Assembly (NCBI GenBank): GCA_021613335.1
Contig: JAJTWR010000263.1
Location: forward strand, 580,001 to 644,000
Source: Whitmania pigra
Taxonomy: Eukaryota; Annelida; Clitellata; Hirudinida; Haemopidae
Reading direction: 5' to 3'
DNA length: 64,000 nt
How positions within the stretch are numbered: position 1 is the stretch's first letter; every line of letters starts with the position of its first letter. The translations under genes were made by a program, and so were the position numbers. Below are positions 1 through 64,000 of this stretch, in pieces. The notes below the pieces were generated by a model. That model was given only the letters and a program-made list of their open reading frames with translations. It had not been told where the DNA came from and searched no databases.

Positions 1-23
1 TATTATTATTATTATTATTATTA

Positions 24-56
<33 letters not shown>

Positions 57-57
57 T
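1..57. repeat. (ATT)n microsatellite at window edge
   Basis: The window opens inside a nearly pure ATT/TTA trinucleotide run, interrupted once by an extra T. The 3' exons of the minus-strand C-type lectin gene would lie at or beyond this edge; I see no convincing exon between here and 662. Confidence 0.95.
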
Positions 58-662
58 GTTTAGTATTTTTACAATTCCACGTTCTTATTGCTGTTGAGAG
101 TCTCCGGCGTAAAAATTGTATTTTTAAGCTTATCACTGAGTCGAAGAAAATCGTTTTTATTTTCGAATTCACTTTTGGTCATCACGTGACCAGGAAAACA
201 ATGGAGAAATGGGGACGCATTATGAAGTCTATAACTTAATTATGCCTCTCCAACATCGTAAAACAAATTTCGCCTGAAATTGTTGTGGAGGGAGGGAGTC
301 TAAACTAGAGAGATCGAAAAATAGTTGAAGTTGAGGACAAATTTCGTTGCTGACTGTCAAGTCAAAGTCAATGACGGCCAGAAATTTAAGTTGTTTATTT
401 TCTTCCCGACGCACGTCAAACTCCAGCTGCAGGATTTTTGCCTCTTCGTGCGCTGACGAAATCAAATGACGATTTTTATCCGAGAAGCGGCAAAAGATCC
501 TGATTTATGCCTTCTCCGAGGCTCGATTTTGAAGTCCACCTCTTCATCTAATCAAAATTAATGACTTCAGATTTCAGTCCGTGAAAGTTTTAACTACTGA
601 AAATGATCTCGTAATTGCTTTTAAGGCGACACGAGAAACTGAAGATCGACCGACTGACTTAC

Positions 663-1670
663 CTGTTGGGTTTCCAGGAGAATCCCAAACCCAAGGAATG
701 TACGAATGGTTTGTTTTATCCTCCGCGGCTTGTTTTTTGTTCGTCTTTTTCCAAGTGGAAGTGGAATTTTTTCGCGCCTTCGCGTTCTTTTCCTTTGATT
801 CTCCTTCGTCGGGTTCGGCTTTTTCCACCGACGTAGCCGCCATCCCGGCAGTCCACCATTGTTCGTGGGCAAACTCTTGCCCAGAAGAGACGACCCTTCT
901 TTGGATCTCTTTGCGAAGAAATTCAAATTCATTGTCCGTGTCGACAGTCACTAGACCGCCAGTACCAGATTGGATGCAGCGCTGTTTGGCCTCGTAGTAG
1001 TTCAAATCCTGCCTGCGCCCGACGTCCATGACGAACAGGTAAGTCTTGTTGCCGAAACTGCCCCATGAGGAATCTTGAAATTATTTTTAAAAAAAGAGGT
1101 AACCGAAAATTTTATGGAATCCTTCACAACTTCGTGTGGCTGCGACGATGAATCATTATTGAGATCGAAAAATGCTAAACATCTAATCTAAACGACTAAT
1201 CTGGCCTTAATTATTTTTTAATTCCATTTCAAAATTCGTTCTAAGTTTTTTTTAAATTTTCAAATTTTTAAGCCTTGCCGTACTCGAGTTTTGTTAATTT
1301 ATTTTTTTTTAATTGAAGAGGAAATCAAGCACACGACGCAAAGTGTCGAACACACGGAAAAGCATATTCCCATTTCATTCGTTTCCATGGTGATATGGCA
1401 TAAATTGGAAGTGAAAAATTAAAATAAAACACGTGACATCAATTTCCAGACGTCATTAAATGGCGCCACCTGTCGGGGTTTTTGTCCATCTTTATCAATC
1501 AAACGAGGGAAGATGTGAGATGGTCATGATAAGCATCGACAAATTTTGAAATTCATTCATTCGAAGAAATTCGATCCTCACAAACTTTTTCGAGGATTTC
1601 AAATTGACTTCTAACATCATCATCTTGTTATTAATATTAACATTATTATTATTATATTATTATTATTATG

Positions 1671-1734
<64 letters not shown>

Positions 1735-1735
1735 G

Positions 1736-1769
<34 letters not shown>

Positions 1770-1781
1770 TATATTATTATT

Positions 1782-1814
<33 letters not shown>

Positions 1815-1870
1815 TATTATTATTATTATTATATTATTATATTATTATATTATTATTATTATTATTATTA

Positions 1871-1967
<97 letters not shown>

Positions 1968-1981
1968 TATTATTATTATTA

Positions 1982-2025
<44 letters not shown>

Positions 2026-2266
2026 TTAGGCAGATATTGACATAGGAATTACAAAGAAGAAAAGTATAATAGTTATATCGTACACAAATACATAACAGCA
2101 ACAACAACAAGTTATCAAAACACTTTAAAATATTTTTAAAAAAAGTAAAAAAAGAGATTTCATTATCATTCGAACCTTGGCTGGGTTCAGTCGTGAAACT
2201 TCGACAAGTTCCGATGATGGCGACAAGTGCGAGACATCCGACCATATCCATATTAAAACCGACCAT
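663..2266 (-). CDS. Secreted C-type lectin-like protein, 5' exons only
   Basis: Two exons join in phase. Exon 1 (2176-2266) begins at ATG 2264-2266 and encodes a signal peptide (MVGFNMDMVGCLALVAIIG...) ending in phase 1 at a GTTCG donor. Exon 2 (663-1073) starts after TTTCAAG and ends at a perfect CAG/GTAAGT donor, also phase 1. It encodes the start of a C-type lectin fold: SWGSFGNKTYLF, then YYEAKQRC, then LVTVDTDNEFEFL, WWTAG and WVWDSPGNP. A Lys/Glu-rich insertion of about 45 residues separates WWTAG from WVWDSP, which is unusual for a CTLD and may be a lineage-specific loop. The distal half of the domain with the remaining cysteines is not found before the window edge. The intron carries the 390-bp ATT array. 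Family assignment is inferred from the CTLD pattern; carbohydrate binding cannot be judged because the calcium-site residues are absent from this part. Confidence 0.62.
1640..2028. repeat. Long (ATT)n microsatellite inside the C-type lectin intron
   Basis: About 390 bp of ATT/TAT units with occasional single-base slips (TATATT, TTATTTATT). Frames through it give artificial poly-Ile/Leu/Tyr reading frames that are not genes. Confidence 0.97.
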
Positions 2267-4130
2267 CGTCCTGTCAAAAAGGACTTTCCCTGAAAGCTGA
2301 TTGAAGGAGACCAATGTTTCCGACCTCGTCCACGGAGAGCCCACCGGGGAAGAGTTGTGGATGTCGAGGGAGGCAAATTAGCGACATGCCTTCATTTCAC
2401 TCCACTTATGATGCGCCATTGTCCTAGCCTGTTTGTGCGGATCTGATCCCGAATAAACCACGACTGCAAGCGATCACGCGACTGGCGATAAGAGATTTGA
2501 GGATTTCTCTCAAGGATATTTTTCCAGTCATCTTTGTGTCTGTGTGTATGTGTTGTATGTGTGTGTGTGCGTGTGTGTGTGCGTGTGTGCGTGCGTGTGA
2601 TTCCATTCAATCCACGTTGTTTAGCGGAACGTGAGGTTGGATGGTGCGATTCATTTGTGGATGTTGTAAATTAATTTGTCTTCTCTTGGGACATTTGCAT
2701 GAGAATATTTTTAAGTAATAACTGAAACAAGTTATCGAATAAAAATGTTTTTCACTGCCATCGTTATAGTTCTCGGACAAAGTTCTTATTTCAAAAGATA
2801 TCAGGACTTTCGATGCGGACCCAGCATAACGTCATTCCGAGGCAGTTTTATTCAAATTCTGTTGCCAATGACAACCGAATTGATTTTTAAAATTCTTCCG
2901 AGGTCAAGAAATGACAGCGTCATGTTCAACGGAAATTCTCCATACGCGAAGATTTTTTGCCACTTTGATTATCTAATTCGTTCGCCAGATGGCGGAAATG
3001 TTCTTTATACTACAATATTTTAGAATTCTCAGAAATGGTGTAATTATTTGTTAAAGTGTTTTTTTTTGCATCGAATGATGAAGTTAATTTATTATGCATT
3101 TATTTTGTAATTGGTTCAGATGAATTCTGCAAATTTATGTTGGAAGGTGAGATTAACAATTAATTACAGGTTAACGACATTTACAACTGGAAGTGTTTTA
3201 CTCTCAGAACGAGAGAATAAAGAATCTAAAATGTCTTCTTAAACTGTTTCCTTCGATGACGGGATCCGGACATGCGCTCCATCGCATCAAAGTGACGTCA
3301 GGACGGTCATACATCAACCTCTTCATGACGTAATAATGGCATCCCGACAGATGGAATAAAATCATTTTAAATCCCGCGCTTTATAAATAATCTTCAGTTT
3401 CGCATTTTAAATTTAAATAAATCTACGTTTTCAGGTCTTAAAGCTTAAGGTCGTTAAAAATTCTAAGAAATTGGAAAGCCGTATTCCAGAGTGGAGGCAA
3501 TTAGAACCTAGAAGCATGGGATGATGTTTTTCCATCCGTCCGTCCGTCCGTTCGTTCGTGTGTGCCCGGTGTGTGATTGTCGCGCTTCAATGACGACGGC
3601 TCTCATCATCGACATACATTCGAAAACCATTGAAGCCGGACTTGAATTTAAACAGAAGGGAAGTTTCTTTCCGCTGTTTTTAAAAGTCAACGATGCAATG
3701 CATTCTCCGATGTGCGCAGTCGCCCGTGATCGGTAAAAGTATAATCGCCTATCGATTTAAATAACTTATTAATTAATTAGTTAATTAATTAATTTATTTA
3801 TTTATTTACACCTGTAAGCACACCGCATCGTTCACCTGGACAATCGTAAGCGTAATGAACTTAACGCGATCATGAGTTCATGAATATTAATGAATTCCAG
3901 GTGAAATATGTAGATTTTCTGTCGTCCTGATTGGAAATTGAGATATCGAATCGTCTTATGAGGTGCAGTGCCTTGTAATATTCCCGCTAATAACGGAAAC
4001 CGGATGGCTGAGTGGAGAGAGCATGTGCAGGACGCAACACCTGCGCGCATGGAATGATTGCCACTTCATTCCACTTCAACTCTCAAGCCACGCTGGATTC
4101 TCCTTTGTATGGATTTACTTGGAAGTTACT
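2267..4130. other. No gene recognised; (TG)n tract and (CCGT)n patch
   Basis: This stretch contains a TG dinucleotide tract at about 2530-2602 and a short TCCG/TTCG tetranucleotide patch at 3533-3562. Reading frames here are short and lack domain signatures. It presumably holds the promoter of the minus-strand C-type lectin gene next to 2266, but I cannot point to a convincing core element. Confidence 0.6.
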
Positions 4131-4205
4131 TCATCGTCGTCTTCATCACCACCATCATCATCATCATCATCACGTCATCAACGTCTTCGTCATCGTCGTC
4201 TTCGG
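4131..4205. repeat. (CAT/CGT)n trinucleotide repeat
   Basis: Imperfect CAT/CGT units, one of several such arrays in the first 16 kb. The His or Ser runs it encodes in different frames are by-products. Confidence 0.9.
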
Positions 4206-5184
4206 AGCAGTTGTTTAGAGGTTAGAATTTATGATACATATCCCATAGTATTTACACATAGTATTTGTACATAATAAATGAATATTAATAATATTAAATT
4301 ATTTGCTATTTATTATAAATATTCGATCTAATGGCCTATTACGACAAGCATGGAATTTATGAAATTTATTTGATAATGTTTATTGTGTAAACTCATTCGG
4401 ATGCGTGTTTTTTAAAGAAAAACTTTGTTGTACTTAAAACGAATTTTATTCGATAGAAAAATTATCGTTCAGTAATAACTTAATAACTATAATAATAATA
4501 ATTTAAAAAAATAATATTCATCATCATCATCATCTTAATGAAAATTTCCAATCGATTTCTTTTCTGTTCGGCTCTAAAAAGCTTCATTTAAAACTAAAAG
4601 TGAAATTATTTTTGGTCAGGAAATCCCAGCCACTATATGGATCTTTTATCGAACAGGCCATTACTTTCATAAACGACTCTTCTGCACTTCTTTCTAAGGA
4701 TGTTTCGTTTTCTAAACCGAAGATGAACTCGTCAAAGTTCCACAAATCCAACTTTCCATTTACAACTTGACCCTCGGTTTTATCTGATGACCTTCTGATA
4801 ACCTTTTGATGACCTTTGGCGGATAAATAATTGGGCGGAAGTGAACTTTGTCACCAACAAACATGGATGCGGACAATTGAAGTAACTGCTCGATATTATC
4901 ACACCTTGTTACATTAAGTGATGAATAAAACATTTAATATGATTATATTTTAATTAAATTTCATTATCCTGATTTATCCATCCATCCTTCAATCCATCGA
5001 CCCAGGCATCAGTGGACTTCGAAAAGCCATGAATTGCGGTAATTAGTTTCACGGTGTGCAACAACAACTGACTCACGGAAAATCGTTTCCCGGTCGTTGG
5101 AGCGACTTCATTTGTAAACATAAACAGCTTTGCCGGGAATTCTACTGGAAGATGAAAAAGAAGTAGAATATGGTGATGACAATG

Positions 5185-5395
<211 letters not shown>

Positions 5396-6344
5396 ATTGG
5401 TGATTGTACTTTTGCGGTATTTGATATTTAAATGCTATTAAGCTGTTAGTTGTACAATATTACTAATAATAACGAAAACTTAATATCAAAATTGTTTATT
5501 TATAATTTAATTATTATTGACAATGAATCGGCGATTTAAATATGATTAAATTTTTATTTGACGTGACGAGATGTTTATCAATTCACATCTTGTGATCTTG
5601 TTGTTGTTGTTTCCATTCGGTTATCATCTTAGTCATCTTCATCTTTTCGATTTCGTGATCTCAAGTCATGTCACGCCTTTACAAAGAGTTAAATAGATTT
5701 AAATTGGAAAAAAAGAAAGTTCAATTAAATCATAATTTAATTATTTATTGTAACAAATAATTCAATAAAGTTTTAAATAAAAAATATCTAAATATTATTT
5801 AATTAATTATGATAATAATATTGTAAGAAATGATAATATCGCAATAATTTGGCTCATTTTTTTATAAATTTTGTCAAATTGACGTGAAAACGATGGAATT
5901 TCATAATAAAATGATTTTATAATTAAGTTTCAAATTTTCCACTGAATTCTCGAGGAAATTAAAAATCAACTTTTAAATTGATTTACAGAAAAACAACAAC
6001 GTCACATTTCTTGAGTTTTATGCTTCAAAATGAGGCCTTAAAAAAGTTATTATCATTTAATAAATGATGTTTTCGTATAAAAAATAAAAATATTAACACC
6101 TAATATTATCTTAATGCTTTATTAGTCACTTAACCAAAGATTAACTATCAATTAAATTCATAACAATTCGTAAAGTATTGATTTTATAAATCGAATAACA
6201 TTACTAAGTTGTAATACAATCAATCAATAATCTTATGAATGTTTCAGCTGTCGATGAAAATATCGATCTCCACCTGGTCTGAAGTCTTAATGAGGCGTCG
6301 ATTATGGGGTCAATTTCTCGTTGAGAACCACTCAAACCGCTTCG

Positions 6345-6400
6345 CATCATCATCATCAAAATCATCATCATCATCATCGTCATCGTCATCGTCGTCGTTA

Positions 6401-6441
<41 letters not shown>

Positions 6442-6460
6442 ATCGCCATCGCCATCGTCA

Positions 6461-6492
<32 letters not shown>
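6345..6492. repeat. (ATC/GTC)n trinucleotide repeat
   Basis: About 150 bp of TCA/TCG units alternating between cat- and cgt-type triplets. It gives open frames on both strands (poly-Ser, poly-Asp, poly-His/Arg), none of which has gene context. Confidence 0.95.
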
Positions 6493-6493
<1 letters not shown>

Positions 6494-6593
6494 GCATCGT
6501 TATTGTTATTGTCATTGTTATTGTTTCCATTGAGCATGGGGTAAATGTCCACTCAAATTACTCAATTACTCCTCCTCACTCCGAAGTCTCATT

Positions 6594-6878
6594 ACAAATG
6601 ATTACAATTATTAGAAATTATTACAATTATTACAAATGATTACAAGTGATTACAAAATGATTACAAGTGATTACAAGTGATTACAAGTGATTACAAGTGA
6701 TTACAATGATTACAAGTGATTACAATGATTACAATGATTACAACGATTACAAAATGATTACAACTATTACAACGATTACAAAATGATTACAAATGATTAC
6801 AAGTGATTATAAGTGATTACAATGATTACAAGTGATTACAATGATTACAATGATTACAATGATTACAATGATTACAAT
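6594..6878. repeat. GATTACAA(GT) minisatellite
   Basis: A tandem array of 9-11-bp units of the form GATTACAAGT, GATTACAAT or GATTACAAAAT, about 28 copies. Units differ only in the 2-4 bases after GATTACA, so this is a slippage-evolved minisatellite. Confidence 0.95.
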
Positions 6879-7084
6879 GACCATTATCAGGCAAAACTGG
6901 AAAACCCAGTCAGCTGAATGAACGTTTCGTCGTCTCGAATCATCGTCATAAATTTTACTGAAGTAAATTCTCATTAATATTAATGAGACTGATTAATAAT
7001 TCAAAAAAAGCATTGAATAATTTCTATCGAACCAATGATTCTAGTTGCCCTAAAATAGGACTCGAAGAGACTTTAGCAATTGCC

Positions 7085-7235
7085 TTGCAACGGATGTGTG
7101 TTTTGTTAGAATTGTGTGCAATGGAAGTGTGTTTGTAAGGGATGTGTGCAATGAATGTGTGTTCGCAAGGAATGTGTATTTGTAAGAGTCATGTATAACG
7201 GATGAGCGTTTGCAAGGGATGTGTTTGTGAATAAA
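7085..7235. repeat. Degenerate GTGTG(T/C)...AAGGGAT tandem repeat
   Basis: Loose repeats of about 20-25 bp built around GGATGTGTG, TTTGTAAG and GCAATG, spanning about 150 bp. Much more decayed than the neighbouring minisatellite. Confidence 0.6.
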
Positions 7236-9020
7236 TAAAATGGACGTCTTGGTTCATCAGCAGACGTGTGAGTGTAATTGGAAATCTCTTGCCATCAATT
7301 GCAACGCCACGTGATAACTCGTCTGAGCCAGTGCGTGGTGGAAGGAATAATTAGAGGAACAAATGGAAAACGATGAATGGAAAATACTATTGGTGGGTGG
7401 GGAAGCATTTGCAACTGTTTTAAAGGTTGCCACGTGACTCGAATCCGTGCATCGACCGACGGAGCTGGATCCGCAGACTTAAATTTCCATGCAGCAACCG
7501 TGAAAATGCCTTTCAAATCATTTCCAGCTCATCCATCCATCACCGTCTGCGGAAGCTCTAATTAATGGACCCCACTGCTGGTCACGAATGCACTCTTCTC
7601 TCAGAAATTCGACTGACCTTCGCGAGATGGCGCAGCATTATAATACATATATTATACATCCAGTTCTTCGACGTTCGATCGTCCAGTTCGCCATCTCTCC
7701 GGAAGAATGTGACGTCATCGCGGACTTTGAGAGTAGCTGAAGTTCTCGTCGATCACTTGTGTGTCATCCATCATTTGTGTGTCAGATCATTTATGACTGG
7801 AAACACCGTACAGCAAGCCCACAGAGATTCACTCGCTAAATCCACGCGACTTTCCCGACTGGCAAGGTTCGACAGCTCACCACTGAATGCCATCATCGTC
7901 ATCATCATCGTCGTCCTCATCGTCGTCATCGTCATCGTCGTTGTCATTTCCATCGTCGTCGTCATCAAGGGAAACACGATATCGAATGAGCATCCTACAC
8001 TTGCTGCAGATTATAATTTGATCGCCTCCTTTTGTTGTGACAGACAATTATTCATAACAATGTCCAATTTCAAAGACGTTTCAAAGTTAATCACGGTTAA
8101 ATTGAGGTAATTCCATGAAATAAATAAATAAATAAATAAGCTGAATTAAATTAGTTGAATAACTTGAATATAATTAATTAAATGAATAAATTTGTTTTAC
8201 CTAATTATTTGAATTGAAGAACAAATCAAATTGAAAGTGTGACGCAGAAACCTAATTTGGGAGGGAGAAACGGTCCCCCCGACTTTGGACCCGAACAAAA
8301 GGTCATCTCCTCATCTCCTCACTTTTTGAGAGGGTTTACCCCCCTGAATTTTGGTTGGTAGCAAAAAGGGCATCTTCTCAAGCTGTGCAAGTGTTTGTCT
8401 CCTTGGAAAATTTTGAAATGACGTCCCTGGTGTGACGTAGATCGTGATGGGTTTAAATTGCATTTTTAAAAGAAAGCATTTCTTTCAACTTCACTTGTTG
8501 TCGAGGTGTCTCTTTTTAATTGTTGGAACTGTAATGCCGTGATGATGATGATGATGATGATGATGATGGTGATGGTTATGGTAATGATGACGGTAATGCC
8601 GTGATGATGATGATGATGGTAATGACGGCGGGGGTGATGGTAATGATTAGCGGTTTGAATGGCCATCCATAATTTATCATCATCATCATCATAATCATCA
8701 TCACCAGTATCAACATCATCGACATCGTCCATTTAAATATTGAATCTCAGAATAAATTACTTCTCCGTCAATGGAGCGAAATAAATGATTTTCCAATGAG
8801 AACTTAATTATTAATGCGAATGATTGAATAAATTCGAATATGAATTTATATAACATGAATATGTAAATGTCTTCAATCAATTTATTCAAACATTTTATAA
8901 GAAACAAGTAACAATAATATTCCTTAAGTTGTAAACATGCTTTTGTGTAAAATATCAGTTATTGTGATATATTAATATTTTATTAATGTATTTACTGATT
9001 AATTACTTTTATTTTATCGT
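7236..9020. other. No gene recognised; trinucleotide arrays at 7890-7970 and 8536-8710
   Basis: The stretch contains (CAT/CGT)n at about 7890-7970 and GAT/ATG arrays at about 8536-8700. A long plus-strand frame at 7565-8110 owes its hydrophobic segment (poly-Val/Ile) to the first array, so I do not call it a gene. Confidence 0.6.
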
Positions 9021-9169
9021 TATTATTGTTATTAGTGTTGACAATGTTATTGTTTCTTTTTTTCTCTAACATTTATGTTATTGTTGTTGATGTTAGCAAT
9101 ATTTTTATCGTTAGCATTATTTTTGCTAATACTGTTATTATTGTTTGCATTATTATTGTTGTCATTGTT

Positions 9170-9433
9170 GTTAAAAGTTATGCCCAACCCTGGTTCACCT
9201 CGGCTGAAGGTCCTGTTATGACAATGATGAAGAGTTATGACCGATGGATGGAGGTTGTCAAAAAGATGAAAGCTTCCAATAAAGATGCTGCCTTCTCTGA
9301 ACTTCGTGTTGAATTTTTTACGAACATTTTTAAGCATCTCAACGTGAAAGTGTGCAATGAATTATCCAGAAAAGTAAAAATTCATTCCACGGGGAGTTCA
9401 AAAAACAACATTCGTCTGTTATTCCGCCACTGA
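9170..9433 (+). CDS. Unassigned reading frame, possibly an exon or transposon remnant
   Basis: An open frame running to a TGA just after 9430 encodes a well-mixed peptide (SYAQPWFTSAEGP..., YDRWMEVVKKMK..., AFSELRVEFFTNIFKHLNVK...). Its composition looks protein-like, unlike the low-complexity frames around it. The part upstream of about 9170 is a TTATTG-rich stretch and is probably not translated. I recognise no family. It could be one exon of a gene, for example an N-terminal exon of the SUEL gene's neighbour, or a domesticated or decayed transposon fragment. Confidence 0.25.
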   Translation, partial: VKSYAQPWFTSAEGPVMTMMKSYDRWMEVVKKMKASNKDAAFSELRVEFFTNIFKHLNVKVCNELSRKVKIHSTGSSKNNIRLLFRH

Positions 9434-11836
9434 AATCGTGCGGATTCATCAAATGTGACGCAGGGGAAAAAATCCATAGACCCTCGCGACCCTAGACTGA
9501 AGTATTGAGCATATTTGTCACGGAGAGACAAGGCAGCCATTTTGGATGGCTTCAAAAAGTCTGGTCGGCATGCCGCTTGCTGTCGTCATAAAGATGAATT
9601 AAAACTCAAAATCTACAAAACATCTGCTACTGTAAGGAATTATAAAGATCGCAGGAACTTTTAATGCTTTGAAAATGTACGAGTAAATCAGCAATCAATA
9701 TCGAAGGAATTGTCACCGAGGTTATGACTTGATGCCGTCATTGACACCAGACATCCACATATGTTAGTGTTGTTGTCGTCGTCAACAACTCGAATCAAAA
9801 CAACGAAATAAATCATCCTCAGGATCAGATAGCTTGGTTGCCTGTCTTTCATGCTCGGATCACTCCATGATCGGGAAAAGTCAGGTTGTTGTTTTCATCC
9901 AAGCCAAAGAATTTTATGTTCCTGCAAAGTCAAATCGGACATCTTAGATTCAAAATAAATAGAATAAATATTAACAATTTGAAGGTGTTTTAGTTTATTT
10001 TATGATTATGAATTTATTTTAATCGATCAATATGATATTTGTCAATCATTCAGAGGATCAATCATTCTGAGGATCAATCTCATTTGAATCCCTGCCGTTG
10101 CAAGTCATTTACACGCCGCTACATCACATCTCGAGTGATTGGCTCTCATTAAATTATAATGACCCCAGTCATCATCATCATCATCATCGACAGGAGACAT
10201 CAAAGTGAACGACTTTCTTTGCGTTACCATTAACAGAGAAGTTGTTGTAATTGATAAGTGTTGTTGTCGGGTTAATCCTGTTGTTCCCTTGTTGGGATTA
10301 CTGCTGGATTTACGAAAGTTTTACGCCGTTGTCAATCATCTGTAACTTTTGAATTAAGCATTCAATTCACGCCTTAATGATGTTACTTGCTTCGCAAAAA
10401 AAAAAGGATTACAATTATCAAATATTCGATAATATACGAGGTCATCCTGCATAAATCATGCTTTACATTTACTTTGCTTTAACAATTTACACTATAATTT
10501 AAGTGAGGTTTGCAGGATTTTTTAGGTTAAAATGATGAGTGATTTTAGTTTTTCAATGATGTCATCCTTCGTTGGACACTTCGTCATCTTACGACGTAAT
10601 AGTAGTATTTTATTAATTAATAGTATTTTATTAACTAGTAGTATTTTATTAATACCCTCGGCATAACTTGATGATTAGGGCAATTACTATCAAATGACGA
10701 GATTTAATTCGAATGAAATTATCAGAATTGATGATCAATAAGGTATTTCATAAATGTATCACGATATAATATACGAAACGGCACATCATACAACACAAGC
10801 TTTTAAAAATGAAGATCAATTGATAAAAACTTCACAGTTTCACAAGATGCCTATTTGAATCACTTGTATCAAAATGTCTATTTAAATTAATGCTTCACAT
10901 GATTTAATTTTTCACATCTAACAAAACCATGCTCCAAACAACCTTACAACCTTGTCTGATCGGTTTAAATATCTGAAATAAAATAATTGCATACTTTCGT
11001 AAATAAATTCTGAAATTTACAAAAATGGCGTCCTGGATTCAGAGGATGACATGATAAATAGAGATGTCATCAAGATGAAATCACTGCCTGGTTACCATAA
11101 AAATATTGGAGCTTATTCCCGCCGGACCGCAATTACTTGGAAAATAAAAAACAATTTAAGTAAAAAACTTAAAATGAAACTTGAAAATGATTTTAAACAT
11201 TAAATGAAGCAATGTAATCATCTCCAATGCTTCGCCATTCCAGTTCATGCAAACGAATATTTCCAGACCATTAGTGACACCATTGAAAGGAAGGACAATC
11301 TTCTTTCAGGGATGTGCCTGTCCCTTGAAAATATTTATCTTTCGCCGTAAATGTGCAATTAAAATATTGTTATTATGTAGTCATGTTAACTTGTATTTAT
11401 TAATAATTTTGTTGTTGTTGTTGTAGCGTCATTTATTTATTCAAATTTATGTCTGTCATTTGTAATAGTTTGGAAATTGGGTCAAAATTTACGTCGACAA
11501 ACATCATGTCCAATGACATAGAAATAGTAAGAATTTCAACGAAAAGAACCTGACAACTTAATGTCATGTCACGAGACTTTAAAAAACTTTTAACATTTTA
11601 AAACTTAAACCAACAGCATTTTTTGAAATTTCATTTTCACGAATCAATGACATGCACGACATGACGACTCAATAAATAAATTTTTGAATGAATTATTTTA
11701 TTAAAAAGCTTTTTAGCCGTACGACTGTACATTCATAACAATTATCATAATAACTAATTATCATAACATATTATTCATCAATATTGGTGATATAATAATA
11801 AAATAATATGTTAATGAAGAATTCTCTTCCGTTCAG
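9434..11836. other. No gene recognised
   Basis: AT-rich sequence with a short 21-bp tandem repeat at about 10598-10652 (units containing TAGTATTTTATTAA) and a (GTT)n patch near 11410. Upstream exons of the SUEL lectin gene, including any signal-peptide exon, should lie here or further upstream; none is convincing. Confidence 0.55.
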
Positions 11837-14370
11837 ATTCAGAGAACGTCGTTGAGGAAACCACCTGCCAATCCAAGTACTTCCAGCCGCGATGCTCAGA
11901 AGAGGAGGAGGTCCTCGTCATGGAAAGAGCTCGTTACGGTCGAATGGAGATGAGCAAGTGCGTCAAGGAGAACTTCGGCTTCATCGGCTGCTCCAACGAC
12001 GTTCTGGAAATACTGGACAGGCAGTGCTCTGGCAGACCCTCGTGTTCTGTGAGGGTACTCGATGAAAACTTCTACAGGAGGAGACCCTGCCATGAAGATC
12101 TTAAGTCTTACTTGGCGGTCGATTATCGTTGCGTCAGAGGTTTTGTTGAACTTTGTTTGTGGATTTCCTTTGCCGTACATAGTGTGCGGTGATGGCTGAA
12201 CTGTGGAGGCGATGGAAATCATTGTTTATCAATTAGTGAATTAACTGTTATAATAAAATAATAACAATAATAAACTATTCTATTGTTTTGTTAGTAAATC
12301 AATATCACCATCGCTATCATCATCGATCTTCATCACTCCACAGTGATTTCCTGGAATCAGCATTGCTTGCTCCCCCCTCCAGTCACCCTAAACTTGACCA
12401 GGGGCTTTCTTTCCAGCCCCTTTCCAATCTCTTCCGCCTGCGGTTCCGTGGCTCCATCGTGGATCCTCTTGGCGAAGAAAGGACAAAACTTTAAAATTTC
12501 TCTCCTCGACTTTTCACCTGAACAGGAAATCAAGGTTTTCATTTGTTTAATTCGTTTTGCCGGCTATTTTTACGAGCTACGTCGCAGGCTTTATGACCCT
12601 GACTTTCGCTCGAAGGGGGCAGGCACGAACCAGCAGCCAGAAGCATCCACCAATTGCCAGAGTTATGGTCGCATCGTGGAATTGGAGGAAGATCATACGG
12701 GGAGAGGTGCGTGAGATATTGCGGGCGGATGGATGGATGGTCTGATGGACGGATGGAAATGGAAGAAGGAATAATTTCAGGTGGAAAAGTCGTGGCCACT
12801 CCTGTCTGTGGCGGAGGTTCTCGCATGAAGGTTATCCTCGTCTCGAAGTCTCACGCCCTCGAGGTTCAAATCCTTCCTCCATCCTTGTTCCGAGTCAATA
12901 ATCCGTCCTTCCTCATTGCTTTCCAAGGTTTTATTTCCATTTTATTGCTGCTGTTGTTGTTTTAATTTTTCTTTATTTTTGTTGTTGTGTAGTTTGTGTA
13001 TGTTTTTGTCGACGTTGTTGTTATCGACATACTATGCGTTATACTGTTCTTTGCATGGTGCACGCAGGACTTCAAAGCAGTTTCTACTTTCGACGTTGAA
13101 TTTTTCTTTATTCCCTCTTTTAATTCATTCCTTACATCCGCGAGAAGAAACTCCATAAAACACTGGCGGTTCGCTTGAGCTTAATCAGTTGCCTGAAAGA
13201 ATGTACTTCCTAGGAAACATGTTCCCTACGTTGGAAACATCTGTTGTCTTCATTCTTGATTGCTTCGAAATGCCACGTGACAGTCGAGAAAGAAAGCATC
13301 AGGGAATAATTTAGTGGAGGTCAACCCGGGATTTGAACTCCAGTCCTCTGTTTTTCATCATTTTCCTTTGATGTTGCTAAAATGTCCAGGCTTTTTTTGT
13401 TTCCATTTGATTTCTGGTCTCCATGGAGCTTGTAGATTTGTGGGAGTTTATTGAAAAAATTTACAAATCTTCTTTAATTCAGAAATGAAATAACAACAGG
13501 TAGGACTTTTTTTATTCATTTTGAGCTGAAAATTAATAATATTTAATAATATTTAACAATATTTAACAATATTTATATTACATGCATTCAACATGTAATG
13601 AATAAAATAATTATATCAGAATATCCAAAAAACACAATAAGCTTAGACATCAGGCGGATATAATAAAAATGATTATTACCATAATAGTCACGGCGCTTCT
13701 CTTAGGCAAACATGGAGGTGCTTGTCACGTGAGACATTTAACGGAGACATTTTATTTTTTATTTAATTATTTATTTTATTCATTTTTTTATTTTATTTTA
13801 TATTTAATTATTTATTTTATTTACATATCATTGCATACTCATGCTTTCTTTTCCTCTCTATTCAATGATGCAATAAATTATTATTTCAAACATAATTTTG
13901 TTGGCCGCAATTATATTTTGATTATTTTATTATTTATTTCGTTGAATTAATTTATATATTTATTCTCGATGTTTTGACGTAAGCCATCACTGTTGTGAAC
14001 AACTTCTTATGCTGATTTATCCAATTTTTTGCTCATTTTCAATGAGTGAAGACACAAAAGACAATAAGATTTTGATTTTAAAAGCTCTCATTCGATTATT
14101 AAGGTACTTTTAACATTTATTTAATTATTTATAAACACAATTTATGAAAAAAAGTATTTCCGTAACTGACACATTGACAGATGAATATATGATGTTATTA
14201 TCATTATACATTGCACGGAGGCCTTCATAAATTGCACGAATTAATATTTCTATTTTCTATTTCCTGCGTCACTTTCTAATTAACCATCAATCATGAGCCG
14301 CCATATTTATTACATACACGTAATTATTGTCATTATTATGAGTACTTTTTTTTTGTTATTATTATTATTT

Positions 14371-14456
<86 letters not shown>

Positions 14457-14478
14457 TATTATTATTATTATATTATTA

Positions 14479-14566
<88 letters not shown>

Positions 14567-16201
14567 GTTATTATTATTGTCGTCGTTTAATCGTCCAGGA
14601 AATGACATCTAAAGAAAGCGCATCCATCACGTAGTTGTTTAATGGAATGTTGCCATGGAAATCACGTGACGTCATCACGGGCACGTCATCCGTGTCAAAC
14701 GTCATCATCTAACCATCATAGTCGTCGACGTTCCATCATCAACGGGAGACAAAAAGTGGAAATATATGTGCAGCTTGTGGAATACATATCGATGATGACG
14801 ACGACGACGACGATGACGATGACGATGATGATGAGGAGGAGGAGGATGATTATGATGATGATGATGGTGATGGTGATTAGGATGACGAGGAGTTACCACA
14901 GGCAATATTCTATCAACATGCAATTAAAGAATGATAGAATGAACAAGCTTAAAATTTCATCTAAGACATTGTTTATGGTAACGACGTCATTCTTTGTGTT
15001 GCAGTCGTGGGCTGTCCGGATGTAGACCCACCCCAGGGCGGTTGGAATCAAAGGAACGCAGACGTCCTGCTGATTGGCTGCTCAAAGACCTCCGATACCT
15101 GGTTCATGCACTGCAGTGACCTTGAATGGAAGGGCGAGATGGGGAACTGTTCGACCCCCTGGGGTGAGTAGTTCAAGGGCTTTCATTAGGGGGGTGTGCA
15201 CCAAAGTTGTACAGGTTTAGTACGCTACAGGGTCTCTCCAGGGTGTGGAACGAGATCGTCCTTCTTATTTTTTTCCGGGTGCGTTTTGTTTTTGTTTTTT
15301 GTTTTACGAATTTCATGTATTTTTGAAATGATTTACGTTGTAGCGATTAAATTGATCAAGTTAAAATTAATTATTTAAAATTGATTCATTGAATAATTGG
15401 CTGGTTGCTTGATGGTTGTCTGTTTTGATTGGCAACAGGAGCAGCCATGATCAGCTTCATGACGTTCTGCATCGGCATCGTCATCGTCCTGACAGGAGCC
15501 TCGCTTCTCAAGCGGTCGTTATGGAAACGTTCACTTGATAAATAAACTTATTAACGATTTGTTTACTGGCTTGTTCGATTATTTTTTGTTTAATGTTGTT
15601 ATTTAACTATTTTAATGTTATTAACGAATCATCAATTTAGGCACAGGTTTTTATGAAATTAATTTATTACTTTACATTTTCATATTGGTATTTATCAATC
15701 AATTGATTAATTGATTTATTAATTAACTAATTAAGTGAGAAAATCGCTTACCAGGGGCTAATTGTCTTGCACAGGAGATGGAGATGGTGGCATGAAATGC
15801 TGACCCCTTCCTCGGGGGAAAATGTTTACGACCCCAAATTCCACGGGACCTTCAACCGCGCCATAAACCAACATTCCAACGTGTCTTACGGAATTAGCGG
15901 CAACAGTGACGTGCTTCATGAGTCGAGAATTTCCAACAACAACAACAATGACTCACATCACCTGTATCATCATCAGCATCATTATCATCATCATCACCGA
16001 GATCCTCCTCCATCTCCTCCACTCAATCCACTCCTTTCCAAGTCCTGCTGTTCCTGCGATGCCAGCCTCGTCCAACTGCTGCAGAGGAAACAGCAGGCTT
16101 CCGGTCACGTGGTCATTGAACTGGTTCAAAGTTCAGATAGGAGGTCATCGGTCAGCATGTCATCCGTTAAAAACGACGTCAAACAAATTTACCTTTTGTA
16201 G
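11837..16201 (+). CDS. SUEL-lectin / sushi-like / single-pass transmembrane protein, 5' incomplete
   Basis: Four exons join in phase: 11837-12139, 15005-15163, 15439-15514 and 15775-16201. Exon 1 encodes a complete galactose-binding (SUEL-type) lectin domain of about 100 residues: TCQSKYFQ, MERARYGRM, eight cysteines, CSGRPSC and a final YLAVDYRCV. Exon 2 encodes a four-cysteine sushi/CCP-like module (VGCPDVDPPQGGW ... CSKTSDTWFMHC ... GEMGNCSTPW). Exon 3 is a transmembrane helix (ISFMTFCIGIVIVLTG) followed by basic residues. Exon 4 is a cytoplasmic tail of about 140 residues with a His-rich stretch encoded by a CAT repeat and a Pro patch. The exon 3 donor (CG/GTCGTT) is weak; reading through it instead ends the protein 11 codons later. 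A type I surface receptor or adhesion protein is inferred. EVA1-like proteins also pair SUEL domains with a membrane anchor, but their FAM176 tail is not evident. Confidence 0.72.
12140..15004. other. 2.9-kb intron of the SUEL gene with repeats
   Basis: Intron 1 of the SUEL gene. It contains a long (ATT)n array at 14360-14580, a GAC/GAT array at 14790-14880 and short AATATTTAA repeats near 13530-13575. Open frames at 12.3-13.2 kb show no domain or splice context. Confidence 0.6.
14360..14580. repeat. (ATT)n microsatellite
   Basis: About 220 bp of ATT units with two phase slips, in the first intron of the SUEL lectin gene. Confidence 0.97.
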
Positions 16202-16845
16202 TATCGTCGCTATTGCCATTGCTATTGCTGTTGTTATTATTATTATCATCATCATTATTATTATAAATAATGTCATTATCAATATTTACCTTATTCTGTG
16301 CGATATTGCTTCTTACAATTTCTACATTAAACGTTCTTTCGACCAAAAAACATAATTAAAATTTTATTCCACAGCTCGGTTTTTGAGAGTTTTAACGACA
16401 ATATCAATTTATATGCTTAATTTACATGCCGGTTAAACTGCATTACTTGATAATATGGCATAATAAGGGGACGGGGCTTTTTGAACGACAGCCCCCAATT
16501 AATATGTAAATATGTGAATGGATAATTAATAAATTATGAATTTATGAAAAGCCTTCATTGAGAAGTACTAATAACAGCGACGTGTGAATCAGCCAATGGG
16601 ATGCCATCATTTTGGCAGATAAGGCCATCGCCTGCTCCTGCATAAACATGAGATACATCATCCTTGGGCATGGAGCGATGGAAAAACTGGATGGAAAAGT
16701 GGATGGAGAAATTGGATAGATTTTAAACCGGGAAATTTCTGTGTCCGTTGAAACCCTATTTTTGTTCAAAAATTGGATAAACGATTATCAATTAAGACAA
16801 AACATTTCAATATGTTTAAGTTTTTGTTGCTAAACAACTGAGTTA

Positions 16846-16914
<69 letters not shown>

Positions 16915-17099
16915 TAAAATAATAAAATTACGTAATCACTGAGTCCGACTTTTACGAGGCTAAAGGTCATAACAGAGCCTCACCCCTTTTATCGCTCACT
17001 TTAAGAAGTTTGTTCATCAAATCGCAGCCCTGCCATGAATGAGCTAGAAAGCAGTTTATGACTCTACAAGGACTTCTGGGTTAAAGGTACAGTGGATAG

Positions 17100-17245
17100 G
17101 TGAGTACATTTACTAGCCGAGTACATTTAGTGAGTACATTGATCAGCGGAGTGATTGGGTAGCCGAGTACATTGGGTAGTTGAATCATTTTGTAGCTGAG
17201 CCATTGTGTAGTTAAATGCATTGAATTACTGAGTACATTGAGAAG
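17100..17245. repeat. Degenerate GAGTACATT tandem repeat
   Basis: Loose units of 15-20 bp containing (G/C)GAGTACATT and GGGTAG(C/T)(C/T)GAG, about eight copies in 145 bp. Confidence 0.6.
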
Positions 17246-18509
17246 GTGATTTGAATGGATGACGAGACAAATTAGATTGGCTGAACCAAACCATCCATCA
17301 GGTTAAATCGACTCCATCCGAAGTATAGTTTAATATGTGTCTCATAATCCAAGTTACAAAGGTAACTTTAAGCAAACACTTATTAAATACATTAACATAA
17401 ATATATAATAACAATATTATCATTAATAACTAAGGTTAGAAAGAGTGAATTTTTAAGAAAATATTATTAATGTCATTAAAAAATATACACATATTTGCAA
17501 AAATAAGGTTATAATTAAAATTAGTTATGGTTAAAAATATTATTATATAATTAGACGCTCAACAATAAGAGTTAACTGAGACTTTGTTTGATGGTTTATT
17601 ACGGTTATTATTATTATTATTATTAAATGTTTTTATTTGTATAGAAAATAATATTTAAAATGCTAATAAGGATTACAAGTAAATATATTTACAACTGGAT
17701 GGGTTAATTTACGGTAATAACCTCGAGTAAACACTGTCTTCTTTCAGCGCCATAAAAATCCCGCCGAGTGACTTTAAAAGTGGAAATTCCTGTTTCTATT
17801 TTAAGCACCCAATCCATCAAGCGAATAAAAGCGAACATGGGAAATTCCCAGCCAATCAATCGGTGTTCATTGTAAAGCTAGTGGAATTTATACATTTAAT
17901 CTATCACGACTCAAGGATTACATGTAATTTGTTTGAATTTATTTTAAATTAAAATAATAAATGAAATTCTAAAGTGGATATTTCACGGAAGAGTTCATTA
18001 TGGTTCTAGTAGGCGGATAATATAACAGATTAAATCCTTGTAATGATGATATATAATTCTCGATTAAAAGTTAAAAATAAACTTAATCTAACCCAATGAT
18101 TCGTTTGTTTACAGTCAACAATCGTTAACAAGGCATCGATCAACTCTGTAAATCCACTCAGGAAAATATTAAATATCTGGATATCGTCCCACACCATTAG
18201 AAGGTCCTAACTTGTACTCAGGCGTTGAAGAAAATTAACGACCCCTAAGATCCCTCACCCTTTTAATCCCGTGTTTTAAATGCAGCATGGAGGCTGCTTA
18301 GTTCCGGTCTTAATCAAATCTATCGCTTCCAAGGATCCAAAGTGACATGAAACATCGTGGGTTTTGTGCTCCTCGACGCTGGAGTTTCTCGTTTCTCGAG
18401 CGATTCCCAAGGCAATGTTAACTTGATAAATACAATTATTAACGAATTATTTAAGCGGTAATAATAAATAATAATATTTATAGTTAATTAATAGTTAATA
18501 GGTAATTTT

Positions 18510-18640
18510 TAAGGCGCCATGTTCTTGTTGTTGTCCTGAGTCAATGATGTCATGAAGTGGTGAGTCTTCAGGTGGCGATTCAAGGGCTCCAGAGAGGGTT
18601 GGGTTCTTATAAGGGGAGGTCCGTTCCAGACAGTAGGGAT
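18510..18640 (-). mobile_element. 3' fragment of the LINE family seen at 57.7-59.8 kb
   Basis: GGCGCCATG, GTCTTCAGGTGGCG, GGGCTCCAGAGAGG and GTTCCAGACAG occur in the same order and spacing as the 3' end of the minus-strand LINE at 57760-57900. It is a strongly 5'-truncated insertion in the same orientation. Confidence 0.7.
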
Positions 18641-20363
18641 GATGATGATGATGACAACGGCCACGACAATGATAATATTAATGATAATGATAACCAGTGC
18701 TTTTTTTAGAAAAAAATGTGCCGGAACTCATTTTTATGTATGATTAAATTCATAAGAAGTGACACTTAAATTAGCCCAAGAAACAGTAAGTAACTTCTGA
18801 TGTCGTCGTTTTAACTTCTTCTGTGTTCGGTTTAACTTTTTTCGTTCCGATGAAAAGTATTTGGATATATCTGGATATTTTTTCCTTTTTGGAAGGGTGT
18901 CGTCTCTTCATAATAATTTGTATTTAAAAAGCTTAAAAACATGCAATAAGTTTATTTTGACATTGACACGTGGAAACATGAACCATAGATATATTCAAAT
19001 TATATTTAAGTTAATGATATATTTATGGTACGCAATACTAAATTTTGAATATTAATTATTAGATATAATCAAAGATTAATATCATTAATCATGGGTTATG
19101 ACACATTGATATATAATAGATCATACAGTCAGTTACAACTTGAAAAGCCATAAAAATAATATTATTAAATTAATTTAAATTAAAAATTCATAAAATTCTG
19201 GAAAGAAAGGTTCCGGAACTGATGATAACAATAATAATATTAATGGTAATGATATCAATGTTAACACTAATGGTAATGATAACAATGATAATACTAATGG
19301 TATAATGATAATGCTAGGGGAATCACACGAGTTGCAACTGTTGACATGTGATGACTTATTGACGGATTGATGTGGATGAATGGTGGAAGGTGAACGAAGA
19401 ACAGGAATATAATTATTTTAGTTACTTTCATTTTTTTCGTTTCCTTATTAAATCATGATTATTTTTTTATGCATGAAAATGTGCATAGTTTTCGAAGAAA
19501 TAGATTTCTTCAACTGAATTAACATATAGTTCAAAACATTTAATGTTTGAATTATATTAATAATAATGAAATAAAATAAACCATTTAATTATTACTACTA
19601 TTATTATATTACAATTACTATTTCCTTATTGCAAACAATATACTTTAATTAATTTATTCAACTGAGGATTTATTTTAAAGTTGCAGCTGACTATATGATC
19701 TATCATATAAACAAAACACTACTCCCTCAAATAGCCTCATAATTATGCGGCATTAGATCTCTCAGAAACAAACATTTTTGAAAAAACTTTAATCACAAAC
19801 ATTTTCTGTAATCACATTAAAATGTTGAACCCCGGAACTCCATGCCAGCTGATATTACCAACACTTCTACCATATCGTGCTTCAACTCGACAACCCTAGA
19901 ACTCAACTTAAATAAATATCCCCGATTTAAAGAACTTAAATTTCTGCGGTAAATTAATATATTTTCCTTTTAAGCACTTTTCTGAGAAGCTCTTGTTTGT
20001 TTTTGTTGGTCACGTAAGTGGCTAAGCCCTTTGATCATGTTTGATATAAAAAATAAATTTATGGTAACAAATTTACCATTAATAGCTATTTTGGCATTAC
20101 CCCATTTAAACAAGATGAGAGCAAACAAAGAAAAAAGCATTCCATCGAAGACAGGAAAGAAAATTGCTTAGGGATGTAAACAAATAATTAACACCCATCC
20201 AAAAGTTACCAATTAAAAACAATTTCAGAATGTATATTTGATTTACTATAATTCAGGCAAACACATTCCAATCAGGTAAATTACCAGCAGACACATTAAA
20301 TGCATAAAATAAGTTTAATATTAAATTAAAAAATAATTCAATTAAAAACATCAGCATGCAGCA

Positions 20364-23300
20364 TCAACATAAGGGATCAAAAGGCTTGAAAGTTTTTGTG
20401 AATTCAACTGTTTTTTTCCTTTGTTCCTCCAAGTCATCGAATCTAGGTTTCCTCCACAAAGTGGTTTCCAAATCCAAAAGTCCTCCCACAACCTCCTACA
20501 GATTAAATGCAAATAACGACAAATAATTATAAATTTATTATTATATTATATTATTATTATTATGTTATAAATATATTATTACATTAACTCATAAATAAAT
20601 TACATTATTATGGTATGCACTATTATATAGTATATAGTATTAATAATTGTAACTTCATTTATATAGCGCCATATGCATAGCGTCAGAGGCGCTTCTTGTA
20701 ACCATTTATATAGCGCTCCTTCCCAAGGTCGCTGGCGACAGTGCAGGCTGGGTTTCGAACACGACACATTACGACTGTTGCCATTACTGCCGTATTATGC
20801 AGGCACGTAACCCATTCGGCTATCCTGCATGCTATTACATTATAATATTATATATAGTAATGAGATGCATTAGCATTTCAACTTGTAATGAATTCCGTGC
20901 TGACAAATCGCAAAACTAACCCTTCCAAAGTACCACGGGAAACTTTCTTCATCCTCGATGACGTGTCCGTAGCCATCATCTGTTCCAAAGCCAACATGGA
21001 AATAAGGAAACCCAGCAGGAATCTATAGGTGCATTGGCATTTATTAAATATAAATTAGAAAAATTTAAACCACAATAGACTTCGAGCATAACACCAATAA
21101 TATAAAAAAAGTATGTGGATAGGCACAACTTGGTGACTACAGGTCCAAATAGACTCTCAAAGCGTTAAATAAGACACTAACAGATCTCTTAATTCCTCCC
21201 CTAATTGTGACTAATTTCTTGTTATTGCTCCACTCTGGACCACACTCGTTGATGGCCTTCTGGAAGCAGATGGGCGCAATCTCTCCGATCTCCCTTGGCA
21301 CGGGGATGCACTCGATGACGAGGTGTGGGTAGGACTTGAGATTCTTGCAAGTCTCCATGAAGATGACGTCTTCATCGTTTGCCTCAAACATCCTCACAAG
21401 ACCCTTCTTGTATGCCTAATGGGAAAAGACATCAGCAATTAATAAATTAATTCCAAATTCTTCGTGTAGCTCAACGTAAGGATTATATATATTTAATCAG
21501 ACATAACCAACAATAAGTAGTTATAGGAGTTTAATAAGTGCATAATTAAAACTAATTCCTTAAATAGCAAGAGATTATAAAAATATCAAGCATTGATATA
21601 AAACATTGATTTCTGGCTTACATTGATTTCCTCCAATACATCTTCATCACATGCAGTACTCTGAACAACGTGCTGCAACGTCACAATGAGACAGTGACCC
21701 TCGACCATGGACTTGTTGCGTGGCATGCACAACAACGCCTGCCGACGAACGAATCGAACGATGATTACTTTGTAATTTTGGAAATCAAAAAATATGTTTT
21801 ATTCTAAGATGTAGATTTTATGCGCTCAAAATAAAAAGCTGAACCTTCGTTCCCATGGAAACGACAAGATGCTTTTGAATGTTCTTGAAGCAGAAAGCAC
21901 AATCCCCGATCTTTGAGGCCATTTTCTTCTGCTCTGAAAAGTGTAAAAAATTGTCAAGCACGATCTGACATTTCCAACTCATGACACGTCAACCAATTGA
22001 TTTATCGATTCCATTTGAACTGACCAATAATAGCGAGTTGTTTCTGCTTGGAAAACGTCTTGGCAGGTTTGTTAGTTGTTTCGTTTCTCAACATTTCATC
22101 GTCGATGGTTTCATCCTCGTACAAGGCTCGAGTGGCCTTCGAACATTTAAACAATAATTCACTTAAATTTTTAAACAATTCAATTAAATTTTGTAAATAA
22201 TAATCCATAATTTAAACTAATTAGCAATTGATTGATGAAATATTTTAAATAAAATCAGGAGAATACATTCTTCCACTCACCCTTCCAGCCATCCTGTTGA
22301 TGGTGTCAAGGTCGTTACTTCCACGACTGAGTTTCTCCTCCCTGACCAACGTTTCGAGGGACTTCTGGTCGTCGTCATGGAAATATCTGACTCTCTGACC
22401 GTCTTGGTGTGTCTCAAGTTTTTGTTTCTTATTTCTTCCGTGGGGTTCGAAGGTAGGCCTCCTATCTTGAAATGGTATTACACCTCCCTTCTGGTTTTGC
22501 AGGACTAGAATTTCCTCCTCCTCCTCCTCCTCCTCATCATCATTCCTTCTTCGAGCTTCTCTTTTAATTCCACAAGAACTTGATTCTCCTGAACCATCCA
22601 TCATGGCCTTCAACTGATTGACCAAATCCTAATAACATTTAAGAAATAAAATATGCACGATATTGAGGTATTAACATATCATTCGGATGAATGCGGATTA
22701 TAAAAGCCAGTAATAATTTATTTAAAATAATTTAATCTGATTTGTCTGCAACACAAACCTTGTCTCCCATCATTTCTGCTCGCAGCAACTTTGCAGAAAG
22801 TTTGTTTTTTTCCTCAGCTGAAAGTTGCTTTGAAGGTTTTTGGGCAATCTGCTCGTCTGGTGAATTTCTCGGATTTTTTGCCACAAAGTTTAGAGGTGTC
22901 GACGGAGGATTGAACTTACCTTTTAGTGGGTCATCTCTTCTGTTGTCGCAATCATTTTGATAAAATTGATCTCTCTCACTGCATCTTTTGTCAGATCTCC
23001 TGTCATCTACATCTCTTCTTCTGTCATCCCTATCCCTCTCTCTATCATCCATATCTCTTCTTCTATCATCAGTATCTCTCCTTCTCTCGTGTTCTCTCTT
23101 CCTTCCCGAGTAATAATCAGAGTCTTGTGAGTCGTTTGGTCTTGTGAATGATTTCCCCTTAAAGGACTCCCTGCCTCTCCTTTTGTCTGATGATGATGAT
23201 GATGATCGACCAGTAGATGCCAAATAGAGTTCAGCCTCCTTTATCTTGTTGTGCAGAAAAGACAATGATCCATACCTTCCAGCTGCAACTTCTTCTAAGG

Positions 23301-23824
23301 ACTTCCCCTCCTCTATAGCTGTCTCTTTGCACCTTTGCAGTGCTTTCTTCCACCACGATAAGCCCCCATCACCTGCTGCAGCTGTTTTCCCTTGATTTGA
23401 AGTGTTCGGCATCGGTAAACCGGACCCACCATTTTTCCAATAAGGATTGAGCTCTCTTGAATTCTGTCCAGGCTAAGTTTAAATAATTACAAAAAATTAA
23501 TTTGTTTGAAATAAATGCCTTAACATAAATCATTCTTATTTATCGACGATTTTTAATAGATTACAAGCAACACATCAATGTCATCAGCATGTGAAGTTCA
23601 AATGTTTAGCAATCTAATGACAGCCATTGTTTTTGGCTCATAAGAAACGAGTGGATTGATACAAATAATATTATAACTCATCCGCATTAAAGACTACTTG
23701 AGAAAACATTTCATAATGTTTGAGCTAGTCCAATCTTTACCTTTTCCTCCGGAATTATAAGTTTTGTTTTATCTTTTGATTTACCCGTTATACTGTTCAG
23801 AAGTGAATCAAGATCAGAATCCAT
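20364..23824 (-). CDS. CWF19L2: CWF19-like protein 2 (spliceosome-associated, CwfJ family)
   Basis: Nine exons with fully consistent phases: 23741-23824, 22759-23472, 22281-22628, 22025-22136, 21845-21933, 21622-21738, 21182-21415, 20921-21022 and 20364-20495. They give about 643 residues from ATG 23822-23824 ([12 protein letters not shown]). The N-terminal part has the [12 protein letters not shown] and WWKKALQR motifs and a low-complexity RRD/DRERD segment. The C-terminal half carries the two CwfJ domains: [28 protein letters not shown], the [22 protein letters not shown] block, [30 protein letters not shown] and a terminal [15 protein letters not shown]. The HCLI and PHLVIE blocks are HIT-related. 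The human protein is longer, mainly in the low-complexity middle. By family the product associates with late spliceosomes or lariat debranching. It starts about 730 bp from the divergent UPRT gene. Confidence 0.95.
20645..20835 (-). mobile_element. tRNA-derived SINE, copy 1
   Basis: On the minus strand the element reads from a tRNA-like head with an A-box-like segment (GATAGCCGAATGGGTTACGTG) and a perfect B box (GTTCGAAAC). An internal GGCAACAGTCGTAATGTGTC block follows. The 3' tail, GCGCCTCTGACGCTATGCA then TGGCGCTATATAAAT, is shared with the LINE at 57.76 kb. It sits in the last intron of CWF19L2. Confidence 0.85.
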
Positions 23825-24555
23825 TGCGTATTTTTTATTATATATCGAGCGATCGTCGATTCAGTTTTCGTTCGATTAAAAAGCTTGATGGCAAAACCAA
23901 AACAAAATAAAAGATCCCAAACATAAATTATTTAAAATATTTGCTCTTCATTACATTGCCGTATTTATGTGAAATTACCATACTCTTTTTTTAAAATATA
24001 CAATTAACTAGAATAGAATAAAAAATACTTAATAAGTTATCGCCATTATTTGGAGAACTTTGTGTCAAGAACCCCAAGGGCGACATCTTCTCTTCATATC
24101 TGATTACTTAATTTCATTATCTCTCCGCATCTTGTTTGTAGCTATCGTAAATATTAATCATGTTGTATAAATGATATTAAAAGCATAAAGTTAAAAATAG
24201 ATGCAGACATTTGCCAGACATGCGAGCATGTTGATGTGCGTATGTTCCAACTAACGTGAATTTTGCTTTCAAAATAAGAATAGCTCATATATATGATAGT
24301 TTTAATTTCTTGTTCACAGCCTGTTTCAAGAAAAGTTATATTACTCATCAATAATTTCTTAATAAAATGAATAAAAGTAAATGACAATGTACATTGTTTA
24401 TATTTTTGATCGGTGAAACACGTTGTTTTTTGGGCGGTCTACAGTTAGATTTGGTACGACCCAACGACTTATTTATTTACACGTATATTGATGCGCTTAT
24501 AAATTTAGCTGCTAGCGACTGTCGAACGTTTTCGGAGGCGAACGTAGCATCGAGC
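23825..24555. promoter_or_regulatory. Divergent intergenic region between CWF19L2 and UPRT
   Basis: About 730 bp separate the two head-to-head start codons, so both housekeeping promoters must lie here. No TATA box stands out at a sensible distance from either ATG. The inference of a shared promoter rests on gene arrangement only. Confidence 0.5.
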
Positions 24556-25990
24556 ATGGATGATTTGCTGACAAATCCAAATCTTATTTTGCTGAAAGTT
24601 ACAAACCAGATTAAAGAGCTTCAAACTGTTATTAGAGACAGGTAAATGGTCTTTTTATATGGATAACAATCTACCAGTGTCAACTATTTAACACATATGT
24701 GTATATAAAAAATGATATGTATACAATGATAATATTTCAGGCAGACAAAAAGAAACGACTTTATATTTTATGCCGACAGATTGGTATTTGCTTTTTACAC
24801 CAAATTAGCATTTGTCTAATTGCTTTTCCAACAACAAGCAATTTCATTTTCAGATTCGCCTTGTAGTGGAAGAAAGTCTGAATCAGTTGCCATATGTGCC
24901 ACATGTTATCGTAACTCCAACAGGTGGGAGTTTGACTCAACTACAGCATTTTTTGAACATGCAAGCATTGTATTAAACAGCATCCACAATGAGAAATTAT
25001 AATTCAATAACAGGTGAAAAATATGAAGGTTTGAGATATGAAGAAGGAAACTGTGGAGTCAGTGTCATGAGAAGCGGTGAGAAAGATCTTGAATTCTTGA
25101 ATTCGGAAATGTCAACAAGGCCATTTTTGCTAAGTTTACCTCCACTTTTTTGAAAGCATTCTTTTTTAGGGGAAGCAATGGAGCAGGGTCTCAGAGACTG
25201 TTGTCGGTCAATAAGGATCGGAAAGATTCTAGTCAGCAAGGATCAAGACACCAGAGAAGCAAAAGTGTTTTATGCAAAATTTCCTGTGGACATCTCTGAT
25301 AGGAAGGTTCTCCTCATGTATCCAATACTTTGTGAGTGAAATTTTCATTTGCAACTTTGCTTTTAATATTTTAAACAATCATAGAAAGCATTAGAAATAA
25401 TCCTCTCTTTTCTAAAAATTTATTTGTCGTTCTTAAATTTGAAAAACATGTTATTGTGAGATGCTACGAAATAACCTAATTCGAGGCAGCGATGCTCAAA
25501 TGACTTTTGGATCCACATATGGCAGTTTTTTATCGCCTCTGTTTATGATTTCTGGTATCCGTCCACTTTTTAAAATGCAAATTAACGTTTTTTTTACTTG
25601 AAATATTTCTCTGATAGACACAGGCAACTCAGTGTGCAGGGCTATTGAGGTTCTTCTTCAAAATTCTGTTGCTGAGGATAAGATCATAGTTCTCACTTTA
25701 TTTGCTGCACCAGAAGGTACTACAATTTCACTTGTGTGACACCCATGTGTAATGTCTTTGTTAACATTATTAAAATGATTTGATTATCAGTTACAACTGC
25801 ATAAACTTTACTGATTTTTGATAAATTAGCTTAAATACAAGCATTCTCATCCAATGCTTCCAACCACTGTTAAAATATTTCAGGCCTCAGAAAGTTGTTT
25901 AAAGAGTTTCCAAAAATAAGGCTCCTAACATCTGAAGTTGACGACAACCCTCCAACCCACTTCGGTCAAAAATATTTTGGCACTGACTGA
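24556..25990 (+). CDS. UPRT: Uracil phosphoribosyltransferase homologue
   Basis: Seven exons in phase: 24556-24641, 24741-24783, 24854-24923, 25014-25076, 25170-25331, 25618-25716 and 25884-25990, for 209 residues. The frame stays open upstream of ATG 24556, but MDDLLTNPNLILLKVT aligns with the conserved N-terminus of animal UPRTs; an upstream 5' extension cannot be excluded. Motifs seen: VTNQIKELQTVIRDR, DFIFYADRLIRLVVEE, GNCGVSVMRSGEAMEQGLRDC, the PRPP-loop region YPILCTGNS, and a C-terminal PPTHFGQKYFGTD. Compared with bacterial Upp, the loop has Tyr where DPMLATG has Asp, and the GDAGDR uracil-binding stretch is missing. Animal UPRTs are known for such losses and catalytic activity is doubtful. 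Head-to-head with CWF19L2. Confidence 0.95.
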
Positions 25991-26385
25991 TCCTCACACA
26001 ATGAAATATTAAAATTCTGTGTTTTGATTCCCCGTACGTGTCACCTTGGCGTAATCGCTTTCATTTTGAAATTTTATGTTATCAGCTTTTTCATCAAACT
26101 TTGGTTTGCCTGAAGCTGAAATTGCTCAAAAATAAATCGTTAAGAGAATTTTAAAAAATAAATAGGGAAAGGACTGTTTTCATTTGAATTGAAACCAGAA
26201 ATGAGAGCTTTTAATGAAATTAATTTAATTGAACCTCTTTAAAAATTTACAGAAAGCCAAATTTTGCAGAAGAAAAAGCCCAATAAACAAACATTTTAAT
26301 TAATCAATAATCAATAAATAGTACAAAAATATTTTTTAAATGTTGCCAATTAAACTGCAGTTAATGTTTTTGTCTTGGAGCAACA

Positions 26386-27815
26386 TTAGTTCATTGATTC
26401 AAAAAGATCCATGCTCTGGACATTGTCTTGGTTTGTTATAGATTCACTTGCAAATATGTCGCTGGCTGATTTGTCGTCGCATTGGGAACCGAGAGCGGAC
26501 AGTTCCGGGACGTCTGAGAGTTTCCGCCTCTTGACTCGGGGCTGGGCACAAGCAGGGGTGCTAGTTAAATAAGAATGTTTTTGCTTCTTGAAGATGTGGC
26601 TCCAAGTTATGTCCAGGTTGATGCTATCGTCGAATGGATCTTTCGCGTCTTCAGATGCCGCTCTGTCGATGCTGTTCAGTTGAATATTTGACATATTGGG
26701 AGTTGTTGGAATCTGCTGGAAGATGCTGTCATTTGTACTCCAAATCTCTGAGATGCTACAGTTCGTTTGTGGCATTTGCGGAGTTGTTGAGGCGAAGTTA
26801 TTGTTTGTAAGGCCTGGTTGCTTCAATTCGGGCTGATTCTCACAGACTGCCTCATTTCTATAAACAAAACTGAAGGAATCTCTGAAGAAATCTTTTGCAA
26901 AGGATTCATTCATCAACAAGCTGGATGTCACATGCTCCGATTGGATATTAGCTTTAGGAGAGCTCTGGCAATTGGCACCATCACCTTTATATTTACTGTG
27001 GTAGGTGTCTTCATACTCCTCATTTTCACACAAATGTGCATTGTGATGCTGAAATGTTTTTTTAATTACATCTGCTCTTTTTTTCAAGTTTTGTGCTTCA
27101 CACTTGATTTTATAAAGAAAATCTTCATTAGAAGATTGTAACCGAATACCTTGAAGTTCAGAAAAAATGCAATAAAGTACTGTTGCAGAATTTGTTCCGT
27201 TGTTCATGGAGAACATCTGTGTCACAGTTAACGATGACTTAGTAGAATTCAAAATTTGTTCACCAGAAGAATTCAGTGGAAGAACTCGGTTTGAATTAAA
27301 TTCAAAACAAAATATCTGACCAACAAACACCTCAGACAATGCAGAATTTAGAATTGTCTTTGATCTACAATTACCTCCATCAGTCCTATTTATATGATCC
27401 ACCAATCTGGAGAAAACATAAAATCTCATACTACTAATCCATTAAACTGATAATGCTTAGATGTGTAATTGAATCCCACCTGACTAAATCAGACGCTTTA
27501 CAACCGAAGTATTTTCCTAATAACTTGTCGAAAACTGTGATTAGGATGCTCTTCGAGTCACGAGCGATGACGAAATTCAACTTGTACTTGCAGGTTGTCG
27601 CCACGTTAGTTGAATTGCATCTATAGCATGTAAATCTTAAGTTTTTCGATTGTTTTAGATGGGGTAATTTGAAGATTTAAAAAAATTTTGTGATCAGAGA
27701 CGTACCCCCGCGGTCGATGATCTACTTTTTTCTGGCACCCATGACAAGCATAATAATAAAAATCTTGAAAATTTACAATTCCAAGTATCCTGGCAACTAG
27801 GAAATCTCGACCCAT
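26386..27815 (-). CDS. DDIAS: DDIAS-like protein with N-terminal RPA-C OB fold and zinc ribbon
   Basis: Three exons in phase (27706-27815, 27480-27635, 26386-27406) give about 428 residues. Residues 1-100 match the replication factor A C-terminal-type OB fold of DNA damage-induced apoptosis suppressor: MGRDFLVARILGIVNFQDFYYYACHGC, a second CYRC pair completing a four-cysteine zinc ribbon, then KYKLNFVIARDSKSILITVFDKLLGKYFG. Exon 3 continues with VFVGQIFCFEF and then a long Ser/Asn/Gln-rich, probably disordered tail ending DLFESMN. The exon 2 acceptor (CTTAAG at 27636-27641) lacks a strong pyrimidine tract; it was chosen because it preserves the CxxC motif and phase. The human protein is about twice as long, so the tail is short here. 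A role in DNA repair or survival is known for the vertebrate protein and only inferred here. Confidence 0.85.
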
Positions 27816-28487
27816 CAAATGGCTAAAGACAAAAGTTAGCTTGTTTGTCGGACGATAAACCCGCCGCTACTTTAGAAACTGGGATTACTATAAAACCCAT
27901 GGAAAGTTTTGAGTTATTTTACAACTCTCACAAAATGTCAAAATAGTACAAATTAGAAATTAACATAATTTTAAAGTTTTTTTAACATTTTATTTTCGGA
28001 TGAAAAAGTACATTCGCATAAAAGTTAATGATAAGTAGCAGCTAGGACCCCTATAATTTCCGTTTTTCTACCATATTTCACAAATTATGTTAAAAATGTC
28101 AAAATAGTACACGTGTTTTTAATGTTTTTATTACACAGCAGCAATTGATATTGGTAACAGTAAATACGTTCTTTTGCTAACTACAAAAGGTAGGCTGCAG
28201 CTTACTTATTGTGTTAGGTTTGAAGTAAAAAATCATAATGGCCTTGAGACCAGGAACATCCGGACGAGCTATACTGCTGTCCACAATTTTTTTTCTGTTT
28301 TCTGTCCCACATTTTCACTCATCCGGGATTTTGGTTGGCCATCGTCATCGCATGGGAAAATTTTGGCCTGCTTTATGCATCTGGGATTTTCATATAGTGT
28401 AGAGCGGGAGTTTTTGGCTTCCTTCCATGTTAGCAGAAACTAGCTTAGTAATGCGGTTTTTCGATTTTCCAAAACACCACAGTTTCA
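27816..28487. other. No gene recognised
   Basis: AT-rich spacer between the DDIAS-like gene and the hexosaminidase pseudogene. The phrase ATGTCAAAATAGTACA occurs twice (about 27933 and 28096), each time near an ATTATGTT/TTAACAT stretch, pointing to a small local duplication. An 89-codon frame at 28174-28443 has no recognisable domain. Confidence 0.5.
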
Positions 28488-30326
28488 TCAACATTCCGTC
28501 AAAAGATCTCGTATGACCTATTAAATATTAGTATTTATTTGCAAATAAGAATAATTACCACAACAATAACTAATACATAATTACATGATAAGCCAATAAC
28601 AATATAAATGATAATCAAAACACTAAATGAACATGATAAGATTTAAAACCTGGAGTGTCAAATTCCACTACGACCCTGATGCCTCTCACCCTGGCATATT
28701 CGATGACACGTGCCACCTCGGCCTGGGTGTAAATGTGGGTGTACGGGTGGTATGAACCCTGAGAGCAAAGGAGAATAAATATTCATTATGCGAAAAATTC
28801 TTATCAATTTAATTACATACATATTCCTAATAACTAATATCTATTAATAATTTTGTCTATTCATACCTTGAAACTGAGTTTAGGAAATTTGGCGCTTTCA
28901 TAAGAGAAGAACTGGTCGTCTACGATGTGCCAATGGAAGACATTGATCTTGTTGTATGACATAGCATCCTAAGTTCAACAGACAAGTTGTCAGAAATGTG
29001 GCTCCCTTAGAACATCAGTTTATTTACAAAACTCACCAAACTATGCAGAATTGTTTGAACGGGAAGAAAATGCCTTGACGAGTCCAACAATGCACCTCTC
29101 CACGCAAACCTCGGAAAATCTTCAATCCACGTGTAATTAACTGCTAACTGCAAACAGAAAAAGGTCAATATATTGAATGTTAAAAATCATGTATTAATGT
29201 TTTAAGGATTCTTTCATTGAATTTTGTGATCATCATCACATAAAAAATATTCACTCTCCCATCAATCTTGTGAACAATTTGACTAAATGTTTCCAGTCCT
29301 CTTAGGATTCCCCAAACACTTTTGGCTTTCAAAGTTGAAGAACTGTCATCAATGACTAATGAATCTGCGTAAAAAAAATTATATTCTAATTATACATCCG
29401 GAATTTAACTTGACAGTATCATTAAACATTAATTGCATGAAGTCTTACAGGATTCATTTGATTCCAGAGTCGGGAGATATTCACAGAGATTCTGGAGAAT
29501 GACATTAAGCGAGCTGAGTTTCGGAGCTGCAGCGGGTAAAAACCTGAGATATTTTGGTCTCTGATCAAAGATAATTTTGTAATATCTGGAAAAAGCTTGG
29601 TCCAGAATGTCGCAGACAAATTCTCAGACCGAAAACTCAAAGTCCGAAGTATCGAGAATTTTAAAATTTTTCGACGTCTTGTAGTGCTGGGGGAGAGGCC
29701 ACGTCGTATAGTAATCAGTAAGTTGTATCCATTGGGTCTCCCTTCATTGTAGAAGCTGCAACAAACAACGCTGAAAGAAAATCAAATCAGTTATGTTATG
29801 CTATGTTTTTATATTTTGACGGGGCTATTTTGTCGCCGGGTTGTTTTGTCCTGGGCTATTTTGTCTTGGGCTATTTTGACGCCGGGCTGTTTCGACAGGG
29901 CGGTTTTGTCGGGGCTGTTTTGTCTTGAGCTATTTTGGCGCCGGGCTATTCTGTCGCCGGGCTGTTATGACGGGTCACCCCACGGTACACCATAATCAGT
30001 AGGTTGCCCGTAGGCCTTTCTTAGGTTCACGCTACCATCGTACTCTCTGTATCCATTGAGTCTCCCTTCATTGTAGCACGAAGCTGCAAAAAACAAGCCG
30101 TGAAGAAAATCAAATGTCTCGCCCTCATTCTCAGACGAACTTTATGAACTTTCTATTTATAAATACATAGTGGTGGAGAAAACTTAATCTTAATTGGGTC
30201 AGAAAACTGACTCACATGATAATTCACGTGGTCCATAGAGAAGGTTAATTTTAACAAATTTTAATGTATACTTCACCAAAATTATATCAGTTTACCTGAA
30301 ACAGAGTCCATTCAAGAAATTTGTTT
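28488..30326 (-). pseudogene. Truncated beta-hexosaminidase copy (exons 1 to early 6)
   Basis: About 90% or better identity by eye to the intact gene at 47.4-50.3 kb, introns included, over exons 1 to 5 and the first bases of exon 6. Exons 2-5 look splice-competent (for example [16 protein letters not shown] and [14 protein letters not shown]). Homology ends at about 28488, inside exon 6 and after an internal deletion of about 24 bp, so the catalytic HLGGDE segment and everything after it are missing. Exon 1 is broken by a GGGCTATTTTGTC minisatellite at about 29800-29985. A second partial copy of the exon 1 5' end lies on its far side, so the signal-peptide part is present twice. Upstream homology continues to about 30520, so the duplicated block included the promoter. 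A functional enzyme is not possible; a transcribed fragment is. Confidence 0.88.
29815..29985. repeat. GGGCTATTTTGTC(G)CCG minisatellite inside hexosaminidase pseudogene exon 1
   Basis: About ten imperfect units of 16-19 bp with the core GGGCT(A/G)TTTTGTC(GCC). It ends in CGCCGGGCTGTTATGACGGG followed by TCACC. The reverse complement of this 25-bp end recurs exactly at about 60218-60242, and a decayed form occurs near 31229. Confidence 0.85.
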
Positions 30327-30539
30327 ACATGGTCTCATAGTATCACCTGATGAAAAACTCAAGTACTGAACTAAAAATATTTAAACAGATATTGGATATA
30401 TTAACGTTATGATGGGTCGCATGTAAACCATTTTGAATTTCGGATTCCAGACATTAAAAAATTCCATAGTAAATACTTATTTTATTTTATTTTTGTGATA
30501 AAGCAAATGTACGAAAAGTGTATTTTTGATCCAACTGTA

Positions 30540-30956
30540 AAAAAACTTAGAGTGACTGAGTCCAAAAATGTCGACGTTGCAGTGCTTTTGTGGTTCAGAA
30601 ATTCGTGAGAAATAAGCTTTCACGTCAATGGGGGGATTTTGTGAGCTATCTTTGTGTTTACAACGTTGGAAAAAATAATTATAGAAGGTGATGTCGAGAA
30701 TCGGCGGTGGTTATTCTTCCGAATCGTTGTTAACAAATATATAAGTACATATTGTTGATATCAATATCAAATATCAATTGTTGTGTAAAAACCAATAAAC
30801 ATTTATTAATGAACATTATGTACATAAAGAAATTTCAGACACACGTTAATGTACAGCCACCATATTGATTTTCGTTATCTCGATCATAGGTTATCTCTAC
30901 CCTTCTTGGCAAACTCCTAGGCCGGCGACAAAAGCGGGTTCGACTGTATCTGGAAT
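30540..30956 (+). mobile_element. pogo/Tigger-type transposon remnant
   Basis: A frame with SKNVDVAVLLWFRNS resembles the second helix-turn-helix of CENP-B/Tigger transposases, followed by stops. The right end at about 30937-30956 reads, on the minus strand, CAGTCGAACCCGC, typical of pogo termini, flanked by TA. A phrase near 30720-30785 (GTTGTTAACAAATAT...CATATTGTTGATATCAATAT) is shared with the second remnant at 45.8-46.1 kb. Confidence 0.55.
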
Positions 30957-31059
30957 GTTTACCCATCCTCTTTATTAGTTCATTATTGTTATTGTTAATC
31001 TTAGTATGATCAATCTCGCGATAGTAATGTTATATCTCAGATATACTTTCCTCAATCTT

Positions 31060-31320
31060 TCTTACTTCGGTGGAAATTGTTAAATAAGAATTAATCACAA
31101 GTAATAAGCAATTTAGTGTTTTCTAATACCATAAAATGCACATATTTTTGTATTTATAAATAATTCTAATTTTATCAGTCAGAAAGCAAGTATTAAGGTT
31201 GTAATGCTTACAAATCACTTGAGGTTTATGGTGACCCGTGTTATGACGGGGTGCCGAGGTTTATAGTACAATGATTCAATATGATTATAAAGGCATAATT
31301 CTAAATACACTTATTTATTT
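31060..31320. repeat. Segment duplicated at 44370-44750
   Basis: GGAAATTGTTAAATAAGAAT, the AATCACAAGTAATAAGCAAT phrase, GAAAGCAA...GGTTGTAATGC, TTACAAATCA and TTCAATATGATT recur in the same order at 44370-44750. This is upstream flank of the micro-exon gene family. Confidence 0.75.
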
Positions 31321-31458
31321 AATATATCAATTTTATTATTAAGATTAAAATAAAAATACCCACATAAAACAATTGACTTGGTCCGACAAATAAATTGATG
31401 ATGCACCTATGAAATAACAATGGTGTAGTATGTTTATTGTCAATTGTCTTATGAAAGG

Positions 31459-31560
31459 AGTGACTGGCACAATTGATTGAATAAAATCAAATATTGTCAT
31501 TAAAACAGCATCTTCATTGTTTGCAAAGCTGTAAAATCTACCTTGTTGACGCATCTATGC
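31459..31560 (+). promoter_or_regulatory. Decayed duplicate of the micro-exon gene promoter
   Basis: CACAATTGATTGAATAAAAT, a CATCTTCATTGTTTGCAAAG phrase and AATCTACCTTG repeat the promoter found at 31615-31735, but the TATA box has become TGTAAAA and no signal-peptide exon follows. Confidence 0.7.
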
Positions 31561-31614
31561 AATAACAATGGTTTAGTATGTTTATTGTCAATTGTCTTAT
31601 GAATGGAGTGACTG

Positions 31615-31735
31615 TCGCACAATTGATTGAATAAAATCAAATATTGTCATTAAAACAGCATCGTCATTGTTTGCAAAGCTTATAAAATCTGCCTTGCAAC
31701 CGACTTGTTTCAGAGTTGAACAACCAACCTCGAAA
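31615..31735 (+). promoter_or_regulatory. Core promoter of micro-exon gene copy A
   Basis: TATAAAA at 31681-31687 is followed about 29 nt later by an initiator-like TTTCAGAG at 31708-31715 and a short leader to ATG 31736. The block from CACAATTGATTGAATAAAAT to the ATG is nearly identical before copies C (TATA 54699-54705) and D (TATA 62937-62943). Confidence 0.8.
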
Positions 31736-32342
31736 ATGAAGTTCCTCATCAGTGCTTTGTTTATTACCGCTTTCCTCAACTCCATCATCTCAGGTGGCTT
31801 TCGTTAAGTGAATTGAAGCATTTCAAATATTATAAAATATTACGTGTTTTAGATTAATTTTGAAATAAACTTTAAAATTCTATCAATTACTTTATAGATT
31901 CATATTTTCATATTCATACTATAATAACTTTAATTTGTAATTATTCATTTCAGCTGAACTTCTGGATGTTGACGGCAAAGGTTGGACGGAAATACTTTTT
32001 ATATTTAAAATAGGTAATTTAAGTGATCTTTTCTGACGTGGAATTTTAAATTTCTCAGTGAACCTTGACTTGTTCAAGAGCAAACGTAAGACGATTTATG
32101 GTTATTTTAAAATTTAATTGACTAAAAAGTTTTATTTCTATTTTCATGAACGTTATTAAGATAGTGTTTCAACCTAATAAGCATAAAATGTTTGATGGAT
32201 TTAGTGAAATAATCTTTGGATTGAGTTATGAAAATATGATATCTTAATCATATACAGATATCATATATCTTAATTTAACATGATAATGTTCTCAAATATC
32301 GTCTAATTTTTTTCCCGTTAGTAAAGGAAATTTTGCAAGAAG
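31736..32342 (+). CDS. Micro-exon secreted peptide gene, copy A (5' part)
   Basis: Exon 1 (31736-31793) encodes a classic signal peptide, MKFLISALFITAFLNSIIS, ending in phase 1. Three micro-exons follow: 31954-31980 (27 nt, ELLDVDGK), 32059-32085 (27 nt, VNLDLFKSK) and 32322-32342 (21 nt, KEILQE). Each is flanked by AG and GT and is phase 1-1. The gene is then interrupted by the LINE at 32456. On the far side lies a run of homologous exons (38304-39842) with no signal exon of its own. Copy A and that run may therefore have been one gene with a duplicated exon block. The product would be a short secreted peptide of unknown function; I recognise no family. Confidence 0.75.
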
Positions 32343-32455
32343 GTAAGAATTAATTATCAATATTTTAAAGACTTTATTGAAGTTGCTATTCCAATATTTA
32401 CTATCAGAGTTACTTGCATTGTAGAACTTAAGTGACCTTTTTGTTTCAATATTTT

Positions 32456-35400
32456 CATTTAACATAACATAACATAACAATTATTTATAGTGGTTAAGAA
32501 GACCTGGATCTGTGTAATAACCACTCTTTTTAGTCCTAATAACCGAATTTGTATTTAAGTAAATTTTGAATTAATCTACTGTGTCCGCATGGATGGTTTC
32601 CTTATCTAGTTTATTCCATAAGGAAACCACCCTTGAAGTTAAATAATTGTTTTTCAAGTTTCCCGAAGCCTTCCTATATAATTTACAATCGTGCCCTCTA
32701 GTAGAAGCACTTTTTGTGGCTTCGAAAAATTGTTCAGGCAAAAGGCCTTCCCTTCCTGATAAAATTTTGAATGTCTGGATGGGGTCCCCTTTATTTCTTC
32801 TCTTTTCCAGAGTCGTTAATTTACATCTATTTCATCTTTTCTCGTAACTCAGCTTTCCAAAACCTTCTATCATCCTGGTTGCCCTTCTTTGTACTGTTTT
32901 CAACACTTCTACACCCTTTCTCAAATGAGGGTTCCACACTTGCACACAGTACTCAAGGTGTGGCCTTACTAATGCCTTATACAATCTCAGTATTACATCC
33001 TTGTTCCTACTCACTACTGTTCTCTTTATCATTCCAAGTACTCTGTTTGCTTTTTTAGCAACTTCCATGCACTGTAGAGATGCTTTTCCATTGTTCTGTA
33101 TTATTACTCCCCAGATCTCTTTCATGATTAGACTGCTTCAGAATGCTTCCTCCAAATACTTATTCAACTTTCGTGTTTTGCATAATGGAGCATTTGCTTA
33201 CGTTGAAAAGCATCCGCCAATCTTCAGCCCATTTGAATAACTTGCTAAGATCTTCCTGAAGTGTATCTACATCTTCTTGCTTGCTGACACTTCTTGCTAC
33301 TTTGGTGTCGTCAGCAAATTTTTATAACTTAGATCTTATGCCATCATCCAGATCATTTATATATATGCAGAGCAACACAGGTCCAAGCACCGATCCTTGT
33401 GGGACGCCGCTAAGCACTGGTTGCCACTCTGAATAAATTCCTCCCATGCCTACCTTCTGTCTCCTATCTGTCAACCAGTTTGTAAACCAATGTAATAGTT
33501 TGCCTTCAATCCCACATGCACTGAGCTTTTTTTGAAGCCTTTGATGGGGCACTTTATCAAATGCTTTTGCGAAGTCTAGGTACACTACATCTACAGCCTT
33601 GTCATGATCAACCCACTCATAAATTTCTTCAAAAAACTCAAGTAGGTTGGTAAGACACGATCTGTTCTTAGTAAAACCATGTTGGCTCTTCCCATTCACT
33701 TCGTTTCTTCCAAAAAAAAGTTGATACAGCCTCTTTGATCATTCTTTCCATTACCTTGCAAACTATAGAAGTTAAGCTTACTTGCCTGTAGTTGGATGGC
33801 AAACTCCTACTTCCCTTTTTGAATAGAGGAACTACTATTGCGTCTTTCCAATCTATTGGTATTATTCCTGAGTCAAATGATTTGACAAATAAGGTTGCCA
33901 ATGCTTCTCCTATAACTGTTCTTGTCTCATATAGTAGTTTAGGATGTAGGTTGTCTATGCCAGGGCTCTTGTCTACTTTCAAATTTTCCAGTTGCTTAAT
34001 TAATCCTGTTTTTGAGAAGTTTACTGTATCTAACTTTATCTCAATCTCTTGGATTTTCCTTGGCAGTTTTGGTATATTTCCTATTGTTTCCCTAGTAAAA
34101 ACTGAACTGAAATAGCTATTTAATATATTGGCTCTTTCCTCTACTGAATCAACTGCTTGCCCTTCACTATTTTGTAATGGTCCAATTTTGTCCCTTACTT
34201 TTTGTTTACATCTAACATATCTGAAAAAGCTCTTGCTATCACTTTTAACATTCTTCGCTAATTTGTTCTCATATTCTAGTAATGCTTTTTTATTAATTCT
34301 GTTTGATGTATTCCTTTGTTTCTGATATTTTTGTTTTAAATCCTTAAGCTCTCTTTCCTCTTCCTCTCCAGGTTTTATTTTTTCATTTCTCGTAATTTCT
34401 TCCATGCTTTATACTTAGCTCTTTTGCATTTGATGACCTCCTTCGTAAGCCATGGCTGTCTTTTCTGAGTTCTGCCTCTGCTTGGGATATATTTATCTAC
34501 AACTAGATTTAGCTCTTTCTTGATTATTGCCCAAGCTTCCTCTACATCAGCAGATTCTATTTTTTTTAGCTAAGTTTGTTTTCTCTAGCTCATTCCGTAT
34601 TTTATCATAGTCAGCTTTAAAAAAGTTTTTAGATCCTAGGTTCTCGTTTTTTAAATCCTCGTTGTCTAAATAAATGTTCCATCTGACAACTTGATGATCA
34701 CTTGTTCCAAAGTGTTCACCAACTGTTAAGCCTTCCACTAAGTTCTCATCTGTTGTTAATATCAAATCTAATGTGTTTTTACCTCTTGTTGGATCAGTGA
34801 TGTGCTGGAATAAGAAGTTATCATTTGTTACATTTATAAAGTTTATATCCTCAGGTTTTTCTCCTTCTAAAGTGTTCCAGTTAATATGGTAGTTAAAGTC
34901 ACCCATTACTAGCATAAATTCCTTACTGGCTTTGTATAATATCTCATTTAGTCCAGTATCCTCTTTAAAATTTGGTGGCCTGTAGCAAACCCCTAAAAGA
35001 AGTTTGAATTTACCTATGTAAATAGCACACCATAAACTCTCTTTAAAGTTTTCATTTTGAAATTCCTTTCTTTCTATTACTTTGATATGATTCTTAATAT
35101 AAATTAACACCCCTCCTGCTCCATGTCCATTTTCTTTCTGTCCCTCTCTGTCTTTCCTTAGCATCTTATAGCCATCTATTGCTAGCTCAGAGTTTTGAAT
35201 ACTTTCTTTTGCCCTTGCCTAAGTAATGCCAATTATATCTGGCTCCTCCGTATCGACAATTAGCTCAAGTTCTGTCCTTTTAGCCTTGCTTACTATACTT
35301 CTAGCATTGTCATAAACACATTTCAGAACTCTTACTCTGTCTATATCCCTACTTAAATGGTTAATTTCTAATCTTACCTCCTCCTCAGCTTGTCTAGCTT

Positions 35401-38060
35401 CATGTTGCCTGGTTGGCCCTTCACTCTGAAAATGTAGTCCCACGACTGATCTTCAGCTTGCTTTTTCTTAGCCTCTTCCAACAATTTCTTGCATTGGTCT
35501 CTTTCTGCTTTAGTCAAATCATGGCAGACAGAGATGCCTTTGAATTTGCTTTCTGCGTAATTTTGGAAGTGATTCCAAAACTAGGTTCTTTGATTCTCTT
35601 TCCCTAAATTGAATCATTAGTGGCCTTACCTCCTTTGTATCCTTACCTATCCTGAATACACTTTTGATGTCACTACTATCACATTTTACACCAAGTACAT
35701 TGTTGATGAAATGCATAGCAGTATCTCTATCCTCAGTTTTCTGTTTCGGTTCACTTTTAGCTTTGCTTTCTTCGAGCCAGGGTCGGACTGGCTTAAAAAA
35801 ACGGCCCGGGAAATTTGGTCGTGGCGGCCCACTTCATAGTTTCATACAAATTTTTTCAATAATTTCATATTTTACTTATTTTCAACTTAACTTAATTTGT
35901 ATATAGTTTTCTTTAGTTTCTATAATTACTTCATATATAATAATAAAATTTTAAAGTTAAAAAAACTACTTTAAGTCGCAAGAATCTTTTTATTTATTAC
36001 ATGTTCAAATTCGTAATTATGCAAAATAACTTTAAACAGTTAAATAACTCCTAGTTTGAACAACTTAAACATAAGAAACTCTAGAGTCTAAAATTTCTAT
36101 TCATTGTTAACTTGCATAACAGCTTTTTCATCGTTTCACTAGTCGATGCTAAAACATCAATGATTTCATTATTATTGATTCTTGAAAGAAGGTTCTTCTC
36201 ACAAGACATCAGCAAGAATGATTGTAAAGTTGATTGGCTCAGCAAATTTCTTAATCTGTTCTCACTCAGGTACTGCAATGCATCGCTAGGCATTCTTTTC
36301 AAAATTTCTGCAAAATTTCTTGGATCTAAACAAGATAAATCAGCGTAAAAACAACCATGCTCAGAGAATCTCTTTTTTAAACTATTAATTACTTGATCCA
36401 TAACCAGTGAACATTGACACAAAATTTATCTTTCGCACTTTCAAGTGGTTGGTTGGCTATAATTTTTCTTTCAAAACCGTCTGCACTTCAATGTCGATAT
36501 TTCTTTTTTCTAGTTCACTGTTTGCAATTTTTTTAATTTGTGGCTGCTTGAAAAATAGAATCAAAATTTTTATCTACTTTGCTTAATTCAGTCTTGAACC
36601 ATCTTATAGGCTCGTAGTATATCCATTCCAATTGGTTGAAAATATTCCTATAATGTGTTCAAATATTTTCAAAAATAGTTGTGCTGTTAGAATAAATTCA
36701 AAACTTGTCAATGAATCTAACAGAGCTTTTGCTCTGTATCGGACATCATTATTGAATTTTTTTGAAGTAGAAATATCATGAAATGTTTGTAGCGTGTCAA
36801 TGTACAAAAAATCGATAACTTGGGTTTCTTGAAGGTTTGATTAAGAAATTTCCAAATATTTTAGTAAGAGCTCTGCCTTTTGCCCACCAACAGGTTTCAC
36901 CAATTACAGATATGTATTTCAATTTGCTAAATTCACACCAAACAACCAAAAACTGAATCGTAAATATGATTCCCGAAGAAAGACTGCATATGCGTTTAAA
37001 ACCCCAAATAAAGTAACAACATCAACCGCTTTTTCAGTGACGTCACCCATTACCAAACTTAAGGCACGGGCATAACACCATACATGAATCTGACCCGGAG
37101 AAGCTGTATTTAACAAGGCATTGAATCTATTGTATTGACCTTGCATATTAGACGCACCATCGGTGGAATTGCCAATACATTTACTTACATCAATGCCTAA
37201 GACAAACCAAGCCACAAACCAAATCATACATTCCTTTTCCAGTCGTTGACTTGCAATTGACTGTAGCTATTTCACGTTCGTGTTAAGAAATATTTTATTA
37301 AAAAATAATATAATTTTGCGTTAAAATTGACGTTATAAATTATTAAAATTGCGTTATAACCATTGACGTCGGAAGCTTATTATATAAATATAATTAGACT
37401 CCTTATGTAATGACTTTGTTGTTTCAGTTTGGTTATTTTTAATACAACTATTATTTGAAGCTATTTATAATCAACGGTAATTTCAGTTAAAACTAAAAAT
37501 GTAATAACTTTCTTTTGGCGGTTGGCGGCCGGGAAATTCCCTGTGTCCCGGAGGCCCAGTCCAAGCCTGCTTTGAGCCTGTACAATATAATGTTGTTTCT
37601 TCTCTTTTCTCTTTCGACTTCATCCTGAGCAATGGTTTTTGCTATACTGATTGTTTTGTCCACAACTTGTACTCTGTCTTCATTTGTTTTCAATTTTGCA
37701 TCTACTCTTTTCTTTACAATTTCTGTCCATGCAAGACCCTTGCTTTTAGTACCGGTTTCGGCTGTCATGTCAACCTCGACTGAGACAAATAAGCTCTCTA
37801 CTTTCTCCTCCAGCTTTGAAACTTTATTTTCTACAAGATCTCCTCCTACTTTGCAGCTTTCTAGTCTCCAACTTTTTTTCGAGCAACTCAATTTGTTTAC
37901 TTTGTTCCTTATTGATGCCTATGAGATGTTCGACGACGTCTTTCATTCGCACACAGTTCTTGCAAATTGGTTTAGATTCAAACCCTCGACACTTCCATAC
38001 ATTTCGCATATCTTTAAAACTTCTCGTAGTCATTTTAGCGAAACTTTCACTAGTCAGACA
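32456..38060 (-). mobile_element. CR1-like non-LTR retrotransposon with nested hAT
   Basis: Minus-strand LINE of about 3.8 kb once the nested hAT is removed. ORF1 (38035 down to about 35519, split by the hAT) has a coiled-coil-like KLEEKVESL region and RRNNIILYRL. ORF2 starts with an APE-type endonuclease (35443 to 34547; GDFNYHINW, TSDHQVV), then reverse transcriptase (34405 to 33322; DKSPGIDNL, FKKGSRSLPSNYRQVSL, FAKAFDKVPH, GVPQGSVLGP) and FADDT after a stop. The C-terminal thumb is at 33125-32590 (LYKALVRPHLEYCVQVWNP). The 3' tail is (TTATG)n at 32456-32482. In-frame stops (before FADD and in the endonuclease) and frame changes make it non-autonomous now. It interrupts the micro-exon gene array; the resumed sequence at 38060 matches the exon at 39082-39114. 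Confidence 0.9.
35778..37569 (-). mobile_element. hAT DNA transposon nested in the LINE ORF1
   Basis: Terminal inverted repeats begin CAGGGTCGGACTGG (left) and CAGGCTTGGACTGG (right, reverse complement). They are flanked by an 8-bp duplication, CTTCGAGC (35770-35777) against CTTTGAGC (37570-37577). Removing the element rejoins the LINE ORF1 at YRL/EESKAKSE. Transposase remnants lie on the minus strand. The clearest is at 36919-37227 (CIGNSTDGASNMQGQYN, SPGQIHVWCYARALSLV), the RNase-H-fold region of ZMYM/DUF4371-type hAT transposases. Stops and frameshifts break it. Confidence 0.9.
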
Positions 38061-38303
38061 TAGCAGATGCTGAAGGTTAATAAGGAAATACTTCTTTTCA
38101 CTCGTTTGTTTCATGAACTATAAAATTATTATATAAGCTAAATATTACATATTATAAGTGAAGTGAAGCATTTAAAATCTTATAAAATATTACGCGTTTT
38201 AGATTAATTTTGAAATAAACTTTAAAATTCTGTCAATTACTTTATAGATTCATATTTTCATATTCATACTATAATAACTTTAATTTGTAATTATTCATTT
38301 CAG

Positions 38304-39842
38304 CTGACCTTCTGGATGTTGACGGCAAAGGTTGGACAGAAATACTTTTTATATTTAAAATATGTAACTTAAGTGACCTTTTTTTCAGTACCTCCACTGG
38401 AAGACTACGAAGATGCTAAAGGTTGTTATAATTATATCTCAATAATAATTAATAATATTAATAAACAAAATGTATGAATAATAATCGCAATAATAATTAA
38501 TTTCCCTTGTTGAATTTATGAAGTAACACCATATTATACGTGTTACATACACATTATATAACATAAATTACATACTTGCATTCCCATTTTATAGGCAGTT
38601 CGAAGACTATTATCGAAAAGCTTTTAGGAACTTATAGAAATTATATAATTGTTTTAATGATTTTATTTAAAATTTTTATATTTCTGACGTGGAGTTTTAA
38701 ATTTCTCAGTGAAGCTTGACTTGTTCAAGAACAAACGTAAGACGATTTATGGTTATTTTAAAATTTAATTGACTAAAAAGTCTTATTTCTATTTTCATGA
38801 ATGTTTTTAAGATAGTGTTTCAACCTAATAAGCACAAAACGTTTGATGGATTATACATATCCAAATAATCTTTGGATTGAGTTATGAAAATATATCTTAA
38901 TCACCATAGTTAAACAAATTTAACATGATAATGTTCTCAAATATCGTCTAAATTTTTTCCCGTTAGTAAAGGAATTTTTGCACAAAGGTAAGAATTAATT
39001 ATCAATATTATAAAGTCTTTATTGAAGTTGCTATTCCAATATTTACCATCTGAGTCACTTGCATTGTAGAACTTGATTCAGTACTTCCACTTGAAGACAT
39101 AGCAGATGTTGAAGGTTAATAAGGAAATACTTCCTTTCACTCGTTTGTTTCATGAACTACAAAATTATTATATAAGCTATATATTACATATTATACCACA
39201 TATAAACAGACATGAAACACACAATTGTTTAACGGGACATCTACAAGTTATATATTACGTGTTATACATAAGATACTAAGCATACATGCTACATATTATA
39301 CAACATTTATACAAACCTGAAAACTTGCTTTCGCATACTAATTGTTTTTAGCCGCTGTGGGAGTTGCGATTCAAGAAGTAAGTTTTTAAGAATTTATTAA
39401 TTAATATTCTATTAATTGCATCCAAAATTTTATCACTAACCACATGTTTGTGAATAAGTTATCATTGTTTTTTTTAATTACTTGTCTTTAATATTTTTTA
39501 ATAATTTGTATTACATGTTTTTAGGAGCTGCAAAAGGTGACTGATGGCATCTTTACATTAAATGTTAAATCCGAAAATTAATTAGTTTTATTTTTTATAT
39601 ATTTTAAAATTAAATTTTGTTAAATTTGAAATACTTCGTTCCGTTAAAAATAAATGGCAGGGATAACAGGTTACTTTTTAATTACAATTTTCAAATTTTT
39701 AATTTCAATATCAAATAAAACAATATTTAAATTAAATTACATTAATGTGCTATTTGTTTATATTTCAAGCAATAGTAAAACCATAGCGGCTACACTACTG
39801 GGGCACACTAGTGATGACGATGAAGACGAAGATGATGAATAA
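38304..39842 (+). CDS. Micro-exon secreted peptide gene, module B (no own signal exon)
   Basis: Candidate exons: 38304-38330 (27 nt, DLLDVDGK), 38389-38421 (33 nt, PPLEDYEDAK), 38595-~38620 (donor lost by a 6-bp deletion), 38710-38736 (27 nt, KLDLFKNK), 38967-38987 (21 nt, KEFLHK), 39082-39114 (33 nt, LPLEDIADVE), 39352-39377 (26 nt, phase-breaking), 39525-39536 (12 nt) and 39661-39669 (9 nt). A last exon ends at TAA 39840-39842 with the acidic tail SDDDEDEDDE. The last acceptor is either 39770 or, to keep phase 1, 39787. AATAAA lies at 39906-39911. The block repeats copy A from mid-intron 1, so it arose by duplication; whether it is spliced to A's signal exon across the LINE is open. Confidence 0.6.
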
Positions 39843-40079
39843 AACTTTTAGCGTCAATTTATCGAAAATCATAACATCTTTTGAAGAAAATGTCTGTTGA
39901 GATAAAATAAATTCCTGGCAAAATGAAACAAGGATTGAAGTCATTTTATGTTAACCGTCAAAATTCGAAAGCAATGTCTGGTTTAAAATTTGTGAAACTT
40001 AAATTTTAGTTAAAATAACAGATGCTTTAATTTTTAATATTTTGAACTTCTAAAAAATTATTACTTTAATACGTAAATG

Positions 40080-40567
40080 ATTCTAACAAAGTGGCGAATA
40101 AAAGTTGATATTATGTAAAATACGTGTCCCACCCAGTAGATCTGGGAGCCGTAAGAAACAGCTCGGCTTGAAAGCTGGCTAGCCGCGGCTTTACGTGGCT
40201 TGATTTTACATTGCCAACCCATGGTTATTTTATATATGAAAATGTAGTTGCAAAGTGCAAATGTGTTACTCTATTGCAAGGGTTCCCAGCCAGATAGAAT
40301 TTCAGGGTGTGCGAGACTTAACCAGCAGGTTAATTAAAAAGACAACGACTCTTTCTGAAGTTACCCAGTGCAGTTTTGAAGCTGGAGAATTTAAAGTTTC
40401 AGTAGAATGAATCACAATTCCATATTTTTACAATTTGGATAATAAGTCAGATGATGAAGAGCTGATGAAAGATCTTAGTAAATTGAAATGCAATTTGAAA
40501 ACAAGACTTTGGAAAGCATTGGTGTTCAACAATGAATATGCTTCCAAGACGTTGTGAAAAATTAGAA
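40080..40567. repeat. Micro-exon gene 3' flank, duplicated at 52606-53400
   Basis: AACAAAGTGGCGAATAAA, ATACGTGTCCCACCCAGTAG, CGCGGCTTTACGTGGCTTGA and AGATGATGAAGAGCTGATGA-type phrases recur in order at 52615-52690 and 53060-53390. It lies between the acidic 3' exon and the inserted Ulp1 element. Confidence 0.75.
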
Positions 40568-43500
40568 CGAGTGTGATAACTGCCCCTATTCTAGCCCCTT
40601 TTCAGGGGTATTTTGTAAAGTCGACTAAAAATCAACCGCTAGAGCTAAAAATGTGCAGATTGTTTTAAAAAATAGAGAAAGGATCAAAGTGCCAGGGACG
40701 AGCATTCAAAAAAATTTAAAAAATCGGGAACTATTTTTAATTAATGCTTGAAAACTTTGAAAATTTTTTAGGGTAGATCCCTGTGTGCGCTAGTCAAGTC
40801 ACTTACATATTTGAATTCTCCTGAAAAATATCTATCAGAATATGTATAACATGTATTTTTAATCCCCATGGACGGGGTCGAAAAAGCTTCCGATAAAATC
40901 AAAACAACTTGGGCGAAATTAGAAGATTTGCGACTAATGGAGTACGAAAAAGGCGATTATAAATCAACCAACCCAGTTAAAAATACAACAACTATTTTAA
41001 AATATAGATTACAACTTAGAGAGTCAGGGTTTACTTCTTGAAAGTTTATTAAAATTCGGGAACTATTTTTATTCAGCGTTTTGAATGGTTTAGAGCTGCC
41101 CCCGCACCCAGCCCCTGAGATGTGGTCCTATGATATAGTCGATTAAAAATCAACCGATGCAGATGCAGCAATGCCGATTGCTTTAAAAAATAAAAGAAAG
41201 ATCAAACAACCAGGGACGAGTATTCCCAAAAAATAAAAAATCGGGAACTATTATTAATTAACGTCTAAAACCTTTGAAGCGGAATTTATGATAAATCCCT
41301 GTGTGCGCTATCCAAAATAGTTAAATAGTAAAATTCCCCTAAAAAATATCTACCATAATATGTATGACATGTATTTTTTATCTACGGTATGGCGTAGAAA
41401 TCTGATATATACATGTGTGATGGTAACTTTGGTGAAAATATTAGGTTTTACATTTAATATTGAACAAATTTTTGAATCTAAAATCTAACTTCTGATTTAG
41501 TAATACAAATTTAAGATTTGCCAAAATTTATGAAATTTTATTTTTAAATTCTTAATCTGAATCTTTGGTTTAGTGCCTTTTTTTGTGCACTGAAACGCTT
41601 CTGCAACTTCCCTTTTATAAATTATTAAGACTTTGCTACAGATCTGTCTTCCCATCTTCAAATTATTTTTAATGGGCCTCCACAAGAATTTGACGAAGTT
41701 GAACCGGAAATTGAATTAGATGATATAGAAGAAGGGCCTAATTATAAACAGAGTCCCTTTTATCGTAAGTATACACTTTTGGCGAAGAGCATCAGGTTAG
41801 AACAAACCAATGCACCAGTAGGCGATGAAAATGTTTTCAAAAATATTCCTTTTGCTAAACTCTTCTTAAAGAAGCATCTTTCTATTCTTCCTTTTTGGAG
41901 CTGTTTTCCTTCTCCAAGGAAAGCACGCATTTCTAACAGCCTGGTTGAAAATGTGTTTAGGGTTGTGAAACACCAGTTATTAGAAAATAAAACACATTTG
42001 AAGCTAAGCGTGTTTGTCGATTATCTCAAAGATGAGGTTGAGGCTCGATTTTTAGAAATTAAAATGAATTTACCCAAAATATATTGCCGGGGGAGAAAAA
42101 ACCCTAGTGCTAAATGGGAACGGAGGAAGGAGAAGAGTTCTTCTTATTTCAATAAATTAAATAACTTGAAGGTCGTGAACGAACACCTTAAATTGGATTT
42201 AACAAAGGGGCTCCAGCTCAAATCGACGATCTTGAGTAATTCTCTTGTTTTTGACCCAAACTATTATAGGGGAAATCATTTTAATTCTGTGATTCTGGCA
42301 AGATCTTCAGACAATATTCTATTCTTAGAAGATTTCAGGACTCTTTTTGATGAGGACTGGTTATCTAATCTAGTTATTGATTATATTTGCCTTAATATAC
42401 TCAAGTCTCCTGACGTTACCTACATACCTGTAATGGTCAGCCACCATGCCATACGAAATGGCAAATTCGAAGTAAGTTATTTTACATCTAGAGCCATTTG
42501 CAGGTATCTCTAGTTTTTCCGCTTCTTATAAACAATGATACTCATTTCTCACGCCACGTTGTAGACCAGGTCAACAAGGAAATATATTTTTACGACCCAT
42601 TGGGTAAACAAAATATTTCCGAGCATTTCAACTTTTTAAAATTTCTTTTTTCGATAAAGATGCATTGGAATATTGTTGATGAATGGATAAAATACAACTG
42701 TGTCAATAAAAACTTCTTTAAACAAGTTGACGGCTACAACTGTGGCATTTTCTTGCTGGAGCACATTGCCGCTTTAATCCTTTCGACCCAAAAAGAACGC
42801 AGGCAAAATTTTCAAAATGTCATACTCATTTCATCGGACAGCATGGCTGATTGTTGTCTTTACTGCGGAGGACACAGGGAAGCTAAGTGGGTGCAATGTC
42901 ATACATGCCAGAGATGGATGCATGAACATTGCATCGTGAAAAATGAAGTTAAATGTGCAACCATTAACTTTGTTTGTTGTTTTTGTAGCGAATTCTTTAA
43001 ATCCTTTAAATAACTTTCCTCTCAGTAAGCATGTCTTATCAGAATTGGCTTTCATACATCTTTGCTGTTGCTTGTCTCCATTACTTAGGAATTAGGACGG
43101 CGTTTGCGTCCTGAGGTTATTCCAGTTTTTCGACAGTATTACATGTTACGTTTGAATCTTCGTTGCTGCTTTTCAAATAAATGAACAATAAAATTCTGAG
43201 TTTCAAAGTTGTTTTGATTTTATCGGAAGTTTATATGTCGGATTTCTACGCCATACGGTGGATAAAAAATACATGTCATACATATTCTGGTAGATATTTT
43301 TTAGGGGAATTTTACTATTTAACTATTTTGGATAGCGCACACAGGGATTTATCATAAATTCCGCTTCAAAGGTTTTAGACGTTAATTAATAATAGTTCCC
43401 GATTTTTTATTTTTTGGGAATACTCGTCCCTGGTTGTTTGATCTTTCTTTTATTTTTTAAAGCAATCGGCATTGCTGCATCTGCATCGGTTGATTTTTAA

Positions 43501-44075
43501 TCGACTATATCATAGGACCACATCTCAGGGGCTGGGTGCGGGGGTAGCTCTAAACCATTCAAAACGCTGAATAAAAATAGTTCCCGAATTTTAATAAACT
43601 TTCAAGAAGTAAACCCTGACTCTCTAAGTTGTAATCTATATTTTAAAATAGTTGTTGTATTTTTAACTGGGTTGGTTGATTTATAATCGCCTTTTTCGTA
43701 CTCCATTAGTCTCAAATCTTCTAATTTCGCCCAAGTTGTTTTGATTTTATCGGAAGCTTTTTCGACCCCGTCCATGGGGATTAAAAATACATGTTATACA
43801 TATTCTGATAGATATTTTTTAGGAGAATTCAAATATGTAAGTGACTTGACTAGCGCACACAGGGATCTACCCTAAAAAAATCTTCAAAGTTTTCAAGCAT
43901 TAATTAAAAATAGTTCCCGATTTTTTTAATTTTTTTGAATGCTCGTCCCTGGCACTTTGATCCTTTCTCTATTTTTTAAAACAATCTGCACATTTTTAGC
44001 TCTAGCGGTTGATTTTTAATCGACTTTACAAAATACCCCTGAAAGGGGCTAGAATAAGGGCAGTTATCACACTCG
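40568..44075 (+). mobile_element. Ulp1-bearing DNA transposon with ~850-bp terminal inverted repeats
   Basis: Left arm 40568 to about 41410 and right arm about 43230 to 44075 are inverted copies, starting CGAGTGTGATAACTGCCC on either strand. Each arm contains subterminal repeats of CCAGGGACGAG followed by AAAATCGGGAACTATT. Flanking TAGAA/TAGAC may be a decayed target duplication. The single gene inside carries a cysteine protease and zinc finger, and a transposase C-terminus-like region (SNSLVENVFRVVKHQLL). KDZ or MULE relatives with Ulp1 domains are the closest known architecture. No DDE catalytic core is visible, so it is probably an internally deleted or protein-reduced derivative. Confidence 0.85.
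41629..43013 (+). CDS. Ulp1/C48-type cysteine protease with C-terminal PHD-like finger, transposon-encoded
   Basis: Frame 41629-42471 joins 42504-43013 across a possible 32-nt intron (GTAAGT...TTGCAG), giving about 450 residues; the true start is uncertain. The N-terminal part has an acidic stretch (EVEPEIELDDIEEG) and SNSLVENVFRVVKHQLL, like the last helix region of MULE/KDZ transposases. The C48 fold follows: VFDPNYYRGNHFNSVIL, then THFSRHVVDQVNKEIYFYDPLG with the presumed His and Asp, and QVDGYNCGIFLLEHI with the catalytic Cys preceded by Gln. The C-terminus has CLYCGGHREAKWVQCHTCQRWMH..C and a final CCFC, a PHD-type zinc finger. By family it would cleave SUMO- or ubiquitin-like isopeptides. 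The frame is otherwise free of stops, suggesting a fairly young insertion. Confidence 0.75.
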
Positions 44076-44369
44076 TAGACAAAATCTAGAAATCACCTGA
44101 ATCCACAGGCAGACATGCGGATTTCTCACACAGTACCACTTTTCCACAACATCATATCTGAGAAACAGCAGCAAAAAGTCATTAAATTCTAAAATTTTAT
44201 ATGGTAGTTTTTATTTTTTTTTGTAATTTTTAATTTACACATACAAAAATAAAGATCTTAATTAACTTAAGTGTTTTTTTTGTGTTTTGACTTTGTTATA
44301 ACAGTCTTCTGTCTTTTTTCTTGTTTTTTATGAAATTCAAAACTAGCTTAAACAAATACTTTCTTTATC

Positions 44370-44755
44370 TTTCATCTTTTGGTGCAAATTGTTAATTAAG
44401 AATTAATCTTTATCGAGGTAAGCACTATTGAATAAGACGGACAGTAATGTTGATTATCTATCAAATTGTCAAACAAATTTTCATAATAATAAAATTCGAA
44501 AATTTTGGAGATATTTTGATGAAAAATTATTACCAACTTATCTAAGAATTAATCATAAGTAATCACAATTACTCACAAGTAATAAGCAATTTCATGTTTA
44601 CTAATACTATAAATAATAATAATAATATAAATAATTCTAATTTGATCTGTTAGAAAGCAAATATAACGGTTGTAATGCTTACAAATCATTTGAATTTTGA
44701 TGTGCTATAATTCAATATGATTGTAATTACATAATTATAAACACTTAATTATACC
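44370..44755. repeat. Upstream-flank segment, second copy
   Basis: Counterpart of 31060-31320 (GTAATAAGCAATTT, GGTTGTAATGCTTACAAATC, TTCAATATGATT). The SINE at 44756 is inserted at its downstream end. Confidence 0.7.
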
Positions 44756-44890
44756 CCGGCGTGCAGGTTGGCCGGATTGGTTACGTGCCTTTAATAAGGC
44801 GGTAATGGCAACAGTCGTAATGTGTCGTGTTCGAAACCCAGCCTGCACTGCCGCCAGCGCCCTTGGGAAGGAGCAGTGTTATAAAAAGTA
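44756..44890 (+). mobile_element. tRNA-derived SINE, copy 2
   Basis: Carries TGGCCGGATTGGTTACGTGC (A-box region), GGCAACAGTCGTAATGTGTC and GTTCGAAAC (B box). It ends early after GGAAGGAGCAGTGTTATAAA, so the LINE-like 3' tail is missing. Confidence 0.85.
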
Positions 44891-44963
44891 CCGCATTTCA
44901 GTAATTGGGTAAAAGTACAAGTAATACCTCAAAAATGTACTTAAGTTAAACTCATCTTCTTAG

Positions 44964-45619
44964 TTCCCAACTTTGACCCTATGGACTTAAATTCCGATCT
45001 TCAAGGTATTCGCATTTGTTTTTTATTTTATTTTAAGCTGATTTAAAAGTCCTCTAACCATCCCTCGTTATTAGCCAACGTGCAAGATGAAGTTCGGAAA
45101 AGTAAGACAAACTGTGATTAAGAATGTGTGTGTCGAAAAAAAAATTGATAAAAATAGAATTACAACTCCTTTATTGAAGTATTTTATTGAACTCATTTTT
45201 TATTTAAAATTCTTTTTAGGAGCTTTACTTTCCGATGCTGTCTTGAAAGGTTTTATTTGCAAACAATTCCTCATACAACTGAATGAAATCACTAAATGCA
45301 ATAATGATTAATGTACTGTAATTGTGATTTTTGCTTTAAAATAATTTGATGAATTTTTAGACCATCTTGGAGATAATGTCCTAGCAACTGTCGAGAATTA
45401 TAAATATTTGTTTAATATATTTTTATATTTCGTGTTATTCATTTTGCAGTTGGAATACAAGCACACGTTGGAGATGGTGAGATATTATCACTTGTTATGA
45501 AATGATTAAACATATTTATTGTAACAGCCTTTTTCTAACAATGACAATTGTGTTATTTAGATGCTTCTGCTCAAAGTAATGATGATGATGAACATGATGA
45601 AGAAGGTGAAGATGAATAA
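44964..45619 (+). CDS. Micro-exon secreted peptide gene, module E (3' part)
   Basis: Candidate exons: 44964-45005 (42 nt, PNFDPMDLNSDLQ), 45075-45101 (27 nt, NVQDEVRK), 45220-45249 (30 nt, ALLSDAVLK), 45361-~45377 (donor unclear), 45450-45476 (27 nt, GIQAHVGD) and a terminal exon 45561-45619. The last encodes ASAQSNDDDEHDEEGEDE and stops. All but the unclear one are phase 1-1, and the terminal exon enters in phase 1. Exon sequences differ from copies A-D apart from the acidic end, so this is a diverged paralogue or a distant 3' set. No signal-peptide exon is seen upstream, where the SINE sits. Confidence 0.6.
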
Positions 45620-45816
45620 AAGAATAAAAATAAATGAAATCTCTTTCGACAGTTCACAGCAAATTGTTTAAAAAAATGTTTAAAGCATTTTCTCATCGGT
45701 TATATCGATTCATTTATGTTGCCGAACCCAATTCACTTTTAGTGATTTTGTCTGAGGGGTAACACTGTGCAGCTATTCTGTTTGTCCTAAAAATGTTTTG
45801 AGGTGTTAAGAGAAAA

Positions 45817-46140
45817 ATGGTCAACCAGTCAATAGAGAAAAAGCATGAAATCATACTGCGGCTAGAACGAGCCACAAAATCGATAGACCTTTGTCGTCAG
45901 CACGGCATTCCAGTAAACACCATTTCAGAATAGATAAAGAATATCGACGTGATAAAGCAATTGTGCGAGAAGTCTGTCACGGTGGAAAAACTCGAAAGAC
46001 GGAATTATAGTGCTATTTGCTGTCAACATGGATGGACGGCAAAAATGCCTTTTGTTGTTAGCAAACATGTATGTACATATTGCTGTTATCAATATAAAAT
46101 ATCAATTACTGCTGGGTCAGATCAAATGAGCTCAATCAAA
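45817..46140 (+). mobile_element. pogo/Tigger transposase N-terminus remnant
   Basis: ATG 45814-45816 begins MVNQSIEKKHEIILRLERAT, followed by SIDLCRQHGIPVNTISE and then a TAG stop. This is the first helix-turn-helix (psq/CENP-B N-terminal) of pogo-type transposases. About 250 bp later it shares a phrase with the remnant at 30.5-30.96 kb. Confidence 0.7.
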
Positions 46141-47387
46141 TTTGAAAAATTTTCCCACCAAAAAATCAACGTTTTTCTAAGTCAATTTACTTTATTAAGA
46201 TATTGAGTGTTTTTTTCAATTTTTGATATAATGTAAACCAATATTAGAACTATGAAAAACAATAATTTAAAAAAAAATTGAGCACCTTTTTGAGATAAAT
46301 AGCACTAAAAATAGCGACATTTTGGAATTTTGCGGAATTTAAAAGCTTATAATACAAAATTACAGAGTATATTCAGATGAAACTTATCATGTAATTAGAA
46401 CATAATATTGTAAACAAATCGACAAAATATTATTGATTAAATATGTTTAGTTTTCAGAATATTTAACCAAAATTGGGATTTTTGCAAACATTTTTCATTC
46501 TGAGTTACATTCCTCAAAAACCATAAATGACAAAACATTAATTGTTATATGATTTAATAGATTAAAGTTAGGCTAACAAATCTCCTAAACGTTTTTGCTC
46601 TATCCCATTTGCAACATTTGTTATGACACATTATGTGTGACCAATTTTCGAAAAAATCAAAATTTGAAAAGTAGGGTGACCATGTAAAAATGGCAATATC
46701 TTTTAAAATACTGGTCATATCTAACCAATATTTTGTGTTTCCCCATTATGTAGACTACTGTTTGTTGTGTCAAAATATAACATATTTAGGAAGAGGAAGT
46801 AATTAGAATTGTCCATCGTGATATCGACCACGGTTTTAAACTCTTTGTTGCCATTATAGCGGAAACACCACTTGTATTTGAGATCATGGAAGGCGGAGTT
46901 TAGAAAACACACTGATCCTAACTAACTGAGCATCTAATAGGTTTTTATACTAATAGGTTTTCAATTTCTCTAGAAATAATAAAAACCAGGAATGAATTAA
47001 CCCATTTTCTGAGACCTCTCAAGAAAGTCATTTAGATGATTAACAGGTAAATAACAGAAAGTTATTAAAATGTTTTTGATACCAAGGTGGCTTATTTAAG
47101 CCATCCCTTGTTGGCATTTTCTATTCCCATAACTGCATAAATATCATGGTCATACAATTGAACAACACAAGATGTATTCGGATAAAAAAAACCACATTCC
47201 ACCACTTTAATACGAAAATAACTATTCTTTAATAAGAAACATTATAGACAAAATAATCACCAGAACCATTTAGGGGAACTGTCTGCAATGACTTCACTGA
47301 TATTGAAAAATAAATCTCATTGTAAAAAAAAAACTCTAAAAAAATGGCATTTCTAAAAACATGCAGGGTAGAACATCCCTGAGTGTG
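46141..47387. other. No gene recognised
   Basis: AT-rich spacer downstream (in hexosaminidase sense) of the intact hexosaminidase. Only short frames without domain signatures are present. Confidence 0.6.
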
Positions 47388-50326
47388 TTAGAGTGCCACT
47401 TCAGTCTCACAGAATCCTGGTCCTGATGCTGGACCAGCCAGGATGCCTCTCCTAAAAAAGATGCAAATTTATTCATTAAGCAGAATCATCAACATCAAAT
47501 CACTGATAGTCATATTAAGCGGTAAAATTGTGTTTCAGGTTAGTAAATGTGGTTAAGTTTAATCACTTGAGCATTCTGCATCTGTGTTCTTCAAGTCTCA
47601 CTGAAGCAGAATTTTTGTCCCTCACACTCTGAGAACTCCAAAGCCTCTCAGCCACAGCACTGGCGCTTGGCCTAAATTAACAAGTGCCAAGTTATAGTAA
47701 TATTAATGAATATTGAATAAATTCCGATAAAGTTATAAAGTGTTAATGCATAATATCATAACTGACATAACAAAATGACAAGCATTTACAACTAAGTAAT
47801 TATTTGCAAGAAATTGAATTTGTCGCCTAAGTTGAAAAATATGTAGTTGTCTGACTTTATATAAGTGGACTTGAATTCTTATTGATAACTAAGCAAATAA
47901 AATGGAAGAATGTAGTTTTCCATGCATCACATTTGTTATAACCAGTTGCTATACATTTCACGGCAAATAATTGAAAAAATCCAAAAACAAACCATAGTCT
48001 AGAGTGAACGTTAGTCGAATCAACAAATTCTCCCCAAAGACAAGCTTCTCCACCCATCACTAGAGCGTTCTGTTCAGGGGAACCTAGAACAATTGAAAAT
48101 AAGTTGGGATATTAAGAATTTTCAATTATGGTTTCTTGGATTTTAAACCAAAATAAATTCATTTAAATTGGTTAATTTTCTTGCCATAGAAATCATGTGG
48201 ATCAACATCGTAATATTTCTGCCACATTGCCCCGTAATTGATGTAATCCAGGTACCAATTAGTCGAAATGATTGCTTTCAAACCAGCAGATGTCACTTTT
48301 GCCATTTCTTTGACATGATCATCCTTCCACACTTGGATTACAGTAGAGGGATCAACCTACGAGAATAATAAAAACAACTTTAACGATAGCATTAATAGTA
48401 GGGCATTACTTCAAATTATTCCATAAATGTTACAAGACCTTCAAATTGTTGTCAAAGACTTCCTGCCAGACAATGTAATTCTTCTTTAATTTGCCAACAA
48501 TTCCAAGCAACCTATATAAAAAATGATCATTACTATGTAAGGGTATATATATTTTTTTAATGATTTCCAGATTCAACCGCTTCACAATCGGCATTAATTG
48601 ATCTAAGAATAACTGGTGAGACGTACTTCTCGATGTAGAAACTTTCCAATTTAGCGTAATCCCATTCGATTTTCATCTTTCTCATGAAATCATTGATCAG
48701 TGGATTACTCGCCCTGTGCAATTCGATTGATCAATTTCATCTCAGGTCATTGTTATCTCAAATACATAAAAAGTGATCGAGGTGCAACAAAATTACCAGC
48801 AGTCGAATTCGACTTCGTCGCCGCCAAGATGGACATAGGAATCTGGAAATACTTCGGAAACTTCAGTGAAGAAGTCTCGAATGAATTCATAAGTCGAGTT
48901 CTTTGAAGGATCAATCGGACCATATTTTCCGGATGGTTTCGAGCCAGTGTAGCATTCCGTCAAAAGGCCTGGTTGACCGTTCTCCCAAGACCTCGTGTGA
49001 CCTATTAAATATTAGTAATTATTTGCAAACGAGAATAATTACCACAACAATAACTAATACATAATTACATAAAAAGCCAATAATAATATAAATGAAAATC
49101 AAAACACTAAATGAACATGATAAGATTTAAAACCTGGAGTGTCAAATTCCACTACGACCCTGATGCCTCTCACCCTGGCATATTCGATGACACGTGCCAC
49201 CTCGGCCTGGGTGTAAATGTGGGTGTACGGGTGGTATGAACCCTGAGAGAAAAGGAGAATAAATATTCATTATGCGAAAAATTCTTATCAATTTAATTAC
49301 ATACATATTCTTAATAACTAATATCTATTAATAATTTTGACTTTTCACACCTTGAGACTGAGTTTAGGAAATTTGGCGCTTTCATAAGGGAAGGACTGGT
49401 CATCTACGATGTGCCAATGGAAGACATTGATCTTGTTGTATGACATAGCATCCTAAGTTCAACAGACAAGTTGTCAGAAATGTGGCTCCCTTAGAACATC
49501 AGTTTATTTACAAAACTCACCAAACTATGCAGAATTGTTTGAACGGGAAGAAAATGCCTTGTCGAGTCCAACAATATACCTCTCCACGCAAACCTCGGAA
49601 AATCTTCAATCCATGTGTAATTAACTGCTAACTGCAAACAGAAAAAGGTCAATATATTGAATGTTAAAGATGATTTATTAATATTTTAAGGATTCTTTCA
49701 TTGAATTTTGTGATCATCATCACATAAAAAATACTCACTCTTCCATCAATCTTGTGAACAATTTGACTAAATGTTTCCAGTCCTCTTAGGATTCCCCAAA
49801 CACTTTTGGCTTTCAGAGTTGAAGTACTGTCATCAATGACTAATGAATCTGAGTAAAAAAAATTATATTCTAATTATACATCCGGAATTTAACTTGACAG
49901 TATCATTAAACATTAATTGCATGAAGTCTTACAGGATTCATTTGATTCCAGAGTCGGGAGATATTCACAGGGATTCTGGAGAATGACATTAAGCGAGCTG
50001 AGTTTCGGAGCTGCAGCGGGTAAAAACCTGAGATATTTTGGTCTCTGATCAAAGATAATTTTGTAATATCTGGAAAAAGCTTGGTCCAGAATGTCGCAGG
50101 TAAATTCTCCGACCGAAAACTCGAAATCCGAAGTATCGAGAATTTTGAAATTTTTCGACGTCTTGTAGTGCTGGGGGAGAGGCCATGGGGCACCATAATC
50201 AGTAGGTTGTCCTTGTTTTAGATGCTCGCCATCATCGTGCTCTCTGTATCCATTGAGCCTCCCTTTGTTGTGGCACGAGGCTGCAACAAACAACGCCGTG
50301 AAGAAAATCAAATGTCTCGCCCTCAT
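47388..50326 (-). CDS. Beta-hexosaminidase (GH20), intact copy
   Basis: Twelve exons with consistent phases give 540 residues, the usual length of lysosomal hexosaminidases: 49933-50326, 49739-49848, 49521-49631, 49351-49452, 49134-49242, 48797-49001, 48627-48713, 48439-48511, 48185-48356, 47993-48083, 47567-47671 and 47388-47451. A signal peptide ([18 protein letters not shown]) leads to GAPWPLPQ, the N-terminal GH20b domain, then the TIM barrel: [53 protein letters not shown], the catalytic [13 protein letters not shown] (Asp-Glu pair), IVWQEVFDN, and [12 protein letters not shown] with SAVAERLW. Intron 9 appears to use a GC donor (TATG/GCAAGA). The enzyme removes terminal N-acetylhexosamines in the lysosome or, if secreted, outside the cell. 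A truncated paralogue lies at 28.5-30.3 kb; both copies are divergent to micro-exon genes. Confidence 0.95.
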
Positions 50327-50735
50327 TCTCAGACGAATTTTATGAACTTCCCCCTATTTATAAATACAGAATGGTGGAGAAAACTTATTCTTGATTGGGT
50401 CAAAAAACAGAAAACTGACTCACATGATAATTCACGTGATCCTTAGAGAAGGTTAATTTTGACGATGCAAATTTTAACGAATACTTCACCAAAGTTTTAT
50501 TTATTCAGCTGATACAGACTCTATTCAAGAAATTTGTTTACATGTTCGCATAGTATCAGCTGATCAAAAATTCAAGCACTGAACCCAAAATATTTAAAGA
50601 GATATTGGATATATTAACGTTATGATGGATCGCAATGTAAACCATTTTGTATTTCTGATTCCAGACATTAAAAAATCCAGACAAAATACATATTATATTT
50701 TTTTGTTATAAGGCATATGTACGAGAAGTGGGTCA
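50327..50735. promoter_or_regulatory. Hexosaminidase upstream region, shared with the pseudogene copy
   Basis: The 5' flank is duplicated with the pseudogene (30127-30520): AAACTTATTCTTGATTGGGT, GATAATTCACGTG, GCATAGTATCA(G/C)CTGAT and ACGTTATGATGG are common to both. TATTTATAAATAC 14-26 bases upstream of the ATG is a possible TATA element. Confidence 0.55.
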
Positions 50736-50863
50736 AATGTAACGGTAATAATTTTTTTTATTTTTTTCAAATATTTTAAAGTTAAACGTTGTTAAATTTT
50801 AAATAGTTCTTTCCGTTAAAATTAATTGGGTAATATTTTTACATATTAAAATCACGTTTATAG

Positions 50864-51067
50864 GCGGTAACTCGGCCAGAGTATCAGGTTACTTTGTATT
50901 TACAATTTTCAGTGTACTCTGGCCTAGTTGCCGCATATAAACGGCATATTTCACATTAAATTAAAAAATATTTAAATTAAATTACATTAATGTGCTATTT
51001 GTTTATATTTCAGGCATGCTTAGAGGCAAACGCTGATAGCGATGACGACGAAGACGAAGATAATTAA
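50864..51067 (+). CDS. Micro-exon gene 3' module F (signal exon absent)
   Basis: A 24-nt micro-exon (50864-50887, phase 1-1) and a terminal exon (51014-51067) with the acidic end NADSDDDEDEDN and stop. AATAAA is at 51137-51142 in a 3' UTR closely matching module B (GATAAAATAAATTCC, TGGCAAAATGAAACAAGG). The terminal exon reads in phase 0 while the micro-exon leaves phase 1, so this pair would not splice productively as seen. Probably a leftover of a duplicated gene. Confidence 0.5.
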
Positions 51068-51310
51068 GAATAAAACTTTTAGCATCAATTTTTCGAAATA
51101 CATAACACCTTTTGAAGAAAATGTCCATAGAGATAAAATAAATTCCTGGCAAAATGAAACAAGGATTGAAGTCACTTTATGTTAACCGTCAAAATTCGAA
51201 AGCAATGTCTGGTTTAAAATTTTTGAAACTTAAGTTTTAGTTGAAATAACGGATGCTTTAATTTTTAATAATTTGAACCTTAAAAAAGAATATTACTTTA
51301 ATACGTAAAT

Positions 51311-52600
51311 TAGATACCATATGAGCATCATCCATTGCCTTAATAATTTCTGGTGCATTATCACACATCATGACGTGAATCCGACCTGTTAATGGCGTAC
51401 AAATTGGCTCAGAGGAAAACCTGCAACAATCGGTAAAAGCAACAGTCGTTACGTGTAGTATTCGCAACCCAGTTTGCACGGCCACAAAGCGCCCTATGGA
51501 TGAAGCGCTATACAAATGGTTGATCATCCCTGACGCTTACGCTTATGGCGCTTTTCAAATAACCATTATAAATCCCAGTTTTGCACCATTTTTTCTAATA
51601 AATGTGAAATAGGAACGGCGGTATGATGACCTATCGTGTGACTGGCATGTAGCGTTGCACAAAATATCTGTTGAAAAATTTTGAAATCTCCATCCAGCCA
51701 GTGGACAGTCTGACTGAGTAGTGAATCTCTGAGTAGTGCATTGAATACTCCAAACATAAGTTGCGAAACTTACAAGTCAACTCCTTTATCACGTGTAATG
51801 CTCTCAGCTACCTTGGCAACTAGAACTTGATAAATAGTTGTAATGAGTGAGGTTTTAAAATATTCCGAACTTGGCAACTTATATCTACGTTACGTGGCTT
51901 GCTGAATTCACTGGAGTGCTTTACTGTCAGCCACCTCGAATGGCATGCCATCAAGTGCAATGAACTCTGCAATCAGCCTGTGTCTCAGTGTGTTAATTTT
52001 TTATTATTTTTTTTTATTTATAAGATGCAATTGGACCACTAACACAATGTAATTTAAATATTGACTAAAGTCATAACGACCATTAATTATTATTGATTGT
52101 TATTGACGATCTAATTATTATTGATTTTTTGACATTTAAGTCCAAAAACTTTGCTTTATCAAAAGCTTGGTCATTAGTAGGCTGCTTTGAACTTGCGCCT
52201 GATGATGTCATTGCAGTGGTGATGCCGGCAGCTTTCTTCTCTACTTTGGTCTGCTCCACATTCTGTAAGGAAATGGAGTGATGACAACGCCAATGATTGA
52301 CGAGATTGGAGATATTACAAATTGAGACTTACGAACCTCTATGTGATAATAGATTCACACACTCATTACTTCTCATTTTGGAATGGTCAGTAGCAATTAT
52401 TGTGAAATATTCCCACAATGGACTTAGCGACACATTATTTCTTAAATTAGCTGTAATTATAAGTTAAATATAATAAACAATCACACGAAGAGGAACGCAG
52501 GTAATCTGTAACAAGTTTCAAAAATCTTGGCTTTTTAAGGATTATTTTTTTTTATCTAACCATAAATATCGGTATCGATAAGATTATCGGTCGGGCACTA
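51311..52600 (-). mobile_element. ZBED-type hAT transposon remnant with nested SINE
   Basis: On the minus strand the pieces follow the order of a ZBED transposase. They are a decayed BED finger (SPLWEYFTIIATDHSKMR, about 52430-52330), then IAEFIALDGMPFEVAD (about 51990-51930), VHWLDGDFKI (about 51700), HASHTIGHHTAVPISHLLEK, NWDL (about 51566) and, beyond the SINE, RIHVMMCDNAPEIIKAMDDA (about 51390-51330). The right end, on the minus strand, is TAGTGCCCGACCGATAAT, hAT-like. GAGTAAAT (52601-52608) matches ACGTAAAT (51303-51310) at 6 of 8 positions, and the uninterrupted site exists at about 40072 in module B. Many stops; inactive. Confidence 0.82.
51422..51565 (+). mobile_element. tRNA-derived SINE, copy 3, nested in hAT
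   Basis: Decayed copy: GGTAAAAGCAACAGTCGTTACG, a B box changed to ATTCGCAAC, GCGCCCTATGGATGAAGCGC and a tail with CTGACGCTTACGCTTATGGCGC. It splits the hAT transposase between NWDL and RIHVMM. Confidence 0.75.
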
Positions 52601-52786
52601 GAGTAAATAGTTTTAACAAAGTGGCGAATAAATGTTGATATTGAGTGAAATACGTGTCCCACCCAGTAGACCTGGGAACCGTAAGAAACAATGTTAAATC
52701 CAAAAATTAATTAATTGTTTTATTTTTTCATAAAGTTAGATTTTGTTAAATTTGAAATACTTCTTTCCGTTAAAAATAATTGGCAG

Positions 52787-52950
52787 GAGTAAAAGGTTAC
52801 TTTTTAATTACAATTTTCAAATTTGTAACTTCATTATCAAATAAAAAAATATTTAAATTAAATTACATTAACGTGCTATTTGTTTATATTTCAGGCGGGG
52901 GTAAAAAGAGTGGGCACAAGAAAACATACAGGGGCTGATAGTGATGACGA
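52787..52950 (+). CDS. Micro-exon gene 3' module G, broken
   Basis: A 9-nt micro-exon (52787-52795, GAGTAAAAG between TTGGCAG and GTTACTT) and the start of an acidic terminal exon at 52895 (ADSDDDK). LINE-derived sequence takes over just after 52950 before the usual stop. It repeats module B 39550-39800 closely. Confidence 0.45.
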
Positions 52951-53050
52951 CAAAACTTTCTCAAGTCGGTTTTGGAAAAGCAGGCCTTAAATCGACCATG
53001 AGTTGTAGAGCTAATAATATCTGGGGTTAGAGAGTTCCAGGGTTTCGCGA
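52951..53050 (-). mobile_element. Antisense 3' fragment of the 53.5-kb LINE
   Basis: Its reverse complement (CCGAATCGCGAAA, GGAACTCTCTA, CCAGATATTATTAGCTCTAC) matches 54255-54360 of the plus-strand LINE at more than 85% by eye. Confidence 0.75.
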
Positions 53051-53489
53051 TTCGGCTTGAAAGAATTTAGCTGGCTAGTCGCGGCTTTACGTGGCTTGAT
53101 TTTACATGGCCAACCAATGGTCATTTTATATATGAAAATGTAGTTACAAAGTGCAAATGTGTTACTCTATTGCAAAGGCTCCCAACCAGATAGAATTTCA
53201 GGGTCAGCGAGACTTAACCAGCAAGGAAAAAGACAACGACTCTTTCTAAAGTTACCCAGTGCAGTTTTGAAGGTGGAGAATTTAAAGTTTCAGTAGAATG
53301 AATTATGATTCCATATTTTAACAATTTGGATAATATGTCAGAAGATGAAGAGCTGATGAAAGATCTTATTAAATTGTGGACAAATCGTGCTCTTCTGACA
53401 AAATTCTGACGCTCTGCTTGCGGTACTATATGAATGAAGTGCAATTACAATTAAAGATAAATACATTTATTTATTTATTTAATAGATCA

Positions 53490-54480
53490 TGCTTTTCATA
53501 TATATTATGCTTTTCAGAAATGGCATTCAAGTGGGAGGATTGAAGACAAGATTGAAGATTGAAGACAAAAATATCTATAGGCAATTTTATAGAAATCTCA
53601 AGAGGAACATAGAAGACTACCATAAGTCACAGGAAAGCTCACTTATATCAGCTGGAGATACTGGTCGCTTCTATCGATTTGTCAACAGAAAGCTAGCAAC
53701 ACATAACCCAATACAGGAGTAAAAAGACACAATGGAACATTCACCTGTGATCAAACTGAGACAGATAATATACGTAACTTGGTGTCCTCATTGATAGTAA
53801 ACTAACCTTCAAAGCCCATATCAACAAAATCATTCATAAGGCCTTTGTCAGAAAACGCCTAATCCTCAAATGCTTTCGTCCAAGGGACAAGCGAATATTG
53901 ACCAGAGCGTATTGCACTTATGTTCGGCCGATCCTCGAATATTGCTTCCCGGTCTGGAGCCCCCATAAGAAGCAGCTCATAACAAAAATCGAACAAGTCC
54001 AAAGGTTTTTCAGTAGGGCCATACCATTATTACGAAATCTACCTTATATGAGCAGACTTCAGGAACTCGGACTCAGGACACTGGAACACCGACGCCTCAT
54101 CCATGATTTATGCCTCTGTCACAAAATGTTACAGAACTTCACTAACAGCACCATCCCCAAATTCCCGATTTCCTCTTATCTCGCACACGTGGTCAAACCC
54201 TCCGTCTACGCCATGAAAAATGCTCAATTACTCACAGGCTCCATTTCTTCACCAACCGAATCGCGAAATCCTGGAACTCTCTACGCCCAGATATTATTAG
54301 CTCTACAACTCATAGTTGATTTAAGGCCTGCATTTCCAACACCGAAGGTTGAGAAAGTTTTTAACAATTTAATTGACTTAAATTTGGTATATGCACTCTA
54401 CATGTACAGATTATCTGACACCAATTTGTGTTAGTGGTCACTTGTGACCCTCTTTTTGGTTTCAATAAACAAATAAAAGT
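53490..54480 (+). mobile_element. Non-LTR retrotransposon, RT core deleted
   Basis: The first frame (53489-53722) encodes the linker between endonuclease and RT (YRQFYRNLKRNIEDYHKSQ, GRFYRFVNRKLA). The next, from about 53785, encodes the C-terminal thumb region (LGVLIDSKLTFKAHINKI, YVRPILEYCFPVWSPHKK, RLQELGLRTLEHRRLIHDL). The whole palm, including the expected YADD, is absent between them. The tail is AATAAACAAATAAA-rich at 54463-54490. 5' truncated. Confidence 0.85.
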
Positions 54481-54486
54481 AAATAA

Positions 54487-54753
54487 ATAAAATATCAATT
54501 TTATTATTAAGATTAAAATAAAAATACTCACATAAAACAACTTGTCCGACAAATAGATTGAAGACGAATCTATGCAATAAGAATGTTCTGTTGGTATGTT
54601 TATTGTCATTTGTCTTATGAATGGAGTGACTGTTGCACAACTGATTGAATAAAATCAAATATTTTCATTAAAACAGCATCTTCATTGTTTGCAAAGCTTA
54701 TAAAATCTGCCTTGCAACCGACTTGTTTTAAACTTGAACAACCAACCTCGAAA
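54487..54753 (+). promoter_or_regulatory. Upstream flank and core promoter of micro-exon gene copy C
   Basis: Matches 31318-31735 with an internal deletion: ATCAATTTTATTATTAAGAT, TTGTCCGACAAATA, GTTTATTGTCA and CTTATGAATGGAGTGACTG. TATAAAA is at 54699-54705. Confidence 0.78.
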
Positions 54754-56639
54754 ATGAAGTTCCTCATCAGTGCTTTGTTTCTTACTGCTTTCCTCAACTC
54801 CATCATCTCAGGTGGCTTTTGTTAAGTGAATTGAAGCATTGAAATTTAAAAAAAAATTGCGTTTTAGATTAATTTTGAAATAAACTTTTAACTTCTATCA
54901 ATTATTTTATAGATTCCTATTATCACATTTATGCTTGAATGACTTTAATTTGTAAAAATTCATTTCAGCTGGCCTTCTGGATGTTAACGTCAAAGGTTGG
55001 ACGGAAATACTTTTTATATTTAAAATGTGTAACAGCTCGATGCGATTGAATTTATTTACATGTTATTGATATTTCTAACGTGGAATTTTAAATTTTTCAG
55101 TGAAGCTTGGCTTGGACAAGAAGAAACGTAAAACTATCACCAATTGATATCAAACAATCATTACAAGTGAAATTAATTAATATTAATTATTTTCAACTCA
55201 CCTAGATTTGAAAGTGCTCAACGATGCAGGTAATATCGAGAAATACCTGCTCAAAATAATGAATAGTGCAAAACCTTTAAAATTTGTGCATTTACGAATT
55301 ACGGGGCATTTAAAAATTTAATTGACTAAAAATATTTATTTCACTTTTCATGAATGTTTTTAAGATAGTGTATCAACTTAATAAGCATAAAATATTTTAT
55401 GGCTTTAGTGAAATAATCTTTAGAGGGAGGTACGAAAATATGATATCTTAATCATCATATTAAAAGAAATTAATATGATAATATTCTCAAATATCGTCTA
55501 AATTTTATCCCGTTAGTAAATGAACTACTGCACAAAAGTAAGAATTAACTATTAATATTTTAAAGTCTTTATTGAAGTTGCTATTAAAAATTATTTCCAA
55601 TATTTACTGCCTGAGTTACTTGCAACTTAGAACTTAAGTGACCTTTTTTTCAGTACTTCCAAATGAAGACTTAGGACATGCTGAAGGTTTTTATAATTAT
55701 ATCTCAATAATAATTAACAATATTATTCAACAAAATTTATGAAGAAGAATCGCAATAATAAAAATATTTAATTTCACTTGTTGAATTCATGAATTACCAC
55801 CATATTATACATGTTACATATATATATTATACAACATAAAATACATACTTGCATTCCCTTTTTGTAGGCAGTGCGGAGACTATGATAGAACAGAGTAAGC
55901 TTTTAGGAACTTATAGAAATTATATAATTGTTTAAATGTTTGTATCTGAAATTTTTGTAACTAAGTCCAAGTTTATAAATAAGTAATTATTATTGTTTCT
56001 TATTTACGTTTTTCATTTTATAATTTATATTAAATGTTTTCAGGTTTTCAGAACTCTGGACTTGGACCAAATGTTAATTACTAAAATCAATTATTTATTA
56101 ATTTTTTAATAAATCTTATTTGAAATTAAATGTTGCTAAATTCAAAACACTTCGTTCTTTCATTTTCCATGAAAATTAATTGCGTAATATTTCTTTACAA
56201 TAAAATTATTTTTGCAGGAAACTTCGTGGATCTAAAAGGTTAATTTTTGAGTACAAATTTGTAACATTAATTTCAAAAATATTTAAATGCCATTAAATTG
56301 TTATTATTTTACTTCAGTCGTCTTGCCAGGCGTTGAAGAGCTGGCGAGATCTTCATTGCTGATAAATTATTATTTATTGAATAATGTATTCAAATAAATA
56401 TTTTATTAATTAATTTACTTAAATAAATAATTTAGAGTTGTTAAAAATATTTCTAGCTGAATAAATATTATAAGTTGACTAAAAATATCATTCTTGAGTT
56501 AAATTTATTTCTTTAGTTCAGACAACTCTGCATCCACTGGTAGCGATGACGACGATGATAAAGGAATTAAACATTTAGCATTAAAATTTCAAAAATCATA
56601 AAAACTTTTGAAGAAAATGAACAGTGAGATAAAATAAAC
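54754..56639 (+). CDS. Micro-exon secreted peptide gene, copy C (most complete)
   Basis: Exon 1 (54754-54811, MKFLISALFLTAFLNSIIS) is followed by 54969-54995 (27 nt), 55101-55127 (27), 55206-55229 (24), 55517-55537 (21), 55654-55686 (33), 55868-55894 (27) and 56044-56084. The last ends NSGLGPNVNY-stop, with AATAAA at 56108-56113. All internal exons are phase 1-1 with AG and GT flanks, giving an 85-residue precursor if all are joined. Further exons lie downstream: 56218-56238 (21 nt, NFVDLK), one starting 56318 (VLPGVEELARSS) and an acidic one from 56517 (SDNSASTGSDDDDD), with AATAAA at 56633-56638. This implies a choice of last exon. Mature segments include GLLDVNVK, KLGLDKKK, NELLHK and LPNEDLGHAE. 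Some donors (GTTGGA, GTTTTT) are weak but conserved between copies. Secretion is inferred from the signal peptide; function unknown. Confidence 0.75.
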
Positions 56640-57735
56640 TCTGCAAGTTGTTGCCCTTCAAAATTTTGTTTTTAATTAGAGACAGCAAAAGTTGAAAATT
56701 AAATTTATTTTGGTCCAAAAAATGAAGACATTTGCTCATAAAACTCTTAGCTTTCTCAAAAGAACTTTTCTGAAAAATCGTTTGTTTTTTCGTTATAACA
56801 CTTCAGTTATTACTCGTACAAAGCTTATTTATTCTGTCATTATTGCATATATCCAAATGGCCTTTGTTTCTTGTTATTAATTAATTAAAATGTAATTACT
56901 TATTATTGTTAATAACCACACATATAGATCACAACCTAATTAAAATAACCAGGGACGCTCAAAATCCTAAGATAGCGTCATTCACCTGTTTAAAATTAGC
57001 ATATTTATGTTATTTTGAATTTATATTACCAAAATCTGTCAAAGCAGAAATTATTATAATAGTAGCAACCAATAATAACAGTGATGAACTAAAAATATCA
57101 GTTATATTGTCGTGTCCTTACCCGTGATGTTGACAATTGTGCCGAAAACTGGCACATATTTTATGATAATGAATCAAGCTCCTTAAACCAGTGTAACCGT
57201 TATTATGAATATAATAGAATTTGACTTTGAAATCGGCGGAGACTTATGATTTACAAATCGACGGTGCCCGCGATATTATTCAGCTTGGCTCGACCTAACT
57301 TCAAATCGACTGGCTGCTGTCGGCTCGGCTCGACGGCTCCCAGGTCTATCACCAAGTATCTAATTAATCTGAAATTTAACCTGAAATCAATAGCTAACGT
57401 CTTTCAGACACTTCGCACGTTTTTGAGGCAGTCTTGAAAACTTTTGTCATCTTTTGAATCTTTATTGTTAGTAAATTTGTAATTTAACCAGTAGTTTAAT
57501 ACTTTATCAGTCCTGGCGAAGATGTCGAGTAGTCCTGTGTTCATGGCAATACAGCTTTACAGTAAATAATATCTTTACAGTAAATTATTATAATATCTTA
57601 TTTAATACATTACATAATATTTTTAATAACCAAAATCCATCAATGTTAAAATGTTATACTGCATGTTACATCTATAGATTAAAGTCCAATTTAAAAGAAA
57701 TAAATACGCCAAAATAAATATTTAGAATGTTTATA
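56640..57735. other. No gene recognised
   Basis: AT-rich spacer between micro-exon gene C and the LINE. A GC-richer patch at 57230-57350 (TCGGCTCGGCTCGACGG) has no reading frame or RNA signature I can name. Confidence 0.5.
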
Positions 57736-59784
57736 ATAATAATAATAATAATTAATTTATAAAGCGCCATGTGCATAGCGTCAGAGGCGCCTTGTGTCTT
57801 CGCTGTCCCATGAAGTCTTGAAGAGGTGGGTCTTCAGGTGGCGCTTGAAGAGCTCCAGGGATGGCTGGGCTTTGACGGTGGAAGAGAGTCTGTTCCAGAC
57901 AGCTGGAGAGGCGATGATCTATGTACCGGTTGGTGAAGTTGAGTGGCTGACGATGAGCGAAGACCAGGTGTTTGGCGGCGATCTAGTAGATGATGGAGAT
58001 AAGGTGGGGTGGATGTTGCTAGACTGTGATATGTCATGAGGGCAATTTTGAAAGTGATACGACTATGGATCGGCAACCACTGCAATTTCTTCAGACGGTC
58101 CATGCTATTGAGGAGGGTTGAGGAGAACAAGCTTGGCAAGCTTATTTTGGACGCGTTGCAAGGATTGAATTAAAGAAGCAGATGTGCCATAAAGAAGAGA
58201 GTTACAATAGTCTAGGCGAGAGAGAACAAGGCAGCGTGCAAGGGCGGAAGTTATATCAACGGAAAGTAGCGGACGGATGTGCCGGATAGCCCATATGAGA
58301 TGATTGCATGATTTGATAATAGAAGCGGAATGTTCTTTAAAGGTGAGGTGTGAATCAAAAATAACACCGAGGATCTTGAGGGTAGTAGAGGAAGGAAGGA
58401 GGGTGCCAGCGATGCTTATAGAAAGAGGAGGCGACAGTTTTCAGGCGAGCGGGTGTGCCAATGAACATAATTTCAGATTTCTGAGGATTCAGTTGGAGAA
58501 GGCTAACGAGATGATAATCATTGATGGCGTCCGTGCACTTCCGCAAATTCTCGAGTTGATCCGAGATGTTATGGCTGGAAAGAATAGAGCAAAGACTTGT
58601 GTCATCGGCGTATTGATGGAAGGATACGTTGAAGTTAAGAATAATGTTAGACAAAGATGAAGTATAGGTTGTGAAAAGCAAAGGTCCCAAGACAGAGCCT
58701 TGAGGAACACCGGCAAGTAGTTCAACTGGAGGGGAGGAGTGATCGCCTAGTTTTACATATTGGGTTCTTTTGGAAAGGTAAGATTGTAGCCAGGAGAGTG
58801 CAGAGACATCGATTCCAAAGTCAGACTGAAGTTCTTCCAACAATATCTGGTGGTTTGTGGTATCAAAAGCAGCCGAGAGTCCGACCATCATAGCGCAATT
58901 GCCCTTGCCACAGATGTCGGGGAGATTGTTGAAGATGTGTGAAAGGGCTGTTTCAGTAGAGAAACCAAGTCTGTAGGCAGATTGGAGAGAAGAGAAGTTA
59001 GAGGATGCTGTGATATGAGGTCGAATTCTGGAGAGAATGAGTTTTTCTAGCAGTTTTGACATAGTAGAAAGGTTAGAGATGGATCTGTAATTGGTAGGCA
59101 AGCTTGGATTGAGGCTTGGCTTTTTTAGAAGGGGAAGGACTTGGGCCCTCTTGAAAAGTGATAGTACTGAAAGAAAGTTTGCTAATTTAGAGAGGATTGG
59201 GAATAGAATTAGAGGGAATTTCTTGAGAAGAGGAGTGGGGAGAGTATCGAGAGGTGATGACTTGTTGGGCAGTGAGCTAATAACATTGAGAAACTCTTCC
59301 GAAAACACAGGCTTTAGGACTAAGATAGGGGTGCCTGAGAATTGGCTGGAAAAGATGAGATGGTTGATGAGGTGAGGGTGTTTGCGATTGATTCTTGGAT
59401 TTTGGTAATCTTCGAGATGAAAAAAGAATTAAAAAAATTGACCAGGTTTGAGCACTCATCGTCGGTATAATATTGAGGAGGACGGCTGTGAAGCAGTTTG
59501 TGAAGAGAGCGCCACATGGAACGGGGGTTTACATCTGACTTGAGTTCTCCCTTGATGGAGGAGGCCCTAGAGTTTAGGATGGCTGTTTCCTTAGGGGACT
59601 TGTAGAGTTGCCTGGCGACGTCATTGCGTTGACAAATATAGCGACGTTCCAAACGCCGGCAAGCTTTCTTTACCTCGACTGCTTCATGAGAGAGCTGGTA
59701 ATTAGGTTGGTGACCGACTCGAATGGAAAACTTCCTGATTGGGGCGTGTCTGTCGAAGAGCTCCTCTAGAGGTTTATGAACCTT
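57736..59784 (-). mobile_element. L2/CR1-group non-LTR retrotransposon, 5' truncated
   Basis: The minus strand carries the ORF2 linker (59790-59320; HAPIRKFSIRVGHQPNYQLS, MWRSLHKLLHSR). The reverse transcriptase follows at 59308-58355: SSPLDTLPTPLLKKF, LPTNYRSISNLSTMSKLLEK, LSAAFDTTNHQILL, GVPQGSVLGPLLFTTY, and YADDTSL. The C-terminal LKKLQWLPIHSRITFKIALMTY is at 58139-57834. The 3' end reads GGCGCCTCTGACGCTATGCAC then ATGGCGCTTTATAAATTAAT and a TAT/ATT microsatellite tail. A frame shift separates RT and thumb. No endonuclease remains; the 5' junction abuts the next LINE at about 59785. Confidence 0.9.
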
Positions 59785-61903
59785 ATACATCCTTTTATTA
59801 GTTCATTATTGTTACTGTTTGTATTATTATTTATATAATGACGTATGCGATAAATTATGCCAATATTTTTAGAAATCTTTGCCGCTATATACTGAATATG
59901 TTGCTTGAATGAGAGATGTTGGTCTATAATGACTCCAAGAAATTTACATGTTTCGACACGAGAAGTAACGGAATTACTAATATAAATGTTACAATCATCC
60001 ATGGGGAATTTCTTCCTTGCTTTTGCTTTATGGAAAAACATATATACGGTTTTTTTAATGTTGAGAGACAAGAGGTTTGCCCTGAACCATTCTGCCAACT
60101 TTTCAAGCTCAGTATTCATGGTAGAGGAGAGTTCAGCAATATTATTTCCAGACAGAAAAACGTTTGTGTCGTCTGCGAACAGTAAGTACTCAAGACGATC
60201 AAAGCGCAAGTCATTGATGGTGACCCGTCATAACAGCCCGGCGTCAAAATTTTCGAAATATATGGATTGGCCGATAATTAGCGATGTTTTCCTTGGAGTC
60301 TGATTCATGCAGCGGAATAACTTTGGCAATTTTTAAGTCATCGGGGAAGATACCGAAGGAGAACGAGCAGTTGACAAGTGCAGCAATGATATGGGCAATC
60401 TTAGAAACGCCTTCCTCCGCATGCATTCTAATGAGCGAAGAAAGTAATCTGCTGTAATTAAGAACACCAGCATTGAACGAGAAGTAGATGGAAAGATGAT
60501 CCGAAATGTCGTCTACTATAATTTTTGAAAAACTGTTTCTGTCAAATACGTTCATGAAGATGTTATCGATAACGGTCGCGCTCTTTGATGTTATTCTTGT
60601 TGGTTGATCTATTTTAGGATGCAGGCAATGACTTGACAATGTCGTCAAGAACTCCTGTACCGAGGTGGAATCCCTTGTTACGTCCAAATTGAAGTCTCCT
60701 AACAATACGCAATCTCCATTTTTCATGATCTTATCAAGCATGACCTTGAGTTCCTCATTAAATAGTTGCAAGTTGCTTTTAGGTGGTCGATATATCACAC
60801 CGAGTGTTATCGTATTGTTGCATAACTTTAAATTTACAAACATGTTTTCAAGGGTCGCAGCAGTAAAATAATATTTTATTGAAGAAAACACAATATCCTG
60901 ATGAATGAAAATTCCAACTCTTCCACCTCTCTTTTCAGATCAACTTATTGCAACAAACGAGTAGCCATGGATACAAATGGAGCCACAATTGCCATCATTC
61001 AACCAAGTTTCAGTAACTGCAATTATTTTGGTTTTTATCCTATTATTCAGTGTAATGATGTCGTGTATTTTGTTAGGTAAGCTTCTACAATTTATGTGGA
61101 GAAATGAGATATTATTTGAAAGTTTTGGCAGCCCAGTAAATTCTTCAGGTGTTATGTATGAATGTGAGAATTCCTTATTCACAAAATTATAATCTGGATC
61201 AATCTCTTCTAATTGAAAAATGGAACGGGCCTCGAAGATTCAGTTCTTTTGAGATGCACTAAGCCGCTCCATGTCCAAACTGCTGCAATTTTTTTTCCCT
61301 AAGCAGTTTCCTTCCCTTTGCGAATATCTCAGAGTTTCTCTTTGTGAGATGTTCGTTGATGAAGATTTGTGAGTTGCCGCGTGTTTCACGTAGTGCTTTT
61401 TTTGCTGCGTAAACCTTATCTTGGACTCCTTTACCCGAGAATGTCACAACGATAGTACGGGGACCCTTACTGGCAGATATTCTATAACAATTGACGATAT
61501 CATTGCTTGTGACGTCAAGTTTCATACGTGACCTGCAACAGTCTATTACAGCACGGGTTGTGCCCTGTCTAGGTGACCTGAGTACAACCCCTCCAGCGTC
61601 CTCAGAAGTCGATGCTGCCTCAGCATATGATGTTTCAGGTAACCCATATATCATGAGGTTATTTGATCTGGATTGCATTTCTAGATTGTCAACCCCGATT
61701 TTTAGACTTCGGTTTTCTTCAACTATTTTGTTGAAACCTTCTGTCACATTTCTGACAGCCTCGGAAACCAGATTTGCAACTTCCTGTTTAATGATTTCTC
61801 TCATCATTTTTTCGATATTGGGCATTAATTTTGCTTTCACTTTTTCAGCAAATTCATCGCTGTCTACAGCAGACTCCTAGCTTTTCGCAGGTTTGCGAGA
61901 CAT
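59785..61903 (-). mobile_element. Non-LTR retrotransposon with ORF1, endonuclease and truncated RT
   Basis: ORF1 starts at ATG 61901-61903, hits an in-frame TAG at 61877-61879 and continues to 61259 with a coiled-coil start, NNLMIYGLPETS and an RRM-like SKGPRTIVVTFSGKG. ORF2 endonuclease is at 61182-60300 (LHINCRSLPNKIHDI, AVTETWLND, VIYRPPKSN, LLGDFNLDVTRD, DDISDHLSIYF), with the start of the RT at LHESDSKENIANYRPI. Then about 300 residues are missing and the frame resumes at 60209 with LEYLLFADDTNVFLS and LGVIIDQHLSFKQHI. The break at 60215-60245 holds a 25-bp copy of the minisatellite end found at 29.96 kb. Upstream to about 62070 is probably its 5' UTR. Confidence 0.88.
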
Positions 61904-62259
61904 TTTGTCAGATTAGGATTGGTTCGTAGTCGGTATTGAGTCCAAGTTCAGAATCAAACCAAACAACAAAATTTAGAAATAAACTCACCAATATACACAG
62001 CAAAAGAAGACAAATCCAACCGTATGTTTTGTTTATCGAGTTTAGTACTATAAACTGTGTTATTTTAAGTTAAGGCTCGAGAATATTACTGACACGTTCG
62101 CACGCGGGACCTCCGTTCTTATAATGAGACACTAGAGGAAATGATTCATTTTGAATAAATAGAAATAAACTTTGTGTAAGCAGAACAATGATCATCATTT
62201 GCACAATCATTTATCACAGAAAACCAATCACATGAACTAAGTAAAATCTGAAACTTATT

Positions 62260-62480
62260 TTTACAATGAGGTGACAAGAATGTTAAGCAATACTAAATCA
62301 ATTATTTATGAAATGTTATCAGAAACAAAAAACCCTCCTCCTCTGTTATTAATTGAACACTTAGAAACAAAATTATAATCTTTGATAGATACAGAATTTT
62401 CATTGTTTTTATTTAACCAAGTTTCAGTTAAGGCAATTATATTAGCACCACATTGTTCTATGAGCATTTGAATATCCAGC
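62260..62480 (-). mobile_element. LINE endonuclease fragment
   Basis: The reverse complement encodes LDIQMLIEQCGANIIALTET, then WLNKNNENSVSIKDYNFVSK and NRGGG, the N-terminal part of an APE-type LINE endonuclease. It differs in sequence from the neighbouring LINE. Confidence 0.7.
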
Positions 62481-62869
62481 AATTTATTTATTATCTATCA
62501 GATGGTTAAACAACTTTTCATTACAATCAAATTCGAACATTTTGGAGAAAGCTGTCATTTCTCCACATATGACGTGTAAAGAAAATTGCCAGTTTAACTT
62601 AAAATTTTGTTAATTTTTTTATATTGAATTTTTCGTGAATGTTTACGGAAGTGCATCTAGTAACTTGTACCTGTCAACAAGTGTCGTGTTGCGGATTTCG
62701 GTGTTGAGGTTTAAAAGGTGATAAAAGTTCTCCTCATACTTGTTTGTCTTAAATTCAATTACTTTACTGTCGTTTGTTGATGGGTTTTACCATTTTGTTC
62801 TTTGTGTATTAATTCAGACACATTTGTACAGTTTCATTAAAATTTAAGAGGTTCTGATGTAGAGAGACT

Positions 62870-62991
62870 ATTGCACAATTGATTGAATAAAATCAAATAT
62901 TTTCATTAAAATAGCATCTTCATTGTTTACAAAGCTTATAAAATCTGCCTTGCAACCGACTTGTTTCAGAGTTGAACAAATAACCTCGAAA
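62870..62991 (+). promoter_or_regulatory. Core promoter of micro-exon gene copy D
   Basis: GCACAATTGATTGAATAAAA, then GCATCTTCATTGTTTACAAA, TATAAAA at 62937-62943 and TTTCAGAG about 29 nt downstream, as in copies A and C. Confidence 0.8.
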
Positions 62992-64000
62992 ATGAAGTTC
63001 CTCATCAGTGCTTTCTTTCTTACTGCTTTCCTCATCTCCATCATCTCAGGTGGCTTTCGTTAAGTGAATTTCAAGTCTTATAAAATAGTACTTTATCTTA
63101 TAAAATAGTAATTTATCATTTTATTAAATTATGTTTTAGATTAATTTTGAAATAAACTTACAAATTCTATCAATCACTTTATAGATTCATATTTTCATAT
63201 TCATACTTGAATAACTTTAATTTGCATTTATTCATTTCAGCTGGCCTTCTGGATTTTGGCGGTAATAATAATGATAATAATAGTAGTAATAATAATAATA
63301 ATAATCTCAATATTAATTAATAATATTAACCAACAAAATTTATGAATAATAAACGCAATAATAAAAATATTCAATTTCACTTGTTGAATTCATGAATTAC
63401 CATCATATTACATAAGTTACATAAACATTATACGATATAAAATACAAACTTGCATTCTCTTACTTCTTTTTGTAGCCGGCGCGAAGAATATGATCGAAAA
63501 GAGTAAGCTTTTACGAAATTATAGAAATTATATAATTATTTCAATTTGAAATTTTTATAAGTACAAGTGTATGAATAAGTAATTATTATTGTTGATTATT
63601 TACGTTTTTAATTTTCATAATTTCTATTAAATGTTTTTAGGATTTCTGAACTCAGGGCTTGGACCAAATGTTAATTCCTAAAATCAACTAATTATTAATG
63701 TTTTTAATAAATTTTATTTTAAATTAAATGTTATTAAATTCAAAATACTCCGTACTTTCATTTCCCATGAAAATTAATTGCTTAATATTTATTCATAATA
63801 AAATTACATTTGCAGGTAACTTGGTGGAAATCATGAAAACCCATTTTTGAGTACAATTGTTAAATTTGTAACATTAAATTAAAAGATATTTAAATACTAT
63901 TAAATCGCTATTTTTTTCATTTCAGTCGCTTTGTCAAGCATTGAAGAGCTGGCGAGATCTCCATTGTTGATAAATTATTATTTATTAATTTATGTAATTA
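62992..64000 (+). CDS. Micro-exon secreted peptide gene, copy D (runs off the window)
   Basis: Exon 1 (62992-63049, MKFLISAFFLTAFLISIIS), exon 2 (63241-63261, 21 nt, GLLDFG), exon 3 (63476-63502, 27 nt, GAKNMIEK) and exon 4 (63641-63681, FLNSGLGPNVNS-stop) join in phase to a 44-residue precursor, with AATAAA at 63706-63711. Exon 2 uses a donor at a GGTAATAATAATGATAAT microsatellite that has replaced the homologous intron. Several exons of copy C (the KLGLDKKK, NELLHK and LPNEDL types) are absent, so D is a shorter variant. The next homologous exon (63816 on) has lost its donor. The VEELARS-type exon begins at 63926 and the window ends before any acidic exon. Confidence 0.75.

Follow-up and report, generated by a model that had tools for sequence, protein, structure and literature searches.

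Small secreted proteins encoded by runs of micro-exons have so far been known mainly from the micro-exon genes (MEGs) of parasitic flatworms, with a parallel in the bicycle genes of aphids, whose products carry a paired cysteine-containing motif. Hirudins and hirudin-like factors are likewise short secreted proteins, made by leeches, and hirudin has an acidic C-terminal tail, as do the leech micro-exon genes described here. One structural definition of MEGs requires seven or more exons, of which no fewer than half are shorter than 70 nt and divisible by three, including a run of at least four; the same source describes a tandem MEG expansion in Hymenolepis (PMC7653826). As set out in a description of MEGs 26-32, the signal peptide lies in the 5' flanking exon and 26 of 33 exons (79%) are symmetric (PMC4671649). 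Bicycle genes are described as having many tiny internal exons, nearly all starting from codon position 2, within an average of about 17 exons, and as rapidly evolving putative effectors overexpressed in the salivary gland (PMC9168663). Six conserved cysteine sites are reported for the hirudins (PMC10671345).

We analyzed a 64,000-nt stretch of the Whitmania pigra genome (the window), whose second half contains a tandem series of micro-exon sets. We consider it probable (roughly 0.6) that these belong to a real, small leech gene family that arose independently and functions like flatworm MEGs. In both groups the signal peptide is encoded mostly or wholly in a 5' exon, a central series of exons shorter than 36 bp follows, and the predicted proteins are small; the structural MEG definition describes the predicted C340 copies and predicted model C of the window. 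The proportion of symmetric exons is 61 of 67 rows in the leech family. The initial annotation had recognized a flatworm-MEG architecture, and the phase 1-1 micro-exons, common signal exon and MEG-like design all hold; the animal, however, is a leech rather than a flatworm, its eEF1A grouping with Helobdella and a hirudin-like gene being present. COX1 did not serve as an identity marker: it had four matches, on contigs of 67 kb to 2.9 Mb, and the one read as protein looks bacterial. We therefore regard the family as MEG-like in its working and do not class it as flatworm MEG, because its bearer is a clitellate annelid. It also differs from flatworm MEGs in its acidic terminal exon, in the lack of sequence similarity for the one model searched, and in being predicted here from genomic DNA. 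With bicycle genes it shares intron phase, nearly all internal exons starting from codon position 2, but it has fewer exons, belongs to a different phylum and, with 0 or 1 cysteine in each of four mature models, lacks the paired motif.

Three nearly identical signal exons of 58 nt (31736-31793, 54754-54811 and 62992-63049; these and all other micro-exon features are on the forward strand) had been noted in the initial annotation and are real. Each leaves through a GT donor in phase 1, and a TATAAA motif starts 55 nt 5' of the ATG in all three, so delimiting a TATA box and leader at 31681-31735 (set A1), 54699-54753 (set C) and 62937-62991 (set D). The first of these leaders lies inside a wider repeat (31573-31837, repeat family D2). 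A DNA search located the signal exon at five further genomic sites, four with accompanying micro-exons. Across the eight copies its reading frame is open in every case, a hydrophobic N-terminus is encoded by the single 58-nt exon in every case (the signal-peptide call being judged by eye), and TATAAA occurs at the same distance in seven. The signal exon is much more conserved than the introns (4/174 versus 214/1680 differences, P=5e-6); the 200 nt 5' of the ATG show slight extra conservation only (60/596, P=0.09).

Set A1 consists of the signal exon and exons 2-4 (31954-31980, 27 nt; 32059-32085, 27 nt; 32322-32342, 21 nt; all phase 1-1), and is then interrupted at the expected site of exon 5 by a LINE-like insertion with reverse-transcriptase open reading frames on the minus strand (32457-38060). 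The limits of this insertion are approximate and were drawn by eye, as were the exon 5 remnants at its edges, and other elements may be nested within it. Set A2 lacks a signal exon. It contains exon 2 (38304-38330, 27 nt), exon 5 (38389-38421, 33 nt), a relic of exon 6 without a donor (38595-38617), exon 3 (38710-38736, 27 nt), exon 4 (38967-38987, 21 nt), a second exon 5 (39082-39114, 33 nt), a non-symmetric exon 6b of 26 nt (39352-39377; 27 nt in the C340 copies), exon 7 (39525-39536, 12 nt, compared with 30 nt in the C340 copies) and exon 8 (39661-39669, 9 nt, whereas 21- and 24-nt versions occur elsewhere). It closes with an acidic terminal exon and stop (39787-39842), whose acceptor was placed by eye and which has at least 7 matches in the genome.

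A module at 45 kb repeats the design, again without a signal exon and with no DNA relatives save one 37-base match: micro-exons of 27, 30 and 27 nt (45075-45101, 45220-45249 and 45450-45476) precede an acidic terminal exon with its stop (45561-45619). The sets at 50.9-51.1 kb and 52.8 kb are fragments. The former retains a 24-nt exon 8 (50864-50887) and an acidic terminal exon that is open in phase 0 and contains stops in phase 1 (51014-51067); the latter retains a 9-nt exon 8 (52787-52795). Together with C and D, these sets bear out the initial annotation's tally of seven or more sets, partial or complete.

Following its signal exon, set C comprises exons 2 (54969-54995, 27 nt), 3 (55101-55127, 27 nt), 3b (55206-55229, 24 nt), 4 (55517-55537, 21 nt), 5 (55654-55686, 33 nt), 6 (55868-55894, 27 nt), 7 (56044-56072, 29 nt) and 8 (56218-56238, 21 nt), and an acidic terminal exon with stop (56522-56601). 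The predicted model has nine exons, seven of them symmetric and internal; six of these precede exon 7, which is either non-symmetric (phase 1 to 0) or skipped, and which the model skips. A phase-0 stretch at 56318-56362, whose end stop is kept in four aligned copies, may serve as an alternative terminal exon, and joining exon 7 to it could possibly give C a frame-switched C-terminus. Set D shows exons 2 (63241-63261, 21 nt), 6 (63476-63502, 27 nt) and 7 (63641-63669, 29 nt) before it runs beyond the edge of the window, and its acidic exon would begin at position 64072.

The micro-exons that follow the signal exons between AG and GT are 9-33 nt long, a narrower range than the 9-42 nt first proposed. 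The expectation that nearly all are phase 1-1 and that any subset could be joined without a frameshift holds for most: among the 67 internal exon rows that retain both splice sites, 61 are divisible by three; it fails for the six others, of 26, 28 or 29 nt. Turnover of exons among paralogues is directly visible. The copies differ markedly in which exons they contain, and exon lengths often change by threes (exon 8, 9, 21 or 24 nt; exon 7, 12 or 30; exon 5, 27 or 33; exon 2, 21 or 27). Some exons have been lost through a change of splice site or length while their neighbors remain in phase, and several window copies with lost donors or acceptors or altered exon lengths look damaged. Two tandem C340 copies, located elsewhere in the genome, give a clean predicted model of 13 exons and 135 residues with an acidic tail, in which 11 consecutive internal exons are symmetric and no skipping is needed to read through.

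This organization suggests how such a gene might operate. A TATA promoter would drive a single exon carrying the whole signal peptide; this exon leaves in phase 1 and would be followed in the transcript by a series of 9-33 nt exons, nearly all of them phase-1 symmetric, and in most sets by a last exon that encodes an acidic tail and the stop. Such symmetry would preserve the frame through gain, loss, duplication or skipping of exons. The signal exon is conserved, and the body diverges at the intron rate. From the sequence we infer that the micro-exons are spliced at the predicted sites, that alternative or combinatorial splicing may generate variant peptides, and that gland cells probably secrete the products at a feeding or host interface.

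Spacing of AG and GT is by itself weak evidence for exons, and if only the signal and acidic exons were real, the micro-exons might be AG..GT pairs arising by chance in the AT-rich introns between them. The four gene regions examined contain 268 AG..GT candidates of 9-45 nt, and 24% of them (chosen exons included) are open in phase 1 with a length divisible by three; outside GT/AG, the splice flanks are no more conserved than introns (22/198 versus 214/1680, P=0.57, in an unanchored count over colinear pairs). Splice matrices built from hexosaminidase and eEF1A nonetheless distinguish the 19 exons chosen in the window from the remaining sites (AUC of 0.79 for acceptors, 0.89 for donors and 0.91 combined), although the chosen exons make up only 13 of the 40 best-scoring candidates. 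The exons also recur in paralogues with lengths shifting by threes, and the 45-kb module has the same pattern, which makes chance pairing improbable. Less credible still is that the blocks belong to a transposable element, an idea to which the LINE-like reading frames between sets and the rearranged set boundaries lend some color. The initial annotation had named a transposon present in thousands of copies as grounds for refutation; whole-genome DNA searches instead returned at least 9, at least 7 and at least 21 matches at few loci, all on C183 and C340 save one C7 copy of the signal exon.

Two more serious alternatives concern how much of the cluster works, and in what way. It is possible, though we think it rather unlikely, that the cluster is mostly decaying, with only a gene or two still functional (the C340 copies, perhaps also C) and the window sets drifting neutrally as pseudogenes and fragments, the diversity of the body being decay. 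We detected no purifying selection on the micro-exon body, either in synonymous and non-synonymous counts or in divergence relative to introns: body divergence equals that of introns (15.0% versus 12.7%, P=0.30), and single-change codons read in phase 1 number 13 synonymous to 61 non-synonymous, the lowest synonymous share of the three frames (23:65 and 22:63 in the wrong ones). The LINE within A1, the fragmentary sets at 51 and 53 kb, and the lost splice sites and changed lengths fit such decay. Against it stand the signal exon, open in all copies and mostly preceded by TATAAA, and the many length changes by threes. Moreover, none of the 61 exon rows divisible by three has a stop in phase 1, as opposed to 41 in phase 0 and 30 in phase 2, and a neutral simulation reached zero phase-1 stops in 2.65% of runs; these tests of openness are partly circular, because the exons were first chosen by eye. 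At slightly under even odds, we would place an ordinary small family of multi-exon secreted peptides with constitutive splicing and one fixed product per copy, which differs from our preferred explanation only in its last step. Extracellular proteins often have phase-1 symmetric exons, the C340 copies read through all 13 exons, and duplication alone could supply diversity. The strong differences in exon content between copies, with exons lost while neighbors keep phase, sit less easily with it, but say nothing on skipping within one copy.

The MEG-like family that we favor may share its signal exon with a different kind of gene. At C7, an acceptor that we picked by eye would connect the signal exon in phase 1 with an F5/8-type C domain, a Pfam match above the cut-off; at this locus the counterpart of the intron 1 acceptor soon leads to a stop, and the TATA motif has changed. 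This one model suggests that a signal exon also heads a lectin-domain gene. F5/8-type C proteins are among the salivary proteins reported from Hirudo (PMC7191736). A more speculative proposal, which we regard as tentative and on balance doubtful, is that leeches independently evolved MEG-type genes in which a gland promoter and phase-1 signal exon are plugged onto interchangeable micro-exons or a lectin domain, so that exon turnover and combinatorial splicing yield a fast-changing repertoire of secreted peptides at the feeding interface. If true, this would be a third independent origin of the symmetric micro-exon design in host-feeding animals, beside flatworm MEGs and aphid bicycle genes. 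Finding the same phase-1 logic in a leech family would mean that the design has arisen repeatedly among animals that secrete interface proteins, and would direct attention to a group of leech gland products likely to escape gene finders. Its paralogue series allows exon gain and loss to be observed directly within one genome.

Searches for relatives gave little. The initial annotation had called for homology searches of the exon peptides; spliced model C, compared with 5.8 billion proteins, returned seven candidates and no relative at E<=1. Model A had a single weak match among solved structures (E=0.03), which we disregarded, and Rfam returned no match in the window at gathering thresholds. 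We considered an amphipathic helix as a functional clue and rejected it: the best windows of models C, A, G and F were matched or beaten by 14, 166, 74 and 16 of 500 shuffles, an inconsistent result across models. Also discarded was an exon-anchored count of splice-flank conservation (84/1021 versus 492/2771 and 999/3965 in neighboring intron), with which the unanchored colinear-pair count disagreed. Membership of the hirudin superfamily is not indicated, as the mature models C, A, G and F contain 0, 0, 1 and 0 cysteines and, among three micro-exon models compared with Pfam, one had no match and two had only sub-threshold matches. The hirudin-like gene of this genome is a separate gene, located on C1.

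Three near-identical signal-peptide exons, each followed by short exons bounded by AG and GT, had been proposed in the initial annotation, and both features were borne out. All three signal exons (at 31736, 54754 and 62992) are present at 58 nt each, read MKFLISA(L/F)F(I/L)TAFL(N/I)SIIS and exit in phase 1 at a GT; at each, TATAAA begins 55 nt upstream of the ATG. Set A1 (31.4-32.5 kb) comprises the signal exon and exons 2, 3 and 4, then a LINE. Set A2 (38.1-40.1 kb) is without a signal exon and runs 2, 5, an exon 6 relic, 3, 4, 5, 6b, 7, 8 and an acidic end. A further module lies at ~45 kb, partial sets at 50.9-51.1 kb and 52.8 kb, set C at 54.7-56.6 kb (signal exon at 54754) and set D from 62.9 kb (signal exon at 62992), with its acidic exon beginning 72 bases beyond the window edge.

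By eye, an element with long inverted end sequences occupies 40578-44080, with open reading frames (41629-43013) that presumably resemble an Ulp1-type protease with a zinc-finger tail. A second LINE-like element (58355-61876, minus strand), with reverse transcriptase and endonuclease-like frames recognized by eye, lies between C and D. The hexosaminidase gene next to the family is on the opposite strand, and we saw no evidence connecting the two.

The family does not look like a transposon present in thousands of copies, a possibility that the initial annotation had raised. Searches of the whole assembly (178 Mb), which omit very common words and so give lower bounds, returned at least 9 matches to a 311-base query around the C signal exon, at least 7 to an acidic-exon stretch and at least 21 to a 1-kb micro-exon stretch, the last two sets of matches all on the window's contig and one other, C340. 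The nine comprise four in the window (one without a signal exon), two more sets on the same contig (E and F), a tandem pair on C340, adjoined by a partial third set, and one copy on contig C7. Genome-wide, the 55-nt TATAAA-to-ATG spacing is kept in 7 of 8 signal-exon copies. A2 aligns with F over 1 kb at 98%. Beyond itself, the 45-kb module has a single match, of 37 bases.

Both members of the C340 pair yield an identical predicted chain of 408 nt (135 residues, with an acidic tail at the end), in which 11 internal exons (24-33 nt) connect the signal exon to a terminal exon of 50 nt; exons 3b and 4 survive as relics that have lost their splice sites and are omitted. All 11 internal exons are phase 1-1 and flanked by AG and GT. 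If both exon 7 (29 nt) and a possible terminal exon in phase 0 are skipped, copy C gives a predicted model of nine exons and 105 residues. Copy F is modeled as signal-2-5-3-4-5-7-8-terminal, with exon 6b (26 nt) and a relic of exon 6 omitted. Comparison of these models thus indicates that paralogues differ in exon order and content. The phase-0 terminal candidate in C (56318-56362) has homologues in D, E and C340, and in all four copies two cysteines and the stop are conserved; were it used, exon 7 (29 nt, or 28 nt in the C340 partial set) would have to act as a frame switch.

Aligning exon families across copies gave 92 internal-exon rows, of which 25 were removed (lost splice site, terminal role or spurious alignment). 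The remaining 67 represent 66 distinct loci, 63476 sitting in two related families; the C340 tandem pair, being near-identical, does not count as independent. The proposal that any subset of exons could be joined without a frameshift held for 61 of the 67 rows, whose lengths are divisible by three, and failed for the other six (26, 26, 28, 29, 29 and 29 nt). None of the 61, first chosen by eye from AG/GT and phase, carries a phase-1 stop; 41 contain a phase-0 stop and 30 a phase-2 stop. A neutral simulation gave a mean of 3.3 phase-1 stops, with zero in 2.65% of runs; its input was 42 sequences in equal-length exon groups (two of them belonging to exons that have lost a splice site), carrying 124 differences from consensus. 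Between copies, exon lengths vary mostly by threes (9/21/24, 12/30, 27/33, 21/27), exons 6b and 7 being exceptions. We show by sequence comparison that the predicted genes share a TATA block and leader, modular exons and a single intron phase, with an acidic end in most sets.

AG..GT pairs are cheap by chance: four gene regions hold 268 candidates of 9-45 nt, 24% of them (chosen exons included) having a length divisible by three and no phase-1 stop. With splice matrices derived from hexosaminidase and eEF1A (12 donors, 13 acceptors), the 19 chosen window exons ranked over other sites (AUC 0.79 for acceptors, 0.89 for donors, 0.91 combined). Of the 40 top-scoring candidates, only 13 were chosen exons, and 8 of the 27 others were also divisible by three and open. 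The hexosaminidase reference also contains weak donors, among them GTTTTA and GTCTTG.

To measure divergence, C was aligned colinearly with E, one C340 copy and A1. Introns, the reference for each comparison, show 214/1680 differences. The signal exon has far fewer, 4/174 (P=5e-6). Counts are 60/596 (P=0.09) for the 200 nt upstream of the ATG, 44/294 (P=0.30) for micro-exons and 22/198 (P=0.57) for splice flanks excluding AG/GT; among exons counted as kept, the AG/GT dinucleotides themselves differ at 0/50. For single-change codons, the ratio of synonymous to non-synonymous is 13:61 when read in phase 1, against 23:65 for phase 0 and 22:63 for phase 2. By these counts, the leader is conserved and the body diverges at about the intron rate without synonymous excess. 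Such divergence would fit decay as well as a freely diversifying secreted body, and is the chief weakness of the functional claim.

Were the genes functional, the predicted peptide would be secreted via a cleaved signal peptide, variable exon subsets would be spliced, and the mature peptide may turn over rapidly. Exon duplication, loss and transposon insertion would be tolerated because neighboring exons stay in phase; the interrupted exon of A1 could be bypassed. Schistosome micro-exon genes (MEGs) are described as carrying a central run of exons <36 bp with a longer exon on either side; the 5′ exon encodes most or all of the signal peptide, and in one set 79% of the micro-exons are symmetric (PMC4671649). 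The predicted C340 and C models have the exon structure by which MEGs were defined in Hymenolepis (PMC7653826), and bicycle genes have the same intron phase (PMC9168663). Searches with a subset of the micro-exon models returned no sequence relatives. Among the open-licence papers listed by literature searches for micro-exon genes in annelids or leeches, none contained the micro-exon terms.

On C7, the family's signal exon and first intron, with TATAAA altered, precede exons for an F5/8-type C domain. This fucolectin-like gene (C7:198001-208000, minus strand, ~5600-10000 within that interval) has three tandem lectin-exon copies, one behind the signal exon. Joined in phase 1 at an acceptor chosen by eye, the model scores 39.6 bits to PF22633 (cut-off 27.8) and 35.9 to PF00754 (cut-off 28.2); the acceptor equivalent to the family's first leads to a stop after 13 residues. 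If right, the join would show phase-1 signal-exon exchange between gene families. As F5/8-type C proteins are reported among the new Hirudo salivary proteins (PMC7191736), we propose that the family may be expressed in glands. A copia-like reverse transcriptase stretch, recognized by eye, lies near the lectin gene.

Four COX1 matches, with locus GC of 37-60%, lie on contigs whose lengths range from 67 kb to 2.9 Mb, and none was accepted as mitochondrial COX1 of the animal; at least one contig, carrying the match at L048, looks bacterial. The assembly contains one hirudin-family match over cut-off, on contig C1, and 58 to antistasin (E<=0.001); neither family was found in 14 control genomes (all prokaryotes where named). 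By eye, the surroundings of that hirudin-family match, near C1:784192 (L054), read as a hirudin-like gene with a signal exon and cysteine-rich exons. For eEF1A from contig C11, the nearest of 120 listed hits naming an organism is Helobdella robusta (91%), and three others, with no organism given, reach 92-93%. In a tree of this eEF1A and 34 of the 120 hits, it groups in one clade with Helobdella and the three hits lacking an organism name (support 96/93, with the bootstrap not settled). From the eEF1A, hirudin and antistasin results, the animal is a leech, perhaps a hirudinid. Four or more eEF1A genes that resemble one another closely lie on C11, and their branch is long compared with that of Helobdella.
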